The notes under the pieces were generated by a model. The model was not told the DNA's origin. It ran no database searches and was given only the letters and a program-made list of their open reading frames with translations. A stretch of 60,000 nt of DNA from Bugula neritina. Its lineage: Eukaryota; Bryozoa; Gymnolaemata; Cheilostomatida; Bugulidae. Below, one piece after another: positions 1 to 60,000 of the stretch; position 1 is the stretch's first letter, and each line of letters opens with the position of its first letter. A program made the translations under genes and the position numbers. The DNA lies in contig OZ037771.1 in assembly GCA_964035545.1 (NCBI GenBank), positions 64,001-124,000 of the forward strand, written 5' to 3'.

Positions 1-533
1 TATTATATATTACATTATATACACATTACTATAATAATGGCATATTATATATTACATTATATACACATTACTATAATAATGGCATATTATATATTACATT
101 ATATACACATTACTATAACAGTAGCATATTATATATTACATTATATACACATTACTATAACAGTAGCATATTATATATTACATTATATACACATTACTAT
201 AACAATAGCATATTATATATTACATTATATACACATTACTATAACAGTAGCATATTATATATTACATTATATACACATTACTATAACAATAGCATATTAT
301 ATATTACATTATATACACATTACTATAACAGTAGCATATTATATATTATATTATATACACATTACTATAACAGTAGCATATTATATATTACATTATATAC
401 ACATTACTATAACAGTAGCATATTATATATTACACTATATATACATTACTATAACAGTAGCATATTGTATATTACATTATATACACAATACTATAACAGT
501 AGCATATTATATATTACATTATATACACATTAC
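1..533. repeat. 42-bp minisatellite, intron after exon 50
   Basis: About 12.7 copies, starting directly at the donor of exon 50. 42 is a multiple of three, so the plus strand shows a spurious 14-residue repeat ORF. Confidence 0.97.
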
Positions 534-767
534 CCACCTTTATAGTATTTTCTGATATCAACATCAGATGGCGCTATGCTAGCAGACTCATCAAAGTCAT
601 AGAACTGGTCTGTGTTATATTTTTCAGCAGCGTTGATCCCTCCAGTGACGCTGCCTTCTATGATGACAGTAGAGTCATCTAGCTGAGGGTAGGGGGACGG
701 CAGGGTGCGTGAAGACTGCTGCCTCAAACCAGGCAGCGCAGGTGACATGTTGTTGAATACTCGAACA
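534..767 (-). CDS. FAT4: Fat-like cadherin exon 50: cytoplasmic tail with SIAPSD motif
   Basis: DVRVFNNMSPALPGLRQQ followed by a segment containing FDESASIAPSDVDIRKYY, matching the conserved Fat-family tail motif as I know it. Acceptor tgtttcag, donor GTAATG, ends in phase 2, so at least one more exon lies left of the window. Confidence 0.88.
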
Positions 768-3700
768 CTGAAACAGTATTAGTGACTGCAGACTGTATAC
801 TCAGACTACACACTGTATACTCAGACTAGACACTGTATACTCAGACTACACACTGTATACTCAGACTAGACACTGTATACTCAGACTACACACTGTATAC
901 TCAGACTACACACTGTATACTCAGACTACACACTGTATACTCAGACTACACACTGTATACTCAGACTACGCACTGTATACTCAGACTACACACTGTATAC
1001 TCAGACTACACACTGTACACTCAGACTACACACTGTATACTCAGACTACACACTGTATACTCAGACTGCGCACTGTATACTCAGACTACGCACTGTATAC
1101 TCAGACTACACACTGTATACTCAGACTACACACTGTATACTCAGACTACATACTGTATACTCAGACTACACACTGTATACTCAGACTACACGCTGTATAC
1201 TCAGACTACACACTGTATACTCAGACTACATACTGTATACTCAGACTACAGACTGTATACTCAGACTACACACTGTATACTCAGACTACACTTACTCGGG
1301 ATGCTCACTAGCCAAGATATCTGCGTCAGTGAGGTTATCAAGACCCCCTGATGTTTCGTTGCTCTTGCTGAACTGAGGGGTAATGATGGGCAGTGAGCCC
1401 TTCATTGTACCAGAGGACTTCCTGTCAGGTTTCAGTCTGCGACAGCCGTAGACGGTGACCAGGACGACTGCCAGGACAAACACCACCGAGCCAACAATGA
1501 TGACCGCCCACATCCACGGCTTTATTGACTGCTTGGAGGTGTTTGTTCCCTCCATTTGGATACAAGCAGCTGCAATACAGTGCAATATAATGCAATATAA
1601 TACAATATAATACAATATAATATAATACAATATAATGCAATATAATACAATATAATACAATACAATATAATACAATACAATATAATATAATGCAATATAA
1701 TACAATACAATACAATATAATACAATATAATACAATATAATATAATACAATGCAATGCAATATAATACAATACAATACAATATAATATAATACAATGCAA
1801 TATAATACAATACAATATAATATAATACAATACAATATAATACAATACAATACAATATAATACAATGCAATATAATATAATACAATATAATACAATACAA
1901 TATAATACAATACAATGCAATATAATACAATGCAATATAATACAATATAATACAATGCAATATAATATAATACAATACAATATAATACAATACAATGCAA
2001 TATAATACAATGCAATATACTACAATATAATACAATACAATATAATACAATACAATATAATACAATACAATACAATACGATACAATACAGGAATTCTCCC
2101 ACAACATTGCAGTATCAACACATACTAGGAGATGAAACACTAATATGTTAGTTGATGTCATAACATACACTTACCGCTCACAGCATCGCAAGCCTTTCCT
2201 TGCCCACAAATATCAACAGTGAGTGGACATCCATCACATCCGGCCACAACCTGGTCAGCATTTGACACGGAAATAGCAAACTTATCTGTAACGGCAGCAG
2301 ACATTGGCAGCCGATCTCCATTGATTATCAGATCAGAGATACAACCTGAAGTAGAGACAGAGATATAACTTGAAGTAGAGACAGAGAGACAACTTGAAGT
2401 AGAGACAGAGATATAACTTGAAGTATAGACAGAGGTATAACTTGAAGTAGAGACAGAGATATAACTTGAAGTAGAGACAGAGATATAACTTGAAGTAGAG
2501 ACAGAGAGATAACTTGAAGTAGAGACAGAGATATAACTTGAAGTAGAGACAGAGATATAACTTGAAGTAGAGACAGAGATATAACTTGAAGTAGAGACAG
2601 AGATATAACTTGAAGTAGAGACAGAGATATAACCTGAAGTAGAGATAGAGATATAACTTGAAGTAGAGATAGAGATATAACTTGAAGTAGAGACAGAGAT
2701 ATAACTTGAAGTAGAGACAGAGAGACAACTTGAAGTAGAGACAGAGATATAACTTGAAGTATAGACAGAGGTATAACTTGAAGTAGAGACAGAGATATAA
2801 CTTGAAGTAGAGACAGAGATATAACTTGAAGTAGAGACAGAGATATAACTTGAAGTAGAGACAGAGATATAACCTGAAGTAGAGACAGAGATATAACTTG
2901 AAGTAGAGACAGAGATATAACTTGAAGTAGAGACAGAGATATAACTTGAAGTAGAGACAGAGAGACAACTTGAAGAAGAGACAGAGAGACAACTTGAAGT
3001 AGAGACAGAGATATAACTTGAAGTAGAGACAGAGAGATAACTTGAAGTAGAGACAGAGAGACAACTTGAAGTATAGACAGAGAGACAACTTGAAGTAGAG
3101 ACAGAGATATAACTTGAAGTAGAGACAGAGATCCAACTTGAAGTAGAGACAGAGAGACAACTTGAAGTAGAGACAGAGAGACAACATAAAGTAGAGACAG
3201 AAGGTGAATACGCGGCAGATAGTACTGAGAAGTCTGAGGTGGACAATGACCTCTCTACATACCTTGATACACGTCAGCAATGATAATCTGGGACACAGTG
3301 TAGAGATCAAGGAAGTCGTGAGGAGCAGAGGAGTTGTCTGCGGCCACTTTACCATCAACTGAGAGCAGAGTGGACGTGTCTGTCACAACCAAAGAGATGT
3401 CATGCCATTTACCATCTGTCACTGTCGTCTCTGCATTTGTCACACTTCCATACACGACTAATCCATCTTGCAACTTCAACTCTCTGTTGGCAGAGTACGG
3501 AATAGTTGACATGACTACCCCGTCCACTCCAGTTCTTACTCGCACACTCAGTCTACTACTATCAGCCGTAATTTGTCTCTTTATTCGTGATGAGGGCGTT
3601 TTCAGCAGTTGATCTCTGCGATAACTCTCCAGGTATTTGTATATGAAGGCAGATGACTGGCTGACGGAGACATCTGTGTCTATCAGAGCTGAAACATACA

Positions 3701-6700
3701 TACACTGTATAGATAACTAACGTACCTTCAGTACAAGAGAGCTGGTACTATGCAGAGAACTAACGTACCTTCAGTACAAGAGAGCTGGTACTATACAGAT
3801 AACTAACGTACCTTCAGTACAAGAGAGCTGGTACTATACAGATAACTAACGTACCTTCAGTACAAGAGAGCTGGTACTATACAGATAACTAACGTACCTT
3901 CAGTGCAAGAGAGCTGGGAGTAGAAATTAGGGCAGGCACAGAGAGTAGAGAACCAATCAGCTCGGCATTCATTCTCCTCTCCACACAAGGAGCTGCAGTG
4001 AGACGCTGGCTGAGGACAAGTGTTCCTTACATTGAAGGTGCTCTGTGAGTCCTCTATTGTGATTGGACGGCCATCTATTTGTAGGTCACCGATACAGCCA
4101 ATGAATGTTGCTGAGGATAACACAGATCTGAATTGAAGGACCGTGTCTATAGCGGCTGTACCTACAGAATAGAGTAAACAGGTATACTATAGAGTACACA
4201 GGTATACTATACTATACACAGGTATACTACAGAGTACACAGGTATACTATAGAGTACACAGGTATACTATAGAGTACACAGGTATACTATAGAGTACACA
4301 GGTATACTATAGAGTACACAGGTATACTATAGAGTACACAGGTATACTATAGAGTACACAGGTATACTATAGAGTACACAGGTATACTATAGAGTACACA
4401 GGTATACTATAGAGTACACAGGTATACTATAGAGTACACAGGTATACTATAGAGTACACGGGTATACTATAGAGTACACAGGTATACTACAGAGTACACA
4501 GGTATACTATACTATACACAGGTATACTATAGAGTACACAGGTATACTACAGAGTACACAGGTATACTATAGAGTACACAAGTATACTATAGAGTACACA
4601 GGTATACTATACTATACACAGGTATACTATAGAGTACACAGGTATACTATAGAGTACACAGGTATACTATAGAGTACACAGGTATACTATACTATACACA
4701 GGTATACTATAGAGTACACAGGTATACTATACTATACACAGGTATACTATAGAGTACACAGGTATACTATAGAGTACACAGGTATACTATAGAGTACACA
4801 GGTATACTATACCTGCAATGTAGAGAGGATGTGAGCTGGTCGTAAGATCTCCGAGCCCCTGGTTGAGTGAGACGCTACTGTAACAGTCCACCTGCTTATT
4901 ACAGGGTGTGGAGCATTCTGAGGCCGACTTGCAGAACACAACCTCTAGAGTAGCTTCAGTAGAGGTCCGTGTAGCGTGTATTCTATACCAGCTTCCGGAG
5001 GCCACAGTCTACAACACACACTGTCACATGACTTGCTAGTCTGAGTAGTTGGTAACCTAGCAACAGTCTACAACACACACTGTCACATGACTTGCTAGTC
5101 TGAGTAGTTGGTAACCTAGCAACAGTCTACAACACACACTGTCACATGACTTGCTAGTCTGAGTAGTTGGTAACCTAGCAACAGTCTACAACACACACTG
5201 TCACGTGACTTGCTAGTCTGAGTGGGTAGTAACCTAGCAACAGTTTACAACACACACTGTCACATGACTTGCCAGTCTGAGTAGTTGGTAACCTAGCAAC
5301 AGTCTACAACACACACTGTCACATGACTTGCTAATCTGAGTGGGTGGTAACCTAGCAACAGTCTACAACACACACTGTCACATGACTTGCCAGTCTGAGT
5401 AGTTGGTAACCTAGCAACAGTCTACAACACACACTGTCACATGACTTGCTAGTCTGAGTAGTTGGTAACCTAGCAACAGTCTACAACACACACTGTCACA
5501 TGACTTGCTAGTCTGAGTAGTTGGTAACCTAGCAACAGTCTACAACACACACTGTCACATGACTTGCTAGTCTGAATTGTGCTCTTCATACACTGGAGAT
5601 GGTTGACTCAATGGGTTTACCTTAGAAACTGTGACCCCGCTTTGACCTTGATCAGCCCTGAAGGTGAAGGTTACGCTGCCATCAGAGATCTGAAGAGCTA
5701 GGAACTGGGAGTCTACTCCTTGCTGGAACAGGAGTAAAGCGTTCATACTCTTAGTTGCCAAGGTCATCTTAATGTCATTCAAATCAAAGCTCTCAGATGG
5801 CAGCTGCATATACGAGCCATCTTGAAATCCGAAGCTGGACTCATTACAGAGCAGCCCGTAGTATCCATATGCACAGTTACACTGGTATCCTCCAGTGGGT
5901 AAATCTGTAACCAATTGGCAGTAATTATATAGTATAACATATATTACAGTATAGCATATATAGCACATAGTATGGGTGTAATATATATTACAGCATAGCA
6001 TATACAGCATATAGTATGAGTGTAATATATATTACAGTATAGCATATACAGCATATAGTATGGGTGTAATATATATTACAGCATAGAATATATAGCATAT
6101 AGTATAGGTGTAATATATATTACAGCATAGAATATATAGCATATAGTATGGGTACGACACACTCACCAACACACGTAGCTGTCTGATGACAAGGATTTCT
6201 GGTCTCACATCTGATTCTCTCCTCACACCTCACACCACGGTAATGCTCTGTACATGCACACTGGAAGGATCCCTCCACGTTGGTACAGCTGCCTCCATTT
6301 AGACATGTGTCCGGGTCCAGACATTCATCAACATCTTCCTCGCACTGAGCTCCCTGCCAGAACTCTGTGCAAACACACTGGAAGTCTGACTCCCCCACTG
6401 GAAGACATCGAGCGCCGTGCATGCAGGGTGAGCTGATGCAGGCTTTAGCCTCGTCACTGCAGCTCTCCCCGATGTACTGCGGCTCACAGACGCAGAGTGG
6501 CTGCAGAGAGGCGAGTTGGTAGGTGAGGGTAAGAGATGCGGTAGACGTGTAGTCTAGCTGGTCAAACACCACCACCTGTGAGCGACAGTCACCATTGCCG
6601 GAGCAGCTGGCCACTGTGCACACATTCCTGCGGGAGGTGGAGACGGTGACACCACTCTTCCTTGATATGGCTTCCTTGTTGGCAGAGAGGAGAGAGGCTA

Positions 6701-9700
6701 AGGAGGTGGATGGTGAGCCATCAGCAGCCTCCAGCACAAGGTAGAGGTCAATGTAATTCCCTGTGGATCTCATTGACAGTAATCTAACACTCTCACCGTT
6801 GAAAGTGAACTCTTCAACACTGGAGATGAACAACTCGGAGAGTTTAACAAACTCCTCGGCGCTAACATCAGATACTCGGGTCACAATAGCGGAGTCTAGA
6901 GTGCGATTAGTGTACGGTTTGACTTTGACATTCACAGTTGACTGCACAGTGTTATGAACACCGTCATGTCCATTAACGGTGAGAGACGTGTCTGATTTGA
7001 GATCTCTAGCTAGAAGTTGACAGCCAGCCCCTGGGTAAGTAAATGGACAATAGTGAGTACACAGTGAGTACACAGTGAGTGTATAGTGAGTGTATAATGA
7101 GTACACAGTGAGTATACAGTGAGTACACAGTGAGTATACAGTGAGTACACAGTGAGTACACAGTGAGTATACAGTGAGTACATAGTGAGTATACAGTGAG
7201 TATACAGTGAGTATACAGTGAGTATACAGTGAGTATATAGTGAGTACACAGTGAGTACACAGTGAGTACACAATGAGTACACAGTGAGTACACACGCACC
7301 AGGAAGAGAGAAGACAGGATGTGAGGAAATGCTACAAGAATAGTCGCCAACCACGTCAACGTCTAGAGGCTCTACGCTAGCCACAGCACCATCAACGTAG
7401 GGGCCATAACTCTGTATGACTACAGTCAGGTCCCTCGGCTCAGACGGCTCATCGTTCTCATCCTCTACGTTCACCTGAACACAAAGTACACGTCATCTAC
7501 CTTTCTGTCTTACAAACACGGCATCATTACCCTCATTCCACCTTCACAACAGTGTACAGAGGGCAGTACACATCACATGTTGGAGATAGACTCACCTTTG
7601 CTGTCAGCTGTGATGTGCGACCACCGCTGTCAGTTACGTCTACTGTAAGAGAGTAAGACTTGGTCACTTCATAGTCAAAGAGCAGGTTCTTAGTGAACAC
7701 TGTGCCTGAGTTCTGGTTGATGTAGAAGTGCGGTGAGTTGAGACTGTAGGTGTACGGCCCCTGTATGTCACATATATATTATCATAATATACTGTCATCT
7801 CATAACTCTGGTTTCATGTAATAAAGACCGAGCTGAATAAAAGTAAAGACCTGATTGGGAGGAATGTCATCATCATATGTCATGGAGCTGAGTCTAAGAA
7901 CTGGAGTGTCGGCCTCAGCTCCTTCGACAACTGAGCCCTCCGGTGTGGGGGGTAAGAAGTAGGGAGACTCATCATTCACATCAGTGACGTGTACATGAAC
8001 TATGGCTTGTCCGGTGAGAGGGGGACGACCCTGATCTATAGCCTGGGCTACCAACATGTACTCATTCTTTTCCTCTCTGTCCAATGAGCCTATATAAATC
8101 AGTTGATATACATCACATACAATACTATACTACATTATATTATACTATATTATATTATACTATATTATATTATATTATACTATGTTATATTATATCATAC
8201 TATACTATATTATATTATATTATATCATACTATAATATTATATTATTATCAGACTCACGAGTGGTGGAGATACGTCCATTGTCAGAGTCTATAGAGAACT
8301 GGCCAAAATCATCCTCCAGAGCATAGCTGAACTTCCTGTTATTAGCCTGCTGGTCAGAGTCAGTGGCAGAGACGGTCAATATATAAACTGCGGGCTGTTG
8401 ATTTTCCCCCACTGAGCCATTATAGGTCAGCTGGTTGAACCGGGGGCTATCATTAGCATCATCTAGATTTATCCATATCGTCGCCGTATCTGTATCATTC
8501 CCTGTCAGAACAGTTAGTAACAATATAATATGTTATACAATACAATATAATATAATATAATATACTACAATATAATATAATATAATATACTACAATATAA
8601 TATAATACATAATATAATATAATGCACTGATATTTATACATAGCCTACCTTTCACAGGTCCGGGATTTTTCACCAGAGCATGCAGTATTACGGTTGCCAC
8701 ACTTTCCCGATCTAATATTTCTGCCACTGTCAGTCTCCCGGTGGTTATGTCGAGAGAGAATCCCTTCTCGTTGCTCTCCCCAGTAAGTATGTACAGGAGC
8801 TGACCGTCTGCCCCTTCATCCTCGTCAGTCGCTGTCAGGTCTCCCAACACATGTCCAACTTGAGCTGATTCACTGACGTCAAATGTGTACGTCTTCTGCA
8901 GAACATATACAGAGCATATAGTAATATACAGAGCATATAGTAATATACAGAGCATATAGTAATATACAGAGCATATAGTAATATACAGAGCATATAGTAA
9001 TATACAGAGCATATAGTAATATACAGAGCATGTAGTAATATACAGAGCATATAGTAATATACAGAGCATATAGTAATATACAGAGCATATAGTAATATAC
9101 AGAGCATGTAGTAATATACAGAGCATATAGTAATATACAGAGCATATACATATAGTAATATACAGAGCATATACATATAGTAATATACAGAGCATATAGT
9201 AATATACAGAGCATATACTAGTACGTATAATACCATTATGTAACAGCTGATAAAACATACCTGTATGAATTTGGGTGAATATTCGTTGACTCCTCTCACA
9301 TAAACAGTAAGCAGAGCTGTACTAGTATATGCACTACTTTTAGGATTCACTGCTTTCACTGAGAGTCTGTATTCACTGCTCTCTTCATAGTCAAACACTG
9401 TTTTAGCAATGATCTCTCCGGACACACTGTCTATACTGAATAGTCTGTGGGACGAGCCATCCTCAATGATTGAGTATCTGAAAAAGTGACAGTAGTGCTA
9501 GTAGTAGTGACAGTAGTGCTAGTAGTAGTGCTAGTAGTAGTGACAGTAGTGCTAGTAGTAGTGACAGTAGTGCTAGTAGTAGTGACAGTAGTGCTAGTAG
9601 TAGTATATGCCTACCTTACAATGCCATTATCACCCTCGTCAGCGTCAACAGCGCTGACCTTGGTAACAAAGGAGTCAGGGTCAGAATTCTCAGAGAGGTA

Positions 9701-12700
9701 CGCAGTATAAGAGCTGGAGGTGAAGACTGGAGGATTGTCATCCGTGTCAAGGACATTGAGGGTTAGTACTGTGTATATCTTCTCAGGGTAGAACGCTTTG
9801 TCTTGTGCTCTCAGTGTAACCTGGTGCTGTGTTGATTTCTCGTAATCTATTAGTGAGGGATATATTACACAGACAGTGTATTCTCTCGTAATCTATTAGT
9901 GAAGGATATATTACACAGACAGTGTACTCTCTCGTAATCTATTAGTGAAGGATACATTACACAGACAGTGTACTTTCTCGTAATCTATTAGTGAGGGATA
10001 TATTACACAGACAGTATATTCTCTTGTAATCTATTAGTGAGGGATATATTACACAGACAGTGTACTCTCTCGTAATCTATTAGTGAGGGATATATTACAC
10101 AGACAGTGTACTCTCTCGTAATCTATTAGTGAGGGATATATTACACAGACAGTATATTCTCTCGTAATCTATTAGTGAGGGATATATTACACAGACAGTG
10201 TACTCTCTCGTAATCTATTAGTGAGGGATATATTACACAGACAGTATATTCTCTCGTAATCTATTAGTGAGGGATATATTACACAGACAGTGTACTCTCT
10301 CGTAATCTATTAGTGAGGGATATATTACACAGACATACCCAGAGCCTTAGAGAGGATGATTTGTCCAGTCTGAGGGTCAATACTCAACAAGTCAGCATCA
10401 TGGCTGCCAGAGACTATGGAGTAGATAATAGCAGAGTTGATGCCTTCATCCGAGTCCCCTGCTCTAACTACAGCTATCTCGTAGCCTGCTTCCTCACTCT
10501 CCGATACATCATATTCCAGGGGCGTTGGTGTCACCCACTATATATACAGTCAGTAGGACAGTATTCATACACTATATAACACCTACACTATACACACACC
10601 TATACATGTATGTATATCATGTAATATAAAGTATTTGAGTCTTACCCGAGGAGAGAACCTGTTCTCTGGAGTTATGAGTACAGTAACAGTCACATGACTC
10701 GACTGAACTGGCTGCCCGTGATCAGCTGCTTGTAGAGTCAGCGTGCGGTACTCGCCTGTTTTACCAACCACAGACTTGCTGACAGACACTTTCCCGGTGC
10801 TGCCTTCTACTTTAAACAGGGAGCTGCCATTCCCCCCGACTATAGAGTAGGAGACTAGGGCGTTGTCATGGTAGTCGACATTGTCAGCAGCGTTTACAGT
10901 CACCACCTCAGTATCCAGCGCAATGTCATCAGGAACAGCTGTCAAAATATAGCAGTGTGCTGTAGGTAGATACAGTGTGCTGTAGGTAGATACAGCGTAC
11001 TGTAGGTAGATACAGTGTGCTGTAGGTAGATACAGTGTGCTGTAGGTAGATACAGCGTACTGTAGGTAGATACAGTGTGCTGTAGGTAGATACAGTGTGC
11101 TGTAGGTAGATACAGTGTGCTGTAGGTAGATACAGTGTGCTGTAGGTAGATACGGTGTGCTGTAGGTAGATACAGTGTACTGTAGGTAGATACAGTGTGC
11201 TGTAGGTAGATACAGTGTACTGTATGTAGATACAGTGTGCTGCAGGTAGATACAGTGTGCTGTAGGTAGATACAGTGTGCTGCAGGTAGATACACTAAGC
11301 TAGGTGCTAGGTGGTAGGTGCTAGGTGGTAGGTGCTAGGTGGTAGGTGCTAGGTGGTAGGTGGTAGGTGCTAGGTGGTGGTACAGGGAAGAAATTAACAC
11401 TCACCAACAAAGTAACTGGTCTGTGAGAACTGCGGGGCGTGATCATTAGCATCCACTATAGAAATGTTTACTAGGGCTACGGCTGTGTGGCTGGGCACCC
11501 CGTGATCCCGTGCCTCAACATGGAGCATGTAAGAATTGTGGATCTCAGTGACATCAAACTCAAGGACATCCTTAGACTTAATTTCCCCCGTCATCGGGTC
11601 TATGAGAAAGAAGGAGCTGGGGCTAACGAGTTGATACTTTACCTGCAAGCAGTGTAACCATACAATACTATACTCATACAGTGTAACCATACAATACTAG
11701 ACTCATACAGTGTAACCATACAATACTAGACTCATACAGTGTAACCATACAATACTAGACTCATACAGTGTAACCATACAATACTATACTCATACAGTGT
11801 AACCATACAATACTAGACTCATACAGTGTAACCATACAATACTAGACTCATACAGTGTAACCATACAATACTATACTCATACAGTGTAACCATACAATAC
11901 TATACTCATACAGTGTAACCATACAATACTATACTCATAACGTAGTGTCAGACTAACCAGGGAGTTGGGTCCCTCCTCGTCCTCATCCTGTGTGTGGAGT
12001 TGTCCCACTACTGAGCCGACTGGCTGCTGCTCAGTGAAAGTAAAACTGTATGTTGGAGACGGGAGGAATTCTGGGGCATTATCGTTAACATCCGTCACCT
12101 GCAGTATATTGCTTTAATATAATACAATATAATACAGTATAACATAGTATAATACAATATAACATAATATAATATAACACAATATAACACAGTATAACAT
12201 AATATAACACAGTATAACACAATATAAAACAAGACAATAGACTACACAGCACCTGTATCTGTATGGTTGTAGAACCAGATATTCCATTCTCTCCTTGCAC
12301 ATTCTTAGCACTGACCACCACCTCATAGCTACTCACATTCTCTCTATCTAGTTTGGCTGTCAGAGTGACGTTACCGCTAGGAGTAATAGCGAAGTGGGAA
12401 CTTGGGCTATGCATTGAGTATAAAATCTCAGCATTTATTCCCACGTCTGCGTCTGTGGCGCTGACAGAGGAGATGATGCTGCCTACCAGCATATCCTCAG
12501 CAACACTCCATCTGTAGGCAGAGTCAAACCTGGGGAACATGTCGTTGATATCCTCCACGTTGACAATGACTATGGTGGTGGATGTGAGCCCTCCCCCGTC
12601 ACTAGCCTGTATAAGTAAGGAGTACCTGGCTATTCTCTCTCTGTCCAAGCTCTTAGTTCTCACCAGAGAGCCGTCTGGCTCCAGAATGAAAGGGTCGTCC

Positions 12701-15700
12701 ACGTTGCCAGACAGCAGGCTGTAGGTGACGGTGCCGTTCACACCAGAGTCCCTGTCTGTGGCTGTCACCTTGAGAAGGAGTCCTGCGTCAAACACATTCT
12801 CCTCCTCCACAACAGACACCACGTACAGAGCTTGCTCAAACTCCGGAGTGTGATTGTTCTCATCTGCTACCATGATTACCAGCTTCTCATACGACTTCGC
12901 CTCAGTGCTCACATCTCTCGCCTCTATCCAGAGGTCAAATGTCGGGGTGAGCGAGTAATCTAGAGGTCTAGTAAGAAGGAGTTGCCCGTCCACCCCTACC
13001 ATGAATGTATTGGCAGTGTTCCCACCAGCTATTGAGTAGAGTATAGTGTTGCCAGGGACAGAGGGAGTAGCAGTAACCCTCGACACTTGACTATTCACAG
13101 CTTTACCTTCTGACAGTCTAATATTAGATACCAAGTCTTGGAAGACAGGCTGTGCGGAAGTAGCGTAACGTCTGAAGGTTATGTTAACGCTGAGTTCAGA
13201 AGATTTACCACCTCCATCTGTGGCTCTGATGGTAAAGAAACTGGAAGAAGAGCTGGTAAGTCTCTGGGCTGACAGTACCACACCTGCAATACAACAGTAG
13301 AGTATTAGTAAAGTATCAGTAGAGTACTAGTAGAGTAAGAGTAGAGTATTAGTAGAGTATCAGTAGAGTATTAGTAGAGTAACAGTAGAGTATTAGTAGA
13401 GTAACAGTAGAGTATGAGTAGAGTATTAGTAGAGTAATAGTAGAGTAATAGTAGAGTATCAGTAGAGTATTAGTAGAGTAATAGTAGAGTAATAGTAGAG
13501 TAATATTAGAGTAATAGTAGAGTATCAGTAGAGTATTAGTAGAGTAATAGTAGAGTAATAGTAGAGTATCAGTAGAGTATTAGTAGAGTAATAGCAGAGT
13601 ATTAGTAGAGTATCAGTAGAGTATCAGTAGAGGAATAGTAGAGTATATAGTAGAGTATCAGTAGAGTAATAGCAGAGTAATAGTAGAGTATTAGTAGAGT
13701 AAGAGTACGGACCTGTGGAAGTATCGAGATTAAACAGGCCATCGCTGACTCCATGTAGAGAATAAATTATGCTGCCGTTAGCACCAAAATCATAATCCAC
13801 AGCTGTGCTGCCCACCACAAACTGGCCAGCCTCAGTTGGGTCTTGCAGCTCCACGCTCAACTGCTCTTGTGTGAAAGAGGGAGCATTGTCATTTATGTCC
13901 CTCAGAATAACCTGTATGATTGTATCATGATACATACACTTCTCGTTACAATAAATCAATGCAAACACTCACTCAGTATATAGTTACACAGTTACACTCA
14001 CTTAGTATATAGTTACACAGTTACACTCACTCAGTATATAGTTACACAGTTACACTCACTCAGTATATAGTTACACAGTTACACTCACTCAGTATATAGT
14101 TACACAGTTACACTCACTCAGTATAATGTTACACAGTTACACTCACTCAGTATATAGTTACACAGTTACACTCACTCAGTATATAGTTACACAGTTACAC
14201 TCACTCAGTATATAGTTACACAGTCACACTCACTCACTCTGTCAAACCTTATATCAATGACTTGTAACATCAGTACTTGCCAAATCTAAATAATAATCTA
14301 AGAAATACCTTGACATTAGCCATTGAGCTTTGGGATACATCACCGAGATCATGGGCTATGACAGTCAGTTCGTAAGTTTCATTAACTTCACGATCGAGAG
14401 TCTGCACATTGGTAATCCAGCCTACAGATATCATATAGTAGTGTAGATATCATATAGTAGTGTAGATATCATATAGTAGTGTAGATATCATATAGTAGTG
14501 TAGATATCATATAGTAGTGTAGATATCATATAGTAGTGTAGATATCATATAGTAGTGTAGATATCGTATAGTAGTGTAGATATCGTATAGTAGTGTAGAT
14601 ATCATATAGTACTGTAGATATCATATAGTAGTGTAGATATCATATAGTACTGTAGATATCATATAGTAGTGTAGATATCATATAGTAGTGTAGATATTGT
14701 ATAGTAGTGTAGATATCATATAGTAGTGTAGATATCATGTAGTAGTGTAGATATCATATAGTAGTGTAGATATCATATAGTAGTGTAGATATCATACAGT
14801 AGTGTAGATATCATATAGTAGTGTAGATATCATGTAGTAGTGTAGATATCATACAGTAGTGTAGATATCATATAGTAGTGTAGATATCATATAGTAGTGT
14901 ACACATCGCCATCTAACCTGTGACGTAGTCGATAGTGAAGTATTCTGCTGCAGAGTCATTGTAGAGGGCGTAGCGCACTTCCCCGTTACTTCCAAGGTCA
15001 AGGTCACTGGCTGTAACTTGTATTATTTCTCTGTGTAGCTGAGGCCCCTCGACTATTTTAGTCGAGTAAATTGGAAGGTCAAAGATAGGGGGGTGATCGT
15101 TGATGTCCCGCACTGTAACCTCCACAATGGCTTCTCCACTCAGCTCTGAAGAACCTAATGCAAAATTACTCACCAAGTCAGTCTATATGATACTGAATGT
15201 ATGTAGGATAATGACTTGCATAATATGATAACGTACTATACTATACTCATACAGGATGCAACTTGGTAATAATACAATACAGTAAAATACAGGTTTATGA
15301 TGAGATTCATTCTGCTAGTTTTACCGGCTACAATATTTCGGGCTACGACTTTCAGAGTGAACTTGGAAGTCTTTTCTCTGTTAACCGGTTTACTGGCAAA
15401 AATGACTCCAGTGGTTGAGTTAATAGAGAAGATACTGCGACTTAGTTGAGAGTCATCGTCCAATCCAAACACTAGTTCGTAGTATGACTCATTGTAAGGG
15501 GCGGAGTCTGGGTCGTATACTTCTACCTGTGATATCGTACATATGATATATTATATATAATAGTTACTATACATATGATATATTATATAATAGTTACTAT
15601 ACACATGATATACTGTATAATAGATACTATACACATGATATACTATATAATAGTTATTATACATATAATATATTATATATAATAGATACTATACATGTGA

Positions 15701-18700
15701 TATACTATATAATGGATAATATACATATAATATATTATATAACAAACTTAGTAGGAATTGTCTCACCTTAGTAAGTTGTACTGGTGAGTGACGAGATTCT
15801 TCTTGCAGATACACATTATAAGGGGAATGTAGAAACACAGGAGGGGAGTCATTCCAGTCTAAAACACGGACATCTACGTCTATTGTAGAGGACTGGGAGC
15901 TGACACCTAGGTCTTCAGCCTGAATGAAATATGGAGTATATAGGTCACACTTACTTGTATGGTTAGAATATATAGGTCACACTTACTTATATGATTAGAG
16001 TATATAGGTCACACTTATTCGTATGGTTAGAGTATATAGGTCACACTTACTTGTATGGTTAGAGTATATAGGTCACACTTACTTGTATAGTCAAAGTATA
16101 TGATTTAATTCTCTCATAATCCAAACCACGATTGATAGACAATTTTCCGGAGAACTGGTCAAGATGAAAGTCTTCATTTGGGTCTCCACCAATTATGTAG
16201 TAGCGAATTTCTGCAGCAAGTCCTTTCAACACAACAACACATTGTTATTCAAAGGTTTCATTGATCTCTAGAATGGAAGTATGTGGTTTTACAGAAGAGA
16301 TATCATTGAATAGAGTGATGTGTCAATGAGTATATTGAATAAACTACAGAGACATAAGTTTATTGGGACAGGGGAGTAACTCCACAAGTATATATTGTAT
16401 ATACTAGAATACATTATATACTGTATTATAGCGATACAGTGAGCATGCATAAGAAAATGTGCTGCAATCAGCTATCTAACGAATGTTATCACAAAGTCAC
16501 CTAAACACTCGGTTATTATGATCACAATGATTACAATGCAGTAGTTAAAATTGCAGTGCTCAGTCACTCAACAGTTCAACACTCACTATACCTTTTTTGT
16601 AATCTAAAATTCAAATATTACATTTTAAATAGCAGTAGAAAAAACTGACCATGTAAATTCAACAGAAATAAATAACACTTTATACAGAGAATCTTTACAG
16701 CTGGCAGCGACACATTTAAAGTAGTAGTTAGAGTAGTAGTTAGAGTAGTAGAGTAGTAGTTACAGTAGTAGTTAGAGTAGTAGTTAGAGTAGTAGTTAGA
16801 GTAGTAGTAAAGTAGTAGTTAGAGTAGCAGTTAGAGTAGTAGTTAGAGTAGTAGTTAGAGTAGTAGTAGAGTAGCAGTTACCAGTGTCAAGTTAGAGTAG
16901 TAGTTAGAGTAGTAGTTAGAGTAGTAGTTAGAGTAGTAGTAGAGTAGTAGTAGAGTAGTAGTAGAGTAGTAGAGTAGTAGTTAGAGTAGTAGTTAGAGCA
17001 GTAGTTAGAGTAGTAGTAGAGTAGTAGTTAGAGTAGTAGTTAGAGTAGTAGTTAGAGTAGTAGTTAGAGTAGTAGTTAGAGTAGTAGTCACAGTAGTAGT
17101 TAGAGTAGTAGTTAGAGTAGTAGTTAGAGTAGTAATTAGAGTAGTAGTAGAGTAGCAGTTAGAGTAGTAGTTAGAGTAGTAGTAGAGTAGTAGTAGAGTA
17201 GTAGTAGAGTAGTAGTAGTTAGAGCAGTAGTTAGAGTAGTAGTAGAGTTGTAGTCACAGTAGTAGTTAGAGTAGTAGTAGAGTAGTAGTAGAGTAGTAGT
17301 AGAGTAGTAGTTACCAGTGTCAGCATCCTCTGCGGAGAGAGTCAGCAGCACCTCCCCAGCCACCTGGTCTTCTCTCACTTCTACACTAGTCAGTTGAGTG
17401 GCAGAGAAGACTGGAGGATTGTCATTAGCATCCTCAACTATGACTGTGTAGTCTACAGTAGAGGACAAGGCCGGGGTGCCTCCGTCCACCGCCCTCACTT
17501 TCAGCTCATAGGCGGACCTACCCTCTCGGTCTAGGGTCTGCAGCAACTGCAAGTAAGTACAACTTATTATATTTACTATATTCACTATACTTACTAAACT
17601 TACTATATACTTACTAAACTTACTATATACTTACTATATACTCACTATATACTCACTATATACTCACTATATACTCACTATATACTCACTATATACTTTC
17701 CATATGCGCTGTATATTTAAGCAAAGTACCTTTAGTTCACCACTGGATGGGTTGAGACTGAACATCGGCGTAGTCGTGAGAAGAGTGTAGGTGACAACAG
17801 CATTGGTTCCTAGGTCAAGGTCTTCAGCCGTTACCGTAGCAACAACTGTGTCTGGAGCAGTGAGCTCACTAACATAGAACTTGTGTGGCAGCTGTAATGA
17901 TGGTTCGTTGTCATTAATGTCGCCAACCATTACTTTCACCTGCAAAATTTAATATCAGCTTATAGTATTGTTAGCAGATCTCAACAATAAACAATGCTGG
18001 TCTTAGCCTTACTCTGCTAGTCAGGTATGGCAACTGCCAGCTCTGGCAAAGTGCCCAGAGTAAAAAACTGAGAAATTGATTAAACATCAAGAATAAATTA
18101 TCAATAAAAGGTGCATTGTCAACTGTCAATGTAGAGAGGAATGATTGTGTTGTATTGTAACTTTAGGCATCTGACGTGGCTGCTTGGCGTGCAAATGATC
18201 CCATTTGACTTGCAAAAGTCTTGACAAAAGATGCAAAAATGTGTATAAAGAATTTGTTGATAAATTTAAGCAAATGACATCAAACTACAGTAAAAGCATT
18301 GTGTTTGTTTGAATGTGTGGAGGTTTGCATGCATTTCCTGTATTTATAAAGATTATCACATGTTTGTATACTCAAGGAGTGTAAACTGGGGGTGTATACT
18401 CAAGGAGTGTACACAGGGGGTGTATACTCAAGGAGTGTAAACCGGGGGTGTATACTCAAGGAGTGTACACCGGGGGTGTATACTCAAGGAGTGTACACCG
18501 GGGGTGTATACTCAAGGAGTGTACACCGGGGGTGTATACTCAAGGAGTGTACACCGGGGGTGTATACTCAAGGAGTGTACACCGGGGGTGTATACTCAAG
18601 GAGTGTACACTGGGGGGTGTAATTAGGGGGAATGTATAACTCACTTCAGCTGTACTACTCAGAGCCCCCTTAGTGGCGTAGTCTTCAGCCTTCACGATTA

Positions 18701-21700
18701 TCATGTATTCACTCAACTCTTCCCAGTCCAAATGACGACTTGTATAGATGCTACCATTTCTACTGTCTATGACAAACGGCACGTCATTGGAAAGGATTGT
18801 GTATTCCACCTCTCCATTCATCCCTGCAGAGTGAAGTATATTTCAATATATAGTAGACTATGAGTCATGACTATGTAGTAGTAAGTAGACTATGAGTCAT
18901 GACTATGCAGTAGTAAGTAGACTATGAGTCATGACTATGTAGTAGTAAGTAGACTATGAGTCATGACTATGCAGTAGTAAGTAGATTATGAGTCATGACT
19001 ATGTAGTAGTAAGTAGACTATGAGTCATGACTATGTAGTAGTAAGTAGACTATGAGTCATGACTATGCAGTAGTAAGTAGATTATGAGTCATGACTATGT
19101 AGTAGTAAGTAGACTATGAGTCATGACTATGTAGTAGTAAGTAGACTATGAGTCATGACTATGCAGTAGTAAGTAGACTATGAGTCATGACTATGTAGTA
19201 GTAAGTAGACTATGAGTCATGACTATGCAGTAGTAAGTAGATTATGAGTCATGACTATGTAGTAGTAAGTAGACTATGAGTCATGACTATGTAGTAGTAA
19301 GTAGACTATGAGTCATGACTATGCAGTAGTAAGTAGATTATGAGTCATGACTATGTAGTAGTAAGTAGACTATGAGTCATGACTATGTAGTAGTAAGTAG
19401 ACTATGAGTCATGACTATGTAGTAGTAAGTAGACTATGAGTCATGACTATGTAGTAGTAAGTAGACTATGAGTCATGACTATGTAGTAGTAAGTAGATTA
19501 TGAGTCATGACTATGTAGTAGTAAGTAGATTATGAGTCATGACTATGTAGTAGTAAGTAGACTATGAGTCATGACTATGTAGTAGCAAGTAGACTATGAG
19601 TCATGACTATGTAGTAGCAAGTAGACTACCTACCAGCATCGTCATCAAATGCTGTCACAGTTATCACTGATTCCCCTCTCATCACATCTTCACTAACCAA
19701 GGCAGAGTAGGAGGACGGACTGAACACTGGCGCATTGTCATTCTCATCAATGACATTTATATAAACAGTAACATTAGAGGTTAATGGAGTTACAGGATCT
19801 TGGTCTGCCGCTTCCACTTGTATGACATACAGTTGCACCTGTAACACAACCCACACTTTTGGCTTTACATTCACTCAAGTTTGCTCCAATAGGAGACACG
19901 CCCACACTCATCTCCGCAACAAGGAGACACGCCCACACTCACCTCTGTAATAAGGAGACACGCCCACACTCACCTCTGCAATAAGGAGACACGCCCACAC
20001 TCGCCTCTGCAATAAGGAGACACGCCCACACTCACCTCTGCAATAAGGAGACACGCCCACACTCATCTCTGCAATAAGGAGACACGCCCACACTCATCTC
20101 TGCAATAAGGAGACACGCCCACACTCACCTCTGCAATAAGGAGACACGCCCACACTCACCTCTGCAATAAGGAGACACGCCCACACTCACCTCTGCAATA
20201 AGGAGACACGCCCACACTCACCTCTGCAATAAGGAGACACGCCCACACTCACCTCTTCAAAGTCCAGACTTCCTTCTAGTGTGATGAGACCAGTGTGAGA
20301 GTTGATGCTGAAGAGATCACTGCCCCATGTACTCAGTATCCTGTATTTCACCTCCCCACCCACGCCCAGATCTTCATCCACTGCTTTCACTGAGCCCACT
20401 GTCACACCGGGAGTTGCCTTCTCAGATACGGACAAAGAATATTGAGCTCTAGAGAAGACTGGCATTTCATCATTGATGTCTAGTAGCGACACAATGAGCT
20501 CTGTAGAGGAGGAGTATGTAGAGTCTGAGGCTGATATGGTGACATGGTAGACTGGAGTTGTCTCCCTGTCTAGTGCTTTATTTACTCTGACTTCACCTGT
20601 AAATATATAGTATATACTATATAGTATAGAGATAGAGTAGTGTATAGTATAGAGATAGAGTAGTATATAGTATAGAGATAGAGTAGTATATAGTATAGAG
20701 ATAGAGTAGTGTATAGTATAGAGATAGAATAGTATATAGTATAGAGATAGAGTAGTATATAGTATAGAGATAGAGTAGTATATAGTATAGAGATAGAGTA
20801 GTATATAGTATAGAGATAGAGTAGTATATAGTATAGAGATAGAGTAGTATATAGTATAGAGATAGAGTAGTATATAGTATAGAGATAGAGTAGTATATAG
20901 TATAGAGATAGAGTAGTATATAGTATAGAGATAGAGTAGTATATAGTATAGAGAGAGAGTAGTATATAGTATAGAGATAGAGTAGTATATAGTATAGAGA
21001 TAGAGAGTATATAGTATAGAGATAGAGTAGTATATAGTATAGAGATAGAGTAGTATATAGTATAGAGAGAGAGTAGTATATAGTATAGAGATAGAGTAGT
21101 ATATAGTATAGAGATAGAGTAGGATATAGTATAGAGATAGAGTAGTATATAGTATAGAGATAGAGTAGTATATAGTATAGAGATAGAGTAGTATATAGTA
21201 TAGAGATAGAGTAGTATAGTATAGAGATAGAGTAGTATATAGTATAGAGATAGAGTAGTATATAGTATAGAGATAGAGTAGTATATAGTATAGAGATAGA
21301 GTAGTATATAGTATAGAGATAGAGTAGTATATAGTATAGAGATAGAGTAGTATATAGTATAGAGATAGAGTAGTATATAGTATAGTATAGAGTAGTATAT
21401 AGTATAGAGATAGAGTAGTATATAGTATAGAGATAGAGTAGTATATAGTATAGCTAGTATAGATTAGTATATAGTAAATACCTCGGTCGCTGACAGTAAA
21501 CTGAGTGTGAGGAGAGATGGTGTAAGAGAGCTGAGCGTTCTCATCCGGGTCGACAGCAGTGACTGTGGTGAGCAAGTAGCCAACGGCAGCACCCTCGTCA
21601 CACTCCACAGTGTAGGTGTCAGCAGAAAACTTTGGAATACTATCATTAACGTCTAACAGTGTGATGGTAACCTACATAGACATAGTAGAATGTAATATAG

Positions 21701-24700
21701 TGACAGAATGTAATATAAATATAGTATATATTAAATAGCACTATATTACTTGTAATTTGGTAAAGTATAATTAAAGGTGGACACCCTTCATATAAGAACT
21801 GGTCATTTACATGAATTGGCATAATTCTACTCATTAATCAGATGTTTTAATTTGTTATTCATTGCAGCCTCAGCTAATACTAATACTATAACTATGACTA
21901 GTACTTCTACTATAATACTATTACTATAACTATGACTAGTACTTCTACTATAATACTATTACTACAACTATGACTAGTACTTCTACTATAATACTATTAC
22001 TATTAACTATGACTAGTACTTCTACTATAATACTAATACTATAACTATGACTAGTACTTCTACTATAATACTATTACTACAACTATGACTAGTACTTTTA
22101 CTATAATACTATAACTACAACTATGATTAGTACTTCTGCTATAATACTATAACTACAACTATGACTAGTACTTCTACTATAATACTATTACTACAACTAT
22201 GACTAGTACTTCTACGATAATACTAATACTACAACTATGACTAGTACTTCTACTATAATACTATTACTACAACTATGACTAGTACTTCTACTATAATACT
22301 ATAACTACAACTATGATTAGTACTTCTGCTATAATACTATAACTACAACTATGACTAGTACTTCTACTATAATACTATTACTACAACTATGACTAGTACT
22401 TCTACTATAATACTATTACTACAACTATGACTAGTACTTCTACTATAATACTATAACTACAACTATGACTAGTACTTCTACTATAATACTATTACTATAA
22501 CTATGACTAGTACTTCTACTATAATACTATAACTACAACTATGATTAGTACTTCTGCTATAATACTATAACTACAACTATGATTAGTACTTCTGCTATAA
22601 TACTACAACTACAACTATGACTAGTACTGCTACTATAATACTATTACTACAAATATGACTAGTACTTCTACTATAACACTAATACTAACACTGTAACTAG
22701 TATTTACATAAACACTGACAACATAAAGTACTCACATATGCCTTAGCAGTGCGTGGGCTCACTGAGACCTTGTCCCTAGCATAGACCTCCACTATGTATG
22801 TAACAAAGCCCTGGTCCCTGTCTAATGGCATAGCCCTTTGAATCTGCCCTGATCCAGGAGATATACTGAAGAGAGTGGGCTGGGACTGGCCAAGGGAGCT
22901 AACTCTAGTGATGTAGTACTCCACATTAGATTCTGTGGCTTGCACTTGAATGATGTTCTTGTTAGCTTGGAAAGTCTCGAGAATATCTTTCTGGTAAGAA
23001 GGCTGTGTGAACTGAAGAGTAGATAAACTTTCAGCTGCTGTACTATGATATGGTGTTGTATGGTGTTGTATGGTATAGTGTTGTATGTTATGGTGTGGTA
23101 TTATGTGGTATGGTGTGATGTGGTGTGGTATAGTGTGGTGTGATGAGTTGTGGTAGTATGTACTGACGTACTAAAGAATGATGGCCTCTAAGAAAATATA
23201 AGTATGAAAAACAAAACATAAAATAAAATATGATAACGCAAAAATTTATAATAAATAACTTACTGCGAGCCCAGAATCCACGGATGAGGATGTGATGATG
23301 TTAATACTTTGTTCAGTGCTACGCTGAGGCTGGCCATTGTCGGCGGCTCTCACTGTTATACTTTGTATCACAGGAGACAAGGGAATTGGTTTAATCAGAG
23401 TTATGAGCCCAGAAGTAGCGTCAATGTAGAACAAGCCGGTGCCTGACCTCAGTGAATATGTTATCTGTGGGTAAACAAGTGTGACTGACTACTAAATGAG
23501 TGTTACTGACTCACTGAGTAACTGACTCACTGAGTAACTGACTCACTGAGTAACTGACTCACCGAGTAACTGACTCACTGAGTAACTGACTCACTGAGTA
23601 ACTGACTCATTGAGTAACTGACTCACTGAGTAACTGACCGACTTTCAGTTCATAATGTACAAGGCAATAAAATCAAGCAGATTGCAGCAGTCAAGGAACA
23701 TTTCATAAGATAACTAAATATATGTGACTGTAATAGGAAGTTCAACAGCATTTTATCACTATGATCAAGTAATGTCAGTTGTCATTGTCAAATCAGACTC
23801 TGGGTAAACAGTGGCTGTAGATTAGGAAATCAATGATGTTTGAAGAGGCTATGATTACTGTCATAACATTTCAATATAAAGTAATAGGTTTGTCTTTATT
23901 GTTTATCAATCTTGGAATAGCTCCAAACAAGCTGAATACATTATAATGACTGTATTAACTGAACACATGTTATAGCATGGGAGTAAATGTTTCCAACAGC
24001 ATAAGTTTTTGATAAGATGCTAGATTAGTAAATGGGAAACAGAGAAATATAGGCGACCAGGTGAGCAACAGGTAGACATGTGAGTGACAGGTGAGTGACA
24101 GGTAGGCAAATGAGTGACAGGTAGGCAAATGAGTGACAGGTAGACAGGTAAGCAACAGGTAGACAGGTGAGTAACAGGTAAGTGACAGGTAGACAGGTGA
24201 GTAACAGGTAAGTGACAGGTGAGCGACAGGTGAGTGACAGGAAATTGATGAGTAAATATGAGTTGCTATTGGTTGACGTATCTTATGAATCCCAAGGATC
24301 ATTGGCTAAGCAGCTATTGTGTATGATTTTGGGTGTAAACCTGTTCACTATTCTATTTCAGAAGAGCAGTACTAAGAGTTTGAAAGATCTAAACTTGTAA
24401 TATGAATTAGGTTTGATAACGAAAAATGCAAGCTTTTGTATCATTCCTAATTGCATCCCAGTGAGACTGAGAGAGTGAAACTGAGTGAGTGAGGCTGAAT
24501 GAGTGAGACTGAGTGAGTGAGACTGAGTGAGTGAGACTGAGTGAGTGAGACTGAGTGAGTGAGACTGAGTGAGTAGTGAGTGAGACTATGGGAGTGAGAC
24601 TGATAAGAGTGAGTGACTAGCTGAGTGAGTGAGACTGAGTGAGTGAGTGACTGAGTGAGTGAGTGTAACTATGCATAGCACTCTCACTTGTTGATTACGT

Positions 24701-27700
24701 CCTTTATCCTTGTCTCTAGCCTGCACAGTCATAACTTCAGTGCCAGAGACTGAGTTCTCCAGTATAACGCCGGTAGAAGGAGACACAAAGTAAGGGGCGT
24801 TGTCATTTATATCCGTGATCATTATAATGATAGTCCTCTTAGCAGACCGCCTACTTGATGCTGGGATAGCCTGGTCTGTTGCCTCTATCTCAAGCTGCAA
24901 GCATGTCATTCAAATATAACAGCAGTCCACTGCACGATACTATACATAGAGTATACTACACTACACTATATATACACTATACTATATACTATACTGTATA
25001 CTGTATACTATACTATATACTATACTGTATACAATACTATACTACATATACACTATACTATATACTATACTGTATACTATACTATACTACATATACACTA
25101 TACTATATACTATACTATATACTGTGCTGTATACTATACTATGCTATATTCTACTATAATATACTATAACATAATATCTGGTATCTACTGTTCGTCTTAC
25201 TGTATATCTCTCAGTGACTTCATCCGTATCAGAACTCTCTCTGTCAACAGAGGAACTGGCAAATATCACTCCATTGTTATTTATACTAAACTTGGCTGGC
25301 TGAGGCTGGCTTGTTATCGAGTATAAAACTTTACCATTTACTCCGCTGTCACTGTCATTAGCTGACACAGTTACCACCTGAAGTGTACAGTGACGTATAG
25401 AGAGTGTAATATAGAGAGTGTAATATAGAGAGTGTAATATAGAGAGTGTAATATAGAGAGTGTAGTATAGAGAGTGTAGTATAGAGAGTGTAATATAGAG
25501 AGTGTAGTATAGAGAGTGTAGTATAGAGAGTGTAATATAGAGAGTGTAATATAGAGAGTGTAATATAGAGAGTGTAATATAGAGAGTGTAGTATAGAGAG
25601 TGTAATATAGAGAGTGTAGTATAGAGAGTGTAGTATAGAGAGTGTAATATAGAGAGTGTAATATAGAGAGTGTAATATAGAGAGTGTAATATAGAGAGTG
25701 TAATATAGAGAGTGTAATATAGAGAGTGTAATATAGAGAGTGTAGTATAGAGAGTGTAATATAGAGAGTGTAATATAGAGAGTGTAATATAGAGAGTGTA
25801 ATATAGAGAGTGTAATATAGAGAGTGTAATATAGAGAGTGTAATATAGAGAGTGTAGTATAGAGAGTGTAATATAGAGAGTGTAATATAGAGAGTGTAGT
25901 ATAGAGAGTGTAGTATAGAGAGTGTAGTATAGAGAGTGTAGTATAGAGAGTGTAATATAGAGAGTGTAATATAGAGAGTGTAATATAGAGAGTGTAATAT
26001 AGAGAGTGTAATATAGAGAGTGTAATATAGAGAGTGTAATATAGAGAGTGTAATATAGAGAGTGTAATATAGAGAGTGTAGTATAGAGAGTGTAGTATAG
26101 AGAGTGTAGTATAGAGAGTGTAGTATAGAGAGTGTAATATAGAGAGTGTAATATAGAGAGTGTAATATAGAGAGTGTAATATAGAGAGTGTAATATAGAG
26201 AGTGTAATATAGAGAGTGTAATATAGAGAGTGTAATATAGAGAGTGTAGTATAGAGAGTGTAGTATAGAGAGTGTAATATAGAGAGTGTAATATAGAGAG
26301 TGTAGTATAGAGAGTGTAGTATAGAGAGTGTAGTATAGAGAGTGTAATATAGAGAGTGTAATATAGAGAGTGTAATATAGAGAGTGTAATATAGAGAGTG
26401 TAATATAGAGAGTGTAATATAGAGAGTGTAATATAGAGAGTGTAATATAGAGAGTGTAATATAGAGAGTGTAGTATAGAGAGTGTAGTATAGAGAGTGTA
26501 GTATAGAGAGTGTAGTATAGAGAGTGTAATATAGAGAGTGTAATATAGAGAGTGTAATATAGAGAGTGTAATATAGAGAGTGTAATATAGAGAGTGTAGT
26601 ATAGAGAGTGTAGTATAGAGAGTGTAATATAGAGAGTGTAATATAGAGAGTGTAATATAGAGAGTGTAATATAGAGAGTGTAATATAGAGAGTGTAATAT
26701 AGAGAGTGTAATATAGAGAGTGTAATATAGAGAGTGTAATATAGAGAGTGTAATATAGAGAGTGTAATATAGAGAGTGTAATATAGAGAGTGTAATATAG
26801 AGAGTGTAATATAGAGAGTGTAATATAGAGAGTGTAATATAGAGAGTGTAATATAGAGAGTGTAATATAGAGAGTGTAATATAGAGAGTGTAATATAGAG
26901 AGTGTAATATAGAGAGTGTAATATAGAGAGTGTAATATAGAGAGTGTAATATAGAGAGTGTAATATAGAGAGTGTAATATAGAGAGTGTAATATAGAGAG
27001 TGTAATATAGAGAGTGTAATATAGAGAGTGTAGTATAGAGAGTGTAATATAGAGAGTGTAATATAGAGAGTGTAATATAGAGAGTGTAATATAGAGAGTG
27101 TAATATAGAGAGTGTAGTATAGAGAGTGTAGTATAGAGAGTGTAATATAGAGAGTGTAATATAGAGAGTGTAATATAGAGAGTGTAATATAGAGAGTGTA
27201 ATATAGAGAGTGTAATATAGAAAGTGTAATATAGAGAGTGTAGTATAGAGAGTGTAATATAGAGAGTGTAATATAGAGAGTGTAATATAGAGAGTGTAAT
27301 ATAGAGAGTGTAGTATAGAGAGTGTAATATACAGGGCGCTATGCAAGGTGCTTCCAGTGTCAGTAGGTGTTTTAATGCAGATTACACTAATGCAATTTGA
27401 GTTTTTTGTCAGGTGTGGGGAGTGTTTATGTTTGGTTGGTAGACTAACAAACTGAGTCTGTATTGACAGGCATTGTCTAAATAAACGTATTGCTAGTTGA
27501 AACAGTGCCAATGGAAGAGGATGTCCAAACACACAGACAGAGAGACAGAGAGACAGAGAGACAGAGAGACAGAGAGAAAAAGAGACAGAGAGACAAGCCA
27601 ACTCACAGGTGTAGAAGTATTGGTGTTTTCAGGTATAGACACTGAGACTATGTCGTTAGTAAATCTCGGACTATTGTCATTGACATCTAGGACATTGATA

Positions 27701-30700
27701 CTGAGTCTAGTCTGTGCGGTGAGAGACTCTGGGGATCTGTTAGCTGCCACTATGCTCAGTATATACAGCTGCTTATTCTCATAGTCCAGCTTCCTTGCCA
27801 ACTTCACTTCTCCTGTTCCCTCCACAATCTCAAACACCTCTTCAGCATTACCTAGAGATAGATTATAATATCTAGTCTACTCTATCAACATAAACCACAT
27901 TGTGTATACAATATAACTGCATGCAATGTAATACTGAAGAGTTGAGATGGTATTAGCTAATCCAGCAGTGGGCGTAGACAGGGTAAGCTATTAATCATCA
28001 TTATCATTCAGCTTCAGTATAATATATTCTCTCTAGTTATATCATAAGTATATATTCTCTCTAGTTATATCATAAGTATATATTCTCTCTAGTTATATCA
28101 TAAGTATATATTCTCCCTCTAGTTATATCATACGTATATATTCTCTCTAGTTATATCATAAGTATATATTCTCTCTAGTTATATCATATGTATATATTCT
28201 CTCTCTAGTTATATCATATGTATATATTCTCTCTCTAGTTATATCATATGTATATTCTCTCTCTAGTTATATCATAAGTATATATTCTCTCTCTAGCTAT
28301 ATCATATGTATATATTCTCTCTCTAGTTATATCATATGTATATATTCTCTCTCTAGTTATATCATATGTATATTCTCTCTCTAGTTATATCATAAGTATA
28401 TATTCTCTCTAGTTATATCATACGTATATATTCTCTCTCTAGTTATATCATATGTATATTCTCTCTCTAGTTATATCATAAGTATATATTCTCTCTAGTT
28501 ATATCATAAGTATATATTCTCCCTCTAGTTATATCATATGTATATATTCTCTCTCTAGTTATATCATATGTATATATTCTCTCTCTAGTTATATCATAAG
28601 TGTATATTCTACCTTGGGTTATGGAGTAGTGAATGATAGCATTGACTCCTAAGTCACCATCAGTAGCTGTTATAGTGGCGACCACCGCCCCCACCTCGGC
28701 ATCCTCATTCACATTGACTGAGTAACTGGGTCTATCAAATTCAGGGCTCTGGTTGTTAGCATCAAGGAGTGTGATGTGCACAGTGGTGACAGAGGAGAGG
28801 GGGGGTTGGCCACCGTCCCTAGCCTCTACCATCAACTTGTAGTCACTCTGTCTCTCTCTGTCCAACACTCCCTCCACTGACAGAGAGCCGGTATCTTCGT
28901 CTATCCTGAAGTGACCTTTCTCATTACCACCAATAATATAGTATTCCACAGCACCATTGAGCTCTAAGTCCTCATCCTCAGCACTCACAGGGTTAATCTA
29001 CAGTAGAGATCAAGCATCAGTTTACTTGCATATCACAACGCAATGTAGAATACACTGTACAACACAATGTAGAATACACTGTATAACACAATGTAGAATA
29101 CACTGTATAACACAATGTAGAGTACACTGTATAACACAATGTAGAGTACACTGTATAACACAATGTAGAGTATACTGTACAACACAATGTAGAGTATACT
29201 GTATAACACAATGTAGAATACACTGTATAACACAATGTAGAATATACTGTATAACACAATGTAGAATACACTGTATAACACAATGTAGAGTATACTGTAC
29301 AACACAATGTAGAATACACTGCATAACACAATGTAGAGTACACTGTACAACACAATGTAGAGTACACTGTATAACACAATGTAGAATACACTGTATAACA
29401 CAATGTAGAGTGGCTCTCCTTACCATCTGCCCTGGATAAGCAGCCTCTGATATCTGTATGTCATAATCTGTTTTTGTAAACTTCGGTTTGTTATCATTTA
29501 CATCTTCAACAATGACAGACACCTTGGCTTGTGTGGATCGCTTGGTTATACCATTGTCAACTGCCTATAAACATATAAGCATTGTCAACTGCCTATAAAC
29601 ATATAAGCATTGTCAACTGCCTATAAACATATAAGCATTGTCAACTGCCTATAAACATATAAGCATTGTCAACTGCCTATAAACATATAAGCATTGTCAA
29701 CTGCCTATAAACATATAAGCATTGAACTCGACGGGCAATAAGCTACTATAGCTAAGGTCAGTTCACGCTGTAGCTGTCCCAAGTGCTACTAACCAAGACA
29801 TTGAAAATATATTAATCCCAAAGCTTGATCACTTAGAAAAAGGATATGAAGTTTGACTTTAAGCTGTGGTGTGAATGGTGCATTGTGTAGAAGAATAGTA
29901 ACTAATAATACCACAATAATATAATTACATTATATAACATATAATAACATAATATAATATAATAATATAATATAATCAAGCAGCTACATACCCGAACTGT
30001 GAGGTCATACTTAGAGACTGCTTCTCTATCAAACTCTTTCTTTGACCTAATTTCTCCAGTAAATGGGTCAAGGTCAAAGCTATGCTGATTAGTTGTAAAA
30101 AAGTACATGAGATCAGAATTTCTACCAACATCATCATCACGGGCACTGACAGACCCTACAAACAATCAAAAGAACTGTCCACACTAACACTCCTTATTTC
30201 ACACACTGTATACACCACTGTCCACACTAACACCCCTTAGTTCACACACTGTATACACCACTGTCCACACTAACACCCCTTAGTTCACACACTGTATACA
30301 CTACTATCCACACTAACACCCCTTAGTTCACACACTGTATACACTACTGTCCACACTAACATCCCTTAGTTCACACACTGTATACACTACTATCCACACT
30401 AACACCCCTTAGTTCACACACTGTATACACTACTGTCCACACTAACATCCCTTAGTTCACACACTGTATACACTACTGTCCACACTAACACCCCTTAGTT
30501 CACACACTGTATACACCACTGCTGACAATACTCACCAATGTAGACACCAGCCGCACGACCTTCCAACACTCTGAACTCGTAAGAGGCGGAGCTAAACTCT
30601 GGGTAGTTGTCATTGTTGTCGAGTATCTTCACATGAACCAGGGCAATGTCGGTACGGGGTGTGGGTCGCCCCCCATCTGTAGCTTGCACTAGCAGCCGGT

Positions 30701-33700
30701 ACCGCCCTTTAGATTCCCGGTCAAGTTTTTGAGCTACATAGAGAGAGCCGTCAGGGAACACTCCAAACTCCGGTCTACTTGAACTAACCCCACTTATGAG
30801 AGAGTAAGTGACGTGTGCATTCTCCCCTACAACATATACACCCCCTTTATATCACACACTGTACTCTCTCTATACCACACACTGTACCCCCTCTATACTA
30901 TACACCCTCTCTAAATCATACACCCTCTCTATACCATACACCCCCTCTATACTATACCCCCTCTATATCATACACCTCTCTATACCATACACCCTCTATA
31001 CCATACATCCCCTCTATACTATACCCCCTCTATATCATACACCCCCTCTATACTACACACCCCCTCTATACTATACACCCCCTCTATATCATACACCTCT
31101 CTATACCATACACCCTCTCTATACCATACACCACCTCTATACCATACACCCCCTCTATACCATACACCCCCTCTATACTATACACCCCCTCTATACCATA
31201 CACCCCCTCTATTTCATACACCAGGAGCGTAAGTACTACCTTCATCGTCATCCGTAGCAGTAAGCCGAAGGAACTGGTGGTTAATAAGAGAGCTCTCATT
31301 CACTGCTACGCTATATTCTCTGTGTTCAAATACTGGAGAATGATCATTGACATCTTCGGCTATTAGCACTACTTCAGCAGAGTTGAATCTATCAAAGAGA
31401 TCAACGTGAATACTGTAATATATAAATATATAAAGTATTTATACACATACTATACAATATATACACATACTATACAATATATACACATACTATACAATAT
31501 ATACACATACTATACAATATATACACATACTATACAATATATACACATACTATACAATATATACACATACTATACAATATATACACATACTATACAATAT
31601 ATACACATACTATACAATATATACACATACTATACAATATATACACATACTATACAATATATACACATACTATACAATATATACACATACTATACAATCA
31701 ACTACTATATCATTACATAAAACCCTCACCTAGGAACAGCTCCCCTGTCTGTAGCAGTCACCGTAAACTTCACGGTATTTCCAACCTGCAGCTTATCTCT
31801 CAGACTTACAGCCCCATTTACTTGGTCTATAACCAGGCTGTCCACAGCATTAGCAGATATACTGTAGGTTACTTTGGCATTTTTACCTGCATCTCTGTCT
31901 TTAGCCTGTTGAGATACAAACCAACTTTATGTAGATATTACTAAAGTGTAGATATTACTCAAGTGTAGATATTACTAATATATATATAAATATGCACAAC
32001 AGGTAGTCAACAAACCTGAGCAACAAACACAACGCTGTGAGGTGGGGTGTCTTCAGGAACCCGTATTGTGTATTTTGATTGAGTGAATTCTGGGCTATTG
32101 TCATTCTCATCTTCTATGATGATGTTGACAGAAGCAAAGGCTAGTTTGCTAATTCCTCGGGCTACAACAGTAAGGCGGTACGCTGCTACGTCATCTCTAT
32201 CCAGACTTTTTGTGGTGGTTATCTCTCCCGACCTCGTACCAATGGTAAATACACCATCTGGATCTCCATCAAGTATGGCATAAGTGATGACTGTTTCAGC
32301 CCTAGCTGATATCTACAGTGTACATACAGTATAGTAAGTATAGTATAGTAAGTACAATATATAGTAAGTACAGCAGAGCTAGTATAGTATAGTAAGTGCA
32401 GTATAGTAAGTAGAGTATAGTAAGTACAGTACAGTAAGTACAGTAGAGCTAGTATAGTATAGTAAGTACAGTATATAGTAAGTACAGTAGAGCTAGTATA
32501 GTACAGTAAGTACAATATATAGTAAGTACAGCAGAGCTAGTATAGTATAGTAAGTACAGTATATAGTAAGTACAACAGAGCTAGTATAGTATAGTAAGTA
32601 CAGTATATAGTAAGTACAACAGAGCTAGTATAGTATAGTAAGTACAGTATATAGTAAGTACAACAGAGCTAGTATAGTATAGTAAGTACAATATATAGTA
32701 AGTACAGTAAAGCTAGTATAGTACAGTAAGTACAGTATATAGTAAGTACAGTATACAGTAAGTACAACAGAGATGTGAGACAGCCCAGACAGAGGAAGGA
32801 CTCTGAAGGAAACTGTGGTTGAAGGACCTGGAAATGATAACAGAGTAGACACTTTCCCAGTTATCACTCTGAGGTCAGATATATTTATACTTTGTGGCAT
32901 TTCATCTATTTTAGACCTGCAGTCCGAAAAGTTATAGCCAGTGATTCAAACAAACCGTTTGCAGCGAACCAGTGGGGCCTATACCCCATACCCCAGTGTC
33001 TAGCAGGGAAAATAGCAGGGAGAACTGAGACTAATACTGAGGGAGTACAAAGTTTACAAGCCAAGAAACCAAAATATAAACTCGCTCTCCCTGGCATACG
33101 CAGGAATGGGGGAAAGGCAAGTTGGAAACTTCTAGTCTGAACCAGAGCTATTTCTATCAATATTTGAGATTTTCTAGTATTTGATTATAAGAAGAATAAT
33201 GCAGACATACAGAGTTAGATTTGGGAGTAATAAATATTGAACAACATAGGGGAGGAGGGTAGAGGGCAGTATAGCTAGTATATAATTATATGAACAACAT
33301 AGGGGAGGAGAGTAGAGGGCAGTATAGCTAGTATATAATTATATGAACAACATAGGGGAGGAGAGTAGAGGGCAGTATATCTAGTATATAATTATATGAA
33401 CAACATAGGGGAGGAAAGTAGAGGGCAGTATAGCTAGTATATAATTATATGAACAGTAGAAAAGCATTCTATACCCTGCACTGCAGAGTAGAGTGTGTTT
33501 TTCACCCCCAGGCATCTCATTTTGAAAAAATTAATTCCAATTTCATGGTTGGACAGTGGCATACATAGAGAGTGACTTGAATAAACACACATATTCATTG
33601 TATGAAGATTGTGAGAAGATTGTACACACACAGGTGTATAACATAATGCTGACTCAAGTAACAATCTAAACAATCACCTGTGTTGGCTTCAAGTGGGGTA

Positions 33701-36700
33701 ACTTAGATATTTAATGAAATGAAAATATACATTATAAAACTATTCAATAGAGGTTAGCAAGTGAGATCCTGGGGTAAAGTGTACAGTATAGTGTAATATA
33801 AAGGTACAGTAGTATAGTGTAATATAAAGGTATAGTAGTATAGTGTAATATAAAGGTACAGTAGTATAGTGTAATATAAAGGTATAGTATAGTGTAATAT
33901 AAAGGTACAGTAGTATAGTGTAATATAAAAGTATAGTATAGTGTAATATAAAGGTATAGTAGTATAGTGTAATATAAAGGTACAGTAGTATAGTGTAATA
34001 TAAAGGTATAGTAGTATAGTGTAATATAAAGGTATAGTAGTATAGTGTAATATAAAGGTATAGTAGTATAGTGTAATATAAAGGTATAGTAGTATAGTGT
34101 AATATAAAGGTATAGTAGTATAGTGTAATATAAAGGTATAGTATAGTGTAATATAAAGGTACAGTAGTATAGTGTAATATAAAGGTATAGTATAGTGTAA
34201 TATAAAGGTATAGTAGTATAGTGTAATATAAAGGTACAGTAGTATAGTGTAGTATAAAGGTATAGTAGTATAGTGTAATATAAAGGTACAGTAGTATAGT
34301 GTAATATAAAGGTACAGTAGTATAGTGTAAGATAAAGGTATAGTAGTATAGTGTAATATAAAGGTATAGTAGTATAGTGTAATATAAAGGTATAGTAGTA
34401 TAGTGTAATATAAAGGTACAGTAGTATAGTGTAATATAAAGGTACAGTAGTATAGTGTAATATAAAGGTATAGTATAGTGTAATATAAAGGTATAGTAGT
34501 ATAGTGTAATATAAAGGTACAGTAGTATAGTGTAGTATAAAGGTATAGTAGTATAGTGTAATATAAAGGTACAGTAGTATAGTGTAATATAAAGGTATAG
34601 TAGTATAGTGTAGTATAAAGGTACAGTAGTATAGTGTAATATAAAGGTATAGTAGTATAGTGTAATATAAAGGTACAGTAGTATAGTGTAATATAAAGGT
34701 ATAGTAGTATAGTGTAGTATAAAGGTACAGTAGTATAGTGTAATATAAAGGTACAGTAGTATAGTGTAATATAAAGGTATAGTAGTATAGTGTAGTATAA
34801 AGGTACAGTAGTATAGTGTAATATAAAGGTACAGTAGTATAGTGTAATATAAAGGTATAGTATAGTGTAATATAAAGGTATAGTATAGTGTAATATAAAG
34901 GTATAGTAGTATAGTGTAATATAAAGGTACAGTAGTATAGTGTAATATAAAGGTATAGTAGTATAGTGTAGTATAAAGGTATAGTAGTATAGTGTAATAT
35001 AAAGGTATAGTAGTATAGTGTAGTATAAAGGTACAGTAGTATAGTGTAATATAAAGGTATAGTAGTATAGTGTAATATAAAGGTACAGTAGTATAGTGTA
35101 ATATAAAGGTACAGTAGTATAGTGTAGTATAAAGGTACAGTAGTATAGTGTAATATAAAGGTACAGTAGTATAGTGTAATATAAAGGTACAGTAGTATAG
35201 TGTAATATAAAGGTACAGTAGTATAGAGTAATATAAAGGTACAGTAGTATAGTGTAATATAAAGGTACAGTAGTATAGTGTAATATAAAGGTATAGTAGT
35301 ATAGTGTAGTATAAAGGTACAGTAGTATAGAGTAATATAAAGGTACAGTAGTATAGTGTAATATAAAGGTATAGTAGTATAGTGTAATATAAAGGTATAG
35401 TAGTATAGTGTAATATAAAGGTACAGTAGTATAGAGTGACGTATAGTAGTATAGAGTGACGTATAGTAGTATAGAGTGACGTACAGTGCCCACGAGTTGA
35501 CCAATATTAGGGGTGGTGCCACTAGCGTCCTCTAACACAGAGTATGCATAAGTTGAGTTGGTGAACACTGGGTCTCTCTCTTCAGGGTCACCAATCTTCA
35601 CTTCTACTGTGCAAGTGGCCTTGTTAGTAGTTCCAGGGGTGTCTGCCGCATTAATCTACACAGAGGTATATACCAATTACCTCTAGCACATAAGAACTTG
35701 GTGATATTACCTCTAGCACATAAGAGCTCAGTAATATTACCTCTATAACATAAGAACTTGGTGATATTACCTCTAGGACATGAGAGCTTGGTAATATTAC
35801 CTCTAGCACATAAGAACTCGGTGATATTACCTCTAGCACATAAGAACTCGGTGATATTACCTCTAGCACATAAGAACTCGGTGATATTACCTCTAGCACA
35901 TAAGAACTCGGTGAAGCAGGTAGAGTAGCGAGGAGTGAAAGCTCGCCAGTTGCAGCATCAACAGAGAAGAGGTGATTGACCTGGCTGTGTGAAGCTAAGC
36001 TGTAGATTACTCTGCCATTGTCACCAACATCATTGTCATGTGCTGACACAAACAGAACAGAGTGCCCAACACTCGCTGACTTAGGTACGACAGCGTAGTA
36101 ACGAGAGGGGTAGAATATGGGTCTGTTGTCATTCTCATCGGTCACATTGATATATAGGGTGGCCTGCAACAACACTAGTGTGTGTATATATATATAATAT
36201 ATGAGAGTAGTTAGTTATATAATATATGAGAGTAGTTAGTTATATAATATATGAGAGTAGTTAGTTATATAATATATGAGAGTAGTTAGTTATATAATAT
36301 ATGAGAGTAGTTAGTTATATAATATATGAGAGTAGTTAGTTATATAATATATGAGAGTAGTTAGTTATATAATATATGAGAGTAGTTAGTTATGTAATAT
36401 ATGAGAGTAGTTAGTTATGTAATATATGAGAGTAGTTAGTTATATAATATATGAGAGTAGTTAGTTATATAATATATGAGAGTAGTTAGTTATATAATAT
36501 ATGAGAGTAGTTAGTTATATAATATATGAGAGTAGTTAGTTATATAATATATGAGAGTAGTTAGTTATATAATATATGAGAGTAGTTAGTTATATAATAT
36601 ATGAGAGTAGTTAGTTATGTAATATATGAGAGTAGTTAGTTATATAATATATGAGAGTAGTTAGTTATATAATATATGAGAGTAGTTAGTTATATAATAT

Positions 36701-39700
36701 ATGAGAGTAGTTAGTTATATAATATATGAGAGTAGTTAGTTATGTAATATATGAGAGTAGTTAGTTATGTAATATATGAGAGTAGTTAGTTATATAATAT
36801 ATGAGAGTAGTTAGTTATATAATATATGAGAGTAGTTAGTTATATAATATATGAGAGTAGTTAGTTATATAATATATGAGAGTAGTTAGTTATATAATAT
36901 ATGAGAGTAGTTAGTTATATAATATATGAGAGTAGTTAGTTATATAATATATGAGAGTAGTTAGTTATATAATATATGAGAGTAGTTAGTTATATAATAT
37001 ATGAGAGTAGTTAGTTATATAATATATGAGAGTAGTTAGTTATATAATATATGAGAGTAGTTAGTTGTATAATATATGAGAGTAGTTAGTTATATAATAT
37101 ATGAGAGTAGTTAGTTATATAATATATGAGAGTAGTTAGTTATATAATATATGAGAGTAGTTAGTTATATAATATATGAGAGTAGTTAGTTATATAATAT
37201 ATGAGAGTAGTTAGTTATATAATATATGAGAGTAGTTAGTTATATAATATATGAGAGTAGTTAGTTATATAATATATGAGAGTAGTTAGTTATATAATAT
37301 ATGAGAGTAGTTAGTTATATAATATATGAGAGTAGTTAGTTATATAATATATGAGAGTAGTTAGTTATATAATATATGAGAGTAGTTAGTTATATAATAT
37401 ATGAGAGTAGTTAGTTATATAATATATGAGAGTAGTTAGTTATATAATATATGAGAGTAGTTAGTTATATAATATAGAAGTACAAGAGGTGCACATGCCA
37501 CAGAGTGTCAATCTAGTGACAAGCTAATGACATGTTCACATGGCTGTAGGAGATGTCAGGTGAAATAACCAACATTCTCTATTTACAAATGGTAAGAATT
37601 TATCAGGTGACACCATTTAATGAAGACCATCCAGCTGATAGTATAATTCATATAAATAAAGTGTAACTTGTGTATACGGGCCATTAGATGTTATCAGTAT
37701 ACTAATAGCTGTCTATAGTATACACAGTATATAGTATACACAGTATATAGTATACACGGTATAGTATATAGCACACAGTATAGTATATAATACACAGTAT
37801 AGTATACACAGTATAGTATATACTATACTGTGTATAGTATATACTATACTGTGTATAGTATATACTATACTGTGTATAGTATATACTATACACAGTATAT
37901 AGTATACACAGTATATAGTATACACAGTATATAGTATACACAGTATAGTATATAGCACACAGTATATAGCACACAGTATATACTATACACAGTATATAAA
38001 ACACAGTATAATAGGGAAAGAAAACTAATAGAAAGAGCTGCAAGGACACAAACCTGAGAGCTGAGAGAGATTACAGTTCCCTGATCATAAGCCACAACCT
38101 GCACAGCATAAGAGTCTCTCTCTTCCCTGTCCAGACTCTTGGAGATGCTGAGAACTCCAGTGTCTGGGTGAATGTGGAACAGTCCAGGGTATGTGTTGGT
38201 AGTGACTTCACTGATTCTATACTTCACACTACCATTTGCTCCTTTATCACTGGTAACATTCATAATATATTACATGTTATACACAACACAGTATATATTA
38301 CATGTTATACACAATACAGTATATATTACATGTTATACACAATACAGTATATATTACATGTTATACACAATACAGTATATATTACATGTTATACACAATA
38401 CAGTATATATTACATGTTATACACAATACAGTATATATTACATGTTATACATAATACAGTATATATTACATGTTATACATTTAAATTCCTCAAATTACAA
38501 ATGGCGTGTGCAGAATTCAAGTGGCTTGCCACACCCCAAATTTTATAGGTACTTTAAAAAATGCCACCCTTTTGATAATTTATGCTAATTTTCCATCACT
38601 AAAGCTGGTATTAGCAGGAAACATAAGATTATACCGATCAATAGCATCCATTGTTATCAAGGTCATGTTAATGTCATTGTTTTCAGTCACGTCTCTGTAA
38701 TACTCCAGCTGTGTGAATGTCGGCACTTCATCATTCTCATCTATGATGTTTACTGTTAGAGTGGTTTCAGTCCGCAACACTTTACTTCCTGTGAAACAAA
38801 TTAACAATATACTTAACTACACCCCAACTGCTGCTACACTCCTGCTACAACTACACCCCTTCCATTACACCTGCTATTACACTCCTGTTGCTACACCCCT
38901 ATTGCTGCTACTACACCCCTGTTGCTACACCCTTGCTACTACACTCCTGCTGCTACACCCTTGCTACTACACCCCTACTTACCATGATCAGAGGCGGATA
39001 CATTGAGGATAATCTGGGGTACATCTAGCTGGTCGCTATCCACTCTTCTATTAACAGTCACCAGCCCCGAATCACTGTTAATCTTAAAGAATTGGTAATT
39101 GTTTCCTTGAGATATCTGGTAGGTGATTCTGCCATTTTCATCTGAAACAGTTGACATGTATTTAAACACTCCATATATGTTTTACTTACCTACCCCTTAT
39201 ATGTTATACCTACCCATTCACCTACTCTTAATGTTTGTTGTGGAAATTATTGAATACAAATAGGAGATTGTAATTCTATTTAAAAGACCAGTAGATACAG
39301 ATGTACAGGATTCCAGTGTACAAGTAATGTATGTGTCATGATAAGGACTACAAGTGTAGGATTATGGAATATACATCAGGAGGTTATGCATACATTGGCT
39401 TTAACCTCCACACTTGGCATATAAACTAACTAAACAGACCACCAAATGTTTTGATAAATTGCTACGTCTGCTGAGAGTCAATGAGAAATTAATGATGATA
39501 ATTACAGAAAGATTGTAGAGTCAGAGGTCTAACCACTATTTAGTGGGTACCACCAAACACATGATTAGAGAGAATTAAGTTTAATTCATCAGTTGAGAAA
39601 TTCTTCAAGAGTAATGGATTATAATCACGCTAGTAGTAATGATGAATTACAATGTAACTTAATGCAGACGTACATTAGGGATATAATTTAATATGATTAG

Positions 39701-42700
39701 GTGCCATGTATTGTATACAAATGTCGCCTGTAGAAATGGGGAAAGCATAATATGTGTTTGTTAGCACCCAGTTCAACTACTACCTTAGATGGAATATGCT
39801 GTACAAAGCAAATGAAATAACATTGGGGCTGAGAGCCATTGACTGCATACTAAATCATAGATGACAGAGCCATCAGCAATAAATCATGTCATTAGGAAGT
39901 AGGAGTAGTAATAGTAGAACTGAGAAGAGAGTAGTAATAGTAGAACTGAGTAGTAATAGTAGAACTGAGTAAGGAGTAGTAATAGTAGAACTGAGTAGGG
40001 AGTAGTAATAGTAGAACTGAGTAGAGAGTAGTAGTAGTAGAACTGAGTAGGGAGTAGTAGAACTGAGTTGGGAGTAGTAATAGTAGAACTGAGTAGTAAT
40101 AGTAGAACTGAGTAAGGAGTAGTAATAGTAGAACTGAGTAGGGAGTAGTAATAGTAGAACTAAGTAAGGAGTAGTAATAGTAGAACTGAGAAGAGAGTAG
40201 TAATAGTAGAACTGAGAAGAGAGTAGTAATAGTAGAACTGAGTAGTAATAGTAGAACTGAGTAAGGAGTAGTAATAGTAGAACTGAGTAAGGAGTAGTAA
40301 TAGTAGAACTGAGTATGGAGTAGTAGTAGTAGAACTGAGTAGGGAGTAGTAGAACTGAGTTGGGAGTAGTAATAGTAGAACTGAGTAGTAATAGTAGAAC
40401 TGAGTAGTAATAGTAGAACTGAGTAAGGAGTAGTAATAGTAGAACTGAGTAGGGAGTAGTAATAGTAGAACTGAGTAAGGAGTAGTAATAGTAGAACTGA
40501 GTAGGGAGAGGGAAAGGGTTGTTTTCCTCAAGTAAACCCGGGTTAATTTCTCTGCCATAGAGCATAGACCGTGAAGCTCAATTTTATACCCATGACAAAT
40601 CATCAAAACACAAATTCAATAACATGTAAGCAAGAATAAATCTGACAAAGAAAATAAATTGTTAATTTTCTATACCTTTTCAATCTAGAACTTTTTTTAA
40701 ACAATAGCACAAACAAAAGCATTAATTTTTGTGACTTTATCTGATGAAGAATGAACAAAAGAGCTGGCATACAGGGTACTGCACCTATGAACAGAACCTA
40801 TGCCAGCAGGCTTGAACTGACATGAATGTGACTATGTTTTGCGTAGTCTGTGAGAATACTATTAATCCCAGCTCAATTACCAACTATCTTGACCCTTGAA
40901 CAATTTATCTGTTCCCAGTCTTTTAGATTTACTATATTTTGTTCTAATTAGACACTCGAGCAGTAAAACACCTCAATTCAAACAGCAGAAAGTGGCTGGA
41001 ATGGCTAGAAATAATTACTTTTTGATCACTTTAGTGCCAGGCAGATAGATTTAGTTAGATGGCAGTAGTATATAATCTCAGTGCAGTTTTCTATGGCTTA
41101 TTCATCACCACTTTTGATCTATACTGACTGTGCCGTATACTATACTGTATACTGACTACTGACTACGGTTAGTAGCAGCACACTCACAATGAAATAATCA
41201 ATTAAAAGGGAGGCCAATATTTACATTTAAACTGCAAAGTATACATGATGAGTAAATATGAGCAAACAAATAAGAAACAAAACCACTGAAAAATATTCAA
41301 GGGGAAAAGCTATGGCTATGGTCTATAGCTAACCATCACAGCGCATGCGTTTTCTCAGTCACACTGATTACTTAAAATCTATAAACTGCAAATGTTGCAA
41401 AATTTCTTGATTCACAAAGTCATCTAAATGACACTTTCAACTTTGAAATCACAGTTACCCATACCCATAATTTACAATGATCCTGAAAACACTAATTGGG
41501 TAGTTAACATTTAACTAATAACATATTATACAATAAATCATAATATGGGTTATTTAGATAGACTTTAGTTGAATACAACCAACCTTCATCAGCGTCAGTA
41601 GCAGTGACTGCAGCGACAAAGCTGTTCACAGGCTCCAACTCACTAACCACAGCGAAATATGCTGCTGATGAAAAGACTGGACTGTGGTCATTGGCGTCCA
41701 AAACAATCACAGTTATACTGATTGTAGAACTTAAACTATTGACACCATAATCACTAGCAACAAATGTCAAGTTATAAGAAGATATTTGTTCCTTGTCCAT
41801 CAACTCTTTAGTAAATAAAAAACAGAATTTTGATATGCATATAGGAGGTTTGAAATGTCCAAGCTCGTTTCCAGATAGAATAGCGAGACTGACACGACCG
41901 TTCTCTCCTTTATCTTCATCCCTAACAACAAAACTAACAGCACGAGAATCGATTGGTGCATCTTCAGAAACAGTTGGTGGTTGTTTACCAGAGACGATAA
42001 CTACGGGAGCATGGTCATTAACATCTTCCACAATTATTTTCACCCGACTTTGGTCTCGGAGTTGGGTAGATCCAAGGCCGTCCTGATCTACCACCCATAT
42101 CTCTAGGACACACACTGTGAGACACAGAGTAGTATTACAGTAACTTGATTGGCAAGATGTTTCAGATGAGTAATCTGAATTATGTAGAGCCGCCTTTAGC
42201 AATACTTCTCCTGTAAAGCTGTCTATGCTAAACAGCTTGTTCTGTGTCATGGAGTAGACAAGAGCAGAGTTGAGGCCTTCATCAGGATCATCGGCTTGCG
42301 TTTCAAGTACCTTGGAGCCTACCGTAGCGTTTTCAAGGACCACCCCATGATATAAACTTAAGTCAAATGTTGGATGATTGTCGTTCAGGTCTCTAACAAC
42401 AATATTAACAACTGCTGTACCAGTTTTAGCAGAAACAGCACCGTCTCTAGCTTCAACAACAAGACGGAAAGACGGAATTTCCTCTCGGTCAACTTGTTTC
42501 AGCAGCGTCAACGCACCCGTTTTCTGACCAGAGCTGGTACTGGTAGTTAACTTCCAATAACCTTTTTCATTGCCAGATATTATGGAGTAAGTCAATGATC
42601 CATTAACACTGAAATCAGCATCATTGGCTGTCAATGTGAAAGGTTGAATAGGTACATCATTCTCAGTAATAGTATAATTTAAAGTGTTGGATGTAAATCT

Positions 42701-43156
42701 TGGGCTATTGTCATTTATATCAATGATGAGCACTATCACTTCAATGAAGATGGAAGGAGATGACGGATGATTCTGCTTCACCACAAATTTAATCTCATTG
42801 CTGATCAATCGCTCTCTGTCGATAATCTTTTTAACACTGATTTCTCCTGATAACTGGTTTACAGAGAAATATTGAGTCTGAGTGGCAAGATCATACGTGT
42901 ATCCAGAGCTATTGCTAATCCCACCAATCAAACTGCCAGCAGGCAAGTTTTCTTCTATACTAAAATGCCTTTTAAGGCCTTCCTGGCAAACTGCAGGTGA
43001 GATTAATGATTGAAATACGACAAAGGCTATTAGAAGCTGGAGGCGTTGATTAGGTGACCTGCATGCTTTCCAACCAAGTGGCAAACTGCTCAAACGTGTA
43101 AAATATTTTGTTTTTCCATATAGATGTTGTGCCAGACAACTGTTCCATGGACGCAT
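534..43156 (-). CDS. FAT4: Giant Fat-family cadherin (Fat/FAT4-like), 50 exons, 3' end outside window
   Basis: Single-pass cell-surface cadherin; family members bind Dachsous-type cadherins and act in planar polarity and growth control. Seen: an ATG at 43156 with an in-frame TAG two codons upstream, a hydrophobic signal stretch (residues about 41-56), about 34 cadherin repeats judged by 34 linker positions of the DxNDN type, EGF modules 1-4 (about 3833-4000), LamG1 (to about 4197), EGF5, LamG2 (about 4235-4420), a short Cys-rich EGF-like module, a TM helix (about 4447-4470) and a tail with DESASIAPSDVDI. I placed each splice site by hand from GT/AG and reading phase; all 49 joins keep frame, giving 4598 codons plus 2 nt. 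The EC34-EGF-LamG-EGF-LamG order is the established Fat/FAT4 layout; FAT1-3 have one LamG. No frameshift or internal stop was seen. The C-terminus continues beyond position 534. Orthology is inferred from layout and tail motif, without a tree. Confidence 0.93.
770..1290. repeat. 20-bp minisatellite, intron 49
   Basis: About 25 copies of ACTACACACTGTATACTCAG with point variants. Confidence 0.97.
1296..1569 (-). CDS. FAT4: Fat-like cadherin exon 49: transmembrane helix and tail start
   Basis: Hydrophobic helix MWAVIIVGSVVFVLAVVLV with stop-transfer CRRLKPDRK, then NLTDADILASEHP. Consensus donor GTAAGT. Phase 1 in, 2 out. Confidence 0.92.
1572..2095. repeat. Pentanucleotide array, intron 48
   Basis: About 105 units, mixtures of CAATA, TAATA and TGCAA. 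Minus strand is stop-free in all frames, producing long false ORFs. Confidence 0.97.
2175..2345 (-). CDS. FAT4: Fat-like cadherin exon 48: LamG2 end and short EGF-like module
   Basis: GCISDLIINGDRLP closes LamG2; CDGCPLTVDICGQGKACDA is a small Cys-rich module. The open frame continues upstream through the whole 24-bp array. Phase 1 in and out. Confidence 0.9.
2346..3200. repeat. 24-bp minisatellite, intron 47, built on the exon 48 acceptor
   Basis: About 35 copies. In sense each codes for SVSTSSYI or a variant and resembles the junction CTACTTCAG|GTTGTATCTCTG. The copies at about 2633 and 2873 keep the CAG acceptor; most others have AAG. Confidence 0.95.
3263..3688 (-). CDS. FAT4: Fat-like cadherin exon 47: LamG2
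   Basis: SSRLSVRVRTGVDGVVM, DGKWHDISLVV and SVDGKVAADNS are LamG strands. Contains SSRIKRQ, a dibasic stretch that could be a protease site (inference). Donor GTATGT. Phase 1 in and out. Confidence 0.93.
3709..3897. repeat. 43-bp minisatellite, intron 46, contains exon 46 end and donor
   Basis: Four copies plus the true junction at 3893. Each holds about 20 exon bases, GAAG and GTACGT. Confidence 0.95.
3898..4161 (-). CDS. FAT4: Fat-like cadherin exon 46: LamG1 end and EGF5
   Basis: FIGCIGDLQIDGRPI is the typical LamG closing strand; an EGF with six Cys follows. The last 20 exon bases and the donor GAAG|GTACGT are copied downstream. Phase 1 in and out. Confidence 0.92.
4165..4812. repeat. 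20-bp minisatellite, intron 45
   Basis: About 32 copies of GGTATACTATAGAGTACACA, several with ACTATAC in place of AGAGTAC. Confidence 0.97.
4813..5008 (-). CDS. FAT4: Fat-like cadherin exon 45: LamG1 middle
   Basis: TVASGSWYRIHATRTSTEA, then LYIAG. The acceptor gttgtag|ACTGT is repeated in each 59-bp unit upstream. Phase 0 in, 1 out. Confidence 0.9.
5009..5576. repeat. 59-bp minisatellite, intron 44, contains the exon 45 acceptor
   Basis: About 9.6 copies, each with GTTGTAG|ACTGT in sense, that is the acceptor and first five bases of exon 45. Confidence 0.95.
5621..5904 (-). CDS. FAT4: Fat-like cadherin exon 44: EGF4 end and LamG1 start
   Basis: DLPTGGYQCNCAYGYYG closes EGF4; SFGFQDGSYMQLP opens LamG1. 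Donor GTAAAC. Phase 1 in, 0 out. Confidence 0.9.
5910..6165. repeat. About 44-bp repeat, intron 43
   Basis: Five to six copies of an AT-rich unit with ATATATTACAGCATAG. Confidence 0.9.
6167..7030 (-). CDS. FAT4: Fat-like cadherin exon 43: membrane-proximal region, EGF1-EGF3 and start of EGF4
   Basis: About 138 residues of the non-repeat region that follows the last cadherin repeat in Fat proteins. Then EGF1 with a long loop (CTVASCSGNGDC ... CVCEPQYIGESC), EGF2 (SSPCMHGARC), a calcium-binding EGF3 (DVDECLDPDTCLNGGSC) and the first half of EGF4. Phase 1 in and out. Confidence 0.93.
7033..7295. repeat. 11-bp minisatellite, intron 42
   Basis: About 24 units of CAGTGAGTACA. Confidence 0.95.
7300..7474 (-). 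CDS. FAT4: Fat-like cadherin exon 42
   Basis: VNVEDENDEPSEP is the last linker-type motif; what follows has no further repeat signature and enters the membrane-proximal region. Donor GTGCGT. Phase 0 in, 1 out. Confidence 0.9.
7596..7760 (-). CDS. FAT4: Fat-like cadherin exon 41
   Basis: GPYTYSLNSPHFYINQNSG, LLFDYEVTKSY. Supported by frame with both neighbours. Donor GTGAGT. Phase 0 in and out. Confidence 0.87.
7851..8089 (-). CDS. FAT4: Fat-like cadherin exon 40
   Basis: SLDREEKNEY, linker DVNDE, then TYDDDIPPNQ. Donor GTCTTT is weak but keeps frame to GPYTYSL. Phase 1 in, 0 out. Confidence 0.88.
8100..8250. repeat. Pentanucleotide array, intron 39
   Basis: TATAC/TATAT units. Confidence 0.9.
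8259..8501 (-). CDS. FAT4: Fat-like cadherin exon 39
   Basis: Linker DDANDSPRF, ATDSDQQANNRKFSY, SDNGRISTT. Donor GTGAGT. Phase 1 in and out. Confidence 0.9.
8522..8635. repeat. Pentanucleotide array, intron 38
   Basis: ATATA/CAATA-type units filling most of the intron. Confidence 0.9.
8649..8895 (-). CDS. FAT4: Fat-like cadherin exon 38
   Basis: KTYTFDVSESAQVG, DEDEGADGQLLY, ILDRESVATV. Donor GTAGGC. Phase 0 in, 1 out. Confidence 0.9.
8900..9235. repeat. 19-bp minisatellite, intron 37
   Basis: About 17 copies of AGAGCATATAGTAATATAC; two units carry an extra six bases. Confidence 0.96.
9261..9477 (-). CDS. FAT4: Fat-like cadherin exon 37
   Basis: RYSIIEDGSS, VFDYEESSEY, linker GVNEYSPKF. 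Donor GTATGT. Phase 2 in, 0 out. Confidence 0.9.
9484..9605. repeat. 18-bp minisatellite, intron 36
   Basis: About six to seven copies built from AGTAGTGACAGTAGTGCT. Confidence 0.93.
9615..9846 (-). CDS. FAT4: Fat-like cadherin exon 36
   Basis: DYEKSTQHQVTL, linker DTDDN, DADEGDNGIV. The acceptor ctattag|ATTACGAGA recurs in each 46-bp unit upstream; I use the copy nearest the exon. Phase 1 in, 2 out. Confidence 0.88.
9847..10337. repeat. 46-bp minisatellite, intron 35, contains the exon 36 acceptor
   Basis: About 10.6 copies. Each carries in sense CTAATAG|ATTACGAGA, the acceptor and first nine exon bases. Confidence 0.96.
10339..10537 (-). CDS. FAT4: Fat-like cadherin exon 35
   Basis: WVTPTPLEYDVSESEEAG, GDSDEGINSAIIY, SKAL. 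Donor GTATGT. Phase 0 in, 1 out. Confidence 0.9.
10646..10938 (-). CDS. FAT4: Fat-like cadherin exon 34
   Basis: NAADNVDYHDNALVSY, LQAADHGQP; linker degenerate (PENRFSPR). Donor GTAAGA. Phase 1 in, 0 out. Confidence 0.9.
10939..11295. repeat. 20-bp minisatellite, intron 33
   Basis: About 17 copies of TACAGTGTGCTGTAGGTAGA. A 13-14 bp GCTAGGTGGTAGGT array follows to 11385. Confidence 0.96.
11405..11642 (-). CDS. FAT4: Fat-like cadherin exon 33
   Basis: VKYQLVSPSSFFLIDPMTG, VEARDHGVP, linker DANDH. Donor GTGAGT. Phase 0 in, 1 out. Confidence 0.9.
11650..11940. repeat. 29-bp minisatellite, intron 32
   Basis: About 10 copies of a unit with GTGTAACCATACAATACTA. Confidence 0.96.
11958..12098 (-). 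CDS. FAT4: Fat-like cadherin exon 32
   Basis: VTDVNDNAPEF, then TQDEDEEGPNSL. Donor GTTAGT. Phase 0 in and out. Confidence 0.9.
12105..12240. repeat. Pentanucleotide array, intron 31
   Basis: AATAT/AACAC/AGTAT units. Confidence 0.9.
12253..13283 (-). CDS. FAT4: Fat-like cadherin exon 31, three repeats
   Basis: The largest internal exon of the ectodomain (1031 nt). LDYSLTPTF, LDRERIARY and LDRENVSSY mark three repeats; the linkers are a degenerate TFRRYATSAQPVF, then DENNH and DINDM. Donor CAG|GTGCTG. Phase 1 in, 0 out. Confidence 0.93.
13290..13708. repeat. 11-bp minisatellite, intron 30
   Basis: About 38 units of GTAGAGTATTA and variants (TAACA, TATCA). Confidence 0.95.
13713..13911 (-). 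CDS. FAT4: Fat-like cadherin exon 30
   Basis: Linker RDINDNAPSF, DYDFGANGSIIY, LDTSTG. Donor GTCCGT. Phase 0 in, 1 out. Confidence 0.9.
13970..14235. repeat. 29-bp minisatellite, intron 29
   Basis: About nine copies with TCAGTATATAGTTACACAG. Confidence 0.96.
14309..14421 (-). CDS. FAT4: Fat-like cadherin exon 29
   Basis: Short exon: QTLDREVNETYELTVIAHD. Donor GTATTT, acceptor tctgtag. Phase 1 in, 0 out. Confidence 0.85.
14425..14900. repeat. 19-bp minisatellite, intron 28
   Basis: About 25 copies of GTGTAGATATCATATAGTA. Confidence 0.96.
14918..15154 (-). CDS. FAT4: Fat-like cadherin exon 28
   Basis: Linker RDINDHPPIF, DLDLGSNGEVRY, FTIDYVTG. Donor GTTAGA. Phase 1 in and out. Confidence 0.9.
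15325..15526 (-). CDS. FAT4: Fat-like cadherin exon 27
   Basis: VYDPDSAPYNESYYEL, STTGVIFASKPVNREKTSKF. Donor GTAAAA. Phase 0 in, 1 out. Confidence 0.88.
15535..15745. repeat. Degenerate about 30-35 bp AT repeat, intron 26
   Basis: Variants of ATATGATATATTATATAATAG, five to six imperfect copies. Confidence 0.8.
15767..15919 (-). CDS. FAT4: Fat-like cadherin exon 26
   Basis: AEDLGVSSQSS and linker LDWNDSPPVF. Donor GTGAGA. Phase 0 in and out. Confidence 0.88.
15930..16082. repeat. 32-bp minisatellite, intron 25, contains exon 25 end and donor
   Basis: Four to five copies of a unit that reads TACAA|GTAAGTGTGACC in sense, the exon 25 donor. Confidence 0.92.
16083..16222 (-). CDS. FAT4: Fat-like cadherin exon 25
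   Basis: LAAEIRYYIIGGDPNE and GLDYERIKSY. The donor TACAA|GTAAGTG is copied through the next intron. Phase 1 in, 0 out. Confidence 0.87.
16223..16715. other. Unique intron 24 sequence
   Basis: AT-rich, no open frame, no repeat; nothing recognised. Confidence 0.7.
16716..17312. repeat. GTAGTAGTTAGA minisatellite, intron 24
   Basis: 12-bp units of GTAGTAGTTAGA and shorter forms. At 16876-16892 one block reads CAGTTACCAGTGTCAAG, a stray copy of the exon 24 donor junction. Confidence 0.94.
17315..17546 (-). CDS. FAT4: Fat-like cadherin exon 24
   Basis: TLDREGRSAY, linker DANDN, SAEDADTG. Two tandem acceptors are possible (ttgcag at 17547 or tgctgcag nine bases in); the first keeps LLQTLDRE. 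Phase 0 in, 1 out. Confidence 0.9.
17560..17700. repeat. Short-period array, intron 23
   Basis: ACTATATACTC-type units of 11-12 bp. Confidence 0.88.
17730..17939 (-). CDS. FAT4: Fat-like cadherin exon 23
   Basis: Linker GDINDNEPSL, DLDLGTNAVVTY, SSGELK. Donor GTACTT. Phase 0 in and out. Confidence 0.9.
17940..18369. other. Unique intron 22 sequence
   Basis: No repeat or ORF recognised. Confidence 0.7.
18370..18620. repeat. 28-bp minisatellite, intron 22
   Basis: About nine copies of GTGTATACTCAAGGAGTGTA plus CACCGGGG; GC-richer than other arrays and a source of false plus-strand ORFs. Confidence 0.96.
18645..18823 (-). CDS. FAT4: Fat-like cadherin exon 22
   Basis: GMNGEVEY, HLDWEELSEY, KAEDYA. 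Donor GAA|GTGAGT. Phase 1 in, 0 out. Confidence 0.9.
18830..19630. repeat. 32-bp minisatellite, intron 21
   Basis: About 25 copies containing GACTATGAGTCATGACTAT; the core ATGAGTCAT is an AP-1-type palindrome present in every unit. Confidence 0.96.
19634..19838 (-). CDS. FAT4: Fat-like cadherin exon 21
   Basis: VEAADQDP, linker DENDN, and AFDDDAG continuing into exon 22. Donor GTAGGT. Phase 0 in, 1 out. Confidence 0.9.
19880..20252. repeat. 31-bp minisatellite, intron 20, contains the exon 20 donor
   Basis: About 12 copies. Sense unit: GTGAGTGTGGGCGTGTCTCC then TTATTGCAGAG, so each has a strong donor, a pyrimidine tract and an acceptor. Confidence 0.96.
20253..20596 (-). CDS. FAT4: Fat-like cadherin exon 20
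   Basis: ALDRETTPVY, linker DINDE, DEDLGVGGEVKY, LDFEE. Its donor GAGAG/GAG|GTGAGT resembles the donor copied in every unit of the array that follows in the intron. Phase 1 in, 0 out. Confidence 0.9.
20600..21475. repeat. 23-bp minisatellite, intron 19
   Basis: About 38 copies of AGTATATAGTATAGAGATAG plus AGT; minus strand stop-free. Confidence 0.96.
21482..21671 (-). CDS. FAT4: Fat-like cadherin exon 19
   Basis: Linker LLDVNDSIPKF, then AVDPDENAQLSY. Donor GTATTT. Phase 0 in, 1 out. Confidence 0.88.
21870..22695. repeat. 38-bp minisatellite, intron 18
   Basis: About 21 copies with ACTATGACTAGTACTTCTAC. Confidence 0.96.
22736..23011 (-). CDS. FAT4: Fat-like cadherin exon 18
   Basis: FTQPSYQKDILETFQANKN opens the repeat; QATESNVEYY and PLDRDQGFVTY follow. 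The acceptor cttcag at 23012-23013 is about 65 bases upstream of the first Met and keeps frame with exon 17. Phase 0 in and out. Confidence 0.87.
23035..23160. repeat. TATGGTGTTG-type low-complexity array, intron 17
   Basis: Degenerate 5-10 bp units rich in TGGTG. Confidence 0.85.
23264..23464 (-). CDS. FAT4: Fat-like cadherin exon 17
   Basis: ITYSLRSGTGLFYIDATSG and VRAADNGQPQ. The expected DxNDN linker is replaced by TSSSVDSGLA. Donor GTAAGT. Phase 0 in and out. Confidence 0.88.
23475..23640. repeat. 16-bp minisatellite, intron 16
   Basis: About nine copies of TGACTCACTGAGTAAC. Confidence 0.94.
23641..24055. other. Unique intron 16 sequence
   Basis: Nothing recognised. Confidence 0.7.
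24056..24242. repeat. GTGACAGGTAG array, intron 16
   Basis: Units of about 10-19 bp built from GTGACAGGTAGGCAAATGA. Confidence 0.88.
24470..24670. repeat. GAGTGAGACT array, intron 16
   Basis: About 14-bp units of GACTGAGTGAGTGA next to the exon 16 donor. Confidence 0.9.
24688..24894 (-). CDS. FAT4: Fat-like cadherin exon 16
   Basis: LEIEATDQA, linker DINDN and ARDKDKGRNQQ. Donor GTGAGA. Phase 0 in and out. Confidence 0.9.
24935..25185. repeat. TATAC low-complexity array, intron 15
   Basis: TATAC/TATAT pentamers with local higher-order duplications. Confidence 0.9.
25201..25377 (-). CDS. FAT4: Fat-like cadherin exon 15
   Basis: SANDSDSGVNGKVLY, SVDRESSDTDEVTERY. Donor GTAAGA. Phase 0 in and out. 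Confidence 0.9.
25385..27330. repeat. 14-bp minisatellite, 1.95 kb, intron 14
   Basis: About 139 near-identical copies of GTGTAATATAGAGA (A/G at one site). The largest array of the window; the minus strand is open for 747 codons, a repeat artefact. Confidence 0.98.
27535..27596. repeat. AGACAGAG octamer run, intron 14
   Basis: Seven to eight units beside the exon 14 donor. Confidence 0.9.
27607..27851 (-). CDS. FAT4: Fat-like cadherin exon 14
   Basis: KLDYENKQLY and linker DVNDN; ends NTSTP at donor GTGAGT and joins VVTVSANDSDSG. Phase 1 in, 0 out. Confidence 0.9.
28015..28610. repeat. About 28-30 bp minisatellite, intron 13
   Basis: About 20 copies with TATTCTCTCTCTAGTTATAT; plus-strand CTCTCTAG runs, not acceptors in the gene's orientation. 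Confidence 0.95.
28613..28997 (-). CDS. FAT4: Fat-like cadherin exon 13
   Basis: SAEDEDLELNGAVEY, VLDRERQSDY, altered linker DANNQ, then TATDGDLGVNAIIHY. Phase 0 in, 1 out. Confidence 0.9.
29035..29415. repeat. 24-bp minisatellite, intron 12
   Basis: About 16 copies of CACAATGTAGAATACACTGT plus ATAA. Confidence 0.96.
29424..29564 (-). CDS. FAT4: Fat-like cadherin exon 12
   Basis: AVDNGITKRS and linker DVNDN. The acceptor (tttatag|GCAGTTGAC) and the first 14 exon bases are copied five times in the upstream intron. Phase 0 in and out. Confidence 0.88.
29565..29722. repeat. 28-bp minisatellite, intron 11, contains the exon 12 acceptor
   Basis: About five copies with TTATAG|GCAGTTGACAATG in sense, the acceptor and exon start. 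Confidence 0.95.
29992..30155 (-). CDS. FAT4: Fat-like cadherin exon 11
   Basis: SARDDDVGRNSDLMY, TGEIRSKKEFDREAVSKY. Donor GTATGT. Phase 1 in, 0 out. Confidence 0.9.
30165..30522. repeat. 43-bp minisatellite, intron 10
   Basis: About eight copies with GTCCACACTAACACCCCTTA. Confidence 0.96.
30536..30826 (-). CDS. FAT4: Fat-like cadherin exon 10
   Basis: GENAHVTY, KLDRESKGRY and linker DNNDN. Acceptor gttgtag, donor GTGAGT. Phase 1 in and out. Confidence 0.9.
30830..31215. repeat. ACCCCCTCTATAC array, intron 9
   Basis: About 18-19 bp units of ATACACCCCCTCTATAC; sense strand is GGGGG-rich. Confidence 0.94.
31240..31412 (-). CDS. FAT4: Fat-like cadherin exon 9
   Basis: Linker AEDVNDHSPVF and TATDDE. 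Acceptor attacag at 31413-31414, donor GTAGTA. Phase 2 in, 1 out. Confidence 0.87.
31438..31700. repeat. 20-bp minisatellite, intron 8
   Basis: About 13 perfect copies of ATACACATACTATACAATAT. Confidence 0.97.
31730..31905 (-). CDS. FAT4: Fat-like cadherin exon 8
   Basis: AKDRDAGKNAKVTY and TATDRGAVP. Donor CCTAG|GTGAGG. Phase 0 in, 2 out. Confidence 0.88.
32016..32312 (-). CDS. FAT4: Fat-like cadherin exon 7
   Basis: SARAETVITY, SLDRDDVAAY and linker DENDN, so one whole repeat interface. Donor GCTCAG|GTTTGT. Phase 0 in and out. Confidence 0.88.
32320..32770. repeat. Composite array, intron 6
   Basis: AGTAAGTACAGTATATAGTA blocks alternating with CAGAGCTAGTATAGTA; higher-order unit about 60 bp. 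Confidence 0.9.
32771..33225. other. GC-richer unique block in intron 6
   Basis: Markedly less AT-rich than its surroundings. Has minus-strand open stretches (84 codons at 32906-33160) but no recognised protein; a skipped or relic segment or an unknown dispersed repeat. Confidence 0.5.
33230..33455. repeat. 53-bp minisatellite, intron 6
   Basis: Four copies with CAACATAGGGGAGGAGAGTA. Confidence 0.95.
33785..35482. repeat. 21/26-bp minisatellite, 1.7 kb, intron 6
   Basis: About 66 units of TATAGTGTAATATAAAGGTA plus TAGTAG or CAGTAG, with scattered five-base-shorter units; minus strand open for about 600 codons as an artefact. Confidence 0.96.
35485..35655 (-). CDS. FAT4: Fat-like cadherin exon 6
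   Basis: Degenerate linker GDPEERDPVF in place of DxNDN. Ends NIGQLVGT at donor GTACGT and joins ISARAETVITY across a 3.2 kb intron. Phase 0 in and out. Confidence 0.86.
35656..35890. repeat. 30-bp minisatellite, intron 5, contains exon 5 end and donor
   Basis: Seven copies coding in sense for SPSSYVLEVI or variants, each with a GAG|GTAATA donor in the exon 5 frame. Confidence 0.95.
35891..36163 (-). CDS. FAT4: Fat-like cadherin exon 5, end duplicated in the following intron
   Basis: Linker DENDN and HDNDVGDNGRVIY. The exon ends SSYVLE at donor GAG|GTAATA. The same 30-bp end-plus-donor segment is repeated seven more times downstream in the same open frame (to 35651), so the true end could be any of eight donors; I give the first. 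Joins in frame to INAADTPGTT. Confidence 0.85.
36185..37475. repeat. 25-bp minisatellite, 1.3 kb, intron 4
   Basis: About 51 nearly perfect copies; sense unit has TATAACTAACTACTCTC. Confidence 0.98.
37720..38010. repeat. TATACACAGTATATAG array, intron 4
   Basis: 16-bp units, some inverted relative to each other, giving local palindromes around TATACTGTGTATA. Confidence 0.9.
38054..38249 (-). CDS. FAT4: Fat-like cadherin exon 4
   Basis: EC core with DKGANGSVKY and SLDREERDSY. Acceptor gttaccag, donor GTTTGT. Phase 2 in, 0 out. Confidence 0.87.
38262..38482. repeat. 28-bp minisatellite, intron 3
   Basis: About eight copies with ATTACATGTTATACACAATA. Confidence 0.95.
38635..38788 (-). CDS. 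FAT4: Fat-like cadherin exon 3
   Basis: Carries the linker DENDEVPTF and the first strands of EC6. The donor CG|GTATAA was chosen because it gives the join MDAIDR-DKGANGSV; the open frame runs 51 bases further but has no better GT. Phase 1 in, 2 out. Confidence 0.82.
38815..38980. repeat. CTACACCCCTGCTG low-complexity, intron 2
   Basis: Degenerate units of CTGCTACACCC. Confidence 0.85.
38983..39141 (-). CDS. FAT4: Fat-like cadherin exon 2
   Basis: Completes the EC5 core: DENGRITY at the start (join ATDADE-DENGRITY), SASDHG at the end. Acceptor tgtttcag, donor GTAAGT. Phase 1 in and out. Confidence 0.88.
39142..39894. other. Unique intron 1 sequence, 3' part
   Basis: No repeat, ORF or motif recognised. 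Confidence 0.7.
39895..40505. repeat. AGTAATAGTAGAACTGAGTA array, intron 1
   Basis: Blocks of 20-27 bp in variable order, about 24 units, with a roughly 300-bp higher-order duplication. Confidence 0.94.
40506..41583. other. Unique intron 1 sequence, 5' part
   Basis: About 1.1 kb, AT-rich, no ORF; nothing recognised beyond the exon 1 donor. Confidence 0.7.
41584..43156 (-). CDS. FAT4: Fat-like cadherin exon 1: signal peptide and EC1-EC4
   Basis: Starts at ATG 43154-43156, preceded in frame by a TAG. A 40-residue basic lead precedes the hydrophobic stretch QLLIAFVVFQSLISPAVC, so the signal peptide has an unusually long n-region. Four complete cadherin repeats follow, with linkers DINDN, DLNDN, DVNDH and DANDH. 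EC3 carries an odd insertion with five Cys (SCQSSYCNTTLCLTVC). Donor GAAG|GTTGGT, phase 1. Confidence 0.93.
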
Positions 43157-46100
43157 GATCTACAAGCCCACTGAGTGATTTACTATTTCTCAGTCACTAA
43201 TCCATCAGATCATCAGCCAAACTCCTCTTCAAGTCCAGATTCCACAACTAACTATACAACACAATAAGAGCATATCCAGTGAGCACAACTAACTATACAA
43301 CACAATAAGAGCATATCCAGTGAGCACAAATTACATAGAGTGTAAATAGCACTTTAACTCAATACTGTCCAGAATACCTAATTTTATTCACTTATAAAAT
43401 AGTTTTTCCACTTTTTAATTCAGAAATAAAGTGCACATGCAAATAAATCATTCCAACAATATGAGCATAGCCTTTCACTGATCAATCTGTTGACCGCAAG
43501 TTGAAGAATTTCATTACAATAAGTTACAAGTTACATGCAAACTAGAAAATATTTTAACGAAAGATCAAACGACACAATGAGCATATTACTTTCTGTTATT
43601 TAAAATTAAGAATATCCGAATGACAGATCACAGAAAGTTTACTATAATAATTCACAAGCCCAAGTAGAGTTAGTATTCAAATCACAATTTTTATTTACAA
43701 TTCGATTCATTATTGTTTGTAGATGTATCAAATTAATTATTCAATATCTTCACAGCAACTTCTTTCGAGTTAGATTAGAGCAGGAAAATTAAAAGTGAAT
43801 CTAAGCAGCTTTTTCACAATTACAATATTATCATAAACTCAGTATTCAATATTAACATCAAAACAATGAAAGATACAGGTCTGACTTCACTGGTTTTCAT
43901 TAGCCATACTATACTATTACTATTAGTATATCAAAACAATTTGCTATAATTATTTGACATAAACATATAAAACTAAGCATAATATTAATAATATCACTAT
44001 GCAAAAAGAAATTAAATAAAAGTATATATTAGCGACATCAGATATCAACCAAGAGCTACTATGACTGTCACTACCAAGTACCACTATGAGTAAAACTATG
44101 ACTATGAGTAAAACTATGAGTCTATGAGTAGCCTATAACCATGATTACAACTACAAGAAATTAGTGATTAGACTTGAAGTTGATACTATGTAGTATTATT
44201 ACTAATAATATTAATTATTAAAACTATCATAATAAAAAATAAATAACCATTAGTTAACTACTAGCTCTACTCTTATCTATAACTATAAGTATACGTACAA
44301 GAGTAAAACTAAGTATAAACTTAAAAACTATAGGTATAGCAATAACTATAACTATAAAGTATAAGTATTAGTATTTGTTTTTAGTTTGACTCTTTTACTT
44401 CTAGTATAACTATAAGTATTCAATTTGAAGTTCAACTTCAAGTTGAACTGTTGAAGTTCAACAGACTGAGACAATCTGAATCACAGGTGACAATATGAAT
44501 ATAAATATTAATAGTAATACTAACATTATTGTTAATAGTAATAGAATAAACATAACCATAATAGTATTAATATTATTACTATTACTATTAGTATTACCAT
44601 TGGTAATACTAATATTATTATTATTAGTATTATTATCAGCATTACTAATACTAATACTAATAATAATACTCAATGAACTAAAAATTATAGTTCACAGGTT
44701 ATAGTTCAATGCTGATAATAATACTAATAGTAATACACTAATAGTAATAGTAATACTAATAGGCAGACAGTGTAATATTTATCTTCATCTTGTGTTCATG
44801 TTGAATGGTATGATAATGATCTAAAAGACTTACTAGTACTTAGTTAGAGTTACTAGTAGTAGTTATACTTACTAGGCTGCTTTTTCTTTTGCAAGAGGAA
44901 AGTTACTTTCCACAATTCTAGTCAAGCAGGTTATGATAATAGGGCAAAAGCAGAAAAAAAATAAAAAGATATTGCGAAATGCGAATTACGCAGACGAAGT
45001 CAACATCGATTGAATAACATGTTGTATCCTATGTACACAATGAAACTAACAGGTAGCAGCGAACACCTGCAGTAGTCAGTTATTGGTTAGTGCAAAATTT
45101 AAGACTCCGCCTATTGTTTGGGCAAGTTGTAGTGGAAGAGAAAATAACTCCAGTCTTGACTTGAATTGCTCATTACATGATAAAATGTTGCAGGTGCATC
45201 CATCATTTGGACTTGAAAAAATTAATTAATACAATATTTTCAGCACTAATTATGATCAATAATACTATTGGATAGCCTGTTTGTTCTTGCATTTAAGTTT
45301 ATCAATGTTTATGTAATGATTTCTCCATTTAAATCTTTGCTACTGTTAGTACTGTACTTGCATTGCGAGACTGAGAGTGAGTGAGTGTCACACTCACAGT
45401 CACGGTCAGTCTGTTAGAGTAGTTAGAGTATGACATTGAATATGAGTGTGAGACTGAGTCTCAGTAATGCCGCTATTAGTAGACATAGTATTAGCAGTAC
45501 CAGTAGTAGTGCTTCCAGTTCTTTAATGTTGAAAAATATAATTAACTATAAGTATAACTATAAGACTAAGTATAACATTAACTATAACTATAAGTAAATA
45601 AATCTCTTGGTAAGACCAACTCTAACTCTAAGAGATTTACTTTTACTTTTATTAACCATATGAGTAATAATATGATTGTCATTATGAGTCAAATCCTAAT
45701 CTATGAGATTGAATATAAGTTGAGTAAATATAAGTAAATAACTAACTTACAGTTAATGTTTCATTTTTTAGTTACTATTAGTATTAGTATTACTATTAGT
45801 ATAACAATTAGTATTCCTCAACTCCAACTGAAAGAATAACTTATTATTTATGTGAATTATCAGTATCACAATTAGTATTACATTTACTCAAAGTAATAAC
45901 ACTGAAGATCAATATGAATATGGTAATAAGTGTAAGAATAAATTGTAATTGATTTTATTCACGTGATTAAGAATCTGACTATCACTATGACTATGAGTAT
46001 CAGTATAATAAAATTTATTAGTAATTAAAATTATTACTAGTACTACTAGACACCAATTTAGTGACTAATAGTAATTAGTAACCAGGGGAAAGTATGTAAT

Positions 46101-46723
46101 ATTGTAATATTTGATATAAATATAATATATCATTCATATGAATGAAAGCTATAAGTCAAAAACTTAGATTAAATTTAAATAGTTGGGATTATACCTTATG
46201 CTAATGTGCTTGCAATATCCATACTGATTATTTTACAGTCAATAATTGGTATAAAATTTAAATATATTGATTTGAATATTTAATATAATTCATGCTGTGA
46301 ACATCAGTGGCTTCAATATTTTAATACTAATTGGCAGCAGTATTATTTGTGGTTAAAAATATCTTGAGCTGAATTTTATAAGTTTATGCTGATGTTTGTT
46401 GTTCACTATAAGTTATTTGATTTATTGACCAAGTCTAATAGCAGGACGTGTTAGCATGTTGTTCATAAGTAGCAACTAAAATATCACTTCACAAAAAGTT
46501 TTATAAAACAATGTATTGATATTAAATTAGTCACTTGGTCATCACATTGATTTGCAAGTTACCTAATAGACAAGAGTTAACAGGTCATACAAATGTCAGT
46601 GGATGAAATTTCTATTTCATTGCTGATAATAAATTTAAACAGGCAGTTATTGTTTGATACAGGGCAAAATTTTCTTTATGCAAGCCAAGTCATTTTTGCT
46701 CTAATTTATGTAGATTTTGGAAA
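43157..46723. other. Divergent intergenic region between the cadherin and MRRF
   Basis: Must hold both promoters and 5' UTRs. A 41-bp unit is duplicated at 43247-43328. 44000-46100 is very AT-rich with many AATACTAATAGTAAT-type runs and a perfect 13-bp hairpin at 44586-44614. I could not place a TATA box or start site with confidence. Confidence 0.6.
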
Positions 46724-46945
46724 ATGGCTGGCTTTATCCGTAATATTTGTCCTAAGCTACTACATTCTCGACATTTCTCCAAGTTGCTTCCCAAACAGCA
46801 TGTGTTTGAGTTCACTAATTCTTGCGTCCACCAGCCCATAATCTTTTCATCAAGACTACTCAACACAACTACTCAAGCACCTGCTAAAAAGAAAAACAAA
46901 AAACCTGTTGGCAGTAAATCAAAAGACCAAAAACTACAGAATGAG
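46724..46945 (+). CDS. MRRF: MRRF exon 1: mitochondrial presequence and linker
   Basis: Starts at ATG 46724; donor AATGAG|GTTAGT. Phase 0 out. Confidence 0.9.
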
Positions 46946-49231
46946 GTTAGTAAGTTTATATGTAGCGCTTGCTTTTAGTTAGAGCTTGTACTATCATAGT
47001 TCATACATTTATATTTCATACCTTGGCATTTCGTTATTCTTAATCTTGTCATTTCAACAAGGATAGACCTTCTAGTTTGGATGAAATTGTCAACATGGAG
47101 GAGGTAGACAGATTGTTTGCTGAAGTCTTGGCTGACTTTCACAATGAGCTGGTCAGTAGAACAAGTATTAGGGCCAGTCAAGCATCACTTAGCCAACTTT
47201 CTATTGATATTGACAGTGGCAAAACCATAGATCTACAATATATAGGTAACTATACTGATTAGTATATCAATATATAGGTAACTATACTGATTAGTATATC
47301 AATATATAGGTAACTATACTGATTAGTATATCAATATATAGGTAACTATACTGATTAGTATATCAATATATAGGTAACTATACTGATTAGTATATCAATA
47401 TATAGGTAACTATACTGATTAGTATATTAATATACAGGTAACTATACTGACTAGTATATCAATATATAGGTAACTATACTGATTAGTATATCAATATATA
47501 GGTAACTATACTGATTAGTATATCAATATATAGGTAACTGTACTGATTAGTATATCAATATATAGGTAACTATACTGATTAGTATATCAATATATAGGTA
47601 ACTATACTGATTAGTATATCAATATATAGGTAACTATACTGATTAGTATATCAATATATAGGTAACTATACTGATTAGTATATCAATATACAGGTAACTA
47701 TACTGATTAGTATATCAATATATAGGTAACTATACTGATTAGTATATCAATATATAGGTAACTATACTGACTATTATATCAATATACAGGTAACTATACT
47801 GATTAGTATATCAATATACAGGTAACTATACTGATTAGTATATCAATATATAGGTAACTATACTGATTAGTATATCAATATATAGGTAACTATACTGATT
47901 AGTATATCAATATATAGGTAACTATACTGATTAGTATATCAATATATAGGTAACTATACTGATTAGTATATCAATATATAGGTAACTATACTGACTATTA
48001 TATCAATATACAGGTAACTATACTGATTAGTATATCAATATATAGGTAACTATACTGATTAGTATATCAATATACAGGTAACTATACTGATTAGTATATC
48101 AATATACAGGTAACTATACTGATTAGTATATCAATATACAGGTAACTATACTGATTAGTATATCAATATATAGGTAACTATACTGATTAGTATATCAATA
48201 TATAGGTAACTATACTGATTAGTATATCAATATATAGGTAACTATACTGATTAGTATATCAATATATAGGTAACTATACTGATTAGTATATCAATATATA
48301 GGTAACTATACTGACTAGTATATCAATATATAGGTAACTATACTGACTCCTCTTGTGGGTTCTCATTCATCCATTTTGTTGAAAAATTTGCTTACTTTTA
48401 GCCCAAGTTTCAGTAAAGCCTCCAAACTTGGTTCACATAAACTTAGCCTCCCACCCGCAGTATATTGCAAGTGTAAGAAAAAGGCTACAGAGAGCTGACC
48501 TCAGCCTGAATCCTCGAGTTGATGGAACTTCACTCTTCATAGAAATACCTAAAGTGACGAGGGATCACAGAGAGAAGCTGAGTAAAGCAGCCAAAGTGAG
48601 TATATACTAGGTGCTATACTATACTGTACTAGGTGCTATACTACACTACACTACGTGCTATACTATACTGTACTACGTGCTATACTACGTGCTATACAAC
48701 ACTATACTACACTACGTGCTATACTATACTACACTACGTGCTATACTACACTATACTATGTGCTATACTATACTACACTACGTGCTATACTATACTATAC
48801 TATATGCTATACCAGGTGCTATACTACACTATACTGTGTGCTATACTACAATATACCATGTGCTATACTACAATATACCATGTGCTATATTACGTGCTAT
48901 ACTATGTGCTATAATTTCCTAGAAACATTTCAGATAATTTCTGACCAGCATAAAGTCAAGGTACGACAGGTACAAAACTCTAATGTCAAAGTTATCAACA
49001 AATGGAAGGATTACTTCAGCATTGATGATTTGCGGAGACTGGAAAATAAAGTTTTAGAGGTGATGAATTTTCAATATTTTATAACTCAACAGTTTTGACT
49101 TTGTTGGCTTTTAGTGGTAACAACTAACCTGTTATATGCTATCTTTATTTCTACAGTTGGGAAAACTTCAAAATCGAAAGATAGATGAAATGTTGAAGTC
49201 CCGGCAGAAAGAGCTTTTGAATGACCAATAG
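46724..49231 (+). CDS. MRRF: Mitochondrial ribosome recycling factor, five exons, complete
   Basis: Releases ribosomal subunits after termination of mitochondrial translation, with the mitochondrial EF-G2. The 801-nt CDS (222+184+194+126+75) gives 266 aa, against about 262 for human MRRF. The N-terminus MAGFIRNICPKLLHSRHF is basic and lacks acidic residues, as in a mitochondrial presequence; a lysine-rich linker (KKKNKKP) follows. RRF signatures: VSRTSIRASQASL, INLASHPQYIASVRKRLQ, ADLSLNPRVDGTSL, IPKVTRDHREKL, and the C-terminal helix RKIDEMLKSRQKELL. Phases agree at all four introns. The start is the first ATG of the frame that gives the presequence. A poly(A) signal AATAAA is at 49837-49842. 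Confidence 0.93.
47062..47245 (+). CDS. MRRF: MRRF exon 2
   Basis: DRPSSLDEIVNMEEVDRLF to LQYI. Donor TATATAG|GTAACT, identical to the unit boundary of the array that fills the next intron. Phase 0 in, 1 out. Confidence 0.9.
47246..48345. repeat. 32-bp minisatellite, MRRF intron 2, each unit GT...AG
   Basis: About 34 copies of GTAACTATACTGATTAGTAT plus ATCAATATATAG. Each boundary TATATAG|GTAACT equals the exon 2 donor junction. Confidence 0.98.
48402..48595 (+). CDS. MRRF: MRRF exon 3
   Basis: AQVSVKPPNLVHINLASHP through KLSKAAK. Acceptor cttttag, donor GTGAGT. Phase 1 in, 0 out. Confidence 0.92.
48600..48910. repeat. GTGCTATACTACACTAC array, MRRF intron 3
   Basis: 10-20 bp units of ACTACGTGCTATACT. 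Confidence 0.92.
48934..49059 (+). CDS. MRRF: MRRF exon 4
   Basis: IISDQHKVKVRQVQNSNVK through LENKVLE. Acceptor catttcag, donor GTGATG. Phase 0. Confidence 0.9.
49157..49231 (+). CDS. MRRF: MRRF exon 5, stop at 49229-49231
   Basis: LGKLQNRKIDEMLKSRQKEL to the stop TAG. Acceptor tctacag. The 3' flank begins with a 20-bp unit (CAACACCTGTCAACATTGGT) in about three copies. Confidence 0.9.
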   Translation: MGKLQNRKIDEMLKSRQKELLNDQ

Positions 49232-49329
49232 ACGAATCATCTGCTTTCAACACCTGTCAACATTGGTCAACACCTGTCAACATTGGTCAACACCTGTCCT
49301 TCCATCCTTCTTTTCTAGTCGGCACCTAC

Positions 49330-49790
49330 ATGTGTCATATAACATTATATTACATGTGTTGTATAACATTATATTACATGTGTTGTATAACATTATATTA
49401 CATGTGCCGTATAACATTATATTACATGTGCTGTATAACATTATATTACATGTGTCGTATAACATTATATTACATGTGTTGTATAACATTATATTACATG
49501 TGTCGTATAACATTATATTACATGTGTCGTATAACATTATATTACATGTGCCGTATAACATTATATTACATGTGTCGTATAACATTATATTACATGTGCC
49601 GTATAACATTATATTACATGTGTTGTATAACATTATATTACATGTGCCGTATAACATTATATTACATGTGTTGTATAACATTATATTACATGTGCCGTAT
49701 AACATTATATTACATGTGTTGTATAACATTATATTACATGTGTCGTATAACATTATATTACATGTGCCGTATAACATTATATTACAACTT
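49330..49790. repeat. 24-bp minisatellite, MRRF 3' flank
   Basis: About 19 copies of CATTATATTACATGTGTTGT plus ATAA; probably within the 3' UTR, as the nearest poly(A) signal is beyond it. Confidence 0.96.
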
Positions 49791-49836
49791 ACTACTGATG
49801 AAGTGTTATTTCTTTCTCCTCAAACCAACTAGTTAC

Positions 49837-49842
49837 AATAAA
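49837..49842 (+). promoter_or_regulatory. Candidate poly(A) signal of MRRF
   Basis: AATAAA about 600 bases after the stop, just beyond a 24-bp array. Other AATAAA-like hexamers nearby cannot be excluded. Confidence 0.45.
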
Positions 49843-50178
49843 TACAACCTGATATACAGTGTTTATTCTTATGATATAATACACTATGATATAATATACA
49901 ACAATATAATAGGTACAGTAGACTATAATGTAATACACTACACTATATTACAATACAGTACACTATAGTATAATGCAGTGCACTCTAGTGTAATACACTA
50001 TAGTATAATAGGTACAGTACACTATAATACAACACAGTATACTATAGTATAATGCAGAATATTTAGTAATATAATGCAGCGCACGATAATAATATATTGC
50101 CGTACACTGTATTGGAGGCACACGATGTGATTATGCCTGGAGTTGTTTGTTCCTGACGGAGTGTTGTTACGCTGTATG

Positions 50179-50435
50179 TAGAGAGAGCACAACTTTAAAT
50201 TAAATCAATTGTTCTGCAACAATTAATATGGAGTATGGTGTAGGTGTGGCCTGTGTGGTAATGATAGGGTGGGTATAGAATATAATTGTGTGTGTTCAGT
50301 GGAGAGAGTGTAGAAAAGAGACTGCAGCAGTGTGAATGGAGGAGAGACTGAAACATCAACTAGGATTCTGTAATACTGAGTGCTCAACCTAGAGGTCTGA
50401 CCAAGATAGGATCTGAAGCTAACGTCTAAGCATAA
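50179..50435. repeat. Dispersed repeat, copy A
   Basis: Shares long stretches with 56541-56752, for example TAAATCAATTGTTCTGCAAC and GGTGTGGCCTGTGTGGTAAT. Copy A has about 70 extra bases before GTGCTCAACCTAGA. No coding potential; lies upstream of fucosyltransferase copy 1. Confidence 0.8.
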
Positions 50436-51080
50436 CATATTAATACCCAAACCTCCAGCTGGCTGTACAGTGAGTTGATAAACAAGTTGGACTAACAAAT
50501 ACAGTTAAAACATAAATACTAAATTTTTTTCTAAACCTGGATAGGCCGATGATATGATCACCATTATCATTATGATTCTTAAATAACTATAATCATATAG
50601 AATGCTAACTACTATTTATGATTTATACATAATAATACTAATACAGTAATAGTGGTACTGCACTCAGCTGTGCTATCTTTAAGAGAGTTTCTAGCTATAT
50701 AATTAGATATAAAGGTGGTGTTGGCAACTGGGTAAATGAAATATGTGAGTTGATAGTAGGCAGCAAAAGTGTTGGGAGTTTATTCCAATTTTTGTTGCAG
50801 TTTACAAAAGCAAAGTATACAATTCTAGGTTTCAATTTTGATCAATGCTCCAGATCACTTCTATTGCTATTCCTAACACCAATTATCTACTATTTATGCC
50901 TGAAAGCAACCAAATAGCTAAATTCATGTGTGCTGTTATTAAATGCCTTTTTTAAAGTTTAAAGCATTTTTGAAGACTTTCAATCTAAATAATTAAAACC
51001 AGTTAATGCTACCCTCTGCACAAAACAGCATAAAACAAGTGTAAAACAAAACATATTTGTATTACTAGATATTCTTATGC
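50436..51080. other. Intergenic sequence without recognised features
   Basis: AT-rich, no ORF of interest. Confidence 0.65.
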
Positions 51081-51515
51081 AAGCATGTAGTTGGCTATAG
51101 TGTTAGTTATATGTTAGCTATGTAGTTAACTATAGTGTTAGTTATATGTTAGTTATGTAGTTGGCTATAGTGTTAGTTAAATGTTAGTTATGTAGTTGGC
51201 TATAGTGTTAGTTATGTAGTTGGCTATAGTGTTAGTTATGTAGTTGCTATGTAGTTGGCTACAGTGTGAGTTATGTAGTTGCTATGTAGTTGACTATAGT
51301 GTTAGTTAAATGTTAGTTATGTAGTTGGCTACAGTGTGAGTTATGTAGTTGTTATGTAGTTGGCTATAGTGTTAGTTAAATGTTAAGTTATGTAGTTGCC
51401 TATAGTGTTAGTTATATGTTAGCTATGTAGTTGGCTATAGTGTTAGTTAAATGTTAGTTATGTAGTTGGCTATAGTGTTAGTTATATGTTAGTTATGTAG
51501 TTGGCTATAGTGTAA
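51081..51515. repeat. GTTAGTTATGTAGTTGGCTATA array
   Basis: Units of about 22 and 34 bp, irregular. Confidence 0.9.
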
Positions 51516-52451
51516 GGTACAAGCTGGTACAAATCGATATTGGTTTAACATGGATTCTATAGAGTTTAAAAGGATTTGCTGAGACTTGATAGAAAGTATT
51601 ACATAATCATGAAAATATGAATATACAAGTATTCTACTTGTAGTTAAAAGGACTGAAGGGCACTCATACACTGAAACACACACTATTTATAGTAAATGCC
51701 TCCCCCCCTCCCCCCCACTTTTTGTTTTTGTAACTTTCGCACAGCAAAGTAATTGGGTCACCGGCAGTATTAGAGCAGCAGACGACAATCAGTCATTATA
51801 AAGTTGTATTTATCTTAAAGTTAGTCAAGCAGAGTTATATTCATCTTAAAGTTAGACAAATAGTTAACATTTCATGAGATTAAGGAGAAGTAAAAGTATG
51901 TTTTTTCTAAATAAAATAATTTGAATATCTTGTCAATTTGAGTACTTGAATAGATTAACCTGTATTTGTAATATGTTTTTAGTAATAAATGCCATCAATT
52001 TATATAGTTATCAATTTATATCAGTTTTAGTTATAGATATTATCAATGTTATTAGCATAATTTTTTGTTGTGTGTATATAAATCTTGTTGTCAGCTAAGT
52101 TATACTAGTGTAGCGTAAGCAATGTTGTCTCTCTTTTAAACTTCACGGAGTTTAAAATAATAAAGTAAATACATCATCAGTGAACTTCATCCCCAAAGTC
52201 TCTGAATTGCTACACAGTGATTCGAATCAGTTTTTGTTCTGCAAATATTTTGGTGTTGTTGATTCAGATACTACACTTTTGTCTACTACATGGGTATTTG
52301 AAGGAGTTAAAGTTGAGAGTTAATAGTCGACAGAATTGAAATACAGCCTCCAGTTGACAAGTTCAGCTTACACTAACCATGATATGACCCAACTTAAGCA
52401 AGTCTAAAGTTGCATTCCTACTTGCTTTCACTGTCCAGCCAGCAGCTAATC
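51516..52451. other. Upstream region of fucosyltransferase copy 1
   Basis: Contains a C-rich run at 51701-51717 and AT-rich sequence. The promoter cannot be placed; the last 25 bases (CCAGCCAGCAGCTAATC) match copy 2. Confidence 0.6.
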
Positions 52452-52457
52452 ATGGAG
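52452..52457 (+). CDS. Fucosyltransferase copy 1, exon 1: six coding bases (ATG GAG)
   Basis: Codons M-E then donor GAG|GTACCT. Exon 2 has no ATG and an in-frame TAG just before its acceptor, so the start must be upstream; this is the only site conserved between the copies. Confidence 0.72.
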
Positions 52458-55167
52458 GTACCTATCAACAGCATTTCCATGCACTTAAGGACCTAGTACT
52501 AGTACTATAAGGAACAATACACTAACTGTGCGGCTAGCTGAAGTTATGTAACACCATGCTATTTTAGGTAGAGTTATGTAATGCTATTCACACCCTTAGA
52601 ATATTGCAAACCCCTTTCCCCTACTTGTTTAGCCATTTCTTATATATTCTGATGGCAATGATTTCCACCACTACTGAGATTACAAAAGAGGCTATTTTAT
52701 TACTAGTCATGTCTGATCTATTCACTGATATACTAGTACACTTATGCACTGTAACTACTTTCTGCACACTGTAACTACTCACTATACACTGTAACTACTC
52801 ACTATACACTGTAACTACTCACTATACACTGTAACTACTCACTGTACACTGTAACTACTCACTATACACTGTAACTACTCACTATACACTGTAACTACTC
52901 ACTATACACTGTAACTACTCATTGTACACTGTAACTACTCACTGTACACTGTAACTACTCACTATACACTGTAACTACTCACTATACACTGTAACTACTC
53001 ACTATACACTGTAACTACTCACTGTACACTGTAACTACTCACTGTACACTGTAACTACTCACTGTACACTGTAACTACTCACTATACACTGTAACTACTC
53101 ACTATACACTGTAACTACTCACTATACACTGTAACTACTCACTATACACTGTAACTACTCACTATGCACTGTAACTACTCACTATACACTGTAACTACTC
53201 ACTCTATTCTCAAACTATTGACCAATACTGTAGATTTAATTGTAGAGTTCAAGGTTACTAAGACGAAAGTTCTGGCTCTTTGCAGTGATAACTATATTTG
53301 TTATATATACATTCTCCCTTTACACAAAGCATACCAAAGGTAAGTCAACTTTACCTCTCAGTCCTACTATGAAACTATCCTATATCTACTGTTACTATAT
53401 ATATTACTAGTATATCTACTGCTACTGCTACTATATATATCTACTGATGTGTATTACTAATATATTTACTGTTCCTATATATTACTAGTATATATACTGC
53501 TACTATATATTACTAGTATATCTACTGTTACTATATATTACTAATATATCTACTATTGTTACTATATATTAGTAGTATATCTACTGTTACTATATATTAC
53601 TAATATATCTACTATTACTATATATATATATTACTAGTATATCTACTGTTACTATATATTACTAATATATCTACTGTTACTATATATTACTAGTATATCT
53701 ACTGTTACTATATATTACTAGTATATCTATACTGCTACTATATATTACTAATATCTCTACTACTGCTACTATATATTACTAATATATATCAATTTGTATT
53801 TCAATTCGTAGATAAATTAGATCATATAGATACTTTAAAAGGTAAGAAAGCTGACAATAAAGTGAAGGTTCAAGCACATGATAACCAATCAGCCAAAATA
53901 GTCAACACTGAAACAAAACAGTCAGGTATTTAGTTACAGCGGCGTGTGTGTGCTCATGCATGCGCTCGCGCGTGCGTGCATGCGTGTGTGCGTGTGTAAA
54001 AGTGTATTGCTGCATACTTTATACTATATTATATTGTACACTACATGTTGTTATATTTCAAAATAATAATTAAGTGCTTTACATTTTAGTCAGTCAGAGA
54101 GTTGAGAGTAAAAATACAGAGCCTGTGAGAAGAGTTATGTTGGCTGTAGCCCCAAGTGAGTAACACAAGAATGGCTATACTCTGTATATGATATTCTCAG
54201 TAAATTTGATGCTATACATAATATATACTCAGTATATATTATTATGATATGTAATGTATATTATACTCACAACATATGATGCTATATATATACTATATAC
54301 GCAAAATATAATACAGGTTGGATCTGTAACGAAGGAAGACTGGGAAACAAAATGTACATGACCGCCTCCACTTATGTCACTGCCATGAGACTCAACGCTA
54401 CATTTGTCTCGGCTGCCGATGGTTGTGAATGGCCAAAAATATTTGCTGACTTGTTTACTGCCTTCTCCTCTTCAGTCAAGCTTTTGCCAACTTCAGAGTT
54501 GAATAAGTGGACTTTGGTAAAGGAGAAAGCGTTCACAGAATTTGAGCCCATTCTTTCACACGATGGCCACAACATCATCGTCGGCGGTTTCAGACAGACA
54601 TGGAAATATTTTGACAAAGACCATGAAGTTACAGCCCTGAGGCAACTATTAATTTTCACTGAGAAATATGAATCGAGTAGCAGACAGACACTGGATCGTA
54701 TTCATGGCCTTTTCCCCAACATCCATCAGCCCATCTTTGTGGGGGTTCATATACGAAAGGGAGATCTGACAAAGCCAGGGCCTGCAAAGTTTGGTTACCA
54801 GGCAGCGGATATACGTTTTTATCAATCAGCCATGAGGCGTATGACATCCGTGTTGAACAATTCTAGCTCTATTATATTTGTTGCTGGCTCCGACAGTCTT
54901 GTGGAAGCAAAGCAGCTCCTCTCTAATTTGAGTAAAACATATAATATTGCCTGGCTAAGTGGAACAGCATACGAAGATTTTGCAGCTTTATCCAAGTGTA
55001 ACCACACTATCATAAGTGGTGGCACATATGGTTTCTGGGCTGCGTGGATGGCCAATGGTAAAACTATTTACTTCTCTCAGTTTGCCCGTGCAGGATCTCA
55101 GTTTGAACAAGAATACAATAAGCAGAACTTTTTCTTGCCATCGTGGACTCCAGTAGCTTGGAACTAG
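52452..55167 (+). CDS. GT11-type alpha-1,2-fucosyltransferase-like protein, copy 1, complete
   Basis: Golgi type II membrane enzyme; family members transfer fucose from GDP-fucose in alpha-1,2 linkage to galactose. Five coding exons give 1131 nt (376 aa), or 348 aa with the alternative donor of exon 3. N-terminus M-E-SSRLLRRKFW followed by a signal anchor (LFAVITIFVIYTFSLY). The catalytic part is in the last exon: GRLGNKM near its start, VGVHIRKGDL (the GDP-fucose-binding H-x-R-x-G-D motif), CNHTIISGGTYGFWAAWMA and FFLPSWTP at the end. These match FUT1/FUT2 order. NNSS, NLS and NHT are possible N-glycosylation sites. The ATG was chosen because the motif CTAATCATGGAG|GTAC is conserved in the second copy at 58220. 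Acceptor sugar and linkage cannot be read from sequence. Confidence 0.9.
52742..53212. repeat. 20-bp minisatellite, fucosyltransferase copy 1 intron 1
   Basis: About 23 copies of ACTGTAACTACTCACTATAC. The same unit fills intron 1 of copy 2. Confidence 0.97.
53246..53339 (+). CDS. Fucosyltransferase copy 1, exon 2: signal anchor
   Basis: SSRLLRRKFWLFAVITIFV: basic cluster then hydrophobic helix. Acceptor attgtag, donor AAAG|GTAAGT. Phase 0 in, 1 out. Very similar to 59929-60000. Confidence 0.82.
53370..53790. repeat. About 28-bp TATATCTACTGTTACTATAT array, fucosyltransferase intron 2
   Basis: Irregular units with TATTACTAATATATCTACTG. Confidence 0.92.
53812..53925 (+). CDS. Fucosyltransferase copy 1, exon 3: stem, two possible donors
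   Basis: DKLDHIDTLKGKK then a lysine- and asparagine-rich stem. Two donors in the same phase: AAAAG|GTAAGA at 53841 and TCAG|GTATTT at 53925. The 84-nt difference is in frame. Confidence 0.7.
53943..53998. other. Alternating purine-pyrimidine tract (GT/GC), fucosyltransferase intron 3
   Basis: About 55 bases of GTGTGTG, GCATGCGC, CGCGCGTGCG type, the most GC-rich spot here, starting 18 bases after the exon 3 donor. Confidence 0.9.
54090..54155 (+). CDS. Fucosyltransferase copy 1, exon 4: stem
   Basis: VSQRVESKNTEPVRRVML. Acceptor cattttag, donor CCAA|GTGAGT. Phase 1 in and out. Confidence 0.78.
54317..55167 (+). CDS. Fucosyltransferase copy 1, exon 5: catalytic domain and stop
   Basis: Acceptor aatacag at 54311-54316; SWICNEGRLGNKM opens the exon; the stop TAG is at 55165-55167. 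All recognised GT11 motifs are in this exon. Confidence 0.93.
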
Positions 55168-55432
55168 GTTCAGTAGTAGTACATTAGGAGTTAACCAACC
55201 AACTGCTAAATAATTATTACAATGCTACTTTCCCTTTAACATGTATAATAAATGCCAATGCTTCTCTAACGTGATTTATTCTAGTAGCAAGGCGCTGTTG
55301 TTCAAATAAATCAGTGTTAGTTTTTTGTCCAATTTAATTGTAACAAATAAATTTAAATAGTTCAATGAAATGTCTAAACAATATACCTATTTATTGCAGT
55401 ATTTATAAAATTTATTTTTTGATACTCTTTTG
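55168..55432. other. 3' flank of fucosyltransferase copy 1
   Basis: Two AATAAA signals; otherwise AT-rich unique sequence. Confidence 0.7.
55247..55252 (+). promoter_or_regulatory. Candidate poly(A) signal of fucosyltransferase copy 1
   Basis: AATAAA 80 bases after the stop. A second AATAAA is at 55305-55310. Confidence 0.55.
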
Positions 55433-55917
55433 CAGGGTTGGAGTCAATTACATGTAAATGTAACTACTTACAATTACATGAAAGATTGTCAATTACAATT
55501 ATAACTACAGTTAAATAATGTAATTAATTGAAATTACATGGCAATGTAATTAATTACAATTACTTCTGTTCTCACAAGAGATAAATAGAAGTTATGCAAT
55601 CTCACTTCTAGGGTCCAAATACTAGGGGCAATTTTGACAGTAGTGAACCTCTTTTGTTCTCAACAGTGATACTAGGCCACATTGACTTAATTTGAACTTG
55701 TTATTTAACAGTAGGCATGGTAGGAAAAGTATGACATTTTTAAGACTTTAAAGTTCGAAATAATTGACTTGTAATTACAAAGTAATTGTAAGAATCAGTT
55801 ACATTACATGTGAAATCAATTACAATTACATTTTCATACATCAATTACACATGTATTACATTCAATTACTTGAAAAAATGTAATTAATTACAACAAATTA
55901 CAATTACCCCAACCCTG
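55433..55917. mobile_element. hAT-type MITE with CAGGGTTGG ends
   Basis: Left end CAGGGTTGGAGTCAATTAC, right end (reverse complement) CAGGGTTGGGGTAATTGTAA. The interior is saturated with TAATTACA-type subterminal repeats and has no ORF. Flanking 8-mers CTCTTTTG and ATCTCTTG agree at 6 of 8 positions, as for a decayed 8-bp target duplication. CAGGG ends and an 8-bp duplication are hallmarks of hAT elements. Confidence 0.75.
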
Positions 55918-56540
55918 ATCTCTTGTAGGTTTTTTGTATGTTGTGTTTTGCAGTTGTATTATAGTTATTAATATAGTTCAAGTAAAGTCACACTAACATA
56001 GTATTAATAGTCACCTTTGGTCACCTTTCATCACTGTGGTCCTGGTACCAAGCCCTACCAGACATAGTCTTAATACCTATGTCTATTAGTAGCTACCTAA
56101 CCTATTGCCTACTTAACATAGTATTAATATAGTGTAGAGCTTCCTTGGAGTTCTAGTTCTACTATGCCTACATTTCATGAGGTTAGTAATTGTTCTTATA
56201 CACATATGTCTACAATCTACAGCAGAAACAGCACCTGACACTGGACTGTTCACTCAGAAGTACTCTGTACAGTCTGTAGCATTTACTAGTCTGCTCAAAA
56301 TTAGTAAGGGTTTCTGTATTGTTCTAACTACAATGTTTGGACTACCTAGTAACAGGTGAGATAGCCTAACAGTACAGATGGGGATTCACTGATATGGAAA
56401 CTACATGAGTAATTCACAAACAGAATTTACATTAGCCCAAGTATTAACATGTGTAGTGTAAAACTAAACAAGGGAAGAAATGTTATATAGGGCCTATCAG
56501 TATGTTCATTTTGTTAATTGACAGTCATTCTTTTTGTTGT
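55918..56540. other. Intergenic, nothing recognised
   Basis: A 60-codon plus-strand ORF at 56177 has a hydrophobic start but no similarity I recognise. Confidence 0.6.
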
Positions 56541-56752
56541 GTAGAGAGAGAGCACAACTCTAAATTAAATCAATTGTTCTGCAACAAATAATATGGAGTA
56601 TGGTGTAGGTGTGGCCTGTGTGGTAATGATAGGGTGGGCATAGAATATACTAGTGCATGTTCAGTGGAGAGAGTGCTCAACCTAGATTATGTTAGGGTGT
56701 ATCAGTGAGTTCCCCACACATCAAGATAGGAGCTGGAGCTAAAGTCACAGCT
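56541..56752. repeat. Dispersed repeat, copy B
   Basis: Same element as copy A with an internal deletion. Lies upstream of fucosyltransferase copy 2 in the same orientation, so it is probably part of the duplicated segment. Confidence 0.8.
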
Positions 56753-56920
56753 AAACAAAGAATACTATGATAAACAATAACTTAGTGAAATGATCAACAA
56801 GTGTACAACCTACTTGTAATACTTATAAAACTATATTATAATAAAATACAACGCATTGGCTTTCATTTACATTTTTATATGTTTGTATCATCTATTATGA
56901 ATAAGTATTCGAAAAAAAAA

Positions 56921-57273
56921 ATTGTGGTTTTATTACTTTATTAGGCAAAGTAATTATTAACAAATATTTCGGGCACCACTGTGCCCATCTTCAGAGTAAC
57001 AATTAATGTGGAAAATTCAACAGTTATGACGTTGCGATAAACTTGTTTTTTATATTACATGAGTCAAAAAGTATACTGATTTCTTTGCATAAAAATTACT
57101 TAGAGTTGACAAAATATAAATATCTGTATTATATATAAAAACAACATGGGTTCGTGAAAAGTGTTTGGAAGTTGCGAAGTGTAAAACATACTGGTAGGTA
57201 TAGTTTTAGTGGTATGGAGTAATTTAGTAATATTAGTTAATTGCTTTGCCTAATAAAGTAATAAAGCTACAAT
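56921..57273. mobile_element. 353-bp non-coding element with about 45-bp terminal inverted repeats
   Basis: The ends are near-perfect inverse copies sharing TATTACTTTATTAGGCAAAG. Just inside the left end lies GGGCAC-CACT-GTGCCC flanked by TTTC and TCTTCAG, which on the minus strand reads CTGAAGA-T-stem-GAAA, a motif I associate with Penelope-like retroelements. No ORF. It could be a MITE or a Penelope-type relic. Confidence 0.65.
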
Positions 57274-58219
57274 GTTTCTCGTATACTTATTTATAATTAC
57301 ATTTTTAGCTAGTAAAGATATATTTATATTATCTATTAGTATTATCATAATTAATAATTTTAGCCCTAAATATTATAAAAATTGTAAAGGTTGGTTGCTA
57401 CACGCCTATGATTTATTGAAGTGCTATGTTGAGTTACATTAGAGTTAAGCTAGCTTTCCAAAGATGAACTTATTGATAAAACAAAAAGCCACTCAGTCAC
57501 AAATACATTGCATAACCACATGCCTGTTGGGCGTATTATTAGCTGGCATTGGTTTGGTAGCCCACCCACTGGTTGCATAAGCCTGGTACTGGGGTTCCAC
57601 AGCTATTCAATAAGCTATTCTGGAAACATTTAGCACCACCAACAGTACGAAGTTGGTGAGTTTAGTAATGTGATAAGGTACCACTGTACAGCAAATGTTC
57701 CAGCTACATCACTAAGGAGGAGCACGGGTACTCATATCATTGTGGATATTATGCTTATAATTTATTGCAGTTTTGCTGAAGTAGCTTATAAACTCTATTG
57801 TCCATTGTGTTTTTTGAATAGTTAAGCAGTCAATGGTACTAAGATTGGTGAAACCTATTCTGTGGCACTGACACAGTTCAAGTTTATTTAGTTGTAAAGC
57901 TACAAATACTATCACAGTTATTAAAGAATAATTATAAACTCACTTTGGCAGACACATAATATAAAGACAGATTCTAAATTCCTTTAGGCTTTCATTTAAT
58001 CTAAGTTGAAGACAAATTTCTTTATCCTTCTAAAGAAAATAACTTTAAAAATAATATTAATTTTATATTTTGATCAAATTGTATTATTACTTCATTTAAC
58101 TAACTGTACAGTTTAAGTTGTCTGCAGCTTATTCCTATTGTCAGGTGCAAGCAATGGGTTAACACACTGTTTGCTCCTTATAGTAAAGCAGTGAATCACC
58201 TTCCAGCCAGAAGCTAATC
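57274..58219. other. Upstream region of fucosyltransferase copy 2
   Basis: Unique AT-rich sequence ending in CCAGCCAGAAGCTAATC before the ATG. Confidence 0.6.
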
Positions 58220-60000
58220 ATGGAGGTACATTATTTACTAGCTCCATTATATACATCCGTTCCTGTATTTAGTGTTCCATTGTGAATAATACATTAGCTA
58301 TGCCTAGACTAGATGGTAACACTGTAACTACTCACTATGCACTGTAACTACTCACTATACACTGTAACTACTCACTATGCACTGTAACTACTCACTATAC
58401 ACTGTAACTACTCACTATACACTGTAACTACTCACTATGCACTGTAACTACTCACTGTAAACTGTAACTACTCACTATACACTGTAACTACTCACTGTAC
58501 ACTGTAACTACTCACTATACACTGTAACTACTCACTATACACTGTAACTACTCACTGTACACTGTAACTACTCACTGTACACTGTAACTACTCACTGTAC
58601 ACTGTAACTACTCACTATACACTGTAACTACTCACTATACACTGCAACTACTCACTATACACTGTAACTACTCACTATACACTGTAACTACTCACTATAC
58701 ACTGTAACTACTCACTATACACTGTAACTACTCACTATACACTGTAACTACTCACTATACACTGTAACTACTCACTATGCACTGTAACTACTCATTGTAC
58801 ACTGTAACTACTCACTATACATTGTAACTACTCACTATACACTGTAACTACTCACTACACACTGTAACTACTCACTGTACACTGTAACTACTCACTGTAC
58901 ACTGTAACTACTCACTGTACACTGTAACTACTCACTGTACACTGTAACTACTCACTATACACTGTAACTACTCACTGTACACTGTAACTACTCACTATAC
59001 ACTGTAACTACTCACTATACACTGTAACTACTCACTATACACTGTAACTACTCACTATACACTGTAACTACTCACTATACACTGTAACTACTCACTATAC
59101 ACTGTAACTACTCACTATACACTGCAACTACTCACTATGCACTGTAACTACTCACTATGCACTGTAACTACTCACTATACACTGTAACTACTCACTGTAC
59201 ACTGTAACTACTCACTATACACTGTAACTACTCACTACACACTGCAACTACTCACTATACACTGTAACTACTCACTATACACTGTAACTACTCACTATAC
59301 ACTGTAACTACTCACTATACACTGTAACTACTCACTGTACACTGTAACTACTCACTATACACTGTAACTACTCACTATACACTGTAACTACTCACTGTAC
59401 ACTGTAACTACTCATTATGCACTGTAACTACTCACTATACACTGTAACTACTCACTATACACTGTAACTACTCACTATGCACTGTAACTACTCACTATGC
59501 ACTGTAACTACTCACTATACACTGTAACTACTCACTATGCACTGTAACTACTCACTATACACTGTAACTACTCACTATACACTGTAACTACTCACTATAC
59601 ACTGTAACTACTCACTATGTACACTGTAACTACTCATTGTACACTGTAACTACTCACTATGCACTGTAACTACTCACTGTACACTGTAACTACTCACTGT
59701 ACACTGTAACTACTCACTATACACTGTAACTACTCACTATACACTGTAACTACTCACTATACACTGTAACTACTCACTATGTACACTGTAACTACTCATT
59801 GTACACTGTAACTACTCACTATGCACTGTAACTACTCACTATACACTGTAACTACTCACTCTATTCTTAAACTATTGACTAATACTTAAACTCTTAACTA
59901 TTTACTTATCCTGCAGATTTATTTGTAGAATGCAAGAATACTAAAGTTCTGGCTCTTTGCAGTGATAATCATATTTGTTGTATATACATTCTCCCTTTAC
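58220..60000 (+). CDS. Fucosyltransferase-like gene copy 2, 5' end only
   Basis: Paralogue of the gene at 52452. Exon 1 is ATG GAG at 58220-58225 with donor GTACAT; exon 2 starts at 59929 after attgtag and reads NARILKFWLFAVIIIFVVYT, a basic cluster plus signal anchor close to copy 1 (SSRLLRRKFWLFAVITIFVI). The intron between them holds a 20-bp array. The catalytic exon would lie right of the window, so whether this copy is intact is unknown. Confidence 0.75.
58317..59862. repeat. 20-bp minisatellite, fucosyltransferase copy 2 intron 1
   Basis: About 77 copies of ACTGTAACTACTCACTATAC with single-base variants (TGC, GTAC, ATAC); two units near 59615 and 59780 carry two extra bases. Confidence 0.98.
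59929..60000 (+). CDS. Fucosyltransferase copy 2, exon 2 (cut by window edge)
   Basis: Open to the window end; about 85 percent identical by eye to 53246-53317, with changes mainly conservative (ITIFVIY to IIIFVVY). Confidence 0.75.

Follow-up and report, generated by a model that had tools for sequence, protein, structure and literature searches.

Mirage-type minisatellites across exon–intron junctions of a FAT4-like protocadherin gene and MRRF in the bryozoan Bugula neritina

The FAT4-like gene and its introns

The window, by which we mean the whole 60-kb stretch of Bugula neritina DNA analyzed here, lies 64–124 kb from the start of its contig and contains a FAT4-like protocadherin gene (for brevity, the cadherin gene) and the gene for MRRF (Table 1). 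A COX1 match of 100% identity identifies the host as B. neritina. The curated model of the cadherin gene is one open frame with its sole stop at the terminus, and the splice signals are GT–AG in all 49 introns. The top protein match is a protocadherin Fat 4-like protein of Watersipora subatra, with 53% identity over 99%. No B. neritina protein appears among the best 120 of 777 matches, and thus the matches listed offer no independent same-species annotation of the gene. Exons were curated by phase and protein continuity after gene finding with raised penalties; at lower penalties, gene finding put false small exons into the arrays. At one boundary, the true donor of exon 44 probably lies 27 bases upstream of the modelled one, where the candidate AAG/GTAAAC would give VSK/TVAS, as in Watersipora (slashes mark the junction); the alignment itself, like the statistics on cadherin junctions, uses the donor as modelled. 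The spliced MRRF model, of 266 aa, matches the mitochondrial ribosome-recycling factor chain (7nsh) with an E value of 1.2e-27.

Arrays make up 74% of the intron bases in the FAT4-like gene. At least one array is present in 46 of the 49 introns, and the three that are free of them are 90, 121 and 170 bp long. The first 3 kb of the contig consist of a 7-bp repeat, but because arrays also turn up in 3 kb of sequence at each of 160 kb, 400 kb and 1.5 Mb, we do not claim a subtelomeric cause.

Table 1. Genes in the window and arrays whose unit includes an exon edge
Feature	Position	Strand	Exons	Intronic copies	Exon bases in unit	Identical exon bases
FAT4-like protocadherin gene	530..43156	-	50 coding exons, 4604 aa, curated model			
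24-bp array with exon 48 acceptor region	2334..3201	-	exon 48 = 2175-2345	35	12	11
43-bp array with exon 46 donor	3704..3917	-	exon 46 = 3898-4161	4	25	22
59-bp array with exon 45 acceptor	5004..5575	-	exon 45 = 4813-5008	9	8	7
46-bp array with exon 36 acceptor	9838..10335	-	exon 36 = 9615-9846	10	11	10
32-bp array with exon 25 donor	15934..16101	-	exon 25 = 16083-16210	4	19	16
31-bp array with exon 20 donor	19887..20260	-	exon 20 = 20253-20596	11	8	7
28-bp array with exon 12 acceptor	29552..29724	-	exon 12 = 29424-29564	5	15	14
30-bp array with exon 5 donor	35676..35914	-	exon 5 = 35891-36163	7	24	
MRRF gene	46724..49231	+	46724-46945, 47062-47245, 48402-48595, 48934-49059, 49157-49231			
32-bp array with MRRF exon 2 donor	47236..48346	+		34	10	

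Copied junctions and their relatives

A junction was scored as copied when its 12 intron-edge bases recurred within the intron with at least 10 of 12 matching, and exon bases were then counted if at least 80% matched. By this measure, 18 of 98 cadherin junctions have intronic copies, and in nine of the 98 the copy extends over at least eight exon bases. A control in which exon edges were swapped, which covers the cadherin junctions and leaves the MRRF donor outside it, expects 0.06 cases at this threshold and 0.98 at a threshold of four. The ninth junction past the threshold is the donor of intron 24; with a match in 1 of its 34 copies, it was put down to chance. The other eight, together with MRRF, bear out the nine copied junctions listed in a preliminary description of this DNA, namely the donors of exons 5, 20, 25 and 46, the acceptors of exons 12, 36, 45 and 48, and the donor of MRRF exon 2. 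In these five donors and four acceptors, units of 24–59 bp carry the splice signal and 8–25 exon bases, with zero to three mismatches, and recur in 4–35 intronic copies.

The same description had read each array as 3–34 duplicate splice sites, which holds for the copies that keep the dinucleotide. GT is kept in 7 of 7 copies at exon 5, 7 of 11 at exon 20, 3 of 4 at exon 25, 4 of 4 at exon 46 and 34 of 34 in MRRF, and AG in 5 of 5 at exon 12, 10 of 10 at exon 36 and 8 of 9 at exon 45. It does not hold at exon 48, where just 2 of 35 copies have their AG in register; most units there read CAAG, with AG one base downstream. The donor of intron 13 could represent a tenth case that has decayed, although its extension of two exon bases is below the threshold.

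The preliminary description took the class to which these arrays belong to be undescribed, which is wrong. The mirages of amphioxus, found in Adh3, BflGb6 and BflGb9, are minisatellite-like tandem duplications across exon–intron boundaries, either 5' or 3', with units of 10–72 bp in Adh3 and about 150–160 bp in the globins, and with AG/GT in many, but not all, copies (PMC3087553). The Bugula arrays share with them a unit that spans the exon–intron boundary, the involvement of both 5' and 3' boundaries, and a minisatellite-sized unit. The mirage trait of undisturbed regular splicing may have its counterpart in the exon-proximal joining that homology points to in Bugula (see below). The differences are the host, a bryozoan; the density, with nine in one 60-kb window and eight of these in one gene; and the units of 24–59 bp. 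Further, splicing and length instability were examined for the amphioxus mirages, among whose traits are length polymorphism and somatic instability, whereas the Bugula arrays are known from one assembly. What is new in Bugula is the phylum and the density, not the class itself: mirage-type junction repeats are now found in a second, distant phylum, at high density. A human parallel lies in segmental duplications, where internal tandem repeats at exon–intron boundaries can make alternative splice patterns and novel introns (PMC2812944). These are likewise minisatellite expansions at exon–intron boundaries, but they occur in recent paralogs, whereas the introns of Bugula are broadly array-filled.

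Fate of the copied splice sites

One could imagine that the sites are the reason why arrays persist, as the preliminary description suggested. With exon 48 left out, mutated cells number 6 of 168 in the dinucleotide columns and 104 of 2902 in the other columns, 3.6% in both; nothing thus suggests that copied dinucleotides are kept or purged, and the suggestion finds no support. Site strength does not explain the choice of the exon-proximal site, since 75 of 84 internal copies (again without exon 48) equal or exceed the real one in score. It is homology that supports joining at the exon-proximal copy. When aligned with Watersipora Fat4, seven of the eight array junctions show no gap within 5 aa of the exon-proximal join, the gap at exon 45 sitting on the exon 44 side, and 36 of 41 other cadherin junctions are gap-free in the same comparison. 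The MRRF exons join contiguously at the exon-proximal copy when compared with the mitochondrial recycling factor.

It has to be asked, nevertheless, whether the sites are kept because several of them are used, producing proteins of varied length, notably at exon 5, where each unit would add VISPSSYVLE in frame. There the unit is a multiple of three with an open frame, and all seven alternative donors leave the frame open (the last would leave a 25-base intron), as do 35 of 35 copies at exon 48. Other copies may therefore be used at these two junctions, though at exon 48 most AGs are out of register by one base. The scores of the internal copies also speak for such use, and there may be a precedent: a minisatellite in human IFI6 (6-16), reportedly described by Turri in 1995, is said to give multiple splice donor sites. 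Like it, the Bugula arrays include tandem repeats with donor sites at an exon end, but in IFI6 several donors reportedly serve a transcript, whereas homology in Bugula supports the exon-proximal donor only. Against it stand the equal mutation of dinucleotide and other columns and the fate of the reading frame at the MRRF junction and at six of the eight in the cadherin gene, where an open in-frame product was found for none of the alternative donors of exons 20 (0 of 11), 25 (0 of 4), 46 (0 of 4) and MRRF (0 of 34) or the alternative acceptors of exons 12 (0 of 5), 36 (0 of 10) and 45 (0 of 9). Moreover, the exon 5 join, near which there are one-residue gaps, is free of insertions in all eight Fat proteins of the alignment. 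Retention for use is, on this evidence, highly improbable. With 4–35 junction copies per intron in one large conserved gene, most of which, exon 48 aside, score as well as the real site, the locus is a natural test bed; RNA from B. neritina would reveal how the spliceosome chooses among equal sites and whether proximity to the exon suffices.

Nucleation and growth of the arrays

The preliminary description further proposed that arrays are born by duplication at a junction, which would make junction overlaps commoner than chance. The first duplication can indeed include the junction, with copies running outward from the exon, but a preference for junctions is not borne out. Under uniform nucleation with the residual intron length taken as ancestral, 13.9 of 48 arrays would be expected across a junction, and 8 are observed. 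Imposing floors of 90, 121, 170 and 226 bp on the ancestral length lowers the expectation to 10.5, 8.6, 6.7 and 5.5 (P = 0.17 for the observed 8 at the assumed 226-bp floor; 226 bp is the median residual intron in other loci). At an assumed floor of 350 bp, 3.8 are expected, and the 8 become an excess (P = 0.03). The test thus hinges on ancestral intron length, as the expectation falls from 13.9 to 3.8 when the assumed value rises. These stricter nulls use 48 arrays, 7 of 55 having been removed for fewer than three copies or a unit below 10 bp; a crude null over all 55 expects 17.7. Sliding whole arrays inside their own introns predicts 16.6 overlaps. When at least six exon bases are required, 7 overlaps are seen where 12.2 would be expected, and other settings put the expectation at 10.5 to 13.9. 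Under most settings tried, therefore, junction overlaps in the cadherin gene are not commoner than chance. In five other cadherin stretches, where 51 of 284 predicted introns were removed for weak flanking exons, an overlap of at least six bases with an exon edge is seen in 4 of 47 arrays, against 6.7 expected.

These counts argue against duplication being favored at exon–intron junctions (through R-loops, splicing-coupled breaks or AGGT microhomology, for example) beyond what random nucleation provides. Such seeding could account for nine clear cases, eight of them within one gene, for the excess at the 350-bp floor, and for the prominence of donors, which make up five of the nine cases in the window. 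Elsewhere the bias, which was not predicted, is complete: in the other loci, each of the four array overlaps and each of the seven junctions with at least six exon bases is at a donor. Set against the expectations at shorter ancestral lengths, at the other loci and under sliding, it nonetheless seems unlikely. Very unlikely is the fuller version, in which births drawn to junctions, and to donors most, give ladders of equal-strength sites and, where units are multiples of three as at exon 5, FAT4 proteins that differ between individuals by 10-residue steps. The least probable reading is that the introns themselves were born when an AGGT-containing stretch of exon was duplicated in tandem, the arrays being their founding sequence. 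In this Rogers model, donor and acceptor reportedly both derive from one duplicated segment, a trait that the Bugula arrays do not show: all eight cadherin arrays overlap just one of the two junctions by at least four bases, and MRRF exon 3 starts 55 bases beyond the MRRF array. On its side are introns 5 and 35, which are almost entirely array, and the proposal, made for amphioxus, that mirages are sources of new introns (PMC3087553).

We consider it likely, instead, that the arrays are mirage-type minisatellites that arose in situ, nucleated at random in short introns. A short tandem duplication would begin at an arbitrary place in such an intron and then expand, presumably via slippage or unequal exchange. 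Because the units (24–59 bp) are long relative to the starting introns, some first duplications would cross the exon edge and take the splice signal along. The spliceosome would normally take the exon-proximal copy, and the intronic copies would be tolerated decoys. A striking anatomical pattern is thus possible without any junction preference when units are long relative to introns. The direction of growth is shown by the copied exon parts, which at six of the eight cadherin junctions (exons 12, 20, 25, 36, 46 and 48) contain a residue that Bugula shares with all eight Fat proteins of the alignment; conserved residues in the copied ends identify the exon as the source, from which the arrays grew outward.

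Copied exon edges

Nine intronic tandem repeats in the window, the junction arrays, have a unit that carries an exon edge together with its splice signal. Eight belong to the FAT4-like cadherin gene, whose exons are denoted E, and the ninth true case is exon 2 of MRRF, the other gene in the window. The cadherin model comprises 50 exons with GT-AG at 49 of 49 introns and a single open frame with one terminal stop. The top match of its product is protocadherin Fat 4-like of the bryozoan Watersipora subatra (53% identity across 99% of 4604 amino acids), and no B. neritina protein is found in the best 120 of 777 protein matches. The exon numbering of the preliminary description agrees with this curated model.

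At each of the 98 cadherin junctions, we asked whether 12 intron-edge bases recur within the intron and whether the match extends into the exon. The edge recurs at 18 junctions, nine of which continue the match into the exon for 8 bases or more; a control that swaps edges among exons predicts 0.06. Eight of the nine are those named in the preliminary description, whose set of nine, MRRF included, is borne out; the remaining junction, the intron 24 donor, matches in only one of 34 copies and is taken as chance. As sequence structure, junction copies are thus real and well above chance, with 0–3 mismatches in the copied exon bases. In six of the eight cadherin cases, the exon bases within the unit code for a residue that Bugula shares with all eight other aligned Fat proteins; the arrays therefore grew out of exons into introns. 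Separately, the intron 13 array, which starts 2 bases past the exon 13 donor and has some units that look like the exon end, is perhaps a decayed tenth junction array.

The nine junction arrays: exon bases carried, copies retaining GT (donors) or AG (acceptors), internal copies giving an open in-frame product, and invariant residues in the copied exon part
Junction	Exon bases	GT or AG retained	Open product	Invariant residue
E5 donor	24	7/7	7/7	(Y, in 7/8 other Fat proteins)
E12 acceptor	15	5/5	0/5	D and G of AVDNG
E20 donor	8	7/11	0/11	E of FEE
E25 donor	19	3/4	0/4	Y of YTLTIQ
E36 acceptor	11	10/10	0/10	D of DYE (split codon, two of its bases in copy)
E45 acceptor	8	8/9	0/9	
E46 donor	25	4/4	0/4	C
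E48 acceptor	12	2/35 (in register)	35/35	GC
MRRF E2 donor	10	34/34	0/34	

Predicted splicing and drift of the copies

When the exon-proximal copies, those at the real exon edges, are joined, the protein aligns to Watersipora Fat4 with no gaps within 5 amino acids of the join at seven of eight array junctions; 36 of the 41 remaining cadherin junctions are gap-free. At E45 the gap falls on the exon 44 side, and a donor 27 bases upstream in exon 44, AAG/GTAAAC, would yield a Watersipora-like join, VSK/TVAS (read from the sequence; the alignment used the modelled donor). Aligned against a solved mitochondrial recycling factor, the MRRF join is contiguous. Internal copies give an open in-frame product only at E5 and E48. 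Splicing at the last E5 copy would leave a 25-base intron, and using the out-of-register AG of E48 would shift the frame despite the open array. Read in frame with its exon, that array stays open through all 35 units, inside a 371-amino acid stop-to-stop frame.

The low AG count at E48 arises because its usual unit is CAAG, with AG one base downstream. When scored with a position matrix derived from the cadherin gene, 75 of 84 internal copies (E48 excluded) equal or exceed the real site. It had been proposed that the arrays are kept for their splice sites. Changes occur in 6 of 168 cells of the splice-dinucleotide columns and in 104 of 2902 cells of all other columns, 3.6% each, again without E48; when adjacent column pairs are drawn at random, 63% of draws show no more changes than the dinucleotide pair. 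The copied signals thus drift neutrally, and retention for the sites is unsupported. A minisatellite with multiple donor sites is reportedly present in IFI6.

Random start points or seeding at junctions

Junction cases track array density. Repeats called by Tandem Repeats Finder occupy 46% of the window, and arrays make up 74% of cadherin intron bases (overlapping rows removed), with 55 spread over 46 of 49 introns. Tandem-repeat content is 0.4–1.6% in three arbitrary 10-kb stretches (on contigs C1, C2, and C4), 99.9% in a fourth (C6:7000001-7010000), and 2.6% to 20.6% in five other cadherin stretches; the cadherin gene is therefore unusually array-rich among the stretches seen. A first duplication anywhere in a short intron would often yield a 24–59-bp unit that crosses an exon edge. 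For 48 arrays with at least three copies and units of at least 10 bp, where an overlap of 4–24 exon bases counts as spanning, this null predicts 13.9 junction-spanning arrays if ancestral length equals the residual intron (median residual 86), against 8 observed. Ancestral-length floors of 90, 121, 170, 226, and 350 bp lower the expectation to 10.5, 8.6, 6.7, 5.5, and 3.8; the two largest floors give P(≥8) of 0.17 and 0.03, respectively. Sliding whole arrays within their own introns gives 16.6.

The alternative, that array birth is drawn to exon-intron junctions, had been suggested in the preliminary description; it would call for an excess, which appears only at the 350-bp floor. In five further stretches picked by cadherin matches (200 kb; predicted, uncurated gene models), 50 junctions among 284 introns have recurring intron edges, of which seven extend at least 6 exon bases versus 0.38 by exon swap, some resting on a single copy. 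Among 47 arrays there (233 introns), four overlap an exon by at least 6 bases versus 6.7 expected, so the junction structure recurs in the genome, likewise without excess. All seven extending junctions and all four overlaps are donors, a bias that had not been predicted. Because this bias covers seven junctions and not four, we give seeding slightly more weight and random start points slightly less, but seeding still seems unlikely. Minisatellites that arose in situ from random start points in short introns, of the kind described next, are probably the best explanation.

Known counterparts and neighboring features

The Adh3 and globin genes of amphioxus contain “mirages,” tandem repeats across exon-intron boundaries that can lie at either end (PMC3087553), and human repeats at such boundaries are described as well (PMC2812944). 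The Bugula arrays share the mirage features examined here: a unit that spans the boundary, either end affected, and minisatellite size. They belong to an already described kind of structure, as a fresh case of it, and the earlier statement that no such class was known is wrong. Open-licence literature, with most subscription journals outside its coverage, gave no report of junction-spanning repeats in bryozoans among the matches listed.

Features on contig C7 (OZ037771.1), of which the window is C7:64001-124000; bare coordinates are window positions
Feature	Coordinates	Strand
Cadherin gene	43156..530	minus
Stop-to-stop frame with the E48 repeats	2158-3273	minus
Intron 13 array	28016-28610	minus
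MRRF	46724..49231	plus
20-bp-unit array	52743-53203	
20-bp-unit array	58319-59860	
Glycosyltransferase family 11 (fucosyltransferase-like) reading frame	54316-55167	plus
Contig-start repeat	C7:1-3000	

The two arrays with a common 20-bp unit, in rotation, lie 5 kb apart, and one may have seeded the other. The best match of the glycosyltransferase frame is a 95% identical, unnamed protein. The contig start consists entirely of a 7-bp repeat, CCCCAAA or, in the complement, TTTGGGG, and looks telomeric; five tandem TTAGGG have no match in the B. neritina assembly, and bryozoa are unmentioned among the matches listed in the accompanying literature search. COX1 from contig C295, translated with the invertebrate mitochondrial code, matches B. 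neritina COX1 at 100% identity over 447 amino acids; the next named matches, at 82–89%, come from bryozoans such as Flustra foliacea. Further COX1 matches lie elsewhere in the 216-Mb assembly: a nearly full copy (C6:11.17 Mb) and a decayed piece (C4:5.17 Mb), both probably nuclear; split ones on C196 and C65, which suggest that the mitochondrial genes are interrupted; and one on C17 without TGA codons that is perhaps bacterial.
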